64,000 nt of DNA from Sabellastarte sp. h YS-2021. Taxonomy: Eukaryota; Annelida; Polychaeta; Sabellida; Sabellidae. Positions 1 to 64,000 of the stretch are shown piece by piece (position 1 is the first letter of the stretch; every line of letters begins with the position of its first letter). A program made the position numbers and the translations under genes. Location: assembly GCA_964017235.1 (NCBI GenBank), contig OZ024931.1:97172221-97236220 (forward strand), given 5' to 3'. Under the pieces are notes generated by a model. That model did not search any database. It was not told the DNA's origin and was given only the letters and a program-made list of their open reading frames with translations.

Positions 1-984
1 GAAGGTATTAAACTATTAAGTGACTTCAGTGGTAGGCTGACAAGAATGGATCTAAGGAGACTCCCGACTGGAAGCCCTTAGGAGCAGCAAAGGCCCTGAC
101 ATCATGAGCTTTTAACTTGATGTAAAGGGTGGGCCTCCTGGTCAGAGAGCTCATAACATAGGATCACAGTCTGCTTGATCCAAGAGGAGATAGAGGCAGG
201 TGAGGTGTCTTGTTGGACACTTTCCTAAAGGAGACAAAACCACTTCCTTATTCTGTCTGAGGCCCTGTCCAGATAGTAGCGCAATGCTCTAACCGGAAAG
301 AGGGACCTGTCAGACTTGAGGGACCTATCCAGAGTTTGGGCCAGGGCTGGTATAACCACTGGGGCCACACTGTCTGGACCCTCTTTGGCTAGCTGATTCT
401 TGAAACGAAAGCTGGGTGATGGATACAGGAACACCTGTGATCAAACAGATTGGTGTCTGATATTCCTGTTTTGCCAAGCATGAATCTCACTTCTGCACTT
501 GCCTGACCCAAGGGCCAAGAGGATAAAAGGTCTTGAAGGTCAGGTGCTTCAAGGAAGCCTCTAGGATTGGTTCAAAAGGAGCCTTAGCTAGCTGGTGTAA
601 AAAACCAGGGATAGGGTCCAGGAGGGGATCCCCCTCCTACCTTTGGGTTTGTCTCTATGGAAACTATCCAGGAGACGAGTGAGATTTTCGTCTTGGTGCT
701 GATGATGACAGGTAAAATAACTAGTTTATCAGCAATGGCTGACCTGTAACCATCAATGGTGCTGGGCTTAACTTCCTGTCCTCAAAAAGGCATATAAGGA
801 AGTCAGCAACCGACTTATGGGGGGTGCCCTGAAGTCCACCTGATTAGTGATGGACCGCTTCGCCTCACTGACTGATCTGAATGATCCTCTTTGAGGAGCC
901 TCAATCCTTGCTGCCACTGCCTCAGAGAATCCCTGTTTCTTTCTTTTTTTTCTTTTTTTTGATTGCTGTGGCTCTAGGAGCCAT
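1..984 (-). pseudogene. DIRS-type tyrosine recombinase remnant (3' end lies left of window)
   Basis: Degraded tyrosine recombinase (YR) of a DIRS retrotransposon, the enzyme that in living DIRS elements integrates circular DNA without target duplication. Read on the minus strand, the N-terminal core-binding region comes first (residue words GFSEAVAARIEAPQRGS and DFRAPP, about 930-800). The catalytic domain follows (YPSPSF, NQLAKEGPDSVAPVV, SLFPVRALRYYLD, 434-225). Next come WIKQTVILCYELSDQEA and a KAHDVRAFAA block that holds the His-x-x-Arg catalytic pair (His codon 114-116, Arg codon 105-107). A one-base frameshift lies just before that block (about 119-124) and an in-frame TGA follows at 26-28. 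The nucleophilic Tyr would lie left of the window; it is visible in the next copy. The start is taken at the ATG overlapping the end of RT/RNase H, as is usual for DIRS. Unit 1 alone has GGCTAGCTG near 389, which breaks an overlapping frame. Confidence 0.88.
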
Positions 985-2516
985 GTAAGCAGATTCAGAT
1001 TTGTCAGATTTCTGTGAGGGATCTGATTGAGGCCTATGTTAACAGGTTGGGCAGGTTAGGCAGACTCAGTGGAATCTGATTGGACATGGTCATTAGATCC
1101 CAAAACCAAGGCCTGTTGGGCCTCCCCGGAGCAATAAGAATGATTCTCTTGCATGGGGAGTCCTGTAACTTCTCCACCACTTGCCCAAGATGGCTTCTGG
1201 TGGGAAGGCATATGTGTCCAGATCCTCCCATGGCAGACTTAGTGCATCCACTGCTGTGGCCAGGGGATCCAGTACGGGTGACACAAACAGAGGCAACTTG
1301 TTGTTGAACCTCGTGGCAAATAGGTCTATTTTAGGCCGGTGCCACCGGCTGCATATTGTTTGGCAGACCTCCTGAAGGAGAGACCACTCTGTTTGGATGG
1401 TCTGGCCTAGCTTGGCTAGCTTGTCTGCTACCACATTAGCTGGCCTGGAAAGTGTCGGGCTTTGAGAGTTACTTGATTTCTGGTGCACCCAGTCAAGATT
1501 CTCCAAAGTAGAGCACACAGTGGGCCCAACCTCATCCCTCCTTCATTGTTTATGTATGACACCACTGTGGTGTCATCAGTAGCTACAAGTACTATCTTGT
1601 GTATGCAGAGGTCTTGGATCTCTTTTAAAGCTAGAAAGACTGCCTTGAGTTCTAGATCATTCATATGCAACTTGCTTTCCGGAAGGAACCAGGTGCCTCT
1701 TGCAGTGCATTCGTTTAAGTGAGGGCCCCACCCTTCTTTTCATGTGTCTGAAAAGATTTGTAGAGCATGTTTTACTGGGTGTAATGGTTAGCCTGTAAGG
1801 CCAATGTCCTCTTGCAGCCACCATTGTAAATGTGGGTGCAAGGACCTTGGTATTGTAATCACCTTTTCTAGTGACTCTGGTACCCTCCAGTTGCTTTTGA
1901 GATGCCACTGTATGGGTCTCATATGAGGTCGGCCTAGGTGAAACTGCTTTTCTGTGGCTGTTAGTAAACCCATCACAGACATGAACTGCTGGACCAGACA
2001 AGCCAGTAGTGACAGTATTTGTAGTAGGATGTCCTGAAGTTCTGCCAATGGTCCGGTGTCTGTCGGACCCGACCGGCCCTGAGGTCGGACTGGTAACCTA
2101 CAAAATCGAAGATCTGCTTTGGTTCCAGTTCCGACTTTTCCAAATTCACCAGCCAACCTAGTTCTTGGCATATTTTCAACAGATATTGAGTATGCTGGAG
2201 ACAAACGTGGTGGGATGCTTATATCCTTCTACATGGCCATCAGTTTCACCTTCTTGTCATTACAGTGAACTCCAAGACTGCTGCAGACAGACCGAAAAGC
2301 AGCTTTGAATAGGTATGTCCAACCCTGGACATGAAATCTCAGATATTTCCTGGACTGTTCCTGTACTGGTATATGGAAGTAGGTATCCTTGAAAAAACTA
2401 TAGAGGTAACCCACTCCCCTTGTTGGAGGGAGGTTAGTCTGATGGTTTCCAGTGTCTCCATTTTTTTATTTTATTTAAAGCTGATGTAATGTCTGTAACA
2501 GGTACAGGTTCCTGCG
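955..2516 (-). pseudogene. DIRS-type reverse transcriptase/RNase H remnant
   Basis: Minus-strand remnant of the DIRS polyprotein that copies element RNA into DNA. From its upstream side: PVTDI and ALNKI words (2510-2470); METLETIRLTSLQQGEW and FKDTYFHIPV...RKYLRF, the RT palm entry (2460-2330); LMAM at about 2229; then KICQELGWLVNLEKSEL and FDFVGYQ (2180-2090). The YxDD active-site segment expected between LMAM and KICQELGW is missing: only about ten bases separate the flanking blocks (2205-2213). RNase H follows with FSDT, LELKAVFLALKE and VATDDTTVVSYIN, which supply the three acidic residues, but an in-frame TGA sits right after SDT (1740-1742). The tail contains KIDLFATRFNNKLPLFVSPV and, after a frameshift near 1160-1210, IILIAPGRPNRPWFWDL. 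Several frames must be joined to read it, so it cannot encode an enzyme. Unit 1 has a private NDKKVKL where other units have NDKEVKL. Confidence 0.92.
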
Positions 2517-3357
2517 GTGATTGACATAGCAGCTTACGATGTTCAGGGTCCTTGTCGAGCCTGGTCTGGTCTGGAAAAGGGGGTGTGTGGCCCTCCTTCT
2601 AAATTGTACTACCTGGGGACCAGCTCCCAAGGCTTCCTAAGTTCCCAAAGGTGATTTAGTCTGGCCCCTTCAGGTAAGTTTAGTAGAACCTTTGGTAGAC
2701 TGATAAAAATTTACTGTCCCTCTGGACACTGGTCCGATGTGGTGACAGTGATACCAGTTAACAGTCCACTTGTTCTTGCTGTGGTCCAGCCCGGGTGGGG
2801 CTGACACAACTCTTGACATTACATAGACTCTTGACCCTAGACCAGCCGCCTGTAAGGTGGAGCATGTATACATTGTCATTTGTATGATGGCTGACCCTTG
2901 ACCGGACACAATGAAACAGGTCCGATTGTGAACCACATTTTCTCTTGCTGTTCAAAAAATCCATTTGATTTCTCTGTAACCAGCAATTTTGGCCACAGCA
3001 ATTTTATGTAGCCCTTAGTAACCAGTAAAACTGACAGGCTAGGCTGACCATTGAATTTAGTTACTTGTCTACTAACTAGGTAGCCCCCAAGTGGTCTGCC
3101 GGTCGGTTCCGGTCCTTTGAAACCAGTATGAAAAGGGCAAGACAGCAACTGCACCTGATAGTAGGTCAGTAGTCTCTGTAACCAGCTGGTGTGAACTAAA
3201 ACTGCTCAGTGAAAACTGTATAGCTAGAAACCGGCTGGTGAGCCCTGTAACCGGCTGAAGCAGTTTCTGTGTAGGAAAAAGCTTCTTGTCAGGGACTACT
3301 CATTATTAGGCCTATCATCAGTCTTAGGCCACTGAATAGGCTGCTGATGAGGAGTGG
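2517..3357. other. Unassigned stretch upstream of the DIRS RT, rich in GTAACCAG/CCGGT words
   Basis: No gene is recognised. By position this would be the Gag side of the minus-strand DIRS element, but no Gag-like protein can be read; the open frames (for example 2876-3154 minus) are short and anonymous. The stretch is dotted with GTAACCAG, CCGGCTG and CCGGTCGG words, the same vocabulary as the following 627-bp segment. Equivalent stretches are 13061-13901, 23689-24529, 34242-35082, 44870-45710 and 55423-56263. Confidence 0.6.
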
Positions 3358-3984
3358 TTAGTTTTTGAAATTTACCACTGGTACAGACTTCTCTGCTACA
3401 GGCATCAGTCGACCAGTCAACTCACGTTTACTGTAATAAAAAGGAAAGAACGCGACCAGTGAGGTCATCTCCCCGAAACTGGTCACGTGATTCACCGACC
3501 AGGTCACGAAGCTGATCGTCATCTCCAATCAGGCAATCACGTTGTCCCTCCGACCAGCAAGCTGGTCACGTGACACACCGACTAACAATTGTTTCTAAAT
3601 ATAGCTCACAAGGGCTTTCCCAGCAACTGTGAAACTACAAATAAGACGTGCGTTCAAACAAACATTGTAATTAATGGAGGAAACGTGCAGTAAACTGAAT
3701 TCAACACAAGATAGTTGTGTGTACGGTTACTTCAACAACTGGTTACAGTGTACCGACCGGCTACACAGCCTTATACAGTAGCTTTAACAACTGGTTACAG
3801 TGTACCGGCAGGGTACCAACTACACAGCCTTGTACAGTTTTGTCAACTGGTTACAGAGTGTACCGACCCGTTACCAGTGGCACAGCCTGCACTGAACAGC
3901 TCGCTTCATATTAGCCGGCTACAAGCCTTCTTGCCTTCCAACCAGCACGAAGAATCAGCATCCCAAAGGTCTCCTACCAGCTGA
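3358..3984 (-). other. 627-bp segment inverted only in unit 1
   Basis: This block is the reverse complement of 13902-14528 in unit 2 and of the same block in units 3-6, each exactly 627 bp. The bases outside both breakpoints are collinear with the other units. It carries three short tandem repeats, two CACGTG E-boxes and a GTCGCGTTCTTT word. In units 2-6 that word stands in direct orientation to a second copy next to the CRE, which suggests the unit 1 orientation is the derived one. No long inverted repeat is visible at the breakpoints. Confidence 0.93.
3731..3890 (+). repeat. Three ~52-56 bp tandem repeats with AACTGGTTACAG core
   Basis: The core word AACTGGTTACAG occurs at 3737, 3789 and 3845, each followed by GTACCG and a TACACAGCC-like word. 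The repeat produces short open frames in two phases that look protein-like but only echo the repeat. The same repeats lie on the opposite strand in units 2-6 (for example about 13996-14155 and 24624-24783). Confidence 0.8.
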
Positions 3985-4039
3985 CAACTGGAATCACAAT
4001 AGACGTGAGTGCAAAGAATGCACTTCCGACCTTCTTGTT

Positions 4040-4230
4040 CGGTGAATCATGTGATTAACTTCGTGATCTGGTCAGTGAAAACATGTGACCAGCTTCGTGA
4101 TTTGAGGAAGACACGCGATTGGTTGACTGGATATGACGTCAGAGGTCGCGTTCTTTGAGCTGGCCGGTCGGCTGATGCTTTAAAAGCAGAGGACCCTGGC
4201 CCAGTGTGCTCTGTAGATGAAAGTCCTGGC
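4040..4230 (+). promoter_or_regulatory. Promoter-like block: E-box remnants, perfect CRE, TATA-like box
   Basis: A perfect palindromic CRE (TGACGTCA) sits at 4134-4141, about 45 bp before a TATA-like TTTAAAAG at 4179-4186. Upstream are CATGTG words where other units have CACGTG E-boxes. The block is a diverged direct duplicate of part of the 627-bp segment: both hold CTTCGTGA, a CTGGTC word, an E-box, GTCGCGTTCTTT and CTGATGC. A third, weaker copy of the CTGATGC/CAGAGAAGTC part lies near 4400-4470. Promoter activity is inference. Confidence 0.45.
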
Positions 4231-4886
4231 CGGTCTGAAGTCGGTTCTTCTTCTCAGCCGGCTGTACACTCAAACCAATGTCCTGGCCATCCACTGCCCT
4301 TATTACCGACACAAGGACCAGGTCCACAAGGGTGGGACTGAGAGTGTGCTCTGAAGAAATCTGAAGAATTCATCTCATGCTTCTGATGAAAAAATACTCG
4401 AGCTAGGCTGGTGTCACTGATGCTTTACAGCAGAGAAGTCATACCAGTGCGCTCTGATGAAGAATGCACCTTTCCTGGGGAATTCCTTCTATATACAGTG
4501 CTCAAAACTACGTAGACTGAAGTTCCCGTGATTTCTATTTGTAGTCATAGAAATAACGTTTCTATGGCGACTGTAGCTGGAATGTTAAAGAAGGTACATT
4601 CAACACAAAAGACACGGCTAAAATACCTGTAAGTAGTAAATCCATAATTCATCAATATTATCAATCTGCCCCTTACAACACAGAGGTTGAATGGGAGGAA
4701 ACTAGAAAAATTGCTGCCTTCATATATATATATCGATTACTGCCCTATCATCAACAGCTAGGGATTGTTTCCAGCAGATTTCTTCACTAAAATATCCCCA
4801 AAATAAGGTTAAAATCTGTCATAAAGTACACTTTTCTTTGAAAGCTCTGGAGATGTTGAAAACACGTCTGCACAGTACACGTGCCA
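4231..4886. other. Unassigned stretch with a small hairpin and an AT dinucleotide run
   Basis: No gene seen. It contains the third degenerate CTGATGC repeat (about 4400-4470), a short hairpin at 4541-4576 (ATAGAAA, loop TAACG, TTTCTAT), and a short ATATATATAT run near 4724-4733 followed by CGAT. Equivalent stretches are about 14775-15430, 25403-26058, 35956-36611, 46584-47239 and 57137-57792. Confidence 0.6.
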
Positions 4887-5080
4887 AACGAAAAAGATGC
4901 TATGATGTCAGGTTGTCTGGACAGGAAGGAAGTACGAGGTGCCATCTGGGGAGTGCACAGTACTACGGACCGGCCAGCCGGTGGAAACACAGGACGTCTT
5001 TTTCTGACGTTTGGCGGGCCGGTGTGCGCCGACCGGTTAAGGATATTGTCCATTGGATAGGATGTATTAACGCAATAAAA
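4887..5080 (-). mobile_element. TE1 element, minus-orientation copy
   Basis: This ~190-bp block is the reverse complement of the core of the plus-strand TE1 copy at about 9775-9958, with only about eight differences apart from its end. Shared landmarks on the minus strand are ATCCAATGGACAATAT, a CCGGTCGGCGCA word, CAGAAAAAGACGTCCTG and CATAGCATCTTTTTCGTT. Its outer end reads TTTTATTGCGTTAATA, a word also found beside TE1-plus and TE2. A minus frame (4787-5053) and a plus frame (4838-5197) both stay open across it; neither matches a family I know. The translation is the same in units 1-5. Confidence 0.75.
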
Positions 5081-5279
5081 AATACACGTCCTACCATCTG
5101 TATTGATTCAGAAGTGATGTGCATTGAGGTTGGAGTCTGGGGGAATAGAAGGGGAGTGGCAATGTTTAATTTTCCAGAACTACATTCCTTGGTTTGAATC
5201 TGTGGGAAAAATTGGCAATGAACTTAATTTGAAAATATTTTACATCAAAATGTTCTGACAATAAATGAATTCATCAAGA

Positions 5280-5368
5280 GTTATGGCTTTTTACCTAGTG
5301 GTTAACAAGTCTGGCTTCTGTTTTATCATAGGCTGTTACCTCTTTGTGGGTTCCACTCCCACAAGTGG
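5280..5368 (+). mobile_element. tRNA-like SINE head
   Basis: It resembles the pol III promoter of tRNA-derived SINEs. An A-box-like TAGTGGTTAAC begins at 5296, and a B-box/T-arm follows in which GTGGG (5346-5350) pairs with CCCAC (5358-5362) around a TTCCACT loop. The anticodon arm is not convincing, so it is not a working tRNA gene. It lies about 270 bp upstream of a LINE 3' end, which could be its former partner or simply a neighbour. Confidence 0.55.
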
Positions 5369-5639
5369 CAATGCTGCATGCCTGTCTCAGTTATTATGAC
5401 CCTGGTTGTTGAACATGATGTCCATCTTTATCTTAAACTTTAACCAATTATCAAAACACATCAATACAACTTGTGAGCATTTTTTAAAAATTTTTTAAAT
5501 TTTTTCTCTCTTAAAAAATTCACTTCTAATGGAACTTCCAGCTTTTGTACAGGGCTTCCAACTTTCCAAGGTTACAAGCCCGACAGCCATTAACTTTTTT
5601 GCATGAGTTTCGAACACTCATTGTAACTCTCTGTTTAGA

Positions 5640-6080
5640 GGTTTGTCATGTTTCAATCAGCACAAATTGCAAAGTATTCAGAATACCCTTGCTCATATTG
5701 TTACAAATCATAGAAAGTATGCTCATGTTACACCCATTCCAAAGAAACTCCACTGGTTCCTCCTTTCCACTAATCAGTCTTTAAGTCAGTCAAACATTAG
5801 GGCCATAGTTTTGCCTTTGATGCTCCTGAGATCTGGGAGGAACTCCCTCATGATGTGCGCAGTGCAACATCAGTTGCCTCCTTCAGAAAGAAGCTCAAAA
5901 CTTACCTGTTTGCAAAAGCCTATCCCCCATAGCCTCCCCTGTCACCCCTGTGTCCCATTGGTATGACTTGGCTATGTCCTTCGATTTACGTTAACTGCCT
6001 TCCTTTATGTTCAGATGTGCCTTAGAGTCCATCAGTGAGGGAGATTAAGCGCTATAAAAGTCCACATTAGATTAGATTAG
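5640..6080 (+). mobile_element. LINE (non-LTR retrotransposon) 3' end with ATTAG tail
   Basis: Only the last part of a LINE reverse-transcriptase ORF and its 3' UTR remain, the usual result of 5' truncation. The frame opening near 5643 gives KLQSIQNTLAHIVTNHRKY then HVTPIPKKLHW, the block that follows the RT domain in CR1/L2/Jockey-like LINEs. A second frame gives APEIWEELPHDVRSATSVAS and FRKKLKTYLFAKAY and ends at a TAG near 5930, the typical C-terminus. The two parts are out of phase and the sequence normally between them is missing. The element ends in GCGCTATAAAAG and three ATTAG repeats (6066-6080). Unit 1 reads GGGAGGAA where other units read GGGATGAA. Confidence 0.85.
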
Positions 6081-6340
6081 CTATAACATAGTTAAATTGC
6101 AGACATGTACGTCATGGCCTAGCCGAGCAACAACTACTTTCAGGTTCTCACTGTTGAGTAAATCAGATGTAACTGGAAAACTATTGCATTTAGAGTATTC
6201 TGTTTAAATATGTTGTTCAGATACTTATGGGTCAGCCATAACATAGTGAAATTGTAGATCTGTAGCTCATGGCATAGCTGAGCAATAGCTACTTTTAGAT
6301 TTTCACTGTTCAGTTAATCAGTTGTAACTTGAAAACTACT
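6081..6340 (+). repeat. 155-bp period tandem duplication
   Basis: Two diverged copies, 6081-6185 and 6236-6340, share ATAACATAGT, TCATGGC, TAGC/CGAGCAA, TTCTCACTGTT/TTTCACTGTT and GTAACT.GAAAACTA. The first begins directly after the ATTAG tail of the LINE. No coding signal. Other units: 16625-16884, 27253-27512, 37806-38065, 48434-48693 and 58987-59246. Confidence 0.75.
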
Positions 6341-6341
6341 A

Positions 6342-6594
6342 CTGAATACCTAGCCTTGCTTAAGGCTCAAATTTGCATGATCTTTTCAAACAAGCACACA
6401 GATATTTGGTATTCATAAAGCACTCATACATGTTAAGAGATAGAACCTAATCAGACAGTTTCTCTTAGCTGTATGCTGCTATAAAAGTCAGTACATGTAT
6501 GAGTACATTATAGAAACTGAAACTCCATTATCGGAACTGGAAACTTTCCCTAACTGCAAAGAAACTTGAGCCTTCAGCAAGGCTACTGAATACC
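6342..6594. mobile_element. TE3: 235-bp TIR element with 9-bp target-site duplication
   Basis: The direct flanks CTGAATACC (6342-6350 and 6586-6594) enclose an element with 20-bp terminal inverted repeats (6351-6370 and 6566-6585, one mismatch). Each end also folds on itself: AGCCTT, four bases, AAGGCT. It has no internal ORF, so it is a non-autonomous MITE. A 9-bp duplication would fit a Mutator-like source, but that assignment is inference. Confidence 0.8.
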
Positions 6595-6710
6595 ATTTGC
6601 AGGCCACAACTTTTGTGTCCTTTTCTTCTGTCACTCTGAAACTCAAAACACACAGTCAGCTGACACAGAGCCCGTTCACAGGCACTGATTGCTTGTTCCT
6701 TCTTGCATAG

Positions 6711-7450
6711 GATACCCTTGTACTACCCTGTGAGTCAAAAATTTGCTTGAAATGGGTCTATCTCTTATGATTTCCCAGATATTTACATTTTTCATTTTCC
6801 ATTAAAATTCAACATGGCTGCCAAAAGTGGTGAAAAATTAAATTTTGATCTGATGCACAGGATACTCTTAAAATACCCTGTGGGTCAAAAATTTGCTTGA
6901 AATGGCTCTATCTCTACTGGTTACTGAGATTTTTGCAATTTTTTATTTTCAGCTAAAATCTAAGATGGCCTCCAAAAGTGGCGAAAATGAAATTTTCTTC
7001 TTTTGCAAAGGATAAATTCATACTACCCTGTGGGTCAAAAAATTCCTCGAAATGGCTCTATCCCTTATGCTTTATGAGATATTTACATTTTATTATTTTC
7101 TGCTAAAATCCAAGATGGCCGCCAAAAGTGGCCCAAATTAATATTGTTCTATTTTCAATAGGACACCCTTGAACTACCCTGCAGGTCAAAGATTCTCTCA
7201 AATTAGCTGCATCTCTTACAGTTTCCGAGATATTTACACTTTTTTATTTTCCACTAAAATCCAAGATGGTCTCCAAAAGTTGCGAAAATTGAAATTTTTA
7301 TCTGTTACACAGGATACCCTTGTACTACTCTATGGGTGAAAAATTCACACACAACTGCTCTATCTCTAACGGCTTCTGAGATATTTACAATTTTTTAGTT
7401 TTGGCAAAAATCCAAGATGCCTATCAAAAGGTGCAAAAATTGAATTCCAG
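6711..7450 (+). repeat. Five ~150-bp tandem monomers with AAGATGGC-like core
   Basis: Monomers start at the words GATACCCTT, GATACTCTT, GATAAATTC, GACACCCTT and GATACCCTT (6711, 6861, 7011, 7162, 7313), giving a period of 150-151 bp. Each holds a CTACCCTGTGGGTCAAA-like word, CTCTATCTCT, GAGATATTTAC and, near its end, AAAATCCAAGATGGCCGCC or a variant. The monomers are well diverged from one another, so this small array is older than the 10.6-kb array around it. There is no ORF. The following 7451-7694 is AT-rich and empty. Confidence 0.9.
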
Positions 7451-7694
7451 AAATTCCAGATGAAACACCAGTTCTACAAATAAGCAAAACCCATTTACCA
7501 TAATGTACTTACATTCAATTAATCTGCTCATTTAATCAAGAATATATTGCCATTTACATTACAAAATATATGAACATTGCAGAGATCTTCCTTTGTTTCT
7601 TTAGACTACCTATAAATTATAGCATACTTTTCTTTCAAACATTAATTATCTATTTACACGTAACAGATCAATCATTTTGTTTTTACACTCAAAA

Positions 7695-7975
7695 TTGAAA
7701 ATTTTAATTACTTAAATGTAGCCTTCACAAGCTACAAGCTTACCATGTGGAACTGAATGCTGATCTTGGAAGGCCGCTGGCATCCGGCCAACGTCCAAGA
7801 AAAATAGACATTTATAGTTGGCCGTATCCTCAGGTTGTACTCTCGTGGCACTCTTCTCAATTCTTCCTCCTTTTTTCATTGCAATGTTGACCCATACCCC
7901 TCAGTAATACACCGGGGAAGCAGGGTGGGACTCTCTTCAGTTCCACATGGTAATAGCTTACCATGTGGAACTGAA
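7695..7975. mobile_element. TE2: TIR element, right arm partly deleted (type A form)
   Basis: The left arm at 7695-7757 ends in TTACCATGTGGAACTGAA. On the right, only the inner 18 bases of the matching arm remain (7936-7953), followed by TAGC and an 18-base direct copy of the left-arm end (7958-7975). The result is an 18-bp perfect stem with a 4-base loop. Units 2 and 4 keep 61 more bases at the centre of this palindrome. A minor frame inside (from 7835) does not resemble a known protein. Confidence 0.8.
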
Positions 7976-8080
7976 TCCAACCATCTGGTGGAGGGATTAC
8001 AACTGAGACTGGAAGGAGTCAATTTAATCCCAACCATCTGGTGGAGGGATTACAACTGAGACTGGAAGAAGTCAATTTTT
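7976..8080 (+). repeat. 53-bp tandem duplication
   Basis: Two nearly identical 53-bp copies of CCAACCATCTGGTGGAGGGA and the following sequence to GAGTCAATTT, directly abutting the TE2 palindrome. Other units: 18581-18685, 29148-29252, 39762-39866, 50329-50433 and 60882-60986. Confidence 0.85.
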
Positions 8081-8534
8081 CTTGGATTTGAATTAATAAA
8101 TAGAATGAATGTTTTAGAAAATGCCAGTCTGAGTCCCATTTACAGTGCCCCGTCCCAGAGACTGAACCTGCAATAAGGCAAAAACCAGAAAGAATAAATG
8201 ACAGCACTAAAAACTGTCAGGATATTTGAATGGAGGAGAGAAGTGCAGCCTATGCTCACTTTGAGAAGTAAAAAGGCCCTAGGGCTTGAGAATCTTGTAA
8301 ATTTAAGCCACCCTATAATGAGATGAAACTTGTACTGGTTCATACAGAACATACATACTCCCTGTAAATGGGGAATAACAACCTTCTAGCCATCTAGCCT
8401 TGCCAGAGGCATTAATACATATAGTACAGACCCAACTGTTTGCATTATATTTATTCTTCATAATGTTCTCATATATTTATTAAGCTTAAGCTTAGGTAAC
8501 TGAGAAAGGCCTCTGATACAGGATTACCTATCAT
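8081..8534. other. AT-rich stretch, nothing recognised
   Basis: Short frames on the minus strand (8019-8207, 8140-8352) have no recognisable domain and span the 53-bp repeat. A doubled AAGCTTAAGCTTA word lies near 8482. Equivalent stretches: 18686-19139, 29253-29706, 39867-40320, 50434-50887 and 60987-61440. Confidence 0.6.
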
Positions 8535-8880
8535 TTGCCCCCCAGAGAATTTCCCCTTCGCTGATAGTCCTCCAATTTCCTTTACAAAGTTATGGTTTTC
8601 CCCCAGTGATACAGTGATTATATTTTGAGTTTTCCCCTTTATATTTAAGTCATTTAGTGCTAGGAATATACATTGAATTTAGTTAATTTAGTTAGTTACA
8701 CCAACTGGAGTAAAACCGGGACATGGTTTTTTATTTCTTCCCCCTCAAAAGTGCATAACTTATGTTTCATAGTCCTGTTAAAATATGAAGGGGGGAAATC
8801 ACAATATCACAGGGGGAAAACCATACATTGGTTGAAAAAAGGGGGGCAATCAGTGGGGGAAATTCAGTTAAGGGAAAATC
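8535..8880. repeat. Imperfect inverted repeat with C-run and G-run arms
   Basis: The left arm has runs of 4-6 C, the right arm runs of 5-6 G. The best-paired parts are 8591-8611 and 8805-8825, which match 20 of 21 bases as inverted copies (TATGGTTTTCCCCC and its complement). Pairing weakens outward. This may be the fold-back core of another MITE; no target-site duplication was found. Other units: 19140-19485, 29707-30052, 40321-40666, 50888-51233 and 61441-61786. Confidence 0.7.
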
Positions 8881-9741
8881 AACAATCACCCTGACACAGT
8901 GTGCATTATGGCAAAAAAAATTTACACTTGCATTATGGTTTTAGATAGCCTGGAAGGCCAGGCTATTGGCCATGAATCAAGAATAGAGAAAAAAGACATC
9001 AAGTAACATAAACACCACTTTATTTACTGTAACACTTCAGCAATTTCCTGTGAATATTTTTGACAAATTTTGTTGAATAGAAATTAAATGTTGACTGCAT
9101 TATCATACTTTGAATTGTACAGCATTTAACAGACTTTGAATGTATGAAATGAACTTATCATGTAGATCTGGTTAAAAAGGGAAATTCATGAAATATTTTT
9201 TTAGGGATGAGAGAAATTAAACAGAATAATAGGCAAAAGTTTTACAGTAAGATTCAGTGAAAAAAGAGAACAGGGAACTTTGTTGAAGCCAACATAATTC
9301 ATTTAATTTATAAACCTTATTTGTGATTTAGATGGAGATCTTTGCAGTTTTAAGTAAAGTAGGAACAAGTAAGACATGGTTATGTTAGTAGTGTGGAGTT
9401 ACATTGAACAACACTAGTTGAAATAATGTTTATTTTGTAAGCTCGATTGGTTGCTTAATATACTACAGTTACATTCAAAATACCTTAGATGATTTTGTGA
9501 GCTGAAAAGGGTTGATGAAAAAAGAAAGAAAAATTTATAACTGTTAAGATTCCATTAATAGATAATCACATTTTTGCTGAATCTTTTAATCTTGTGATAT
9601 TTTAACAAACTCCCTTCCCCACACTAAACTTGAACCAAATAGCCAGGATTTTTGACATTCAACTTGTATATTCAGACTCTACTGTATTATGGTTAATGAA
9701 AAGTGCATGTCTCATCTTTTGTGTAATGCTGGGGAAAAATT
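8881..9741. other. AT-rich spacer with one perfect hairpin
   Basis: No gene seen in about 860 bp. A perfect hairpin TAGCCTGG-AAGG-CCAGGCTA lies at 8946-8965 (other units: 19552-19571, 30118-30137, 40733-40752, 51299-51318, 61853-61872). Differences between A and B units here are mostly single-base length changes in A or T runs. Equivalent spacers: about 19486-20345, 30053-30913, 40667-41526, 51234-52094 and 61787-62648. Confidence 0.6.
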
Positions 9742-10073
9742 TTGCAAATTTAATAAGTAAATTAAATTTTTATAAGTTAATACCCTATCCAATGGACAAT
9801 ATGCTTAACCGGTCGGCGCAGACCGGCCCGCCAAATGTCAGAAAAAGACGTCCTGTGTTTCCACCGGCTGGCTGGTCCGTAGAACTGTGCACTCCCCAGA
9901 TGGCGCCTCGTACTTCCTTCCTGTCCAGACAACCTGACATCATAGCATCTTTTTCGTTGTCTAAAACTCTTTGACCCCTAGTAAGCTGATAGCGGGGTCG
10001 GTGGGAGGGTCTTGTGTGTCCATTGGATAGGGTATTAACTTATAAACATTGAATTTACTTATTAAATTTGCAA
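9742..10073 (+). mobile_element. TE1 element, plus-orientation copy with 57-bp TIRs
   Basis: The terminal inverted repeats 9742-9798 and 10017-10073 match at 55 of 57 positions; their inner ends read ATCCAATGGACA. The interior repeats the core of the minus copy at 4887-5080. A short frame (9630-9974) reads through it and is not recognised. Unit 1 has AAATGTC where other units have AAACGTC, a CpG transition. No clear target-site duplication. Confidence 0.85.
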
Positions 10074-10115
10074 TTTTATTGCGTTAATACATCCATCCAA
10101 TGGACAATATGCTGA
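10074..10115 (+). repeat. Extra partial TE1 end after the right TIR
   Basis: Immediately after the right TIR comes TTTTATTGCGTTAATACATC and then ATCCAATGGACAATATGCTG, a direct repeat of the TE1 inner end. It resembles the outer end of the minus TE1 copy more closely than that of the adjacent element. Other units: 20678-20719, 31246-31287, 41859-41900, 52427-52468 and 62981-63022. Confidence 0.7.
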
Positions 10116-10478
10116 ATAACTACCGCTTGGTCGGCGGGTAAGTTACTAGGGACTTATGTGAACTCACAAATGATAGCAAATTTTAACCTATGGTCTAGGC
10201 TGACTTTGTTAGGAGACCTATAGGTCCAGGCCTGGATTGACCTTAAGGTCAGGAAACCCTGTAAGGCCTTGGTCGGTTGCCAACAGCCGGTTACCCGGGG
10301 CTATACCGATGTCGCCCCCCCTTTTTAACAGACCTGCTCTGAGGTAGGGGAAGAGAGGGATGAGTTCAGTCCCAGAAAGCACATAAACCTCCCGAAGGAA
10401 GCACGTCGTATTATATAGTATGTGCATGTAGAACTGTTAACATTATGTACATACATACAAATCTCCTCAATCTAAGGG
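10116..10478. other. DIRS 3' flank/terminal region
   Basis: Sequence between TE1 and the stop codon of the minus-strand recombinase remnant. A minus frame (10218-10427) is open in every unit but has no domain I recognise. It probably holds the 3' untranslated and terminal part of the DIRS element; inverted or split terminal repeats could not be paired by eye. It contains a C7 run near 10315-10321 whose preceding base varies with subtype (GTCG in A, GTCA in units 2 and 4). Confidence 0.5.
10215..10251. repeat. Three adjacent perfect palindromes
   Basis: GACCTATAGGTC (10215-10226), CCAGGCCTGG (10226-10235) and TGACCTTAAGGTCA (10238-10251) stand almost end to end. Two share the frame GACC-4-GGTC with their centres 24 bp apart. 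They are unchanged in every unit. Confidence 0.9.
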
Positions 10479-11537
10479 TCACTTGTGGTTCTGCTGAGCA
10501 GCCAACACCGAGCCCAATTGGTAAAGCTCTGAGTCAGCCCAAGCCACACCTTTCAGATAGAACAGTGTGAAGGTATTAAACTATTAAGTGACTTCAGTGG
10601 TAGGCTGACAAGAATGGATCTAAGGAGACTCCCGACTGGAAGCCCTTAGGAGCAGCAAAGGCCCTGACATCATGAGCTTTTAACTTGATGTAAAGGGTGG
10701 GCCTCCTGGTCAGAGAGCTCATAACATAGGATCACAGTCTGCTTGATCCAAGAGGAGATAGAGGCAGGTGAGGTGTCTTGTGGGACACTTTCCTAAAGGA
10801 GACAAAACCACTTCCTTATTCTGTCTGAGGCCCTGTCCAGATAGTAGCGCAATGCTCTGACCGGAAAGAGGGACCTGTCAGACTTGAGGGACCTATCCAG
10901 AGTTTGGGCCAGGGCTGGTATAACCACTGGGGCCACACTGTCTGGACCCTCTTTGGCCAGCTGATTCTTGAAACGAAAGCTGGGTGATGGATACAGGAAC
11001 ACCTGTGATCAAACAGATTGGTGTCTGATATTCCTGTTTTGCCAAGCATGAATCTCACTTCTGCACTTGCCTGACCCAAGGGCCAAGAGGATAAAAGGTC
11101 TTGAAGGTCAGGTGCTTCAAGGAAGCCTCTAGGATTGGTTCAAAAGGAGCCTTAGCTAGCTGGTGTAAAAAACCAGGGATAGGGTCCAGGAGGGGATCCC
11201 CCTCCTCTCTATGGAAACTATCCAGGAGACGAGTGAGATTTTTGTCTTGGTGCTGATGATGACAGGTAAAATAACTAGTTTATCGGCAATGGCTGACCTG
11301 TAACCATCAATGGTGCTGGGCTTAACTTCCTGTCCTCAAAAAGGCATATAAGGAAGTCAGCAACCGACTTATGGGGGGTGCCCTGAAGTCCACCTGATTA
11401 GTGATGGACCGCTTCGCCTCACTGACTGATCTGAATGATCCTCTTTGAGGAGCCTCAATCCTTGCTGCCACTGCCTCAGAGAATCCCTGTTTGTTTCTTT
11501 TTTTCTTTTTTTTGATTGCTGTGGCTCTAGGAGCCAT
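10479..11537 (-). pseudogene. DIRS tyrosine recombinase remnant, complete to its stop codon
   Basis: This copy shows the whole gene. The minus-strand C-terminus reads TFTLFYLKGVAWADSELY and then LGSVLAAQQ before a TGA at 10479-10481. The Tyr of LFYL (codon 10557-10559) occupies the position of the nucleophilic tyrosine. The His-x-x-Arg pair is retained (about 10673-10684). The frameshift and in-frame TGA seen in unit 1 are both present, so residues are conserved but the protein is broken. The segment between the SAYH word and TFTLFYL is scrambled and shortened. Private change: CTTGTGGGAC for CTTGTTGGAC near 10778. Confidence 0.9.
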
Positions 11538-13060
11538 GTAAGATTTGTCAGATTTCTGTGAGGGATCTGATTGAGGCCTATGTTAACAGGTTGGGCAGGT
11601 TAGGCAGACTCAGTGGAATCTGACTGGACATGGTCATTAGATCCCAAAACCAAGGCCTGTTGGGCCTCCCCGGAGCAATAAGAATGATTCTCTTGCATGG
11701 GGAGTCCTGTAACTTCTCCACCACTTGCCCAAGATGGCTTCTGGTGGGAAGGCATATGTGTCCAGGTCCTCCCATGGCAGACTTAGTGCATCCACTGCTG
11801 TGGCCAGGGGATCCAGTACGGGTGACACAAACAGAGGCAACTTGTTGTTGAACCTCATGGCAAATAGGTCTATTTTAGGCCGGTGCCACCGGCTGCATAT
11901 TGTTTGGCAGACCTCCTGAAGGAGAGACCACTCTGTTTGGATGGTCTGGCCTAGCTTGGCTAGCTTGTCTGCTACCACATTAGCTGGCCTGGAAAGTGTC
12001 GGGCTTTGAGAGTTACTTGATTTCTGGTGCACCCAGTCAAGATTCTCCATAGTAGAGCACACAGTGGGCCCAACCTCATGCCTCCTTCATTGTTTATGTA
12101 TGACACCACTGTGGTGTCATCAGTAGCTACAAGTACTATCTTGTGTATGCAGAGGTCTTGGAACTCTTTTAAAGCTAGAAAGACTGCCTTGAGTTCTAGA
12201 TCATTCATATGCAACTTGCTTTCCGGAAGGAACCAGGTGCCTCTTGCAGTGCATTCGTTTAAGTGAGGGCCCCACCCTTCTTTTCATGTGTCTGAAAAGA
12301 TTTGTAGAGCATGTTTTACTGGGTGTAATGGTTAGCCTGTAAGGCCAATGTCCTCTTGCAGCCACCATTGTAAATGTGGGTGCAAGGACCTTGGTATTGT
12401 AATCACCTTTTCTAGTGACTCTGGTACCCTCCAGTTGCTTTTGAGATGCCACTGTATGGGTCTCATATGAGGTCGGCCTAGGTGAAACTGCTTTTCTGTG
12501 GCTGTTAGTAAACCCATCACAGACATGAACTGCTGGACCAGACAAGCCAGTAGTGACAGTATTTGTAGTAGGATGTCCTGAAGTTCTGCCAATGGTCCGG
12601 TGTCTGTCGGACCCGACCGGCCCTGAGGTCGGACTGGTAACCTACAAAATCGAAGATCTGCTTTGGTTCCAGTTCCGACTTTTCCAAATTCACCAGCCAA
12701 CCTAGTTCTTGGCATATTTTCAACAGATATTGAGTATGCTGGAGACAAACGTGGTGGGATGCTTATATCCTTCTACATGGCCATCAGTTTCACCTCCTTG
12801 TCATTACAGTGAACTCCAAGACTGCTGCGGACAGACCGAAAAGCAGCTTTGAATAGGTATGTCCAACCCTGGACATGAAATCTCAGATATTTCCTGGACT
12901 GTTCCTGTACTGGTATATGGAAGTAGGTATCCTTGAAAAAACTATAGAGGTAACCCACTCCCCTTGTTGGAGGGAGGTTAGTCTGATGGTTTCCAGTGTC
13001 TCCATTTTTTTATTTTATTTAAAGCTGATGTAATGTCTGTAACAGGTACAGGTTCCTGCG
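11508..13060 (-). pseudogene. DIRS reverse transcriptase/RNase H remnant, type B
   Basis: Same lesions as in unit 1: active-site deletion at 12749-12757, RNase H TGA at 12284-12286, frameshift near the C-terminus. Subtype B residues are LFAMRFNNKL (A: LFATRFNNKL), CSTMENLDW (A: CSTLENLDW), KEFQDL (A: KEIQDL) and SVRSSL (A: SVCSSL). Confidence 0.9.
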
Positions 13061-13901
13061 GTGATTGACATAGCAGCTTACGATGTTCAGGGTCCTTGTC
13101 GAGCCTGGTCTGGTCTGGAAAATGGGGTGTGTGGCCCTCCTTCTAAATTGTACTACCTGGGGACCAGCTCCCAAGGCTTCCTAAGTTCCCAAAGGTGATT
13201 TAGTCTGGCCCCTTCAGGTAAGTTTAGTAGAACCTTTGGTAGACTGATAAAAATTTACTGTCCCTCTGGACACTGGTCCGATGTGGTGACAGTGATACCA
13301 GTTAACAGTCCACTTGTTCTTGCTGTGGTCCAGCCCGGGTGGGGCTGACACAACTCTTGACATTACATAGACTCTTGACCCTAGACCAGCCACCTGTAAG
13401 GTGGAGCATGTATACATTGTCATTTGTATGATGGCTGACCCTTGACCGGACACAATGAAACAGGTCCGATTGTGAACCACATTTTCTCTTGCTGTTCAAA
13501 AAACCCATTTGATTTCTCTGTAACCAGCAATTTTGGCCACAGCAATTTTATGTAGCCCTTAGTAACCAGTAAAACTGGCAGGCTAGGCTGACCATTGAAT
13601 TTAGTTACTGGTCTACTAACTAGGTAGCCCCCAAGTGGTCTGCCGGTCGGTTCCGGTCCTTTGAAACCAGTATGAAAAGGGCAAGACAGCAACTGCACCT
13701 GATAGTAGGTCGGTAGTCTCTGTAACCAGCGGGTGAGAACTAAAACTGCTCAGTGAAAACTGTATAGCTAGAAACCGGCTGGTGAGCCCTGTAACCGGCT
13801 GAAGCAGTTTCTGTGTAGGAAAAAGCTTCCTGTCAGGGACTACTCATTATTAGGCCTATCATCAGTCTTAGGCCACTGAATAGGCTGCTGATGAGGAGTG
13901 G

Positions 13902-14528
13902 TCAGCTGGTAGGAGACCTTTGGGATGCTGATTCTTTGTGCTGGTTGGAAGGCAAGAAGGCTTGTAGCCGGCTAATATGAAGCGAGCTGTTCAGTGCAGG
14001 CTGTGCCGCCGGTAACGGGTCGGTACACTCTGTAACCAGTTGACAAAACTGTACAAGGCTGTGTAGTCGGTACCCTGCCGGTACACTGTAACCAGTTGTT
14101 AAAGCTACTGTATAAGGCTGTGTAGCCGGTCGGTACACTGTAACCAGTTGTTGAAGTAACCGTACACACAACTATCTTGTGTTGAATTCAGTTTACTGCA
14201 CGTTTCCTCCATTAATTATAATGTTTGTTTGAACGCACGTCTTATTTGTAGTTTCACAGTTGCTGGGAAAGCCCTTGTGAGCTATATTTAGAAACAATTG
14301 TTAGTCGGTGTGTCACGTGACCAGCTTGCTGGTCGGAGGGACAACGTGATTGGCTGATTGGAGATGACGATCAGCTTCGTGACCTGGTTAGTGAATCACG
14401 TGACCAGTTTCGGGGAGATGACCTCACTGGTCGCGTTCTTTCCTTTTTATTACAGTAAACGTGAGTTGACTGGTCGACTGATGCCTGTAGCAGAGAAGTC
14501 TGTACCAGTGGTAAATTTCAAAAACTAA
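13902..14528 (+). other. 627-bp segment, common orientation
   Basis: Collinear with units 3-6 and opposite to unit 1. CACGTG E-boxes lie at 14314-14319 and 14397-14402, with GATTGGCTGATTGG (two inverted-CCAAT words) between them. The three AACTGGTTACAG repeats are on the minus strand. Private word ATTAATTATAATG near 14210. Confidence 0.9.
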
Positions 14529-14583
14529 CAACTAGAATCACAGTGGACGTGAGTGCAAAGAATGCACTTCCGACCTTCTTGTT

Positions 14584-14774
14584 CGGTGAATCATGTGATT
14601 AACTTCGTGATCTGGTCGGTGAAAACACGTGACCAGCTTCGTGATTTGAGGAAGACACGCAATTGGTTGACTGGATATGACGTCAGAGGTCGCGTTCTTT
14701 GAGCTGGCCGGTCGGCTGATGCTTTAAAAGCAGAGGACCCTGGCCCAGTGTGCTCTGTAGATGAAAGTCCTGGC
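14584..14774 (+). promoter_or_regulatory. Promoter-like block with CRE
   Basis: CRE at 14678-14685; an intact CACGTG at 14626-14631 where type A units have CATGTG; CGCAATTGG where type A has CGCGATTGG. Confidence 0.45.
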
Positions 14775-15430
14775 CGGTCTGAAGTCGGTTCTTCTTCTCA
14801 GCCAGCTGTACACTCAAACCAGTGTCCTGGCCATCCACTGCCCTTATTACCGACACAAGGGCCGGGTCCACAAGGGTGGGACTGAGAGTGTGCTCTGAAG
14901 AAATCTGAAGAATTCATCTCATGCTTCTGATGAAAAAATACTCGAGCTAGGCTGGTGTCACTGATGCTTTACAGCAGAGAAGTCATACCAGTGCGCTCTG
15001 ATGAAGAATGCACCTTTCCTGGGGAATTCCTTCTATATACAGTGCTCAAAACTACGTAGACTGAAGTTCCCGTGATTTCTATTTGTAGTCATAGAAATAA
15101 CGTTTCTATGGCGACTGTAGCTGGAATGTTAAAGAAGGTACATTCAACACAAAAGACACGGCTAAAATACCTGTAAGTAGTAAATCCATAATTCATCAAT
15201 ATTGTCAATCTGCCCCTTACAACACAGAGGTTGAATGGGAGGAAACTAGAAAAATTGCTGCCTTCATATATATATATCGATTACTGCCCTATCATCAACA
15301 GCTAGGGATTGTTTCCAGCAGATTTCTTCACTAAAATATCCCCAAAATAAGGTTAAAATCCGTCATAAAGTACACTTTTCTTTGAAAGCTCTGGAGATGT
15401 TGAAAACACGTCTGCACAGTACACGTGCCA

Positions 15431-15624
15431 AACGAAAAAGATGCTATGATGTCAGGTTGTCTGGACAGGAAGGAAGTACGAGGTGCCATCTGGGGAGTGC
15501 ACAGTACTACGGACCGGCCAGCCGGTGGAAACACAGGACGTCTTTTTCTGACGTTTGGCGGGCCGGTGTGCGCCGACCGGTTAAGGATATTGTCCATTGG
15601 ATAGGATGTATTAACGCAATAAAA
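15431..15624 (-). mobile_element. TE1 element, minus copy
   Basis: The coding-frame translations across it are the same as in unit 1. It is paired in inverted orientation with the copy at 20346-20677. Confidence 0.75.
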
Positions 15625-15823
15625 AATACACGTCCTACCATCTGTATTGATTCAGAAGTGATGTGCATTGAGGTTGGAGTCTGGGGGAATAGAAGGGGAG
15701 TGGCAATGTTTAATTTTCCAGAACTACATTCCTTGGTTTGAATCTGTGGGAAAAATTGGCAATGAACTTAATTTGAAAATATTTTACATCAAAATGTTCT
15801 GACAATAAATGAATTCATCAAGA

Positions 15824-15912
15824 GTTATGGCTTTTTACCTAGTGGTTAACAAGTCTGGCTTCTGTTTTATCATAGGCTGTTACCTCTTTGTGGGTTCCAC
15901 TCCCACAAGTGG
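15824..15912 (+). mobile_element. tRNA-like SINE head
   Basis: A-box-like word begins at 15840; T-arm GTGGG/CCCAC at 15890-15906. Unchanged from unit 1. Confidence 0.55.
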
Positions 15913-16183
15913 CAATGCTGCATGCCTGTCTCAGTTATTATGACCCTGGTTGTTGAACATGATGTCCATCTTTATCTTAAACTTTAACCAATTATCAAAA
16001 CACATCAATACAACTTGTGAGCATTTTTTAAAAATTTTTTTAATTTTTTCTCTCTTAAAAAATTCAGTTCTAATGGAACTTCCAGCTTTTGTACAGGGCT
16101 TCCAACTTTCCAAGGTTACAAGCCCGACAGCCATTAACTTTTTTGCATGAGTTTCGAACACTCATTGTAACTCTCTGTTTAGA

Positions 16184-16624
16184 GGTTTGTCATGTTTCAA
16201 TCAGCACAAATTGCAAAGTATTCAGAATACCCTTGCTCATATTGTTACAAATCATAGAAAGTATGCTCATGTTACACCCATTCCAAAGAAACTCCACTGG
16301 TTCCTCCTTTCCACTAATCAGTCTTTAAGTCAGTCAAACATTAGGGCCATAGTTTTGCCTTTGATGCTCCTGAGATCTGGGATGAACTCCCTCATGATGT
16401 GCGCAGTGCAACATCAGTTGCCTCCTTCAGAAAGAAGCTCAAAACTTACCTGTTTGCAAAAGCCTATCCCCCATAGCCTCCCCTGTCACCCCTGTGTCCC
16501 ATTGGTATGACTTGGCTATGTCCTTCGATTTACGTTAACTGCCTTCCTTTATGTTCAGATGTGCCTTAGAGTCCACCAGTGAGGGAGATTAAGCGCTATA
16601 AAAGTCCACATTAGATTAGATTAG
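16184..16624 (+). mobile_element. LINE 3' end
   Basis: Same two out-of-phase blocks and ATTAG tail. Type B marker GTCCACCAGTG (A: GTCCATCAGTG) near 16573. Confidence 0.85.
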
Positions 16625-16885
16625 CTATAACATAGTTAAATTGCAGACATGTACGTCATGGCCTAGCCGAGCAACAACTACTTTCAGGTTCTCACTGTTG
16701 AGTAAATCAGATGTAACTGGAAAACTATTGCATTTAGAGTATTCTGTTTAAATATGTTGTTCAGATACTTATGGGTCAGCCATAACATAGTGAAATTGTA
16801 GATCTGTAGCTCATGGCATAGCTGAGCAATAGCTACTTTTAGATTTTCACTGTTCAGTTAATCAGTTGTAACTTGAAAACTACTA

Positions 16886-17138
16886 CTGAATACCTAGCCT
16901 TGCTTAAGGCTCAAATTTGCATGATCTTTTCAAACAAGCACACAGATATTTGGTATTCATAAAGCACTCATACATGTTAAGAGATAGAACCTAATCAGAC
17001 AGTTTCTCTTAGCTGTATGCTGCTATAAAAGTCAGTACATGTATGAGTACATTATAGAAACTGAAACTCCATTATTGGAACTGGAAACTTTCCCTAACTG
17101 CAAAGAAACTTGAGCCTTCAGCAAGGCTACTGAATACC
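16886..17138. mobile_element. TE3 with 9-bp target-site duplication
   Basis: CTGAATACC at 16886-16894 and 17130-17138. Type B marker CATTATTGG (A: CATTATCGG) near 17071. Confidence 0.8.
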
Positions 17139-17254
17139 ATTTGCAGGCCACAACTTTTGTGTCCTTTTCTTCTGTCACTCTGAAACTCAAAACACACAGT
17201 CAGCTGACACAGAGCCTGTTCACAGACACTGATTGCTTGTTCCTTCTTGCATAG

Positions 17255-17994
17255 GATACCCTTGTACTACCCTGTGAGTCAAAAATTTGCTTGAAATGGG
17301 TCTATCTCTTATGATTTCCCAGATATTTACATTTTTCATTTTCCGTTAAAATTCAACATGGCTGCCAAAAGTGGTGAAAAATTAAATTTTGATCTGATGC
17401 ACAGGATACTCTTAAAATACCCTGTGGGTCAAAAATTTGCTTGAAATGGCTCTATCTCTACTGGTTACTGAGATTTTTGCAATTTTTTATTTTCAGCTAA
17501 AATCTAAGATGGCCTCCAAAAGTGGCGAAAATGAAATTTTCTTCTTTTGCAAAGGATAAATTCATACTACCCTGTGGGTCAAAAAATTCCTCGAAATGGC
17601 TCTATCCCTTATGCTTTATGAGATATTTAGATTTTATTATTTTCTGCTAAAATCCAAGATGGCCGCCAAAAGTGGCCCAAATTAAAATTGTTCTATTTTC
17701 AATAGGACACCCTTGAACTACCCTGCAGGTCAAAGATTCTCTCAAATTAGCTGCATCTCTTACAGTTTCCGAGATATTTACACTTTTTTATTTTCCACTA
17801 AAATCCAAGATGGTCTCCAAAAGTTGCGAAAATTGAAATTTTTATCTGTTACACAGGATACCCTTGTACTACTCTATGGGTGAAAAATTCACACACAACT
17901 GCTCTATCTCTAACGGCTTCAGAGATATTTACAATTTTTTAGTTTTGGCAAAAATCCAAGATGCCTATCAAAAGGTGCAAAAATTGAATTCCAG
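17255..17994 (+). repeat. Five ~150-bp monomers
   Basis: Type B markers within the array: GATATTTAGATT (A: GATATTTACATT) and ATTAAAATTG (A: ATTAATATTG). Confidence 0.9.
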
Positions 17995-18238
17995 AAATTC
18001 CAGATGAAACACCAGTTCTACAAATAAGCAAAACCCATTTACCATAATGTACTTACATTCAATTAATCTGCTCATTTAATCAAGAATATATTGCCATTTA
18101 CATTACAAAATATATGAACATTGCAGAGATCTTCCTTTGTTTCTTTAGACTACCTATAAATTATAGCATACTTTTCTTTCAAACATTAATTATCTATTTA
18201 CACGTAACAGATCAATCATTTTGTTTTTACACTCAAAA

Positions 18239-18580
18239 TTGAAAATTTTAATTACTTAAATGTAGCCTTCACAAGCTACAAGCTTACCATGTGGAACTGA
18301 ATGCTGATCTTGGAAGGCCGCAGGCATCCGGCCAATGTCCAAGAAAAATAGACATTTATAGTTGGCCGTATCCTCAGGTTGTACTCTCGTGGCACTCTTC
18401 TCAATTCTTCCTCCTTTTTTCATTGCAATGTTGACCCATACCCCTCAATAATACACCGGGGAAGCAGGGTGGGACTCTCTTCAGTTCCACATGGTAAGCT
18501 TGTAGCTTATAAAAGCTACATTTAAGTAATTACAATTTTCAATTTTATTGCGCTATAATAGCTTACCATGTGGAACTGAA
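18239..18580. mobile_element. TE2: full form with both 63-bp TIRs
   Basis: The left arm 18239-18301 and right arm 18480-18542 match at 59 of 63 positions, so the whole element is 304 bp. It is followed by TTTTATTGCGCTATAATAGC and a third, direct copy of the arm end (to 18580). The 61 bases absent from type A units are 18498-18558. Confidence 0.88.
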
Positions 18581-20345
18581 TCCAACCATCTGGTGGAGGG
18601 ATTACAACTGAGACTGGAAGGAGTCAATTTAATCCCAACCATCTGGTGGAGGGATTACAACTGAGACTGGAAGAAGTCAATTTTTCTTGGATTTGAATTA
18701 ATAAATAGAATGAATGTTTTAGAAAATGCCAGTCTGAGTCCCATTTACAGTGCCCCGTCCCAGAGACTGAACCTGCAATAAGGCAAAAACCAGAAAGAAT
18801 AAATGACAGCACTAAAAACTGTCAGGATATTTGAATGGAGGAGAGAAGTGCAGCCTATGCTCACTTTGAGAAGTAAAAAGGCCCTAGGGCTTGAGAATCT
18901 TGTAAATTTAAGCCACCCTATAATGAGATGAAACTTGTACTGGTTCATACAGAACATACATACTCCCTGTAAATGGGGAATAACAACCTTCTAGCCATCT
19001 AGCCTTGCCAGAGGCATTAATACATATAGTACAGACCCAACTGTTTGCATTATATTTATTCTTCATAATGTTCTCATATATTTATTAAGCTTAAGCTTAG
19101 GTAACTGAGAAAGGCCTCTGATACAGGATTACCTATCATTTGCCCCCCAGAGAATTTCCCCTTCGCTGATAGTCCTCCAATTTCTTTTACAAAGTTATGG
19201 TTTTCACCCAGTGATACAGTGATTATATTTTGAGTTTTCCCCTTTATATTTAAGTCATTTAGTGCTAGGAATATACATTGAATTTAGTTAATTTAGTTAG
19301 TTACACCAACTGAAGTAAAACCGGGAGATGGTTTTTTATTTCTTCCCCCTCAAAAGTGCATAACTTATGTTTCATAGTCCTGTTAAAATATGAAGGGGGG
19401 AAATCACAATATCACAGGGGGAAAACCATACATTGGTTGAAAAAAGGGGGGCAATCAGTGGGGGGAAATTCAGTTAAGGGAAAATCAACAATCACCCTGA
19501 CACAGTGTGCATTATGGCAAAAAAAATTTACACTTGCATTATGGTTTTAGATAGCCTGGAAGGCCAGGCTATTGGCCATGAATCAAGAATAGAGAAAAAA
19601 GACATCAAGTAACATAAACACCACTTTATTTACTGTAACACTTCAGCAATTTCCCGTGAATATTTTTGACAAATTTTGTTGAATAGAAATTAAATGTTGA
19701 CTGCATTATCATACTTTGAATTGTACAGCATTTAACAGACTTTGAATGTATGAAATGAACTTATCATGTAGATCTGGTTAAAAAGGGAAATTCATGAAAT
19801 ATTTTTTAGGGATGAGAGAAATTAAACAGAATAATAGGCAAAAGTTTTACAGTAAGATTCAGTGAAAAAAGAGAACAGGGAACTTTGTTGAAGCCAACAT
19901 AATTCATTTAATTTATAAACCTTATTTGTGATTTAGATGGAGATCTTTGCAGTTTTAAGTAAAGTAGGAACAAGTAAGACATGGTTATGTTAGTAGTGTG
20001 GAGTTACATTGAACAACACTAGTTGAAATAATGTTTATTTTGTAAGCTCGATTGGTTGCTTAATATACTACAGTTACATTCAAAATACCTTAGATGATTT
20101 TGTGAGCTGAAAAGGGTTGATGAAAAAGAAAGAAAAATTTATAACTGTTAAGATTCCATTAATAGATAATCACATTTTTGCTGAATCTTTTAATCTTGTG
20201 ATATTTTAACAAACTCCCTTCCCCACACTAAACTTGAACCAAATAGCCAGGATTTTTGACATTCAACTTGTATATTCAGACTCTACTGTATTATGGTTAA
20301 TGAAAAGTGCACGTCTCATCTTTTGTGTAATGCTGGGGAAAAATT

Positions 20346-20677
20346 TTGCAAATTTAATAAGTAAATTAAATTTTTATAAGTTAATACCCTATCCAATGGA
20401 CAATATGCTTAACCGGTCGGCGCAGACCGGCCCGCCAAACGTCAGAAAAAGACGTCCTGTGTTTCCACCGGCTGGCTGGTCTGTAGAACTGTGCACTCCC
20501 CAGATGGCGCCTCGTACTTCCTTCCTGTCCAGACAACCTGACATCATAGCATCTTTTTCGTTGTCTAAAACTCTTTGACCCCTAGTAAGCTGATAGCGGG
20601 GTCGGTGGGAGGGTCTTGTGTGTCCATTGGATAGGGTATTAACTTATAAACATTGAATTTACTTATTAAATTTGCAA
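20346..20677 (+). mobile_element. TE1 element, plus copy
   Basis: The 57-bp TIRs are intact. Private CpG transition GGTCTGTAG (others GGTCCGTAG) near 20479. Confidence 0.85.
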
Positions 20678-20818
20678 TTTTATTGCGTTAATACATCCAT
20701 CCAATGGACAATATGCTGAATAACTACCGCTTGGTCGGCGGGTAAGTTACTAGGGACTTATGTGAACTCACAAATGATAGCAAATTTTAACCTATGGTCT
20801 AGGCTGACTTTGTTAGGA

Positions 20819-20855
20819 GACCTATAGGTCCAGGCCTGGATTGACCTTAAGGTCA
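20819..20855. repeat. Three adjacent perfect palindromes
   Basis: Unchanged relative to unit 1. Confidence 0.9.
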
Positions 20856-21082
20856 GGAAACCCTGTAAGGCCTTGGTCGGTTGCCAACAGCCGGTTACCC
20901 GGGGCTATACCGATGTCACCCCCCCTTTTTAACAGACCTGCTCTGAGGTAGGGGAAGAGAGGGATGAGTTCAGTCCCAGAAAGCACATAAACCTCCCGAA
21001 GGAAGCACGTCGTATTATATAGTATGTGCATGTAGAACTGTTAACATTATGTACATACATACAAATCTCCTCAATCTAAGGG

Positions 21083-22156
21083 TCACTTGTGGTTCTGCTG
21101 AGCAGCCAACACCGAGCCCAATTGGTAAAGCTCTGAGTCAGCCCAAGCCACACCTTTCAGATAGAACAGTGTGAAGGTATTAAACTATTAAGTGACTTCA
21201 GTGGTAGGCTGACAAGAATGGATCTAAGGAGACTCCCGACTGGAAGCCCTTAGGAGCAGCAAAGGCCCTGACATCATGAGCTTTTAACTTGATGTAAAGG
21301 GTGGGCCTCCTGGTCAGAGAGCTCATAACATAGGATCACAGTCTGCTTGATCCAAGAGGAGATAGAGGCAGGTGAGGTGTCTTGTTGGACACTTTCCTAA
21401 AGGAGACAAAACCACTTCCTTATTCTGTCTGAGGCCCTGTCCAGATAGTAGCGCAATGCTCTAACCGGAAAGAGGGACCTGTCAGACTTGAGGGACCTAT
21501 CCAGAGTTTGGGCCAGGGCTGGTATAACCACTGGGGCCACACTGTCTGGACCCTCTTTGGCCAGCTGATTCTTGAAACGAAAGCTGGGTGATGGATACAG
21601 GAACACCTGTGATCAAACAGATTGGTGTCTGATATTCCTGTTTTGCCAAGCATGAATCTCACTTCTGCACTTGCCTGACCCAAGGGCCAAGAGGATAAAA
21701 GGTCTTGAAGGTCAGGTGCTTCAAGGAAGCCTCTAGGATTGGTTCAAAAGGAGCCTTAGCTAGCTGGTGTAAAAAACCAGGGATAGGCTCCAGGAGGGGA
21801 TCCCCCTCCTACCTTTGGGTTTGTCTCTATGGAAACTATCCAGGAGACGAGTGAGATTTTCGTCTTGGTGCTGATGATGACAGGTAAAATAACTAGTTTA
21901 TCAGCAATGGCTGACCTGTAACCATCAATGGTGCTGGGCTTAACTTCCTGTCCTCAAAAAGGCATATAAGGAAGTCAGCAACCGACTTATGGGGGGTGCC
22001 CTGAAGTCCACCTGATTAGTGATGGACCGCTTCGCCTCACTGACTGATCTGAATGATCCTCTTTGAGGAGCCTCAATCCTTGCTGCCACTGCCTCAGAGA
22101 ATCCCTGTTTCTTTCTTTTTTTTCTTTTTTTTGATTGCTGTGGCTCTAGGAGCCAT
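21083..22156 (-). pseudogene. DIRS tyrosine recombinase remnant
   Basis: Stop codon at 21083-21085. Same frameshift and internal TGA. Carries GGATAGGCTCC (near 21782) where unit 1 has GGATAGGGTCC, shared with unit 5. Confidence 0.88.
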
Positions 22157-23688
22157 GTAAGCAGATTCAGATTTGTCAGATTTCTGTGAGGGATCTGATT
22201 GAGGCCTATGTTAACAGGTTGGGCAGGTTAGGCAGACTCAGTGGAATCTGATTGGACATGGTCATTAGATCCCAAAACCAAGGCCTGTTGGGCCTCCCCG
22301 GAGCAATAAGAATGATTCTCTTGCATGGGGAGTCCTGTAACTTCTCCACCACTTGCCCAAGATGGCTTCTGGTGGGAAGGCATATGTGTCCAGATCCTCC
22401 CATGGCAGACTTAGTGCATCCACTGCTGTGGCCAGGGGATCCAGTACGGGTGACACAAAAAGAGGCAACTTGTTGTTGAACCTCGTGGCAAATAGGTCTA
22501 TTTTAGGCCGGTGCCACCGGCTGCATATTGTTTGGCAGACCTCCTGAAGGAGAGACCACTCTGTTTGGATGGTCTGGCCTAGCTTGGCTAGCTTGTCTGC
22601 TACCACATTAGCTGGCCTGGAAAGTGTCGGGCTTTGAGAGTTACTTGATTTCTGGTGCACCCAGTCAAGATTCTCCAAAGTAGAGCACACAGTGGGCCCA
22701 ACCTCATCCCTCCTTCATTGTTTATGTATGACACCACTGTGGTGTCATCAGTAGCTACAAGTACTATCTTGTGTATGCAGAGGTCTTGGATCTCTTTTAA
22801 AGCTAGAAAGACTGCCTTGAGTTCTAGATCATTCATATGCAACTTGCTTTCCGGAAGGAACCAGGTGCCTCTTGCAGTGCATTCGTTTAAGTGAGGGCCC
22901 CATCCTTCTTTTCATGTGTCTGAAAAGATTTGTAGAGCATGTTTTACTGGGTGTAATGGTTAGCCTGTAAGGCCAATGTCCTCTTGCAGCCACCATTGTA
23001 AATGTGGGTGCAAGGACCTTGGTATTGTAATCACCTTTTCTAGTGACTCTGGTACCCTCCAGTTGCTTTTGAGATGCCACTGTATGGGTCTCATATGAGG
23101 TCGGCCTAGGTGAAACTGCTTTTCTGTGGCTGTTAGTAAACCCATCACAGACATGAACTGCTGGACCAGACAAGCCAGTAGTGACAGTATTTGTAGTAGG
23201 ATGTCCTGAAGTTCTGCCAATGGTCCGGTGTCTGTCGGACCCGACCGGCCCTGAGGTCGGACTGGTAACCTACAAAATCGAAGATCTGCTTTGGTTCCAG
23301 TTCCGACTTTTCCAAATTCACCAGCCAACCTAGTTCTTGGCATATTTTCAACAGATATTGAGTATGCTGGAGACAAACGTGGTGGGATGCTTATATCCTT
23401 CTACATGGCCATCAGTTTCACCTCCTTGTCATTACAGTGAACTCCAAGACTGCTGCAGACAGACCGAAAAGCAGCTTTGAATAGGTATGTCCAACCCTGG
23501 ACATGAAATGTCAGATATTTCCTGGACTGTTCCTGTACTGGTATATGGAAGTAGGTATCCTTGAAAAAACTATAGAGGTAACCCACTCCCCTTGTTGGAG
23601 GGAGGTTAGTCTGATGGTTTCCAGTGTCTCCATTTTTTTATTTTATTTAAAGCTGATGTAATGTCTGTAACAGGTACAGGTTCCTGCG
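22127..23688 (-). pseudogene. DIRS reverse transcriptase/RNase H remnant, type A
   Basis: A-type residues (LFATRF, CSTLEN, KEIQDL). KYLTFHV replaces KYLRFHV, and RMGPSL replaces RVGPSL. The YxDD segment is deleted as in the other units. Private ACAAAAAGAGG (others ACAAACAGAGG) near 22455. Confidence 0.9.
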
Positions 23689-24529
23689 GTGATTGACATA
23701 GCAGCTTACGATGTTCAGGGTCCTTGTCGAGCCTGGTCTGGTCTGGAAAAGGGGGTGTGTGGCCCTCCTTCTAAATTGTACTACCTGGGGACCAGCTCCC
23801 AAGGCTTCCTAAGTTCCCAAAGGTGATTTAGTCTGGCCCCTTCAGGTAAGTTTAGTAGAACCTTTGGTAGACTGATAAAAATTTACTGTCCCTCTGGATA
23901 CTGGTCCGATGTGGTGACAGTGATACCAGTTAACAGTCCACTTGTTCTTGCTGTGGTCCAGCCCGGGTGGGGCTGACACAACTCTTGACATTACATAGAC
24001 TCTTGACCCTAGACCAGCCGCCTGTAAGGTGGAGCATGTATACATTGTCATTTGTATGATGGCTGACCCTTGACCGGACACAATGAAACAGGTCCGATTG
24101 TGAACCACATTTTCTCTTGCTGTTCAAAAAACCCATTTGATTTCTCTGTAACCAGCAATTTTGGCCACAGCAATTTTATGTAGCCCTTAGTAACCAGTAA
24201 AACTGACAGGCTAGGCTGACCATTGAATTTAGTTACTGGTCTACTAACTAGGTAGCCCCCAAGTGGTCTGCCGGTCGGTTCCGGTCCTTTGAAACCAGTA
24301 TGAAAAGGGCAAGACAGCAACTGCACCTGATAGTAGGTCAGTAGTCTCTGTAACCAGCTGGTGTGAACTAAAACTGCTCAGTGAAAACTGTATAGCTAGA
24401 AACCGGCTGGTGAGTCCTGTAACCGGCTGAAGCAGTTTCTGTGTAGGAAAAAGCTTCCTGTCAGGGACTACTCATTATTAGGCCTATCATCAGTCTTAGG
24501 CCACTGAATAGGCTGCTGATGAGGAGTGG

Positions 24530-25156
24530 TCAGCTGGTAGGAGACCTTTGGGATGCTGATTCTTCGTGCTGGTTGGAAGGCAAGAAGGCTTGTAGCCGGC
24601 TAATATGAAGCGAGCTGTTCAGTGCAGGCTGTGCCGCCGGTAACGGGTCGGTACACTCTGTAACCAGTTGACAAAACTGTACAAGGCTGTGTAGTTGGTA
24701 CCCTGCCGGTACACTGTAACCAGTTGTTAAAGCTACTGTATAAGGCTGTGTAGCCGGTCGGTACACTGTAACCAGTTGTTGAAGTAACCGTACACACAAC
24801 TATCTTGTGTTGAATTCAGTTTACTGCACGTTTCCTCCATTAATTACAATGTTTGTTTGAACGCACGTCTTATTTGTAGTTTCACAGTTGCTGGGAAAGC
24901 CCTTGTGAGCTATATTTAGAAACAATTGTTAGTCGGTGTGTCACGTGACCAGCTTGCTGGTCGGAGGGACAACGTGATTGGCTGATTGGAGATGACGATC
25001 AGCTTCGTGACCTGGTCGGTGAATCACGTGACCAGTTTCGGGGAGATGACCTCACTGGTCGCGTTCTTTCCTTTTTATTACAGTAAACGTGAGTTGACTG
25101 GTCGACTGATGCCTGTAGCAGAGAAGTCTGTACCAGTGGTAAATTTCAAAAACTAA
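24530..25156 (+). other. 627-bp segment, common orientation
   Basis: Type A form with GTAGTTGGTACC near 24690 and CTGGTCGGTGAATC near 25013. Confidence 0.9.
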
Positions 25157-25211
25157 CAACTGGAATCACAATAGACGTGAGTGCAAAGAATGCACTTCCG
25201 ACCTTCTTGTT

Positions 25212-25402
25212 CGGTGAATCATGTGATTAACTTCGTGATCTGGTCGGTGAAAACATGTGACCAGCTTCGTGATTTGAGGAAGACACGCGATTGGTTGACT
25301 GGATATGACGTCAGAGGTCGCGTTCTTTGAGCTGGCCGGTCGGCTGATGCTTTAAAAGCAGAGGACCCTGGCCCAGTGTGCTCTGTAGATGAAAGTCCTG
25401 GC
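25212..25402 (+). promoter_or_regulatory. Promoter-like block with CRE
   Basis: CRE at 25306-25313; the preceding E-box is decayed to CATGTG. Confidence 0.45.
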
Positions 25403-26058
25403 CGGTCTGAAGTCGGTTCTTCTTCTCAGCCGGCTGTACACTCAAACCAATGTCCTGGCCATCCACTGCCCTTATTACCGACACAAGGACCAGGTCCACA
25501 AGGGTGGGACTGAGAGTGTGCTCTGAAGAAATCTGAAGAATTCATCTCATGCTTCTGATGAAAAAATACTCGAGCTAGGCTGGTGTCACTGATGCTTTAC
25601 AGCAGAGAAGTCATACCAGTGCGCTCTGATGAAGAATGCACCTTTCCTGGGGAATTCCTTCTATATACAGTGCTCAAAACTACGTAGACTGAAGTTCCCG
25701 TGATTTCTATTTGTAGTCATAGAAATAACGTTTCTATGGCGACTGTAGCTGGAATGTTAAAGAAGGTACATTCAACACAAAAGACACGGCTAAAATACCT
25801 GTAAGTAGTAAATCCATAATTCATCAATATTATCGATCTGCCCCTTACAACACAGAGGTTGAATGGGAGGAAACTAGAAAAATTGCTGCCTTCATATATA
25901 TATATCGATTACTGCCCTATCATCAACAGCTAGGGATTGTTTCCAGCAGATTTCTTCACTAAAATATCCCCAAAATAAGGTTAAAATCTGTCATAAAGTA
26001 CACTTTTCTTTGAAAGCTCTGGAGATGTTGAAAACACGTCTGCACAGTACACGTGCCA

Positions 26059-26252
26059 AACGAAAAAGATGCTATGATGTCAGGTTGTCTGGACAGGAAG
26101 GAAGTACGAGGTGCCATCTGGGGAGTGCACAGTACTACGGACCGGCCAGCCGGTGGAAACACAGGACGTCTTTTTCTGACGTTTGGCGGGCCGGTGTGCG
26201 CCGACCGGTTAAGGATATTGTCCATTGGATAGGATGTATTAACGCAATAAAA
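26059..26252 (-). mobile_element. TE1 element, minus copy
   Basis: Translation across it is unchanged from unit 1. Inverted partner at 30914-31245. Confidence 0.75.
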
Positions 26253-26451
26253 AATACACGTCCTACCATCTGTATTGATTCAGAAGTGATGTGCATTGAG
26301 GTTGGAGTCTGGGGGAATAGAAGGGGAGTGGCAATGTTTAATTTTCCAGAACTACATTCCTTGGTTTGAATCTGTGGGAAAAATTGGCAATGAACTTAAT
26401 TTGAAAATATTTTACATCAAAATGTTCTGACAATAAATGAATTCATCAAGA

Positions 26452-26540
26452 GTTATGGCTTTTTACCTAGTGGTTAACAAGTCTGGCTTCTGTTTTATCA
26501 TAGGCTGTTACCTCTTTGTGGGTTCCACTCCCACAAGTGG
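26452..26540 (+). mobile_element. tRNA-like SINE head
   Basis: A- and B-box words unchanged; T-arm at 26518-26534. Confidence 0.55.
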
Positions 26541-26811
26541 CAATGCTGCGTGCCTGTCTCAGTTATTATGACCCTGGTTGTTGAACATGATGTCCATCTT
26601 TATCTTAAACTTTAACCAATTATCAAAACACATCAATACAACTTGTGAGCATTTTTTAAAAATTTTTTTAATTTTTTCTCTCTTAAAAAATTCAGTTCTA
26701 ATGGAACTTCCAGCTTTTGTACAGGGCTTCCAACTTTCCAAGGTTACAAGCCCGACAGCCATTAACTTTTTTGCATGAGTTTCGAACACTCATTGTAACT
26801 CTCTGTTTAGA

Positions 26812-27252
26812 GGTTTGTCATGTTTCAATCAGCACAAATTGCAAAGTATTCAGAATACCCTTGCTCATATTGTTACAAATCATAGAAAGTATGCTCATGT
26901 TACACCCATTCCAAAGAAACTCCACTGGTTCCTCCTTTCCACTAATCAGTCTTTAAGTCAGTCAAACATTAGGGCCATAGTTTTGCCTTTGATGCTCCTG
27001 AGATCTGGGATGAACTCCCTCATGATGTGCGCAGTGCAACATCAGTTGCCTCCTTCAGAAAGAAGCTCAAAACTTACCTGTTTGCAAAAGCCTATCCCCC
27101 ATAGCCTCCCCTGTCACCCCTGTGTCCCATTGGTATGACTTGGCTATGTCCTTCGATTTACGTTAACTGCCTTCCTTTATGTTCAGATGTGCCTTAGAGT
27201 CCATCAGTGAGGGAGATTAAGCGCTATAAAAGTCCACATTAGATTAGATTAG
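26812..27252 (+). mobile_element. LINE 3' end
   Basis: Reads GGGATGAA in the C-terminal block; three ATTAG words close it. Confidence 0.85.
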
Positions 27253-27513
27253 CTATAACATAGTTAAATTGCAGACATGTACGTCATGGCCTAGCCGAGC
27301 AACAACTACTTTCAGGTTCTCACTGTTGAGTAAATCAGATGTAACTGGAAAACTATTGCATTTAGAGTATTCTGTTTAAATATGTTGTTCAGATACTTAT
27401 GGGTCAGCCATAACATAGTGAAATTGTAGATCTGTAGCTCATGGCATAGCTGAGCAATAGCTACTTTTAGATTTTCACTGTTCAGTTAATCAGTTGTAAC
27501 TTGAAAACTACTA

Positions 27514-27766
27514 CTGAATACCTAGCCTTGCTTAAGGCTCAAATTTGCATGATCTTTTCAAACAAGCACACAGATATTTGGTATTCATAAAGCACTCATA
27601 CATGTTAAGAGATAGAACCTAATCAGACAGTTTCTCTTAGCTGTATGCTGCTATAAAAGTCAGTACATGTATGAGTACATTATAGAAACTGAAACTCCAT
27701 TATCGGAACTGGAAACTTTCCCTAACTGCAAAGAAACTTGAGCCTTCAGCAAGGCTACTGAATACC
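27514..27766. mobile_element. TE3 with 9-bp target-site duplication
   Basis: CTGAATACC at 27514-27522 and 27758-27766. Confidence 0.8.
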
Positions 27767-27882
27767 ATTTGCAGGCCACAACTTTTGTGTCCTTTTCTTC
27801 TGTCACTCTGAAACTCAAAACACACAGTCAGCTGACACAGAGCCCGTTCACAGGCACTGATTGCTTGTTCCTTCTTGCATAG

Positions 27883-28622
27883 GATACCCTTGTACTACCC
27901 TGTGAGTCAAAAATTTGCTTGAAATGGGTCTATCTCTTATGATTTCCCAGATATTTACATTTTTCATTTTCCATTAAAATTCAACATGGCTGCCAAAAGT
28001 GGTGAAAAATTAAATTTTGATCTGATGCACAGGATACTCTTAAAATACCCTGTGGGTCAAAAATTTGCTTGAAATGGCTCTATCTCTACTGGTTACTGAG
28101 ATTTTTGCAATTTTTTATTTTCAGCTAAAATCTAAGATGGCCTCCAAAAGTGGCGAAAATGAAATTTTCTTCTTTTGCAAAGGATAAATTCATACTACCC
28201 TGTGGGTCAAAAAATTCCTCGAAATGGCTCTATCCCTTATGCTTTATGAGATATTTACATTTTATTATTTTCTGCTAAAATCCAAGATGGCCGCCAAAAG
28301 TGGCCCAAATTAATATTGTTCTATTTTCAATAGGACACCCTTGAACTACCCTGCAGGTCAAAGATTCTCTCAAATTAGCTGCATCTCTTACAGTTTCCGA
28401 GATATTTACACTTTTTTATTTTCCACTAAAATCCAAGATGGTCTCCAAAAGTTGCGAAAATTGAAATTTTTATCTGTTACACAGGATACCCTTGTACTAC
28501 TCTATGGGTGAAAAATTCACACACAACTGCTCTATCTCTAACGGCTTCTGAGATATTTACAATTTTTTAGTTTTGGCAAAAATCCAAGATGCCTATCAAA
28601 AGGTGCAAAAATTGAATTCCAG
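27883..28622 (+). repeat. Five ~150-bp monomers
   Basis: Type A form throughout. Confidence 0.9.
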
Positions 28623-28866
28623 AAATTCCAGATGAAACACCAGTTCTACAAATAAGCAAAACCCATTTACCATAATGTACTTACATTCAATTAATCTGCT
28701 CATTTAATCAAGAATATATTGCCATTTACATTACAAAATATATGAACATTGCAGAGATCTTCCTTTGTTTCTTTAGACTACCTATAAATTATAGCATACT
28801 TTTCTTTCAAACATTAATTATCTATTTACACGTAACAGATCAATCATTTTGTTTTTACACTCAAAA

Positions 28867-29147
28867 TTGAAAATTTTAATTACTTAAATGTAGCCTTCAC
28901 AAGCTACAAGCTTACCATGTGGAACTGAATGCTGATCTTGGAAGGCCGCTGGCATCCGGCCAACGTCCAAGAAAAATAGACATTTATAGTTGGCCGTATC
29001 CTCAGGTTGTACTCTCGTGGCACTCTTCTCAATTCTTCCTCCTTTTTTCATTGCAATGTTGACCCATACCCCTCAGTAATACACCGGGGAAGCAGGGTGG
29101 GACTCTCTTCAGTTCCACATGGTAATAGCTTACCATGTGGAACTGAA
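28867..29147. mobile_element. TE2, right arm partly deleted
   Basis: 18-bp stem and 4-base loop at 29108-29147, as in unit 1. Confidence 0.8.
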
Positions 29148-30913
29148 TCCAACCATCTGGTGGAGGGATTACAACTGAGACTGGAAGGAGTCAATTTAAT
29201 CCCAACCATCTGGTGGAGGGATTACAACTGAGACTGGAAGAAGTCAATTTTTCTTGGATTTGAATTAATAAATAGAATGAATGTTTTAGAAAATGCCAGT
29301 CTGAGTCCCATTTACAGTGCCCCGTCCCAGAGACTGAACCTGCAATAAGGCAAAAACCAGAAAGAATAAATGACAGCACTAAAAACTGTCAGGATATTTG
29401 AATGGAGGAGAGAAGTGCAGCCTATGCTCACTTTGAGAAGTAAAAAGGCCCTAGGGCTTGAGAATCTTGTAAATTTAAGCCACCCTATAATGAGATGAAA
29501 CTTGTACTGGTTCATACAGAACATACATACTCCCTGTAAATGGGGAATAACAACCTTCTCGCCATCTAGCCTTGCCAGAGGCATTAATACATATAGTACA
29601 GACCCAACTGTTTGCATTATATTTATTCTTCATAATGTTCTCATATATTTATTAAGCTTAAGCTTAGGTAACTGAGAAAGGCCTCTGATACAGGATTACC
29701 TATCATTTGCCCCCCAGAGAATTTCCCCTTCGCTGATAGTCCTCCAATTTCCTTTACAAAGTTATGGTTTTCCCCCAGTGATACAGTGATTATATTTTGA
29801 GTTTTCCCCTTTATATTTAAGTCATTTAGTGCTAGGAATATACATTGAATTTAGTTAATTTAGTTAGTTACACCAACTGGAGTAAAACCGGGACATGGTT
29901 TTTTATTTCTTCCCCCTCAAAAGTGCATAACTTATGTTTCATAGTCCTGTTAAAATATGAAGGGGGGTAATCACAATATCACAGGGGGAAAACCATACAT
30001 TGGTTGAAAAAAGGGGGGCAATCAGTGGGGGAAATTCAGTTAAGGGAAAATCAACAATCACCCTGACACAGTGTGCATTATGGCAAAAAAAATTTACACT
30101 TGCATTATGGTTTTAGATAGCCTGGAAGGCCAGGCTATTGGCCATGAATCAAGAATAGAGAAAAAAGACATCAAGTAACATAAACACCACTTTATTTACT
30201 GTAACACTTCAGCAATTTCCTGTGAATATTTTTGACAAATTTTGTTGAATAGAAATTAAATGTTGACTGCATTATCATACTTTGAATTGTACAGCATTTA
30301 ACAGACTTTGAATGTATGAAATGAACTTATCATGTAGATCTGGTTAAAAAGGGAAATTCATGAAATATTTTTTTAGGGATGAGAGAAATTAAACAGAATA
30401 ATAGGCAAAAGTTTTACAGTAAGATTCAGTGAAAAAAGAGAACAGGGAACTTTGTTGAAGCCAACATAATTCATTTAATTTATAAACCTTATTTGTGATT
30501 TAGATGGAGATCTTTGCAGTTTTAAGTAAAGTAGGAACAAGTAAGACATGGTTATGTTAGTAGTGTGGAGTTACATTGAACAACACTAGTTGAAATAATG
30601 TTTATTTTGTAAGCTCGATTGGTTGCTTAATATACTACAGTTACATTCAAAATACCTTAGATGATTTTGTGAGCTGAAAAGGGTTGATGAAAAAAGAAAG
30701 AAAAATTTATAACTGTTAAGATTCCATTAATAGATAATCACATTTTTGCTGAATCTTTTAATCTTGTGATATTTTAACAAACTCCCTTCCCCACACTAAA
30801 CTTGAACCAAATAGCAAGGATTTTTGACATTCAACTTGTATATTCAGACTCTACTGTATTATGGTTAATGAAAAGTGCATGTCTCATCTTTTGTGTAATG
30901 CTGGGGAAAAATT

Positions 30914-31245
30914 TTGCAAATTTAATAAGTAAATTAAATTTTTATAAGTTAATACCCTATCCAATGGACAATATGCTTAACCGGTCGGCGCAGACCGGCC
31001 CGCCAAACGTCAGAAAAAGACGTCCTGTGTTTCCACCGGCTGGCTGGTCCGTAGAACTGTGCACTCCCCAGATGGCGCCTCGTACTTCCTTCCTGTCCAG
31101 ACAACCTGACATCATAGCATCTTTTTCGTTGTCTAAAACTCTTTGACCCCTAGTAAGCTGATAGCGGGGTCGGTGGGAGGGTCTTGTGTGTCCATTGGAT
31201 AGGGTATTAACTTATAAACATTGAATTTACTTATTAAATTTGCAA
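30914..31245 (+). mobile_element. TE1 element, plus copy
   Basis: Keeps AAACGTC and GGTCCGTAG, the CpG forms that units 1 and 2 have each lost at one site. Confidence 0.85.
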
Positions 31246-31386
31246 TTTTATTGCGTTAATACATCCATCCAATGGACAATATGCTGAATAACTACCGCTT
31301 GGTCGGCGGGTAAGTTACTAGGGACTTATGTGAACTCACAAATGATAGCAAATTTTAACCTATGGTCTAGGCTGACTTTGTTAGGA

Positions 31387-31423
31387 GACCTATAGGTCCA
31401 GGCCTGGATTGACCTTAAGGTCA
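31387..31423. repeat. Three adjacent perfect palindromes
   Basis: Unchanged. Confidence 0.9.
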
Positions 31424-31650
31424 GGAAACCCTGTAAGGCCTTGGTCGGTTGCCAACAGCCGGTTACCCGGGGCTATACCGATGTCGCCCCCCCTTTTTAA
31501 CAGACCTGCTCTGAGGTAGGGGAAGAGAGGGATGAGTTCAGTCCCAGAAAGCACATAAACCTCCCGAAGGAAGCACGTCGTATTATATAGTATGTGCATG
31601 TAGAACTGTTAACATTATGTACATACATACAAATCTCCTCAATCTAAGGG

Positions 31651-32709
31651 TCACTTGTGGTTCTGCTGAGCAGCCAACACCGAGCCCAATTGGTAAAGCT
31701 CTGAGTCAGCCCAAGCCACACCTTTCAGATAGAACAGTGTGAAGGTATTAAACTATTAAGTGACTTCAGTGGTAGGCTGACAAGAATGGATCTAAGGAGA
31801 CTCCCGACTGGAAGCCCTTAGGAGCAGCAAAGGCCCTGACATCATGAGCTTTTAACTTGATGTAAAGGGTGGGCCTCCTGGTCAGAGAGCTCATAACATA
31901 GGATCACAGTCTGCTTGATCCAAGAGGAGATAGAGGCAGGTGAGGTGTCTTGTTGGACACTTTCCTAAAGGAGACAAAACCACTTCCTTATTCTGTCTGA
32001 GGCCCTGTCCAGATAGTAGCGCAATGCTCTGACCGGAAAGAGGGACCTGTCAGACTTGAGGGACCTATCCAGAGTTTGGGCCAGGGCTGGTATAACCACT
32101 GGGGCCACACTGTCTGGACCCTCTTTGGCCAGCTGATTCTTGAAACGAAAGCTGGGTGATGGATACAGGAACACCTGTGATCAAACAGATTGGTGTCTGA
32201 TATTCCTGTTTTGCCAAGCATGAATCTCACTTCTGCACTTGCCTGACCCAAGGGCCAAGAGGATAAAAGGTCTTGAAGGTCAGGTGCTTCAAGGAAGCCT
32301 CTAGGATTGGTTCAAAAGGAGCCTTAGCTAGCTGGTGTAAAAAACCAGGGATAGGGTCCAGGAGGGGATCCCCCTCCTCTCTATGGAAACTATCCAGGAG
32401 ACGAGTGAGATTTTTGTCTTGGTGCTGATGATGACAGGTAAAATAACTAGTTTATCGGCAATGGCTGACCTGTAACCATCAATGGTGCTGGGCTTAACTT
32501 CCTGTCCTCAAAAAGGCATATAAGGAAGTCAGCAACCGACTTATGGGGGGTGCCCTGAAGTCCACCTGATTAGTGATGGACCGCTTCGCCTCACTGACTG
32601 ATCTGAATGATCCTCTTTGAGGAGCCTCAATCCTTGCTGCCACTGCCTCAGAGAATCCCTGTTTGTTTCTTTTTTTCTTTTTTTTGATTGCTGTGGCTCT
32701 AGGAGCCAT
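31651..32709 (-). pseudogene. DIRS tyrosine recombinase remnant
   Basis: Stop codon at 31651-31653; lacks the 14-bp stretch present in type A; same frameshift and internal TGA. Confidence 0.88.
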
Positions 32710-34241
32710 GTAAGCAGATTCAGATTTGTCAGATTTCTGTGAGGGATCTGATTGAGGCCTATGTTAACAGGTTGGGCAGGTTAGGCAGACTCAGTGGAAT
32801 CTGACTGGACATGGTCATTAGATCCCAAAACCAAGGCCTGTTGGGCCTCCCCGGAGCAATAAGAATGATTCTCTTGCATGGGGAGTCCTGTAACTTCTCC
32901 ACCACTTGCCCAAGATGGCTTCTGGTGGGAAGGCATATGTGTCCAGGTCCTCCCATGGCAGACTTAGTGCATCCACTGCTGTGGCCAGGGGATCCAGTAC
33001 GGGTGACACAAACAGAGGCAACTTGTTGTTGAACCTCATGGCAAATAGGTCTATTTTAGGCCGGTGCCACCGGCTGCATATTGTTTGGCAGACCTCCTGA
33101 AGGAGAGACCACTCTGTTTGGATGGTCTGGCCTAGCTTGGCTAGCTTGTCTGCTACCACATTAGCTGGCCTGGAAAGTGTCGGGCTTTGAGAGTTACTTG
33201 ATTTCTGGTGCACCCAGTCAAGATTCTCCATAGTAGAGCACACAGTGGGCCCAACCTCATGCCTCCTTCATTGTTTATGTATGACACCACTGTGGTGTCA
33301 TCAGTAGCTACAAGTACTATCTTGTGTATGCAGAGGTCTTGGAACTCTTTTAAAGCTAGAAAGACTGCCTTGAGTTCTAGATCATTCATATGCAACTTGC
33401 TTTCCGGAAGGAACCAGGTGCCTCTTGCAGTGCATTCGTTTAAGTGAGGGCCCCACCCTTCTTTTCATGTGTCTGAAAAGATTTGTAGAGCATGTTTTAC
33501 TGGGTGTAATGGTTAGCCTGTAAGGCCAATGTCCTCTTGCAGCCACCATTGTAAATGTGGGTGCAAGGACCTTGGTATTGTAATCACCTTTTCTAGTGAC
33601 TCTGGTACCCTCCAGTTGCTTTTGAGATGCCACTGTATGGGTCTCATATGAGGTCGGCCTAGGTGAAACTGCTTTTCTGTGGCTGTTAGTAAACCCATCA
33701 CAGACATGAACTGCTGGACCAGACAAGCCAGTAGTGACAGTATTTGTAGTAGGATGTCCTGAAGTTCTGCCAATGGTCCGGTGTCTGTCGGACCCGACCG
33801 GCCCTGAGGTCGGACTGGTAACCTACAAAATCGAAGATCTGCTTTGGTTCCAGTTCCGACTTTTCCAAATTCACCAGCCAACCTAGTTCTTGGCATATTT
33901 TCAACAGATATTGAGTATGCTGGAGACAAACGTGGTGGGATGCTTATATCCTTCTACATGGCCATCAGTTTCACCTCCTTGTCATTACAGTGAACTCCAA
34001 GACTGCTGCGGACAGACCGAAAAGCAGCTTTGAATAGGTATGTCCAACCCTGGACATGAAATCTCAGATATTTCCTGGACTGTTCCTGTACTGGTATATG
34101 GAAGTAGGTATCCTTGAAAAAACTATAGAGGTAACCCACTCCCCTTGTTGGAGGGAGGTTAGTCTGATGGTTTCCAGTGTCTCCATTTTTTTATTTTATT
34201 TAAAGCTGATGTAATGTCTGTAACAGGTACAGGTTCCTGCG
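32680..34241 (-). pseudogene. DIRS reverse transcriptase/RNase H remnant, type B
   Basis: B-type residues as in unit 2; the region just upstream of the YR start keeps the 9 bases deleted in unit 2. Confidence 0.9.
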
Positions 34242-35082
34242 GTGATTGACATAGCAGCTTACGATGTTCAGGGTCCTTGTCGAGCCTGGTCTGGTCTGGA
34301 AAATGGGGTGTGTGGCCCTCCTTCTAAATTGTACTACCTGGGGACCAGCTCCCAAGGCTTCCTAAGTTCCCAAAGGTGATTTAGTCTGGCCCCTTCAGGT
34401 AAGTTTAGTAGAACCTTTGGTAGACTGATAAAAATTTACTGTCCCTCTGGACACTGGTCCGATGTGGTGACAGTGATACCAGTTAACAGTCCACTTGTTC
34501 TTGCTGTGGTCCAGCCCGGGTGGGGCTGACACAACTCTTGACATTACATAGACTCTTGACCCTAGACCAGCCGCCTGTAAGGTGGAGCATGTATACATTG
34601 TCATTTGTATGATGGCTGACCCTTGACCGGACACAATGAAACAGGTCCGATTGTGAACCACATTTTCTCTTGCTGTTCAAAAAACCCATTTGATTTCTCT
34701 GTAACCAGCAATTTTGGCCACAGCAATTTTATGTAGCCCTTAGTAACCAGTAAAACTGGCAGGCTAGGCTGACCATTGAATTTAGTTACTGGTCTACTAA
34801 CTAGGTAGCCCCCAAGTGGTCTGCCGGTCGGTTCCGGTCCTTTGAAACCAGTATGAAAAGGGCAAGACAGCAACTGCACCTGATAGTAGGTCGGTAGTCT
34901 CTGTAACCAGCGGGTGAGAACTAAAACTGCTCAGTGAAAACTGTATAGCTAGAAACCGGCTGGTGAGCCCTGTAACCGGCTGAAGCAGTTTCTGTGTAGG
35001 AAAAAGCTTCCTGTCAGGGACTACTCATTATTAGGCCTATCATCAGTCTTAGGCCACTGAATAGGCTGCTGATGAGGAGTGG

Positions 35083-35709
35083 TCAGCTGGTAGGAGACCT
35101 TTGGGATGCTGATTCTTCGTGCTGGTTGGAAGGCAAGAAGGCTTGTAGCCGGCTAATATGAAGCGAGCTGTTCAGTGCAGGCTGTGCCGCCGGTAACGGG
35201 TCGGTACACTCTGTAACCAGTTGACAAAACTGTACAAGGCTGTGCAGTCGGTACCCTGCCGGTACACTGTAACCAGTTGTTAAAGCTACTGTATAAGGCT
35301 GTGTAGCCGGTCGGTACACTGTAACCAGTTGTTGAAGTAACCGTACACACAACTATCTTGTGTTGAATTCAGTTTACTGCACGTTTCCTCCATTAATTAC
35401 AATGTTTGTTTGAACGCACGTCTTATTTGTAGTTTCACAGTTGCTGGGAAAGCCCTTGTGAGCTATATTTAGAAACAATTGTTAGTCGGTGTGTCACGTG
35501 ACCAGCTTGCTGGTCGGAGGGACAACGTGATTGGCTGATTGGAGATGACGATCAGCTTCGTGACCTGGTTAGTGAATCACGTGACCAGTTTCGGGGAGAT
35601 GACCTCACTGGTCACGTTCTTTCCTTTTTATTACAGTAAACGTGAGTTGACTGGTCGACTGATGCCTGTAGCAGAGAAGTCTGTACCAGTGGTAAATTTC
35701 AAAAACTAA
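35083..35709 (+). other. 627-bp segment, common orientation
   Basis: Private CpG losses: TGGTCACGTTC (others TGGTCGCGTTC) near 35610, plus GTGCAGTCGG near 35243. Confidence 0.9.
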
Positions 35710-35764
35710 CAACTAGAATCACAGTGGACGTGAGTGCAAAGAATGCACTTCCGACCTTCTTGTT

Positions 35765-35955
35765 CGGTGAATCATGTGATTAACTTCGTGATCTGGTCGG
35801 TGAAAACACGTGACCAGCTTCGTGATTTGAGGAAGACACGCAATTGGTTGACTGGATATGACGTCAGAGGTCGCGTTCTTTGAGCTGGCCGGTCGGCTGA
35901 TGCTTTAAAAGCAGAGGACCCTGGCCCAGTGTGCTCTGTAGATGAAAGTCCTGGC
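35765..35955 (+). promoter_or_regulatory. Promoter-like block with CRE
   Basis: CRE at 35859-35866; intact CACGTG about 50 bp upstream. Confidence 0.45.
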
Positions 35956-36611
35956 CGGTCTGAAGTCGGTTCTTCTTCTCAGCCGGCTGTACACTCAAAC
36001 CAATGTCCTGGCCATCCACTGCCCTTATTACCGACACAAGGACCAGGTCCACAAGGGTGGGACTGAGAGTGTGCTCTGAAGAAATCTGAAGAATTCATCT
36101 CATGCTTCTGATGAAAAAATACTCGAGCTAGGCTGGTGTCACTGATGCTTTACAGCAGAGAAGTCATACCAGTGCGCTCTGATGAAGAATGCACCTTTCC
36201 TGGGGAATTCCTTCTATATACAGTGCTCAAAACTACGTAGACTGAAGTTCCCGTGATTTCTATTTGTAGTCATAGAAATAACGTTTCTATGGCGACTGTA
36301 GCTGGAATGTTAAAGAAGGTACATTCAACACAAAAGACACGGCTAAAATACCTGTAAGTAGTAAATCCATAATTCATCAATATTGTCAATCTGCCCCTTA
36401 CAACACAGAGGTTGAATGGGAGGAAACTAGAAAAATTGCTGCCTTCATATATATATATCGATTACTGCCCTATCATCAACAGCTAGGGATTGTTTCCAGC
36501 AGATTTCTTCACTAAAATATCCCCAAAATAAGGTTAAAATCCGTCATAAAGTACACTTTTCTTTGAAAGCTCTGGAGATGTTGAAAACACGTCTGCACAG
36601 TACACGTGCCA

Positions 36612-36805
36612 AACGAAAAAGATGCTATGATGTCAGGTTGTCTGGACAGGAAGGAAGTACGAGGTGCCATCTGGGGAGTGCACAGTACTACGGACCGGCC
36701 AGCCGGTGGAAACACAGGACGTCTTTTTCTGACGTTTGGCGGGCCGGTGTGCGCCGACCGGTTAAGGATATTGTCCATTGGATAGGATGTATTAACGCAA
36801 TAAAA
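36612..36805 (-). mobile_element. TE1 element, minus copy
   Basis: Translation unchanged. Inverted partner at 41527-41858. Confidence 0.75.
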
Positions 36806-37004
36806 AATACACGTCCTACCATCTGTATTGATTCAGAAGTGATGTGCATTGAGGTTGGAGTCTGGGGGAATAGAAGGGGAGTGGCAATGTTTAATTTTCC
36901 AGAACTACATTCCTTGGTTTGAATCTGTGGGAAAAATTGGCAATGAACTTAATTTGAAAATATTTTACATCAAAATGTTCTGACAATAAATGAATTCATC
37001 AAGA

Positions 37005-37093
37005 GTTATGGCTTTTTACCTAGTGGTTAACAAGTCTGGCTTCTGTTTTATCATAGGCTGTTACCTCTTTGTGGGTTCCACTCCCACAAGTGG
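37005..37093 (+). mobile_element. tRNA-like SINE head
   Basis: Unchanged; T-arm at 37071-37087. Confidence 0.55.
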
Positions 37094-37364
37094 CAATGCT
37101 GCATGCCTGTCTCAGTTATTATGACCCTGGTTGTTGAACATGATGTCCATCTTTATCTTAAACTTTAACCAATTATCAAAACACATCAATACAACTTGTG
37201 AGCATTTTTTAAAAATTTTTTTAATTTTTTCTCTCTTAAAAAATTCAGTTCTAATGGAACTTCCAGCTTTTGTACAGGGCTTCCAACTTTCCAAGGTTAC
37301 AAGCCCGACAGCCATTAACTTTTTTGCATGAGTTTCGAACACTCATTGTAACTCTCTGTTTAGA

Positions 37365-37805
37365 GGTTTGTCATGTTTCAATCAGCACAAATTGCAAAGT
37401 ATTCAGAATACCCTTGCTCATATTGTTACAAATCATAGAAAGTATGCTCATGTTACACCCATTCCAAAGAAACTCCACTGGTTCCTCCTTTCCACTAATC
37501 AGTCTTTAAGTCAGTCAAACATTAGGGCCATAGTTTTGCCTTTGATGCTCCTGAGATCTGGGATGAACTCCCTCATGATGTGCGCAGTGCAACATCAGTT
37601 GCCTCCTTCAGAAAGAAGCTCAAAACTTACCTGTTTGCAAAAGCCTATCCCCCATAGCCTCCCCTGTCACCCCTGTGTCCCATTGGTATGACTTGGCTAT
37701 GTCCTTCGATTTACGTTAACTGCCTTCCTTTATGTTCAGATGTGCCTTAGAGTCCACCAGTGAGGGAGATTAAGGGCTATAAAAGTCCACATTAGATTAG
37801 ATTAG
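37365..37805 (+). mobile_element. LINE 3' end
   Basis: Private AAGGGCTATA (others AAGCGCTATA) in the 3' end near 37774. Confidence 0.85.
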
Positions 37806-38066
37806 CTATAACATAGTTAAATTGCAGACATGTACGTCATGGCCTAGCCGAGCAACAACTACTTTCAGGTTCTCACTGTTGAGTAAATCAGATGTAACTG
37901 GAAAACTATTGCATTTAGAGTATTCTGTTTAAATATGTTGTTCAGATACTTATGGGTCAGCCATAACATAGTGAAATTGTAGATCTGTAGCTCATGGCAT
38001 AGCTGAGCAATAGCTACTTTTAGATTTTCACTGTTCAGTTAATCAGTTGTAACTTGAAAACTACTA

Positions 38067-38319
38067 CTGAATACCTAGCCTTGCTTAAGGCTCAAATTTG
38101 CATGATCTTTTCAAACAAGCACACAGATATTTGGTATTCATAAAGCACTCATACATGTTAAGAGATAGAACCTAATCAGACAGTTTCTCTTAGCTGTATG
38201 CTGCTATAAAAGTCAGTACATGTATGAGTACATTATAGAAACTGAAACTCCATTATTGGAACTGGAAACTTTCCCTAACTGCAAAGAAACTTGAGCCTTC
38301 AGCAAGGCTACTGAATACC
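38067..38319. mobile_element. TE3 with 9-bp target-site duplication
   Basis: CTGAATACC on both sides; CATTATTGG type B marker inside. Confidence 0.8.
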
Positions 38320-38435
38320 ATTTGCAGGCCACAACTTTTGTGTCCTTTTCTTCTGTCACTCTGAAACTCAAAACACACAGTCAGCTGACACAGAGCCTGT
38401 TCACAGGCACTGATTGCTTGTTCCTTCTTGCATAG

Positions 38436-39175
38436 GATACCCTTGTACTACCCTGTGAGTCAAAAATTTGCTTGAAATGGGTCTATCTCTTATGATTTCC
38501 CAGATATTTACATTTTTCATTTTCCGTTAAAATTCAACATGGCTGCCAAAAGTGGTGAAAAATTAAATTTTGATCTGATGCACAGGATACTCTTAAAATA
38601 CCCTGTGGGTCAAAAATTTGCTTGAAATGGCTCTATCTCTACTGGTTACTGAGATTTTTGCAATTTTTTATTTTCAGCTAAAATCTAAGATGGCCTCCAA
38701 AAGTGGCGAAAATGAAATTTTCTTCTTTTGCAAAGGATAAATTCATACTACCCTGTGGGTCAAAAAATTCCTCGAAATGGCTCTATCCCTTATGCTTTAT
38801 GAGATATTTAGATTTTATTATTTTCTGCTAAAATCCAAGATGGCCGCCAAAAGTGGCCCAAATTAAAATTGTTCTATTTTCAATAGGACACCCTTGAACT
38901 ACCCTGCAGGTCAAAGATTCTCTCAAATTAGCTGCATCTCTTACAGTTTCCGAGATATTTACACTTTTTTATTTTCCACTAAAATCCAAGATGGTCTCCA
39001 AAAGTTGCGAAAATTGAAATTTTTATCTGTTACACAGGATACCCTTGTACTACTCTATGGGTGAAAAATTCACACACAACTGCTCTATCTCTAACGGCTT
39101 CTGAGATATTTACAATTTTTTAGTTTTGGCAAAAATCCAAGATGCCTATCAAAAGGTGCAAAAATTGAATTCCAG
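38436..39175 (+). repeat. Five ~150-bp monomers
   Basis: Type B form, as in unit 2. Confidence 0.9.
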
Positions 39176-39419
39176 AAATTCCAGATGAAACACCAGTTCT
39201 ACAAATAAGCAAAACCCATTTACCATAATGTACTTACATTCAATTAATCTGCTCATTTAATCAAGAATATATTGCCATTTACATTACAAAATATATGAAC
39301 ATTGCAGAGATCTTCCTTTGTTTCTTTAGACTACCTATAAATTATAGCATACTTTTCTTTCAAACATTAATTATCTATTTACACGTAACAGATCAATCAT
39401 TTTGTTTTTACACTCAAAA

Positions 39420-39761
39420 TTGAAAATTTTAATTACTTAAATGTAGCCTTCACAAGCTACAAGCTTACCATGTGGAACTGAATGCTGATCTTGGAAGGCC
39501 GCAGGCATCCGGCCAACGTCCAAGAAAAATAGACATTTATAGTTGGCCGTATCCTCAGGTTGTACTCTCGTGGCACTCTTCTCAATTCTTCCTCCTTTTT
39601 TCATTGCAATGTTGACCCATACCCCTCAGTAATACACCGGGGAAGCAGGGTGGGACTCTCTTCAGTTCCACATGGTAAGCTTGTAGCTTATAAAAGCTAC
39701 ATTTAAGTAATTACAATTTTCAATTTTATTGCGCTATAATAGCTTACCATGTGGAACTGAA
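39420..39761. mobile_element. TE2: full form with both 63-bp TIRs
   Basis: Like unit 2, retains the 61 bases at the palindrome centre, followed by the extra direct copy of the arm end. Confidence 0.88.
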
Positions 39762-41526
39762 TCCAACCATCTGGTGGAGGGATTACAACTGAGACTGGAA
39801 GGAGTCAATTTAATCCCAACCATCTGGTGGAGGGATTACAACTGAGACTGGAAGAAGTCAATTTTTCTTGGATTTGAATTAATAAATAGAATGAATGTTT
39901 TAGAAAATGCCAGTCTGAGTCCCATTTACAGTGCCCCGTCCCAGAGACTGAACCTGCAATAAGGCAAAAACCAGAAAGAATAAATGACAGCACTAAAAAC
40001 TGTCAGGATATTTGAATGGAGGAGAGAAGTGCAGCCTATGCTCACTTTGAGAAGTAAAAAGGCCCTAGGGCTTGAGAATCTTGTAAATTTAAGCCACCCT
40101 ATAATGAGATGAAACTTGTACTGGTTCATACAGAACATACATACTCCCTGTAAATGGGGAATAACAACCTTCTAGCCATCTAGCCTTGCCAGAGGCATTA
40201 ATACATATAGTACAGACCCAACTGTTTGCATTATATTTATTCTTCATAATGTTCTCATATATTTATTAAGCTTAAGCTTAGGTAACTGAGAAAGGCCTCT
40301 GATACAGGATTACCTATCATTTGCCCCCCAGAGAATTTCCCCTTCGCTGATAGTCCTCCAATTTCTTTTACAAAGTTATGGTTTTCCCCCAGTGATACAG
40401 TGATTATATTTTGAGTTTTCCCCTTTATATTTAAGTCATTTAGTGCTAGGAATATACATTGAATTTAGTTAATTTAGTTAGTTACACCAACTGAAGTAAA
40501 ACCGGGAGATGGTTTTTTATTTCTTCCCCCTCAAAAGTGCATAACTTATGTTTCATAGTCCTGTTAAAATATGAAGGGGGGAAATCACAATATCACAGGG
40601 GGAAAACCATACATTGGTTGAAAAAAGGGGGGCAATCAGTGGGGGGAAATTCAGTTAAGGGAAAATCAACAATCACCCTGACACAGTGTGCATTATGGCA
40701 AAAAAAATTTACACTTGCATTATGGTTTTAGATAGCCTGGAAGGCCAGGCTATTGGCCATGAATCAAGAATAGAGAAAAAAGACATCAAGTAACATAAAC
40801 ACCACTTTATTTACTGTAACACTTCAGCAATTTCCCGTGAATATTTTTGACAAATTTTGTTGAATAGAAATTAAATGTTGACTGCATTATCATACTTTGA
40901 ATTGTACAGCATTTAACAGACTTTGAATGTATGAAATGAACTTATCATGTAGATCTGGTTAAAAAGGGAAATTCATGAAATATTTTTTAGGGATGAGAGA
41001 AATTAAACAGAATAATAGGCAAAAGTTTTACAGTAAGATTCAGTGAAAAAAGAGAACAGGGAACTTTGTTGAAGCCAACATAATTCATTTAATTTATAAA
41101 CCTTATTTGTGATTTAGATGGAGATCTTTGCAGTTTTAAGTAAAGTAGGAACAAGTAAGACATGGTTATGTTAGTAGTGTGGAGTTACATTGAACAACAC
41201 TAGTTGAAATAATGTTTATTTTGTAAGCTCGATTGGTTGCTTAATATACTACAGTTACATTCAAAATACCTTAGATGATTTTGTGAGCTGAAAAGGGTTG
41301 ATGAAAAAGAAAGAAAAATTTATAACTGTTAAGATTCCATTAATAGATAATCACATTTTTGCTGAATCTTTTAATCTTGTGATATTTTAACAAACTCCCT
41401 TCCCCACACTAAACTTGAACCAAATAGCCAGGATTTTTGACATTCAACTTGTATATTCAGACTCTACTGTATTATGGTTAATGAAAAGTGCACGTCTCAT
41501 CTTTTGTGTAATGCTGGGGAAAAATT

Positions 41527-41858
41527 TTGCAAATTTAATAAGTAAATTAAATTTTTATAAGTTAATACCCTATCCAATGGACAATATGCTTAACCGGTCG
41601 GCGCAGACCGGCCCGCCAAACGTCAGAAAAAGACGTCCTGTGTTTCCACCGGCTGGCTGGTCCGTAGAACTGTGCACTCCCCAGATGGCGCCTCGTACTT
41701 CCTTCCTGTCCAGACAACCTGACATCATAGCATCTTTTTCGTTGTCTAAAACTCTTTGACCCCTAGTAAGCTGATAGCGGGGTCGGTGGGAGGGTCTTGT
41801 GTGTCCATTGGATAGGGTATTAACTTATAAACATTGAATTTACTTATTAAATTTGCAA
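41527..41858 (+). mobile_element. TE1 element, plus copy
   Basis: TIRs intact; both variable CpG sites retained. Confidence 0.85.
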
Positions 41859-41999
41859 TTTTATTGCGTTAATACATCCATCCAATGGACAATATGCTGA
41901 ATAACTACCGCTTGGTCGGCGGGTAAGTTACTAGGGACATATGTGAACTCACAAATGATAGCAAATTTTAACCTATGGTCTAGGCTGACTTTGTTAGGA

Positions 42000-42036
42000 G
42001 ACCTATAGGTCCAGGCCTGGATTGACCTTAAGGTCA
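42000..42036. repeat. Three adjacent perfect palindromes
   Basis: Unchanged; a private GGGACATATG (others GGGACTTATG) lies about 65 bp before. Confidence 0.9.
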
Positions 42037-42263
42037 GGAAACCCTGTAAGGCCTTGGTCGGTTGCCAACAGCCGGTTACCCGGGGCTATACCGATGTCAC
42101 CCCCCCTTTTTAACAGACCTGCTCTGAGGTAGGGGAAGAGAGGGATGAGTTCAGTCCCAGAAAGCACATAAACCTCCCGAAGGAAGCACGTCGTATTATA
42201 TAGTATGTGCATGTAGAACTGTTAACATTATGTACATACATACAAATCTCCTCAATCTAAGGG

Positions 42264-43337
42264 TCACTTGTGGTTCTGCTGAGCAGCCAACACCGAGCCC
42301 AATTGGTAAAGCTCTGAGTCAGCCCAAGCCACACCTTTCAGATAGAACAGTGTGAAGGTATTAAACTATTAAGTGACTTCAGTGGTAGGCTGACAAGAAT
42401 GGATCTAAGGAGACTCCCGACTGGAAGCCCTTAGGAGCAGCAAAGGCCCTGACATCATGAGCTTTTAACTTGATGTAAAGGGTGGGCCTCCTGGTCAGAG
42501 AGCTCATAACATAGGATCACAGTCTGCTTGATCCAAGAGGAGATAGAGGCAGGTGAGGTGTCTTGTTGGACACTTTCCTAAAGGAGACAAAACCACTTCC
42601 TTATTCTGTCTGAGGCCCTGTCCAGATAGTAGCGCAATGCTCTAACCGGAAAGAGGGACCTGTCAGACTTGAGGGACCTATCCAGAGTTTGGGCCAGGGC
42701 TGGTATAACCACTGGGGCCACACTGTCTGGACCCTCTTTGGCCAGCTGATTCTTGAAACGAAAGCTGGGTGATGGATACAGGAACACCTGTGATCAAACA
42801 GATTGGTGTCTGATATTCCTGTTTTGCCAAGCATGAATCTCACTTCTGCACTTGCCTGACCCAAGGGCCAAGAGGATAAAAGGTCTTGAAGGTCAGGTGC
42901 TTCAAGGAAGCCTCTAGGATTGGTTCAAAAGGAGCCTTAGCTAGCTGGTGTAAAAAACCAGGGATAGGCTCCAGGAGGGGATCCCCCTCCTACCTTTGGG
43001 TTTGTCTCTATGGAAACTATCCAGGAGACGAGTGAGATTTTCGTCTTGGTGCTGATGATGACAGGTAAAATAACTAGTTTATCAGCAATGGCTGACCTGT
43101 AACCATCAATGGTGCTGGGCTTAACTTCCTGTCCTCAAAAAGGCATATAAGGAAGTCAGCAACCGACTTATGGGGGGTGCCCTGAAGTCCACCTGATTAG
43201 TGATGGACCGCTTCGCCTCACTGACTGATCTGAATGATCCTCTTTGAGGAGCCTCAATCCTTGCTGCCACTGCCTCAGAGAATCCCTGTTTCTTTCTTTT
43301 TTTTCTTTTTTTTGATTGCTGTGGCTCTAGGAGCCAT
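42264..43337 (-). pseudogene. DIRS tyrosine recombinase remnant
   Basis: Stop codon at 42264-42266; shares GGATAGGCTCC with unit 3. Confidence 0.88.
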
Positions 43338-44869
43338 GTAAGCAGATTCAGATTTGTCAGATTTCTGTGAGGGATCTGATTGAGGCCTATGTTAACAGGT
43401 TGGGCAGGTTAGGCAGACTCAGTGGAATCTGATTGGACATGGTCATTAGATCCCAAAACCAAGGCCTGTTGGGCCTCCCCGGAGCAATAAGAATGATTCT
43501 CTTGCATGGGGAGTCCTGTAACTTCTCCACCACTTGCCCAAGATGGCTTCTGGTGGGAAGGCATATGTGTCCAGATCCTCCCATGGCAGACTTAGTGCAT
43601 CCACTGCTGTGGCCAGGGGATCCAGTACGGGTGACACAAACAGAGGCAACTTGTTGTTGAACCTCGTGGCAAATAGGTCTATTTTAGGCCGGTGCCACCG
43701 GCTGCATATTGTTTGGCAGACCTCCTGAAGGAGAGACCACTCTGTTTGGATGGTCTGGCCTAGCTTGGCTAGCTTGTCTGCTACCACATTAGCTGGCCTG
43801 GAAAGTGTCGGGCTTTGAGAGTTACTTGATTTCTGGTGCACCCAGTCAAGATTCTCCAAAGTAGAGCACACAGTGGGCCCAACCTCATCCCTCCTTCATT
43901 GTTTATGTATGACACCACTGTGGTGTCATCAGTAGCTACAAGTACTATCTTGTGTATGCAGAGGTCTTGGATCTCTTTTAAAGCTAGAAAGACTGCCTTG
44001 AGTTCTAGATCATTCATATGCAACTTGCTTTCCGGAAGGAACCAGGTGCCTCTTGCAGTGCATTCGTTTAAGTGAGGGCCCCATCCTTCTTTTCATGTGT
44101 CTGAAAAGATTTGTAGAGCATGTTTTACTGGGTGTAATGGTTAGCCTGTAAGGCCAATGTCCTCTTGCAGCCACCATTGTAAATGTGGGTGCAAGGACCT
44201 TGGTATTGTAATCACCTTTTCTAGTGACTCTGGTACCCTCCAGTTGCTTTTGAGATGCCACTGTATGGGTCTCATATGAGGTCGGCCTAGGTGAAACTGC
44301 TTTTCTGTGGCTGTTAGTAAACCCATCACAGACATGAACTGCTGGACCAGACAAGCCAGTAGTGACAGTATTTGTAGTAGGATGTCCTGAAGTTCTGCCA
44401 ATGGTCCGGTGTCTGTCGGACCCGACCGGCCCTGAGGTCGGACTGGTAACCTACAAAATCGAAGATCTGCTTTGGTTCCAGTTCCGACTTTTCCAAATTC
44501 ACCAGCCAACCTAGTTCTTGGCATATTTTCAACAGATATTGAGTATGCTGGAGACAAACGTGGTGGGATGCTTATATCCTTCTACATGGCCATCAGTTTC
44601 ACCTCCTTGTCATTACAGTGAACTCCAAGACTGCTGCAGACAGACCGAAAAGCAGCTTTGAATAGGTATGTCCAACCCTGGACATGAAATGTCAGATATT
44701 TCCTGGACTGTTCCTGTACTGGTATATGGAAGTAGGTATCCTTGAAAAAACTATAGAGGTAACCCACTCCCCTTGTTGGAGGGAGGTTAGTCTGATGGTT
44801 TCCAGTGTCTCCATTTTTTTATTTTATTTAAAGCTGATGTAATGTCTGTAACAGGTACAGGTTCCTGCG
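43308..44869 (-). pseudogene. DIRS reverse transcriptase/RNase H remnant, type A
   Basis: Shares KYLTFHV and RMGPSL with unit 3, but not unit 3's private ACAAAAAGAGG. Confidence 0.9.
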
Positions 44870-45710
44870 GTGATTGACATAGCAGCTTACGATGTTCAGG
44901 GTCCTTGTCGAGCCTGGTCTGGTCTGGAAAAGGGGGTGTGTGGCCCTCCTTCTAAATTGTACTACCTGGGGACCAGCTCCCAAGGCTTCCTAAGTTCCCA
45001 AAGGTGATTTAGTCTGGCCCCTTCAGGTAAGTTTAGTAGAACCTTTGGTAGACTGATAAAAATTTACTGTCCCTCTGGATACTGGTCTGATGTGGTGACA
45101 GTGATACCAGTTAACAGTCCACTTGTTCTTGCTGTGGTCCAGCCCGGGTGGGGCTGACACAACTCTTGACATTACATAGACTCTTGACCCTAGACCAGCC
45201 GCCTGTAAGGTGGAGCATGTATACATTGTCATTTGTATGATGGCTGACCCTTGACCGGACACAATGAAACAGGTCCGATTGTGAACCACATTTTCTCTTG
45301 CTGTTCAAAAAACCCATTTGATTTCTCTGTAACCAGCAATTTTGGCCACAGCAATTTTATGTAGCCCTTAGTAACCAGTAAAACTGACAGGCTAGGCTGA
45401 CCATTGAATTTAGTTACTGGTCTACTAACTAGGTAGCCCCCAAGTGGTCTGCCGGTCGGTTCCGGTCCTTTGAAACCAGTATGAAAAGGGCAAGACAGCA
45501 ACTGCACCTGATAGTAGGTCAGTAGTCTCTGTAACCAGCTGGTGTGAACTAAAACTGCTCAGTGAAAACTGTATAGCTAGAAACCGGCTGGTGAGTCCTG
45601 TAACCGGCTGAAGCAGTTTCTGTGTAGGAAAAAGCTTCCTGTCAGGGACTACTCATTATTAGGCCTATCATCAGTCTTAGGCCACTGAATAGGCTGCTGA
45701 TGAGGAGTGG

Positions 45711-46337
45711 TCAGCTGGTAGGAGACCTTTGGGATGCTGATTCTTCGTGCTGGTTGGAAGGCAAGAAGGCTTGTAGCCGGCTAATATGAAGCGAGCTGTT
45801 CAGTGCAGGCTGTGCCGCCGGTAACGGGTCGGTACACTCTGTAACCAGTTGACAAAACTGTACAAGGCTGTGTAGTTGGTACCCTGCCGGTACACTGTAA
45901 CCAGTTGTTAAAGCTACTGTATAAGGCTGTGTAGCCGGTCGGTACACTGTAACCAGTTGTTGAAGTAACCGTACACACAACTATCTTGTGTTGAATTCAG
46001 TTTACTGCACGTTTCCTCCATTAATTACAATGTTTGTTTGAACGCACGTCTTATTTGTAGTTTCACAGTTGCTGGGAAAGCCCTTGTGAGCTATATTTAG
46101 AAACAATTGTTAGTCGGTGTGTCACGTGACCAGCTTGCTGGTCGGAGGGACAACGTGATTGGCTGATTGGAGATGACGATCAGCTTCGTGACCTGGTCGG
46201 TGAATCACGTGACCAGTTTCGGGGAGATGACCTCACTGGTCGCGTTCTTTCCTTTTTATTACAGTAAACGTGAGTTGACTGGTCGACTGATGCCTGTAGC
46301 AGAGAAGTCTGTACCAGTGGTAAATTTCAAAAACTAA
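45711..46337 (+). other. 627-bp segment, common orientation
   Basis: Type A form, as in unit 3. Confidence 0.9.
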
Positions 46338-46392
46338 CAACTGGAATCACAATAGACGTGAGTGCAAAGAATGCACTTCCGACCTTCTTGTT

Positions 46393-46583
46393 CGGTGAAT
46401 CATGTGATTAACTTCGTGATCTGGTCGGTGAAAACATGTGACCAGCTTCGTGATTTGAGGAAGACACGCGATTGGTTGACTGGATATGACGTCAGAGGTC
46501 GCGTTCTTTGAGCTGGCCGGTCGGCTGATGCTTTAAAAGCAGAGGACCCTGGCCCAGTGTGCTCTGTAGATGAAAGTCCTGGC
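46393..46583 (+). promoter_or_regulatory. Promoter-like block with CRE
   Basis: CRE at 46487-46494; E-box decayed to CATGTG. Confidence 0.45.
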
Positions 46584-47239
46584 CGGTCTGAAGTCGGTTC
46601 TTCTTCTCAGCCGGCTGTACACTCAAACCAATGTCCTGGCCATCCACTGCCCTTATTACCGACACAAGGACCAGGTCCACAAGGGTGGGACTGAGAGTGT
46701 GCTCTGAAGAAATCTGAAGAATTCATCTCATGCTTCTGATGAAAAAATACTCGAGCTAGGCTGGTGTCACTGATGCTTTACAGCAGAGAAGTCATACCAG
46801 TGCGCTCTGATGAAGAATGCACCTTTCCTGGGGAATTCCTTCTATATACAGTGCTCAAAACTACGTAGACTGAAGTTCCCGTGATTTCTATTTGTAGTCA
46901 TAGAAATAACGTTTCTATGGCGACTGTAGCTGGAATGTTAAAGAAGGTACATTCAACACAAAAGACACGGCTAAAATACCTGTAAGTAGTAAATCCATAA
47001 TTCATCAATATTATCGATCTGCCCCTTACAACACAGAGGTTGAATGGGAGGAAACTAGAAAAATTGCTGCCTTCATATATATATATCGATTACTGCCCTA
47101 TCATCAACAGCTAGGGATTGTTTCCAGCAGATTTCTTCACTAAAATATCCCCAAAATAAGGTTAAAATCTGTCATAAAGTACACTTTTCTTTGAAAGCTC
47201 TGGAGATGTTGAAAACACGTCTGCACAGTACACGTGCCA

Positions 47240-47433
47240 AACGAAAAAGATGCTATGATGTCAGGTTGTCTGGACAGGAAGGAAGTACGAGGTGCCATCT
47301 GGGGAGTGCACAGTACTACGGACCGGCCAGCCGGTGGAAACACAGGACGTCTTTTTCTGACGTTTGGCGGGCCGGTGTGCGCCGACCGGTTAAGGATATT
47401 GTCCATTGGATAGGATGTATTAACGCAATAAAA
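47240..47433 (-). mobile_element. TE1 element, minus copy
   Basis: Translation unchanged. Inverted partner at 52095-52426. Confidence 0.75.
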
Positions 47434-47632
47434 AATACACGTCCTACCATCTGTATTGATTCAGAAGTGATGTGCATTGAGGTTGGAGTCTGGGGGAATA
47501 GAAGGGGAGTGGCAATGTTTAATTTTCCAGAACTACATTCCTTGGTTTGAATCTGTGGGAAAAATTGGCAATGAACTTAATTTGAAAATATTTTACATCA
47601 AAATGTTCTGACAATAAATGAATTCATCAAGA

Positions 47633-47721
47633 GTTATGGCTTTTTACCTAGTGGTTAACAAGTCTGGCTTCTGTTTTATCATAGGCTGTTACCTCTTTGT
47701 GGGTTCCACTCCCACAAGTGG
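47633..47721 (+). mobile_element. tRNA-like SINE head
   Basis: Unchanged; T-arm at 47699-47715. Confidence 0.55.
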
Positions 47722-47992
47722 CAATGCTGCGTGCCTGTCTCAGTTATTATGACCCTGGTTGTTGAACATGATGTCCATCTTTATCTTAAACTTTAACCAA
47801 TTATCAAAACACATCAATACAACTTGTGAGCATTTTTTAAAAATTTTTTTAATTTTTTCTCTCTTAAAAAATTCAGTTCTAATGGAACTTCCAGCTTTTG
47901 TACAGGGCTTCCAACTTTCCAAGGTTACAAGCCCGACAGCCATTAACTTTTTTGCATGAGTTTCGAACACTCATTGTAACTCTCTGTTTAGA

Positions 47993-48433
47993 GGTTTGTC
48001 ATGTTTCAATCAGCACAAATTGCAAAGTATTCAGAATACCCTTGCTCATATTGTTACAAATCATAGAAAGTATGCTCATGTTACACCCATTCCAAAGAAA
48101 CTCCACTGGTTCCTCCTTTCCACTAATCAGTCTTTAAGTCAGTCAAACATTAGGGCCATAGTTTTGCCTTTGATGCTCCTGAGATCTGGGATGAACTCCC
48201 TCATGATGTGCGCAGTGCAACATCAGTTGCCTCCTTCAGAAAGAAGCTCAAAACTTACCTGTTTGCAAAAGCCTATCCCCCATAGCCTCCCCTGTCACCC
48301 CTGTGTCCCATTGGTATGACTTGGCTATGTCCTTCGATTTACGTTAACTGCCTTCCTTTATGTTCAGATGTGCCTTAGAGTCCATCAGTGAGGGAGATTA
48401 AGCGCTATAAAAGTCCACACTAGATTAGATTAG
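47993..48433 (+). mobile_element. LINE 3' end
   Basis: One base of the tail differs (CCACACTAG for CCACATTAG), and the next block has ATAGTTACA for ATAGTTAAA. Confidence 0.85.
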
Positions 48434-48694
48434 CTATAACATAGTTACATTGCAGACATGTACGTCATGGCCTAGCCGAGCAACAACTACTTTCAGGTTC
48501 TCACTGTTGAGTAAATCAGATGTAACTGGAAAACTATTGCATTTAGAGTATTCTGTTTAAATATGTTGTTCAGATACTTATGGGTCAGCCATAACATAGT
48601 GAAATTGTAGATCTGTAGCTCATGGCATAGCTGAGCAATAGCTACTTTTAGATTTTCACTGTTCAGTTAATCAGTTGTAACTTGAAAACTACTA

Positions 48695-48947
48695 CTGAAT
48701 ACCTAGCCTTGCTTAAGGCTCAAATTTGCATGATCTTTTCAAACAAGCACACAGATATTTGGTATTCATAAAGCACTCATACATGTTAAGAGATAGAACC
48801 TAATCAGACAGTTTCTCTTAGCTGTATGCTGCTATAAAAGTCAGTACATGTATGAGTACATTATAGAAACTGAAACTCCATTATCGGAACTGGAAACTTT
48901 CCCTAACTGCAAAGAAACTTGAGCCTTCAGCAAGGCTACTGAATACC
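48695..48947. mobile_element. TE3 with 9-bp target-site duplication
   Basis: CTGAATACC on both sides. Confidence 0.8.
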
Positions 48948-49063
48948 ATTTGCAGGCCACAACTTTTGTGTCCTTTTCTTCTGTCACTCTGAAACTCAAA
49001 ACACACAGTCAGCTGACACAGAGCCCGTTCACAGGCACTGATTGCTTGTTCCTTCTTGCATAG

Positions 49064-49803
49064 GATACCCTTGTACTACCCTGTGAGTCAAAAATTTGCT
49101 TGAAATGGGTCTATCTCTTATGATTTCCCAGATATTTACATTTTTCATTTTCCATTAAAATTCAACATGGCTGCCAAAAGTGGTGAAAAATTAAATTTTG
49201 ATCTGATGCACAGGATACTCTTAAAATACCCTGTGGGTCAAAAATTTGCTTGAAATGGCTCTATCTCTACTGGTTACTGAGATTTTTGCAATTTTTTATT
49301 TTCAGCTAAAATCTAAGATGGCCTCCAAAAGTGGCGAAAATGAAATTTTCTTCTTTTGCAAAGGATAAATTCATACTACCCTGTGGGTCAAAAAATTCCT
49401 CGAAATGGCTCTATCCCTTATGCTTTATGAGATATTTACATTTTATTATTTTCTGCTAAAATCCAAGATGGCCGCCAAAAGTGGCCCAAATTAATATTGT
49501 TCTATTTTCAATAGGACACCCTTGAACTACCCTGCAGGTCAAAGATTCTCTCAAATTAGCTGCATCTCTTACAGTTTCCGAGATATTTACACTTTTTTAT
49601 TTTCCACTAAAATCCAAGATGGTCTCCAAAAGTTGCGAAAATTGAAATTTTTATCAGTTACACAGGATACCCTTGTACTACTCTATGGGTGAAAAATTCA
49701 CACACAACTGCTCTATCTCTAACGGCTTCTGAGATATTTACAATTTTTTAGTTTTGGCAAAAATCCAAGATGCCTATCAAAAGGTGCAAAAATTGAATTC
49801 CAG
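49064..49803 (+). repeat. Five ~150-bp monomers
   Basis: Type A form with private TTTATCAGTTAC near 49651. Confidence 0.9.
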
Positions 49804-50047
49804 AAATTCCAGATGAAACACCAGTTCTACAAATAAGCAAAACCCATTTACCATAATGTACTTACATTCAATTAATCTGCTCATTTAATCAAGAATATAT
49901 TGCCATTTACATTACAAAATATATGAACATTGCAGAGATCTTCCTTTGTTTCTTTAGACTACCTATAAATTATAGCATACTTTTCTTTCAAACATTAATT
50001 ATCTATTTACACGTAACAGATCAATCATTTTGTTTTTACACTCAAAA

Positions 50048-50328
50048 TTGAAAATTTTAATTACTTAAATGTAGCCTTCACAAGCTACAAGCTTACCATG
50101 TGGAACTGAATGCTGATCTTGGAAGGCCGCTGGCATCCGGCCAACGTCCAAGAAAAATAGACATTTATAGTTGGCCGTATCCTCAGGTTGTACTCTCGTG
50201 GCACTCTTCTCAATTCTTCCTCCTTTTTTCATTGCAATGTTGACCCATACCCCTCAGTAATACACCGGGGAAGCAGGGTGGGACTCTCTTCAGTTCCACA
50301 TGGTAATAGCTTACCATGTGGAACTGAA
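50048..50328. mobile_element. TE2, right arm partly deleted
   Basis: 18-bp stem, 4-base loop at 50289-50328. Confidence 0.8.
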
Positions 50329-52094
50329 TCCAACCATCTGGTGGAGGGATTACAACTGAGACTGGAAGGAGTCAATTTAATCCCAACCATCTGGTGGAGG
50401 GATTACAACTGAGACTGGAAGAAGTCAATTTTTCTTGGATTTGAATTAATAAATAGAATGAATGTTTTAGAAAATGCCAGTCTGAGTCCCATTTACAGTG
50501 CCCCGTCCCAGAGACTGAACCTGCAATAAGGCAAAAACCAGAAAGAATAAATGACAGCACTAAAAACTGTCAGGATATTTGAATGGAGGAGAGAAGTGCA
50601 GCCTATGCTCACTTTGAGAAGTAAAAAGGCCCTAGGGCTTGAGAATCTTGTAAATTTAAGCCACCCTATAATGAGATGAAACTTGTACTGGTTCATACAG
50701 AACATACATACTCCCTGTAAATGGGGAATAACAACCTTCTAGCCATCTAGCCTTGCCAGAGGCATTAATACATATAGTACAGACCCAACTGTTTGCATTA
50801 TATTTATTCTTCATAATGTTCTCATATATTTATTAAGCTTAAGCTTAGGTAACTGAGAAAGGCCTCTGATACAGGATTACCTATCATTTGCCCCCCAGAG
50901 AATTTCCCCTTCGCTGATAGTCCTCCAATTTCCTTTACAAAGTTATGGTTTTCCCCCAGTGATACAGTGATTATATTTTGAGTTTTCCCCTTTATATTTA
51001 AGTCATTTAGTGCTAGGAATATACATTGAATTTAGTTAATTTAGTTAGTTACACCAACTGGAGTAAAACCGGGACATGGTTTTTTATTTCTTCCCCCTCA
51101 AAAGTGCATAACTTATGTTTCATAGTCCTGTTAAAATATGAAGGGGGGAAATCACAATATCACAGGGGGAAAACCATACATTGGTTGAAAAAAGGGGGGC
51201 AATCAGTGGGGGAAATTCAGTTAAGGGAAAATCAACAATCACCCTGACACAGTGTGCATTATGGCAAAAAAAATTTACACTTGCATTATGGTTTTAGATA
51301 GCCTGGAAGGCCAGGCTATTGGCCATGAATCAAGAATAGAGAAAAAAGACATCAAGTAACATAAACACCACTTTATTTACTGTAACACTTCAGCAATTTC
51401 CTGTGAATATTTTTGACAAATTTTGTTGAATAGAAATTAAATGTTGACTGCATTATCATACTTTGAATTGTACAGCATTTAACAGACTTTGAATGTATGA
51501 AATGAACTTATCATGTAGATCTGGTTAAAAAGGGAAATTCATGAAATATTTTTTTAGGGATGAGAGAAATTAAACAGAATAATAGGCAAAAGTTTTACAG
51601 TAAGATTCAGTGAAAAAAGAGAACAGGGAACTTTGTTGAAGCCAACATAATTCATTTAATTTATAAACCTTATTTGTGATTTAGATGGAGATCTTTGCAG
51701 TTTTAAGTAAAGTAGGAACAAGTAAGACATGGTTATGTTAGTAGTGTGGAGTTACATTGAACAACACTAGTTGAAATAATGTTTATTTTGTAAGCTCGAT
51801 TGGTTGCTTAATATACTACAGTTACATTCAAAATACCTTAGATGATTTTGTGAGCTGAAAAGGGTTGATGAAAAAAGAAAGAAAAATTTATAACTGTTAA
51901 GATTCCATTAATAGATAATCACATTTTTGCTGAATCTTTTAATCTTGTGATATTTTAACAAACTCCCTTCCCCACACTAAACTTGAACCAAATAGCCAGG
52001 ATTTTTGACATTCAACTTGTATATTCAGACTCTACTGTATTATGGTTAATGAAAAGTGCATGTCTCATCTTTTGTGTAATGCTGGGGAAAAATT

Positions 52095-52426
52095 TTGCAA
52101 ATTTAATAAGTAAATTAAATTTTTATAAGTTAATACCCTATCCAATGGACAATATGTTTAACCGGTCGGCGCAGACCGGCCCGCCAAACGTCAGAAAAAG
52201 ACGTCCTGTGTTTCCACCGGCTGGCTGGTCCGTAGAACTGTGCACTCCCCAGATGGCGCCTCGTACTTCCTTCCTGTCCAGACAACCTGACATCATAGCA
52301 TCTTTTTCGTTGTCTAAAACTCTTTGACCCCTAGTAAGCTGATAGCGGGGTCGGTTCGAGGGTCTTGTGTGTCCATTGGATAGGGTATTAACTTATAAAC
52401 ATTGAATTTACTTATTAAATTTGCAA
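52095..52426 (+). mobile_element. TE1 element, plus copy
   Basis: Private ATGTTTAACC near the left inner end and GTTCGAGGG near the right arm. Confidence 0.85.
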
Positions 52427-52567
52427 TTTTATTGCGTTAATACATCCATCCAATGGACAATATGCTGAATAACTACCGCTTGGTCGGCGGGTAAGTTACT
52501 AGGGACTTATGTGAACTCACAAATGATAGCAAATTTTAACCTATGGTCTAGGCTGACTTTGTTAGGA

Positions 52568-52604
52568 GACCTATAGGTCCAGGCCTGGATTGACCTTAAG
52601 GTCA
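52568..52604. repeat. Three adjacent perfect palindromes
   Basis: Unchanged. Confidence 0.9.
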
Positions 52605-52831
52605 GGAAACCCTGTAAGGCCTTGGTCGGTTGCCAACAGCCGGTTACCCGGGGCTATACCGATGTCGCCCCCCCTTTTTAACAGACCTGCTCTGAGGTAG
52701 GGGAAGAGAGGGATGAGTTCAGTCCCAGAAAGCACATAAACCTCCCGAAGGAAGCACGTCGTATTATATAGTATGTGCATGTAGAACTGTTAACATTATG
52801 TACATACATACAAATCTCCTCAATCTAAGGG

Positions 52832-53890
52832 TCACTTGTGGTTCTGCTGAGCAGCCAACACCGAGCCCAATTGGTAAAGCTCTGAGTCAGCCCAAGCCAC
52901 ACCTTTCAGATAGAACAGTGTGAAGGTATTAAACTATTAAGTGACTTCAGTGGTAGGCTGACAAGAATGGATCTAAGGAGACTCCCGACTGGAAGCCCTT
53001 AGGAGCAGCAAAGGCCCTGACATCATGAGCTTTTAACTTGATGTAAAGGGTGGGCCTCCTGGTCAGAGAGCTCATAACATAGGATCACAGTCTGCTTGAT
53101 CCAAGAGGAGATAGAGGCAGGTGAGGTGTCTTGTTGGACACTTTCCTAAAGGAGACAAAACCACTTCCTTATTCTGTCTGAGGCCCTGTCCAGATAGTAG
53201 CGCAATGCTCTGACCGGAAAGAGGGACCTGTCAGACTTGAGGGACCTATCCAGAGTTTGGGCCAGGGCTGGTATAACCACTGGGGCCACACTGTCTGGAC
53301 CCTCTTTGGCCAGCTGATTCTTGAAACGAAAGCTGGGTGATGGATACAGGAACACCTGTGATCAAACAGATTGGTGTCTGATATTCCTGTTTTGCCAAGC
53401 ATGAATCTCACTTCTGCACTTGCCTGACCCAAGGGCCAAGAGGATAAAAGGTCTTGAAGGTCAGGTGCTTCAAGGAAGCCTCTAGGATTGGTTCAAAAGG
53501 AGCCTTAGCTAGCTGGTGTAAAAAACCAGGGATAGGGTCCAGGAGGGGATCCCCCTCCTCTCTATGGAAACTATCCAGGAGACGAGTGAGATTTTTGTCT
53601 TGGTGCTGATGATGACAGGTAAAATAACTAGTTTATCGGCAATGGCTGACCTGTAACCATCAATGGTGCTGGGCTTAACTTCCTGTCCTCAAAAAGGCAT
53701 ATAAGGAAGTCAGCAACCGACTTATGGGGGGTGCCCTGAAGTCCACCTGATTAGTGATGGACCGCTTCGCCTCACTGACTGATCTGAATGATCCTCTTTG
53801 AGGAGCCTCAATCCTTGCTGCCACTGCCTCAGAGAATCCCTGTTTGTTTCTTTTTTTCTTTTTTTTGATTGCTGTGGCTCTAGGAGCCAT
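52832..53890 (-). pseudogene. DIRS tyrosine recombinase remnant
   Basis: Stop codon at 52832-52834, in the end of unit 5; the body is type B. Confidence 0.88.
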
Positions 53891-55422
53891 GTAAGCAGAT
53901 TCAGATTTGTCAGATTTCTGTGAGGGATCTGATTGAGGCCTATGTTAACAGGTTGGGCAGGTTAGGCAGACTCAGTGGAATCTGACTGGACATGGTCATT
54001 AGATCCCAAAACCAAGGCCTGTTGGGCCTCCCCGGAGCAATAAGAATGATTCTCTTGCATGGGGAGTCCTGTAACTTCTCCACCACTTGCCCAAGATGGC
54101 TTCTGGTGGGAAGGCATATGTGTCCAGGTCCTCCCATGGCAGACTTAGTGCATCCACTGCTGTGGCCAGGGGATCCAGTACGGGTGACACAAACAGAGGC
54201 AACTTGTTGTTGAACCTCATGGCAAATAGGTCTATTTTAGGCCGGTGCCACCGGCTGCATATTGTTTGGCAGACCTCCTGAAGGAGAGACCACTCTGTTT
54301 GGATGGTCTGGCCTAGCTTGGCTAGCTTGTCTGCTACCACATTAGCTGGCCTGGAAAGTGTCGGGCTTTGAGAGTTACTTGATTTCTGGTGCACCCAGTC
54401 AAGATTCTCCATAGTAGAGCACACAGTGGGCCCAACCTCATGCCTCCTTCATTGTTTATGTATGACACCACTGTGGTGTCATCAGTAGCTACAAGTACTA
54501 TCTTGTGTATGCAGAGGTCTTGGAACTCTTTTAAAGCTAGAAAGACTGCCTTGAGTTCTAGATCATTCATATGCAACTTGCTTTCCGGAAGGAACCAGGT
54601 GCCTCTTGCAGTGCATTCGTTTAAGTGAGGGCCCCACCCTTCTTTTCATGTGTCTGAAAAGATTTGTAGAGCATGTTTTACTGGGTGTAATGGTTAGCCT
54701 GTAAGGCCAATGTCCTCTTGCAGCCACCATTGTAAATGTGGGTGCAAGGACCTTGGTATTGTAATCACCTTTTCTAGTGACTCTGGTACCCTCCAGTTGC
54801 TTTTGAGATGCCACTGTATGGGTCTCATATGAGGTCGGCCTAGGTGAAACTGCTTTTCTGTGGCTGTTAGTAAACCCATCACAGACATGAACTGCTGGAC
54901 CAGACAAGCCAGTAGTGACAGTATTTGTAGTAGGATGTCCTGAAGTTCTGCCAATGGTCCGGTGTCTGTCGGACCCGACCGGCCCTGAGGTCGGACTGGT
55001 AACCTACAAAATCGAAGATCTGCTTTGGTTCCAGTTCCGACTTTTCCAAATTCACCAGCCAACCTAGTTCTTGGCATATTTTCAACAGATATTGAGTATG
55101 CTGGAGACAAACGTGGTGGGATGCTTATATCCTTCTACATGGCCATCAGTTTCACCTCCTTGTCATTACAGTGAACTCCAAGACTGCTGCGGACAGACCG
55201 AAAAGCAGCTTTGAATAGGTATGTCCAACCCTGGACATGAAATCTCAGATATTTCCTGGACTGTTCCTGTACTGGTATATGGAAGTAGGTATCCTTGAAA
55301 AAACTATAGAGGTAACCCACTCCCCTTGTTGGAGGGAGGTTAGTCTGATGGTTTCCAGTGTCTCCATTTTTTTATTTTATTTAAAGCTGATGTAATGTCT
55401 GTAACAGGTACAGGTTCCTGCG
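53861..55422 (-). pseudogene. DIRS reverse transcriptase/RNase H remnant, type B
   Basis: B-type residues throughout, with the common active-site deletion and RNase H stop. Confidence 0.9.
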
Positions 55423-56263
55423 GTGATTGACATAGCAGCTTACGATGTTCAGGGTCCTTGTCGAGCCTGGTCTGGTCTGGAAAATGGGGTGTGTGGCCCT
55501 CCTTCTAAATTGTACTACCTGGGGACCAGCTCCCAAGGCTTCCTAAGTTCCCAAAGGTGATTTAGTCTGGCCCCTTCAGGTAAGTTTAGTAGAACCTTTG
55601 GTAGACTGATAAAAATTTACTGTCCCTCTGGACACTGGTCCGATGTGGTGACAGTGATACCAGTTAACAGTCCACTTGTTCTTGCTGTGGTCCAGCCCGG
55701 GTGGGGCTGACACAACTCTTGACATTACATAGACTCTTGACCCTAGACCAGCCGCCTGTAAGGTGGAGCATGTATACATTGTCATTTGTATGATGGCTGA
55801 CCCTTGACCGGACACAATGAAACAGGTCCGATTGTGAACCACATTTTCTCTTGCTGTTCAAAAAACCCATTTGATTTCTCTGTAACCAGCAATTTTGGCC
55901 ACAGCAATTTTATGTAGCCCTTAGTAACCAGTAAAACTGGCAGGCTAGGCTGACCATTGAATTTAGTTACTGGTCTACTAACTAGGTAGCCCCCAAGTGG
56001 TCTGCCGGTCGGTTCCGGTCCTTTGAAACCAGTATGAAAAGGGCAAGACAGCAACTGCACCTGATAGTAGGTCGGTAGTCTCTGTAACCAGCTGGTGTGA
56101 ACTAAAACTGCTCAGTGAAAACTGTATAGCTAGAAACCGGCTGGTGAGCCCTGTAACTGGCTGAAGCAGTTTCTGTGTAGGAAAAAGCTTCCTGTCAGGG
56201 ACTACTCATTATTAGGCCTATCATCAGTCTTAGGCCACTGAATAGGCTGCTGATGAGGAGTGG

Positions 56264-56890
56264 TCAGCTGGTAGGAGACCTTTGGGATGCTGATTCTTCG
56301 TGCTGGTTGGAAGGCAAGAAGGCTTGTAGCCGGCTAATATGAAGCGAGCTGTTCAGTGCAGGCTGTGCTGCCGGTAACGGGTCGGTACACTCTGTAACCA
56401 GTTGACAAAACTGTACAAGGCTGTGTAGTCGGTTCCCTGCCGGTACACTGTAACCAGTTGTTAAAGCTACTGTATAAGGCTGTGTAGCCGGTCGGTACAC
56501 TGTAACCAGTTGTTGAAGTAACCGTACACACAACTATCTTGTGTTGAATTCAGTTTACTGCACGTTTCCTCCATTAATTACAATGTTTGTTTGAACGCAC
56601 GTCTTATTTGTAGTTTCACAGTTGCTGGGAAAGCCCTTGTGAGCTATATTTAGAAACAATTGTTAGTCGGTGTGTCACGTGACCAGCTTGCTGGTCGGAG
56701 GGACAATGTGATTGGCTGATTGGAGATGACGATCAGCTTCGTGACCTGGTCGGTGAATCACGTGACCAGTTTCGGGGAGATGACCTCACTGGTCGCATTC
56801 TTTCCTTTTTATTACAGTAAACGTGAGTTGACTGGTCGACTGATGCCTGTAGCAGAGAAGTCTGTACCAGTGGTAAATTTCAAAAACTAA
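56264..56890 (+). other. 627-bp segment, common orientation
   Basis: The most divergent copy: GGACAATGTG, TCGCATTC and GTGCTGCC are CpG losses, and GGTTCCCTG replaces GGTACCCTG. Confidence 0.9.
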
Positions 56891-56945
56891 CAACTGGAAT
56901 CACAGTAGACGTGAGTGCAAAGAATGCACTTCCGACCTTCTTGTT

Positions 56946-57136
56946 CGGTGAATCACGTGATTAACTTCGTGATCTGGTCGGTGAAAACACGTGACCAGCT
57001 TCGTGATTTGAGGAAGACACGCGATTGGTTGACTGGATATGACGTCAGAGGTCGCGTTCTTTGAGCTGGCCGGTCGGCTGATGCTTTAAAAGCAGAGGAT
57101 CCTGGCCCAGTGTGCTCTGTAGATGAAAGTCCTGGC
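56946..57136 (+). promoter_or_regulatory. Promoter-like block with CRE
   Basis: CRE at 57040-57047. This is the only unit with two intact CACGTG boxes near this block (about 56954 and 56988). Confidence 0.45.
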
Positions 57137-57792
57137 CGGTCTGAAGTCGGTTCTTCTTCTCAGCCAGCTGTACACTCAAACCAGTGTCCTGGCCATCCAC
57201 TGCCCTTATTACCGACACAAGGGCCGGGTCCACAAGGGTGGGACTGAGAGTGTGCTCTGAAGAAATCTGAAGAATTCATCTCATGCTTCTGATGAAAAAA
57301 TACTCGAGCTAGGCTGGTGTCACTGATGCTTTACAGCAGAGAAGTCATACCAGTGCGCTCTGATGAAGAATGCACCTTTCCTGGGGAATTCCTTCTATAT
57401 ACAGTGCTCAAAACTACGTAGACTGAAGTTCCCGTGATTTCTATTTGTAGTCATAGAAATAACGTTTCTATGGCGACTGTAGCTGGAATGTTAAAGAAGG
57501 TACATTCAACACAAAAGACACGGCTAAAATACCTGTAAGTAGTAAATCCATAATTCATCAATATTGTCGATCTGCCCCTTACAACACAAAGGTTGAATGG
57601 GAGGAAACTAGAAAAATTGCTGCCTTCATATATATATATCGATTACTGCCCTATCATCAACAGCTAGGGATTGTTTCCAGCAGATTTCTTCACTAAAATA
57701 TCCCCAAAATAAGGTTAAAATCCGTCATAAAGTACACTTTTCTTTGAAAGCTCTGGAGATGTTGAAAACACGTCTGCACAGTACACGTGCCA

Positions 57793-57986
57793 AACGAAAA
57801 AGATGCTATGATGTCAGGTTGTCTGGACAGGAAGGAAGTACGAGGTGCCATCTGGGGAGTGCACAGTACTACGGACCAGCCAGCCGGTGGAAACACAGGA
57901 CGTCTTTTTCTGATGTTTGGCGGGCCGGTGTGCGCCGACCGGTTAAGGATATTGTCCATTGGATAGGATGTATTAACGCAATAAAA
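57793..57986 (-). mobile_element. TE1 element, minus copy
   Basis: Carries two CpG transitions (GGACCAGCC and CTGATGTTT). They alter the minus frame (V to I, R to W) but are silent in the plus frame. Confidence 0.75.
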
Positions 57987-58185
57987 AATACACGTCCTAC
58001 CATCTGTATTGATTCAGAAGTGATGTGCATTGAGGTTGGAGTCTGGGGGAATAGAAGGGGAGTGGCAATGTTTAATTTTCCAGAACTACATTCCTTGGTT
58101 TGAATCTGTGGGAAAAATTGGCAGTGAACTTAATTTGAAAATATTTTACATCAAAATGTTCTGACAATAAATGAATTCATCAAGA

Positions 58186-58274
58186 GTTATGGCTTTTTAC
58201 CTAGTGGTTAACAAGTCTGGCTTCTGTTTTATCATAGGCTGTTACCTCTTTGTGGGTTCCACTCCCACAAGTGG
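58186..58274 (+). mobile_element. tRNA-like SINE head
   Basis: Unchanged; T-arm at 58252-58268. Confidence 0.55.
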
Positions 58275-58545
58275 CAATGCTGCGTGCCTGTCTCAGTTAT
58301 TATGACCCTGGTTGTTGAACATGATGTCCATCTTTATCTTAAACTTTAACCAATTATCAAAACACATCAATACAACTTGTGAGCATTTTTTAAAATTTTT
58401 TTTAATTTTTTCTCTCTTAAAAAATTCAGTTCTAATGGAACTTCCAGCTTTTGTACAGGGCTTCCAACTTTCCAAGGTTACAAGCCCGACAGCCATTAAC
58501 TTTTTTGCATGAGTTTCGAACACTCATTGTAACTCTCTGTTTAGA

Positions 58546-58986
58546 GGTTTGTCATGTTTCAATCAGCACAAATTGCAAAGTATTCAGAATACCCTTGCTC
58601 ATATTGTTACAAATCATAGAAAGTATGCTCATGTTACACCCATTCCAAAGAAACTCCACTGGTTCCTCCTTTCCACTAATCAGTCTTTAAGTCAGTCAAA
58701 CATTAGGGCCATAGTTTTGCCTTTGATGCTCCTGAGATCTGGGATGAACTCCCTCATGATGTGCGCAGTGCAACATCAGTTGCCTCCTTCAGAAAGAAGC
58801 TCAAAACTTACCTGTTTGCAAAAGCCTATCCCCCATAGCCTCCCCTGTCACCCCTGTGTCCCATTGGTATGACTTGGCTATGTCCTTCGATTTACGTTAA
58901 CTGCCTTCCTTTATGTTCAGATGTGCCTTTGAGTCCATCAGTGAGGGAGATTAAGCGCTATAAAAGTCCACATTAGATTAGATTAG
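58546..58986 (+). mobile_element. LINE 3' end
   Basis: Type A form with private TGCCTTTGAG near 58924. Confidence 0.85.
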
Positions 58987-59247
58987 CTATAACATAGTTA
59001 AATTGCAGACATGTACGTCATGGCCTAGCCGAGCAACAACTACTTTCAGGTTCTCACTGTTGAGTAAATCAGATGTAACTGGAAAACTATTGCATTTAGA
59101 GTATTCTGTTTAAATATGTTGTTCAGATACTTATGGGTCAGCCATAACATAGTGAAATTGTAGATCTGTAGCTCATGGCATAGCTGAGCAATAGCTACTT
59201 TTAGATTTTCACTGTTCAGTTAATCAGTTGTAACTTGAAAACTACTA

Positions 59248-59500
59248 CTGAATACCTAGCCTTGCTTAAGGCTCAAATTTGCATGATCTTTTCAAACAAG
59301 CACACAGATATTTGGTATTCATAAAGCACTCATACATGTTAAGAGATAGAACCTAATCAGACAGTTTCTCTTAGCTGTATGCTGCTATAAAAGTCAGTAC
59401 ATGTATGAGTACATTATAGAAACTGAAACTCCATTATCGGAACTGGAAACTTTCCCTAACTGCAAAGAAACTTGAGCCTTCAGCAAGGCTACTGAATACC
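59248..59500. mobile_element. TE3 with 9-bp target-site duplication
   Basis: CTGAATACC on both sides; type A. Confidence 0.8.
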
Positions 59501-59616
59501 ATTTGCAGGCCACAACTTTTGTGTCCTTTTCTTCTGTCACTCTGAAACTCAAAACACACAGTCAGCTGACACAGAGCCCGTTCACAGGCACTGATTGCTT
59601 GTTCCTTCTTGCATAG

Positions 59617-60356
59617 GATACCCTTGTACTACCCTGTGAGTCAAAAATTTGCTTGAAATGGGTCTATCTCTTATGATTTCCCAGATATTTACATTTTTCA
59701 TTTTCCATTAAAATTCAACATGGCTGCCAAAAGTGGTGAAAAATTAAATTTTGATCTGATGCACAGGATACTCTTAAAATACCCTGTGGGTCAAAAATTT
59801 GCTTGAAATGGCTCTATCTCTACTGGTTACTGAGATTTTTGCAATTTTTTATTTTCAGCTAAAATCTAAGATGGCCTCCAAAAGTGGCGAAAATGAAATT
59901 TTCTTCTTTTGCAAAGGATAAATTCATACTACCCTGTGGGTCAAAAAATTCCTCGAAATGGCTCTATCCCTTATGCTTTATGAGATATTTACATTTTATT
60001 ATTTTCTGCTAAAATCCAAGATGGCCGCCAAAAGTGGCCCAAATTAATATTGTTCTATTTTCAATAGGACACCCTTGAACTACCCTGCAGGTCAAAGATT
60101 CTCTCAAATTAGCTGCATCTCTTACAGTTTCCGAGATATTTACACTTTTTTATTTTCCACTAAAATCCAAGATGTTCTCCAAAAGTTGCGAAAATTGAAA
60201 TTTTTATCTGTTACACAGGATACCCTTGTACTACTCTATGGGTGAAAAATTCACACACAACTGCTCTATCTCTAACGGCTTCTGAGATATTTACAATTGT
60301 TTAGTTTTGGCAAAAATCCAAGATGCCTATCAAAAGGTGCAAAAATTGAATTCCAG
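59617..60356 (+). repeat. Five ~150-bp monomers
   Basis: Type A with private AAGATGTTC in the fourth monomer and ACAATTGTTT in the fifth. Confidence 0.9.
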
Positions 60357-60600
60357 AAATTCCAGATGAAACACCAGTTCTACAAATAAGCAAAACCCAT
60401 TTACCATAATGTACTTACATTCAATTAATCTGCTCATTTAATCAAGAATATATTGCCATTTACATTACAAAATATATGAACATTGCAGAGATCTTCCTTT
60501 GTTTCTTTAGACTACCTATAAATTATAGCATACTTTTCTTTCAAACATTAATTATCTATTTACACGTAACAGATCAATCATTTTGTTTTTACACTCAAAA

Positions 60601-60881
60601 TTGAAAATTTTAATTACTTAAATGTAGCCTTCACAAGCTACAAGCTTACCATGTGGAACTGAATGCTGATCTTGGAAGGCCGCTGGCATCCGGCCAACGT
60701 CCAAGAAAAATAGACATTTATAGTTGGCCGTATCCTCAGGTTGTACTCTCGTGGCACTCTTCTCAATTCTTCCTCCTTTTTTCATTGCAATGTTGACCCA
60801 TACCCCTCAGTAATACACCGGGGAAGCAGGGTGGGACTCTCTTCAGTTCCACATGGTAATAGCTTACCATGTGGAACTGAA
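60601..60881. mobile_element. TE2, right arm partly deleted
   Basis: Type A form, which shows that the chimera junction lies upstream. Confidence 0.8.
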
Positions 60882-62648
60882 TCCAACCATCTGGTGGAGG
60901 GATTACAACTGAGACTGGAAGGAGTCAATTTAATCCCAACCATCTGGTGGAGGGATTACAACTGAGACTGGAAGAAGTCAATTTTTCTTGGATTTGAATT
61001 AATAAATAGAATGAATGTTTTAGAAAATGCCAGTCTGAGTCCCATTTACAGTGCCCCGTCCCAGAGACTGAACCTGCAATAAGGCAAAAACCAGAAAGAA
61101 TAAATGACAGCACTAAAAACTGTCAGGATATTTGAATGGAGGAGAGAAGTGCAGCCTATGCTCACTTTGAGAAGTAAAAAGGCCCTAGGGCTTGAGAATC
61201 TTGTAAATTTAAGCCACCCTATAATGAGATGAAACTTGTACTGGTTCATACAGAACATACATACTCCCTGTAAATGGGGAATAACAACCTTCTAGCCATC
61301 TAGCCTTGCCAGAGGCATTAATACATATAGTACAGACCCAACTGTTTGCATTATATTTATTCTTCATAATGTTCTCATATATTTATTAAGCTTAAGCTTA
61401 GGTAACTGAGAAAGGCCTCTGATACAGGATTACCTATCATTTGCCCCCCAGAGAATTTCCCCTTCGCTGATAGTCCTCCAATTTCCTTTACAAAGTTATG
61501 GTTTTCCCCCAGTGATACAGTGATTATATTTTGAGTTTTCCCCTTTATATTTAAGTCATTTAGTGCTAGGAATATACATTGAATTTAGTTAATTTAGTTA
61601 GTTACACCAACTGGAGTAAAACCGGGACATGGTTTTTTATTTCTTCCCCCTCAAAAGTGCATAACTTATGTTTCATAGTCCTGTTAAAATATGAAGGGGG
61701 GTAATCACAATATCACAGGGGGAAAACCATACATTGGTTGAAAAAAGGGGGGCAATCAGTGGGGGGAAATTCAGTTAAGGGAAAATCAACAATCACCCTG
61801 ACACAGTGTGCATTATGGCAAAAAAAATTTACACTTGCATTATGGTTTTAGATAGCCTGGAAGGCCAGGCTATTGGCCATGAATCAAGAATAGAGAAAAA
61901 AGACATCAAGTAACATAAACACCACTTTATTTACTGTAACACTTCAGCAATTTCCTGTGAATATTTTTGACAAATTTTGTTGAATAGAAATTAAATGTTG
62001 ACTGCATTATCATACTTTGAATTGTACAGCATTTAACAGACTTTGAATGTATGAAATGAACTTATCATGTAGATCTGGTTAAAAAGGGAAATTCATGAAA
62101 TATTTTTTTAGGGATGAGAGAAATTAAACAGAATAATAGGCAAAAGTTTTACAGTAAGATTCAGTGAAAAAAGAGAACAGGGAACTTTGTTGAAGCCAAC
62201 ATAATTCATTTAATTTATAAACCTTATTTGTGATTTAGATGGAGATCTTTGCAGTTTTAAGTAAAGTAGGAACAAGTAAGACATGGTTATGTTAGTAGTG
62301 TGGAGTTACATTGAACAACACTAGTTGAAATAATGTTTATTTTGTAAGCTCGATTGGTTGCTTAATATACTACAGTTACATTCAAAATACCTTAGATGAT
62401 TTTGTGAGCTGAAAAGGGTTGATGAAAAAAGAAAGAAAAATTTATAACTGTTAAGATTCCATTAATAGATAATCACATTTTTGCTGAATCTTTTAATCTT
62501 GTGATATTTTAACAAACTCCCTTCCCCACACTAAACTTGAACCAAATAGCAAGGATTTTTGACATTCAACTTGTATATTCAGACTCTACTGTATTATGGT
62601 TAATGAAAAGTGCATGTCTCATCTTTTGTGTAATGCTGGGGAAAAATT

Positions 62649-62980
62649 TTGCAAATTTAATAAGTAAATTAAATTTTTATAAGTTAATACCCTATCCAAT
62701 GGACAATATGCTTAACCGGTCGGCGCAGACCGGCCCGCCAAACGTCAGAAAAAGACGTCCTGTGTTTCCACCGGCTGGCTGGTCCGTAGAACTGTGCACT
62801 CCCCAGATGGCGCCTCGTACTTCCTTCCTGTCCAGACAACCTGACATCATAGCATCTTTTTCGTTGTCTAAAACTCTTTGACCCCTAGTAAGCTGATAGC
62901 GGGGTCGGTGGGAGGGTCTTGTGTGTCCATTGGATAGGGTATTAACTTATAAACATTGAATTTACTTATTAAATTTGCAA
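62649..62980 (+). mobile_element. TE1 element, plus copy
   Basis: TIRs intact. An AATAGCAAGG word about 95 bp upstream is shared with unit 3 only. Confidence 0.85.
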
Positions 62981-63121
62981 TTTTATTGCGTTAATACATC
63001 CATCCAATGGACAATATGCTGAATAACTACCGCTTGGTCGGCGGGTAAGTTACTAGGGACTTATGTGAACTCACAAATGATAGCAAATTTTAACCTATGG
63101 TCTAGGCTGACTTTGTTAGGA

Positions 63122-63158
63122 GACCTATAGGTCCAGGCCTGGATTGACCTTAAGGTCA
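63122..63158. repeat. Three adjacent perfect palindromes
   Basis: Unchanged. Confidence 0.9.
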
Positions 63159-63385
63159 GGAAACCCTGTAAGGCCTTGGTCGGTTGCCAACAGCCGGTTA
63201 CCCGGGGCTATACCGATGTCGCCCCCCCTTTTTAACAGACCTGCTCTGAGGTAGGGGAAGAGAGGGATGAGTTCAGTCCCAGAAAGCACATAAACCTCCC
63301 GAAGGAAGCACGTCGTATTATATAGTATGTGCATGTAGAACTGTTAACATTATGTACATACATACAAATCTCCTCAATCTAAGGG

Positions 63386-64000
63386 TCACTTGTGGTTCTG
63401 CTGAGCAGCCAACACCGAGCCCAATTGGTAAAGCTCTGAGTCAGCCCAAGCCACACCTTTCAGATAGAACAGTGTGAAGGTATTAAACTATTAAGTGACT
63501 TCAGTGGTAGGCTGACAAGAATGGATCTAAGGAGACTCCCGACTGGAAGCCCTTAGGAGCAGCAAAGGCCCTGACATCATGAGCTTTTAACTTGATGTAA
63601 AGGGTGGGCCTCCTGGTCAGAGAGCTCATAACATAGGATCACAGTCTGCTTGATCCAAGAGGAGATAGAGGCAGGTGAGGTGTCTTGTTGGACACTTTCC
63701 TAAAGGAGACAAAACCACTTCCTTATTCTGTCTGAGGCCCTGTCCAGATAGTAGCGCAATGCTCTGACCGGAAAGAGGGACCTGTCAGACTTGAGGGACC
63801 TATCCAGAGTTTGGGCCAGGGCTGGTATAACCACTGGGGCCACACTGTCTGGACCCTCTTTGGCCAGCTGATTCTTGAAACGAAAGCTGGGTGATGGATA
63901 CAGGAACACCTGTGATCAAACAGATTGGAGTCTGATATTCCTGTTTTGCCAAGCATGAATCTCACTTCTGCACTTGCCTGACCCAAGGGCCAAGAGGATA
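63386..64000 (-). pseudogene. DIRS tyrosine recombinase remnant, cut by window end
   Basis: Stop codon at 63386-63388; C-terminal and catalytic parts present with the usual lesions. Private ATTGGAGTCTG (others ATTGGTGTCTG) near 63925. Confidence 0.88.
63476..64000. repeat. Macrosatellite unit 7, partial, begins as type B
   Basis: The first 525 bp of another unit. CTGACCGG near 63763 is the B form, so a B-type start follows the chimeric unit 6 where strict alternation would predict A. The array continues past the window. Confidence 0.93.

Follow-up and report, generated by a model that had tools for sequence, protein, structure and literature searches.

Organization of the array in the window

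The stretch of DNA analysed here (64,000 nt, the window) consists of tandem units in a single orientation, which we assigned to sequence classes.

1..64000: part of an array, six full units plus 525 bp of a seventh (starting at 63476), head to tail
1..10568: unit 1 (u08), 10568 bp, class A, bearing a 637-bp inversion
3353..3989: the 637-bp inverted segment of unit 1, opposite in orientation to its counterpart in the remaining five full units of the window; the derived state
10569..21172: unit 2 (u09), 10604 bp, class B, the coordinate reference; 61-bp insertion near 18498-18555
21173..31740: unit 3 (u10), 10568 bp, class A
31741..42353: unit 4 (u11), 10613 bp, class B; 61-bp insertion near 39679-39736
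42354..52921: unit 5 (u12), 10568 bp, class A
52922..63475: unit 6 (u13), 10554 bp, class C; the alternation is broken here

Pieces one unit apart (shifts of 10,544-10,614) are 98.60-99.40% identical in the six listed comparisons, and pieces two units apart (21,120-21,172) are 99.59-99.76% identical in the three listed. The first-pass annotation had described the window as a macrosatellite built of A-B dimers. Units 1-5 do alternate A-B-A-B-A, giving about 2.5 dimers, but units 6 and 7 break the alternation, which is not the rule of the array. The proposed diagnostic sites were recovered, with CTAACCGG in units 1, 3 and 5 and CTGACCGG in units 2, 4, 6 and 7, and with LFATRF in units 1, 3 and 5 and LFAMRF in units 2, 4 and 6; units 6 and 7 thus share the CTGACCGG allele. 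Two further alternating sites had been listed, the indels of 14 bp and 61 bp. Both fit the observed shifts (10,553/10,567 and 10,544/10,605), but the 61-bp insertion of units 2 and 4 is absent from unit 6. That unit opens a run of four near-identical C units continuing to the right of the window: by full-unit distance it has 38 differences from unit 2 and 36 from unit 4, and 2, 1 and 3 from the next three units.

A degenerate DIRS-type element in the monomer

More than half of the unit is taken up by a decayed element with the anatomy of a DIRS-type retrotransposon.

9742..15624, minus strand: whole degenerate DIRS-type element, 5,883 bp, recognized by terminal repeats, internal region and homology to the L034 element
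9742..9958, plus strand: terminal repeat at the element 3' end, with a 195-bp inverted match to 15431-15625 (94%)
15431..15624, minus strand: terminal repeat at the element 5' end
10017..10116: internal complementary region, 57 bp (96%) matching one element end and an abutting 43-44 bp (93%) matching the other
11873..13174, minus strand: broken reverse transcriptase-RNase H region (tblastn with the 622-aa L034 frame, 50% identity, E 8e-133)
10577..11973, minus strand: broken tyrosine recombinase region (tblastn with the 506-aa L034 frame)
20346-26252, 30914-36805, 41527-47433 and 52095-57986: further whole elements
1-5080 and 62649-64000: partial elements
15625..20345: non-DIRS remainder of the unit, 4.7 kb
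16623-16882: 155-bp tandem repeats
17247-17990: 151-bp tandem repeats

The two parts of the internal complementary region join at unit position 10109/10110, and this region and the element ends occur in every full unit of the window. The 622-aa L034 frame matches RVT_1 (E 2.9e-22), while RNase H models and, for the 506-aa frame, Phage_integrase were matched below the curated cut-off; the matches listed for the five L034 frames (E cut-off 0.1) include no methyltransferase domain. The 11 open pieces of unit 1 gave no reverse transcriptase or recombinase match; one of them has matches below cut-off to RVT_3 (E 3.7e-4) and RT_RNaseH (E 0.023). We dismissed matches to P3A, Baculo_p24 and TPR_Vps41 (E 0.08-0.45) as chance. 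Judged by its terminal repeats, internal region and homology to L034, each monomer carries one broken 5.88-kb DIRS-type tyrosine-recombinase retrotransposon. The first-pass description of the unit as made wholly of dead transposons thus holds for ~55% of its length (5,883/10,604 bp), but a transposon nature of the remainder is unsupported. Some of the 151-/155-bp repeat sequence also occurs at two places on contig C3. A gene array built on an RNA gene was considered and dropped: no RNA gene reached Rfam gathering scores in window positions 1-21800, and no tRNA was found in 1-22000.

Extent and edges of the array

The array, its classes and phrases, the mosaicism of the units and the anatomy of the DIRS element were all observed on the assembly, with unit order and types as given by it and 264 kb of array sequence read. 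The window lies wholly inside a tandem array of 0.47 Mb (C5:96,960,159-97,427,489), which bears out the annotated head-to-tail macrosatellite and far exceeds the window. Markers gave 43 rows on C5, mostly in steps of ~10.6 kb, and 20 further units on a separate contig, C485, which has the same units over the marker-covered stretch. C485 could represent a second haplotype of the C5 array, and its 20 units may therefore not be independent of those on C5. Genome-wide, exact marker patterns place the array on C5 and C485 only, plus three single places, a search that diverged arrays would escape. With long head-to-tail units, one array and tens of copies, this is a single-locus macrosatellite. An 8-base site from the first-pass annotation was discarded as a genome marker, as it occurs at 7929 places and its reversed control at even more.

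Both array edges pass into other sequence, at unit positions 6505 and 8365, in the non-DIRS part; the right edge bears an extra copy of unit 6753-8365 at 85-91% identity. Unequal-crossover models predict more diverged units at the edges, a trend that is only weakly seen: the leftmost unit has 98.1-99.0% DNA identity to unit 2, near interior values, and six of the eight copies listed left of C5:97.06 Mb show 96-97% identity to the query protein, as do some interior copies. Units are set apart by local variants, comprising the 637-bp inversion, a ~0.5-kb duplication, a 2.8-kb triplication and small indels. There is also a 200-N gap within the array.

Unit classes, local phrases and mosaic units

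Unit alignment and a tree, proposed as a check on the A/B split, defined classes A-D by distance for 21 of 23 complete units, with unit 6 falling into a third class rather than a strict A/B scheme; u02 (N gap) and u04 (2.8-kb triplication) stand outside the alignment and its counts. In the 8693-site comparison, which excludes dense-variation windows and gap columns, the four adjacent C units show 1-4 mutual differences. Beyond units 1-5 the array contains C-C-C-C runs, D-A pairs and A-C-D triplets, and an additional B-A pair lies about 32 kb outside the window. Mid-unit markers, with one C5 unit lacking a marker row typed by a second pattern (62 array rows; 20 rows elsewhere in the genome dropped), identified three B units on C5, two in the window and one about 36 kb beyond, and none on C485.

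Alternating runs of at least five units were reached in 2838 of 20000 shuffles, given four unit classes; for this test the neighbours of u02 and u04 were taken as adjacent, and u00, u01 and u19 were placed in their nearest class. After D the next unit was A in all 13 cases (6/6 on C5, 0/10000 shuffles; 7/7 on C485, 12/10000), and after B it was A in all three cases on C5 (172/10000). On C485, D and A alternate over a run of eight, a length that 96 of 10000 shuffles reached. Phrase structure, not alternation, is what exceeds the shuffles.

Among the 21 aligned units, mean differences for lags 1, 2 and 3 were 35.3, 30.8 and 35.6 respectively; the lag-2 value is only weakly low (p 0.04, one among eight lags tried). 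Class matches over all 43 C5 units numbered 14 at lag 1 (shuffle mean 7.42), 16 at lag 2 (7.25) and 15 at lag 3 (7.13). The lag-2 excess is not a sign of dimers, because lags 1 and 3 are also in excess and because it disappears without the first 13 units (C5 units 14-43 give 9 matches against a shuffle mean of 7.6). C5 spacings were equal within 10 bp in 14/41 cases at lag 1 (p 0.018), 12/40 at lag 2 (p 0.095), 14/39 at lag 3 (p 0.0098) and 14/38 at lag 4 (p 0.0094), and on C485 no lag gave p below 0.07; as spacing lumps different classes, marker phrases were used in its place. Distances, lags and marker phrases revealed no array-wide period, with local dimers and triplets occurring, and the reported A-B alternation is one of several local patterns, probably produced by uneven exchange between units.

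The units are mosaics. The four-gamete test was failed by 746 of 3321 site pairs, mean r2 fell from 0.29-0.35 below 500 bp to 0.135 past 3.5 kb (0 of 2000 permutations as strong), and trees from the two unit ends conflict over u19 and u20.

Discussion

We consider it highly probable that the array expanded by unequal crossing-over together with gene conversion, in steps of one to three units copied as a block. The founder event would have been the tandem duplication of a 10.6-kb segment, comprising a whole DIRS-type element and 4.7 kb beside it, perhaps when copies of a 1.6-kb repeat segment flanking the element recombined; tandem duplication of transposons through recombination between copies is described in a review (PMC12628747). 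Misaligned units would then have exchanged sequence by unequal crossing-over and by gene conversion, two processes indistinguishable here, enlarging and homogenizing the array. A shift of one, two or three units during exchange would duplicate a block of that size, so that C-C-C-C runs, B-A or D-A pairs and A-C-D triplets come to lie next to one another, with the A-B dimer as one local block. The array itself is presumably without function.

A true dimeric higher-order repeat, in which a 21.2-kb A-B pair amplifies across the whole array, would account for the alternation of units 1-5 and for in-window lag-2 distances of 17, 14 and 10 against 38-49 at lag 1, and the D-A run of eight on C485 indicates that dimers of another kind exist. 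We nevertheless regard it as unlikely: the fourth in-window lag-2 pair (units 4 and 6) shows 36 differences, the mid-unit markers give only three B units on C5 and none on C485, unit 6 and the next three read C-C-C-C, lag 2 is unremarkable over C5 units 14-43, and unit 1 has 10 differences from u03, at a distance of 59 kb, but 17 from unit 3. Somewhat less likely again is that the assembler stretched a shorter array or dispersed copies, as the N gap and the second contig with the same units might suggest; distinct local variants among the units and edges that run into other sequence on both sides argue against such an artefact.

Arrays of dead transposons can act as piRNA clusters, and a role in the chromosome, as such a cluster or as a centromere, could be envisaged here. 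DIRS elements cluster near centromeres in nototheniid fish (PMC6387122). Exact markers restricted to C5, C485 and three single places speak against this role, which we hold to be very improbable; by the same markers, which would miss diverged arrays, this is no general centromere repeat. Hardly less improbable is the broader proposal of a functional locus, for example a small-RNA source directed against less decayed genomic DIRS copies or a local centromere, whose phrases would record the use of exchange registers. The least likely account is amplification through the element's own circular intermediate or recombinase. Replication through a circular intermediate is thought likely for DIRS elements (PMC3266345), and all full units of the window contain the element ends and internal region, but a DIRS circle would not include the 4.7 kb of non-DIRS sequence that separates two complete element ends in the unit, and the array edges lie in that non-DIRS part, away from the element ends.

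Transposon-built megasatellites with higher-order repeats are already known from human. The 3.5-kb MaLR-derived megasatellite, whose monomers derive from LTR retrotransposons, forms six-unit higher-order repeats, with 25 arrays spread over 9 chromosomes (11 according to the abstract) (PMC2588610). In both systems retrotransposon sequence is repeated in tandem units, later changed by putative unequal crossing-over, and the local dimers and triplets seen here may correspond to the higher-order structure of the human arrays; the array described here has a 10.6-kb DIRS-bearing monomer, one locus found and mixed local periods. A human chromosome 8 array with 12-kb units (0.6-1.7 Mb) is alike in monomer and array size, a comparison by size alone (PMC2588610). 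These human cases weaken the earlier suggestion that a higher-order structure with so large a monomer is unusual. In size, inverted terminal repeats, internal complementary region, RT-RNase H and tyrosine recombinase the element resembles DIRS1-like retrotransposons (PMC3266345), but here it is broken and lies inside a tandem repeat; the word 'tandem' is absent from the main text of that source. Local build-up of DIRS sequence is shared with the pericentromeric DIRS1 of nototheniids, where FISH reveals insertion hot spots (PMC6387122), whereas here one insertion was multiplied with its neighbouring sequence.

Because the unit is 10.6 kb long and units diverge by ~1%, ordinary long reads can tell them apart. 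The steps of array growth, including one-, two- and three-unit blocks, mosaic units and one inversion, could thus be read directly, making the array a convenient natural test for unequal-crossover models.

Extent and edges of the array

Within the 1.79-Gb assembly (647 contigs), the window lies at C5:97,172,221-97,236,220. The commonest shifts in its self-match are 21,181, 10,553 and 10,628 bases, and it contains six full units of 10,554-10,613 bp each and 525 bp of a seventh. With 100 kb added on either side, all of the resulting 264 kb is array, bar a single 200-N gap, which lies within the array at C5:97,110,390 (stretch L012). On the left, the array begins at C5:96,960,159, corresponding to unit position 6505 (unit coordinates refer to unit 2 of the window). 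On the right, the match stops near C5:97,427,489, at unit position 8365, beyond a disturbed stretch (L030:3303-7419) composed of disturbed 151-bp repeats and an extra copy of unit positions 6753-8365 (85-91%), possibly a trace of the founder recombination.

Marker patterns were searched as exact matches, a procedure that diverged copies would escape. On C5, each of two 35-place patterns gave 43 rows in the array; on a second contig, C485, the first gave 20 rows and the second 19. The first pattern had one extra place, on C8, and the second had two, on C3. The third and fourth patterns each gave 42 rows on C5 and 20 on C485, with no matches elsewhere for the third and 20 places elsewhere for the fourth. 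On C8 the match falls in a diverged relative of the DIRS-type element described below, with longer pieces at 73-85%. The C3 places carry 155-bp repeats that resemble the unit's own (mostly 80-87%), one of them together with a piece of the element end (83%).

Unit classes and their order

The alignment took in 21 of the 23 complete units of the 264 kb (u00-u22; window units 1-6 are u08-u13), and 159 of 8693 gap-free sites outside dense windows were variable. The units fell into four classes, for which a tree gave the support listed here.

Unit classes in the 264 kb, with tree support
Class A (0.98): u03, u08, u10, u12, u18, u21; u00 and u19 closest to A
Class B (0.95): u09, u11, u17, with u01
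Class C (0.88): u05, u06, u13-u16
Class D (1.00): u07, u20, u22

The first-pass annotation had described the window as an A-B-A-B-A alternation. This is correct for units 1-5; the B insertion, however, is missing from unit 6, and the allele of unit 7 is that of unit 6. As reported, the diagnostic site CTAACCGG is present in units 1, 3 and 5 and CTGACCGG in units 2, 4, 6 and 7, while LFATRF occurs in units 1, 3 and 5 and LFAMRF in units 2, 4 and 6; the 61-bp insertion is found only in units 2 and 4. Across the 21 units the order is A B A C C D A B A B A C C C C B A A D A D, in which the longest alternating run is five, a length reached in 2838 of 20000 shuffles.

Mid-unit markers, typed by hand, gave A A C D A C D A C for the last units on C5 and A g D A D A D A D A C D A D A C D A C D for C485, where g is a unit without any class marker. 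D was followed by A in six of six cases on C5 (reached in 0 of 10000 shuffles) and in seven of seven on C485 (12 of 10000), counts that are perhaps not independent because C485 may represent an allele of part of C5. In its phrases C485 looks like the right-hand end of the array on C5. An alternating run at least as long as the eight seen on C485 came up in 96 of 10000 shuffles. Copying within the array therefore seems to have involved blocks of two and three units, and no single period governs the whole.

Mosaic units

Among 82 informative sites, all four combinations were seen in 746 of 3321 pairs. Mean r2 was 0.29 at 0-250 bp and 0.35 at 250-500 bp, falling to 0.135 at 3.5-5.4 kb; none of 2000 permutations of site positions gave an equally strong fall with distance. 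Trees of opposite unit ends placed u19 and u20 differently. Such mosaicism is what exchange between units leaves behind.

The DIRS-type element of the unit

Over half of the unit is occupied by one element:

Unit 2 coordinates 9778-10604, continuing to 5056 of the next unit, minus strand: DIRS-type element, one per unit, 5,883 bp

Inverted repeats of 195 bp (94%) form its ends, and the complements of both ends are joined in an internal region of about 100 bp; both features are present in every full window unit. In size and layout the element agrees with DIRS1-like elements as published (PMC3266345). The remaining 4.7 kb of the unit contains 151- and 155-bp tandem repeats, part of them common to the C3 places.

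A relative on contig C4 (L034:1395-7676) shares these ends and the internal region and contains six frames that range from 187 to 761 aa. Its 622-aa frame matched RVT_1 (E 2.9e-22), with RNase H models below the cut-off, and its 506-aa frame matched Phage_integrase below the cut-off (E 3.5e-5); the 761-, 431- and 320-aa frames had no match at E up to 0.1. Less decayed DIRS copies thus exist in the genome. The frames of the relative match the unit piecewise, at 45-76% identity. In the unit itself no minus-strand frame of at least 150 aa occurs in window positions 1-22000, so its coding regions are broken. DIRS-related copies are widespread: 150 of 52,330 first-look candidates were scored, 63 of them within the array. 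No stop interrupts the 149-aa query frame in 62 of these 63 array rows, which is no evidence of selection because the units are so alike.

Local rearrangements

Four units of the 264 kb, all with the A mid-unit marker, have a 637-bp segment in inverted orientation: unit 1 (window 3353-3989) and three others, at 97,073,522, 97,116,658 and 97,334,676. The breakpoints, judged by eye, are clean. The C8 relative spans the left breakpoint in the opposite orientation, which makes the inverted state the derived one. Outside the window, at C5:97,123,874-97,132,600 (L014, L015), one unit holds three tandem copies of a 2.8-kb piece (unit 294-3085), a nested duplication within the macrosatellite unit. D units at C5 97,167,166, 97,305,154 and 97,326,268 (L018, L025, L028) also have a roughly 0.5-kb duplication (unit 5552-6045), which accompanies unit lengths of 11.0-11.1 kb.

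Origin and standing of the array

Unequal crossing-over together with gene conversion would produce single-type runs, pairs, triplets and mosaic units, and we infer that this combination explains the patterns of the array. A literature search by title found no DIRS-bearing macrosatellite, and one may still be in print. Human arrays made of retrotransposons, which show higher-order repeats of six units and putative unequal crossing-over (PMC2588610), are the same kind of structure. We judge that this kind of array is already known from human, and that the DIRS-bearing array is a further member.
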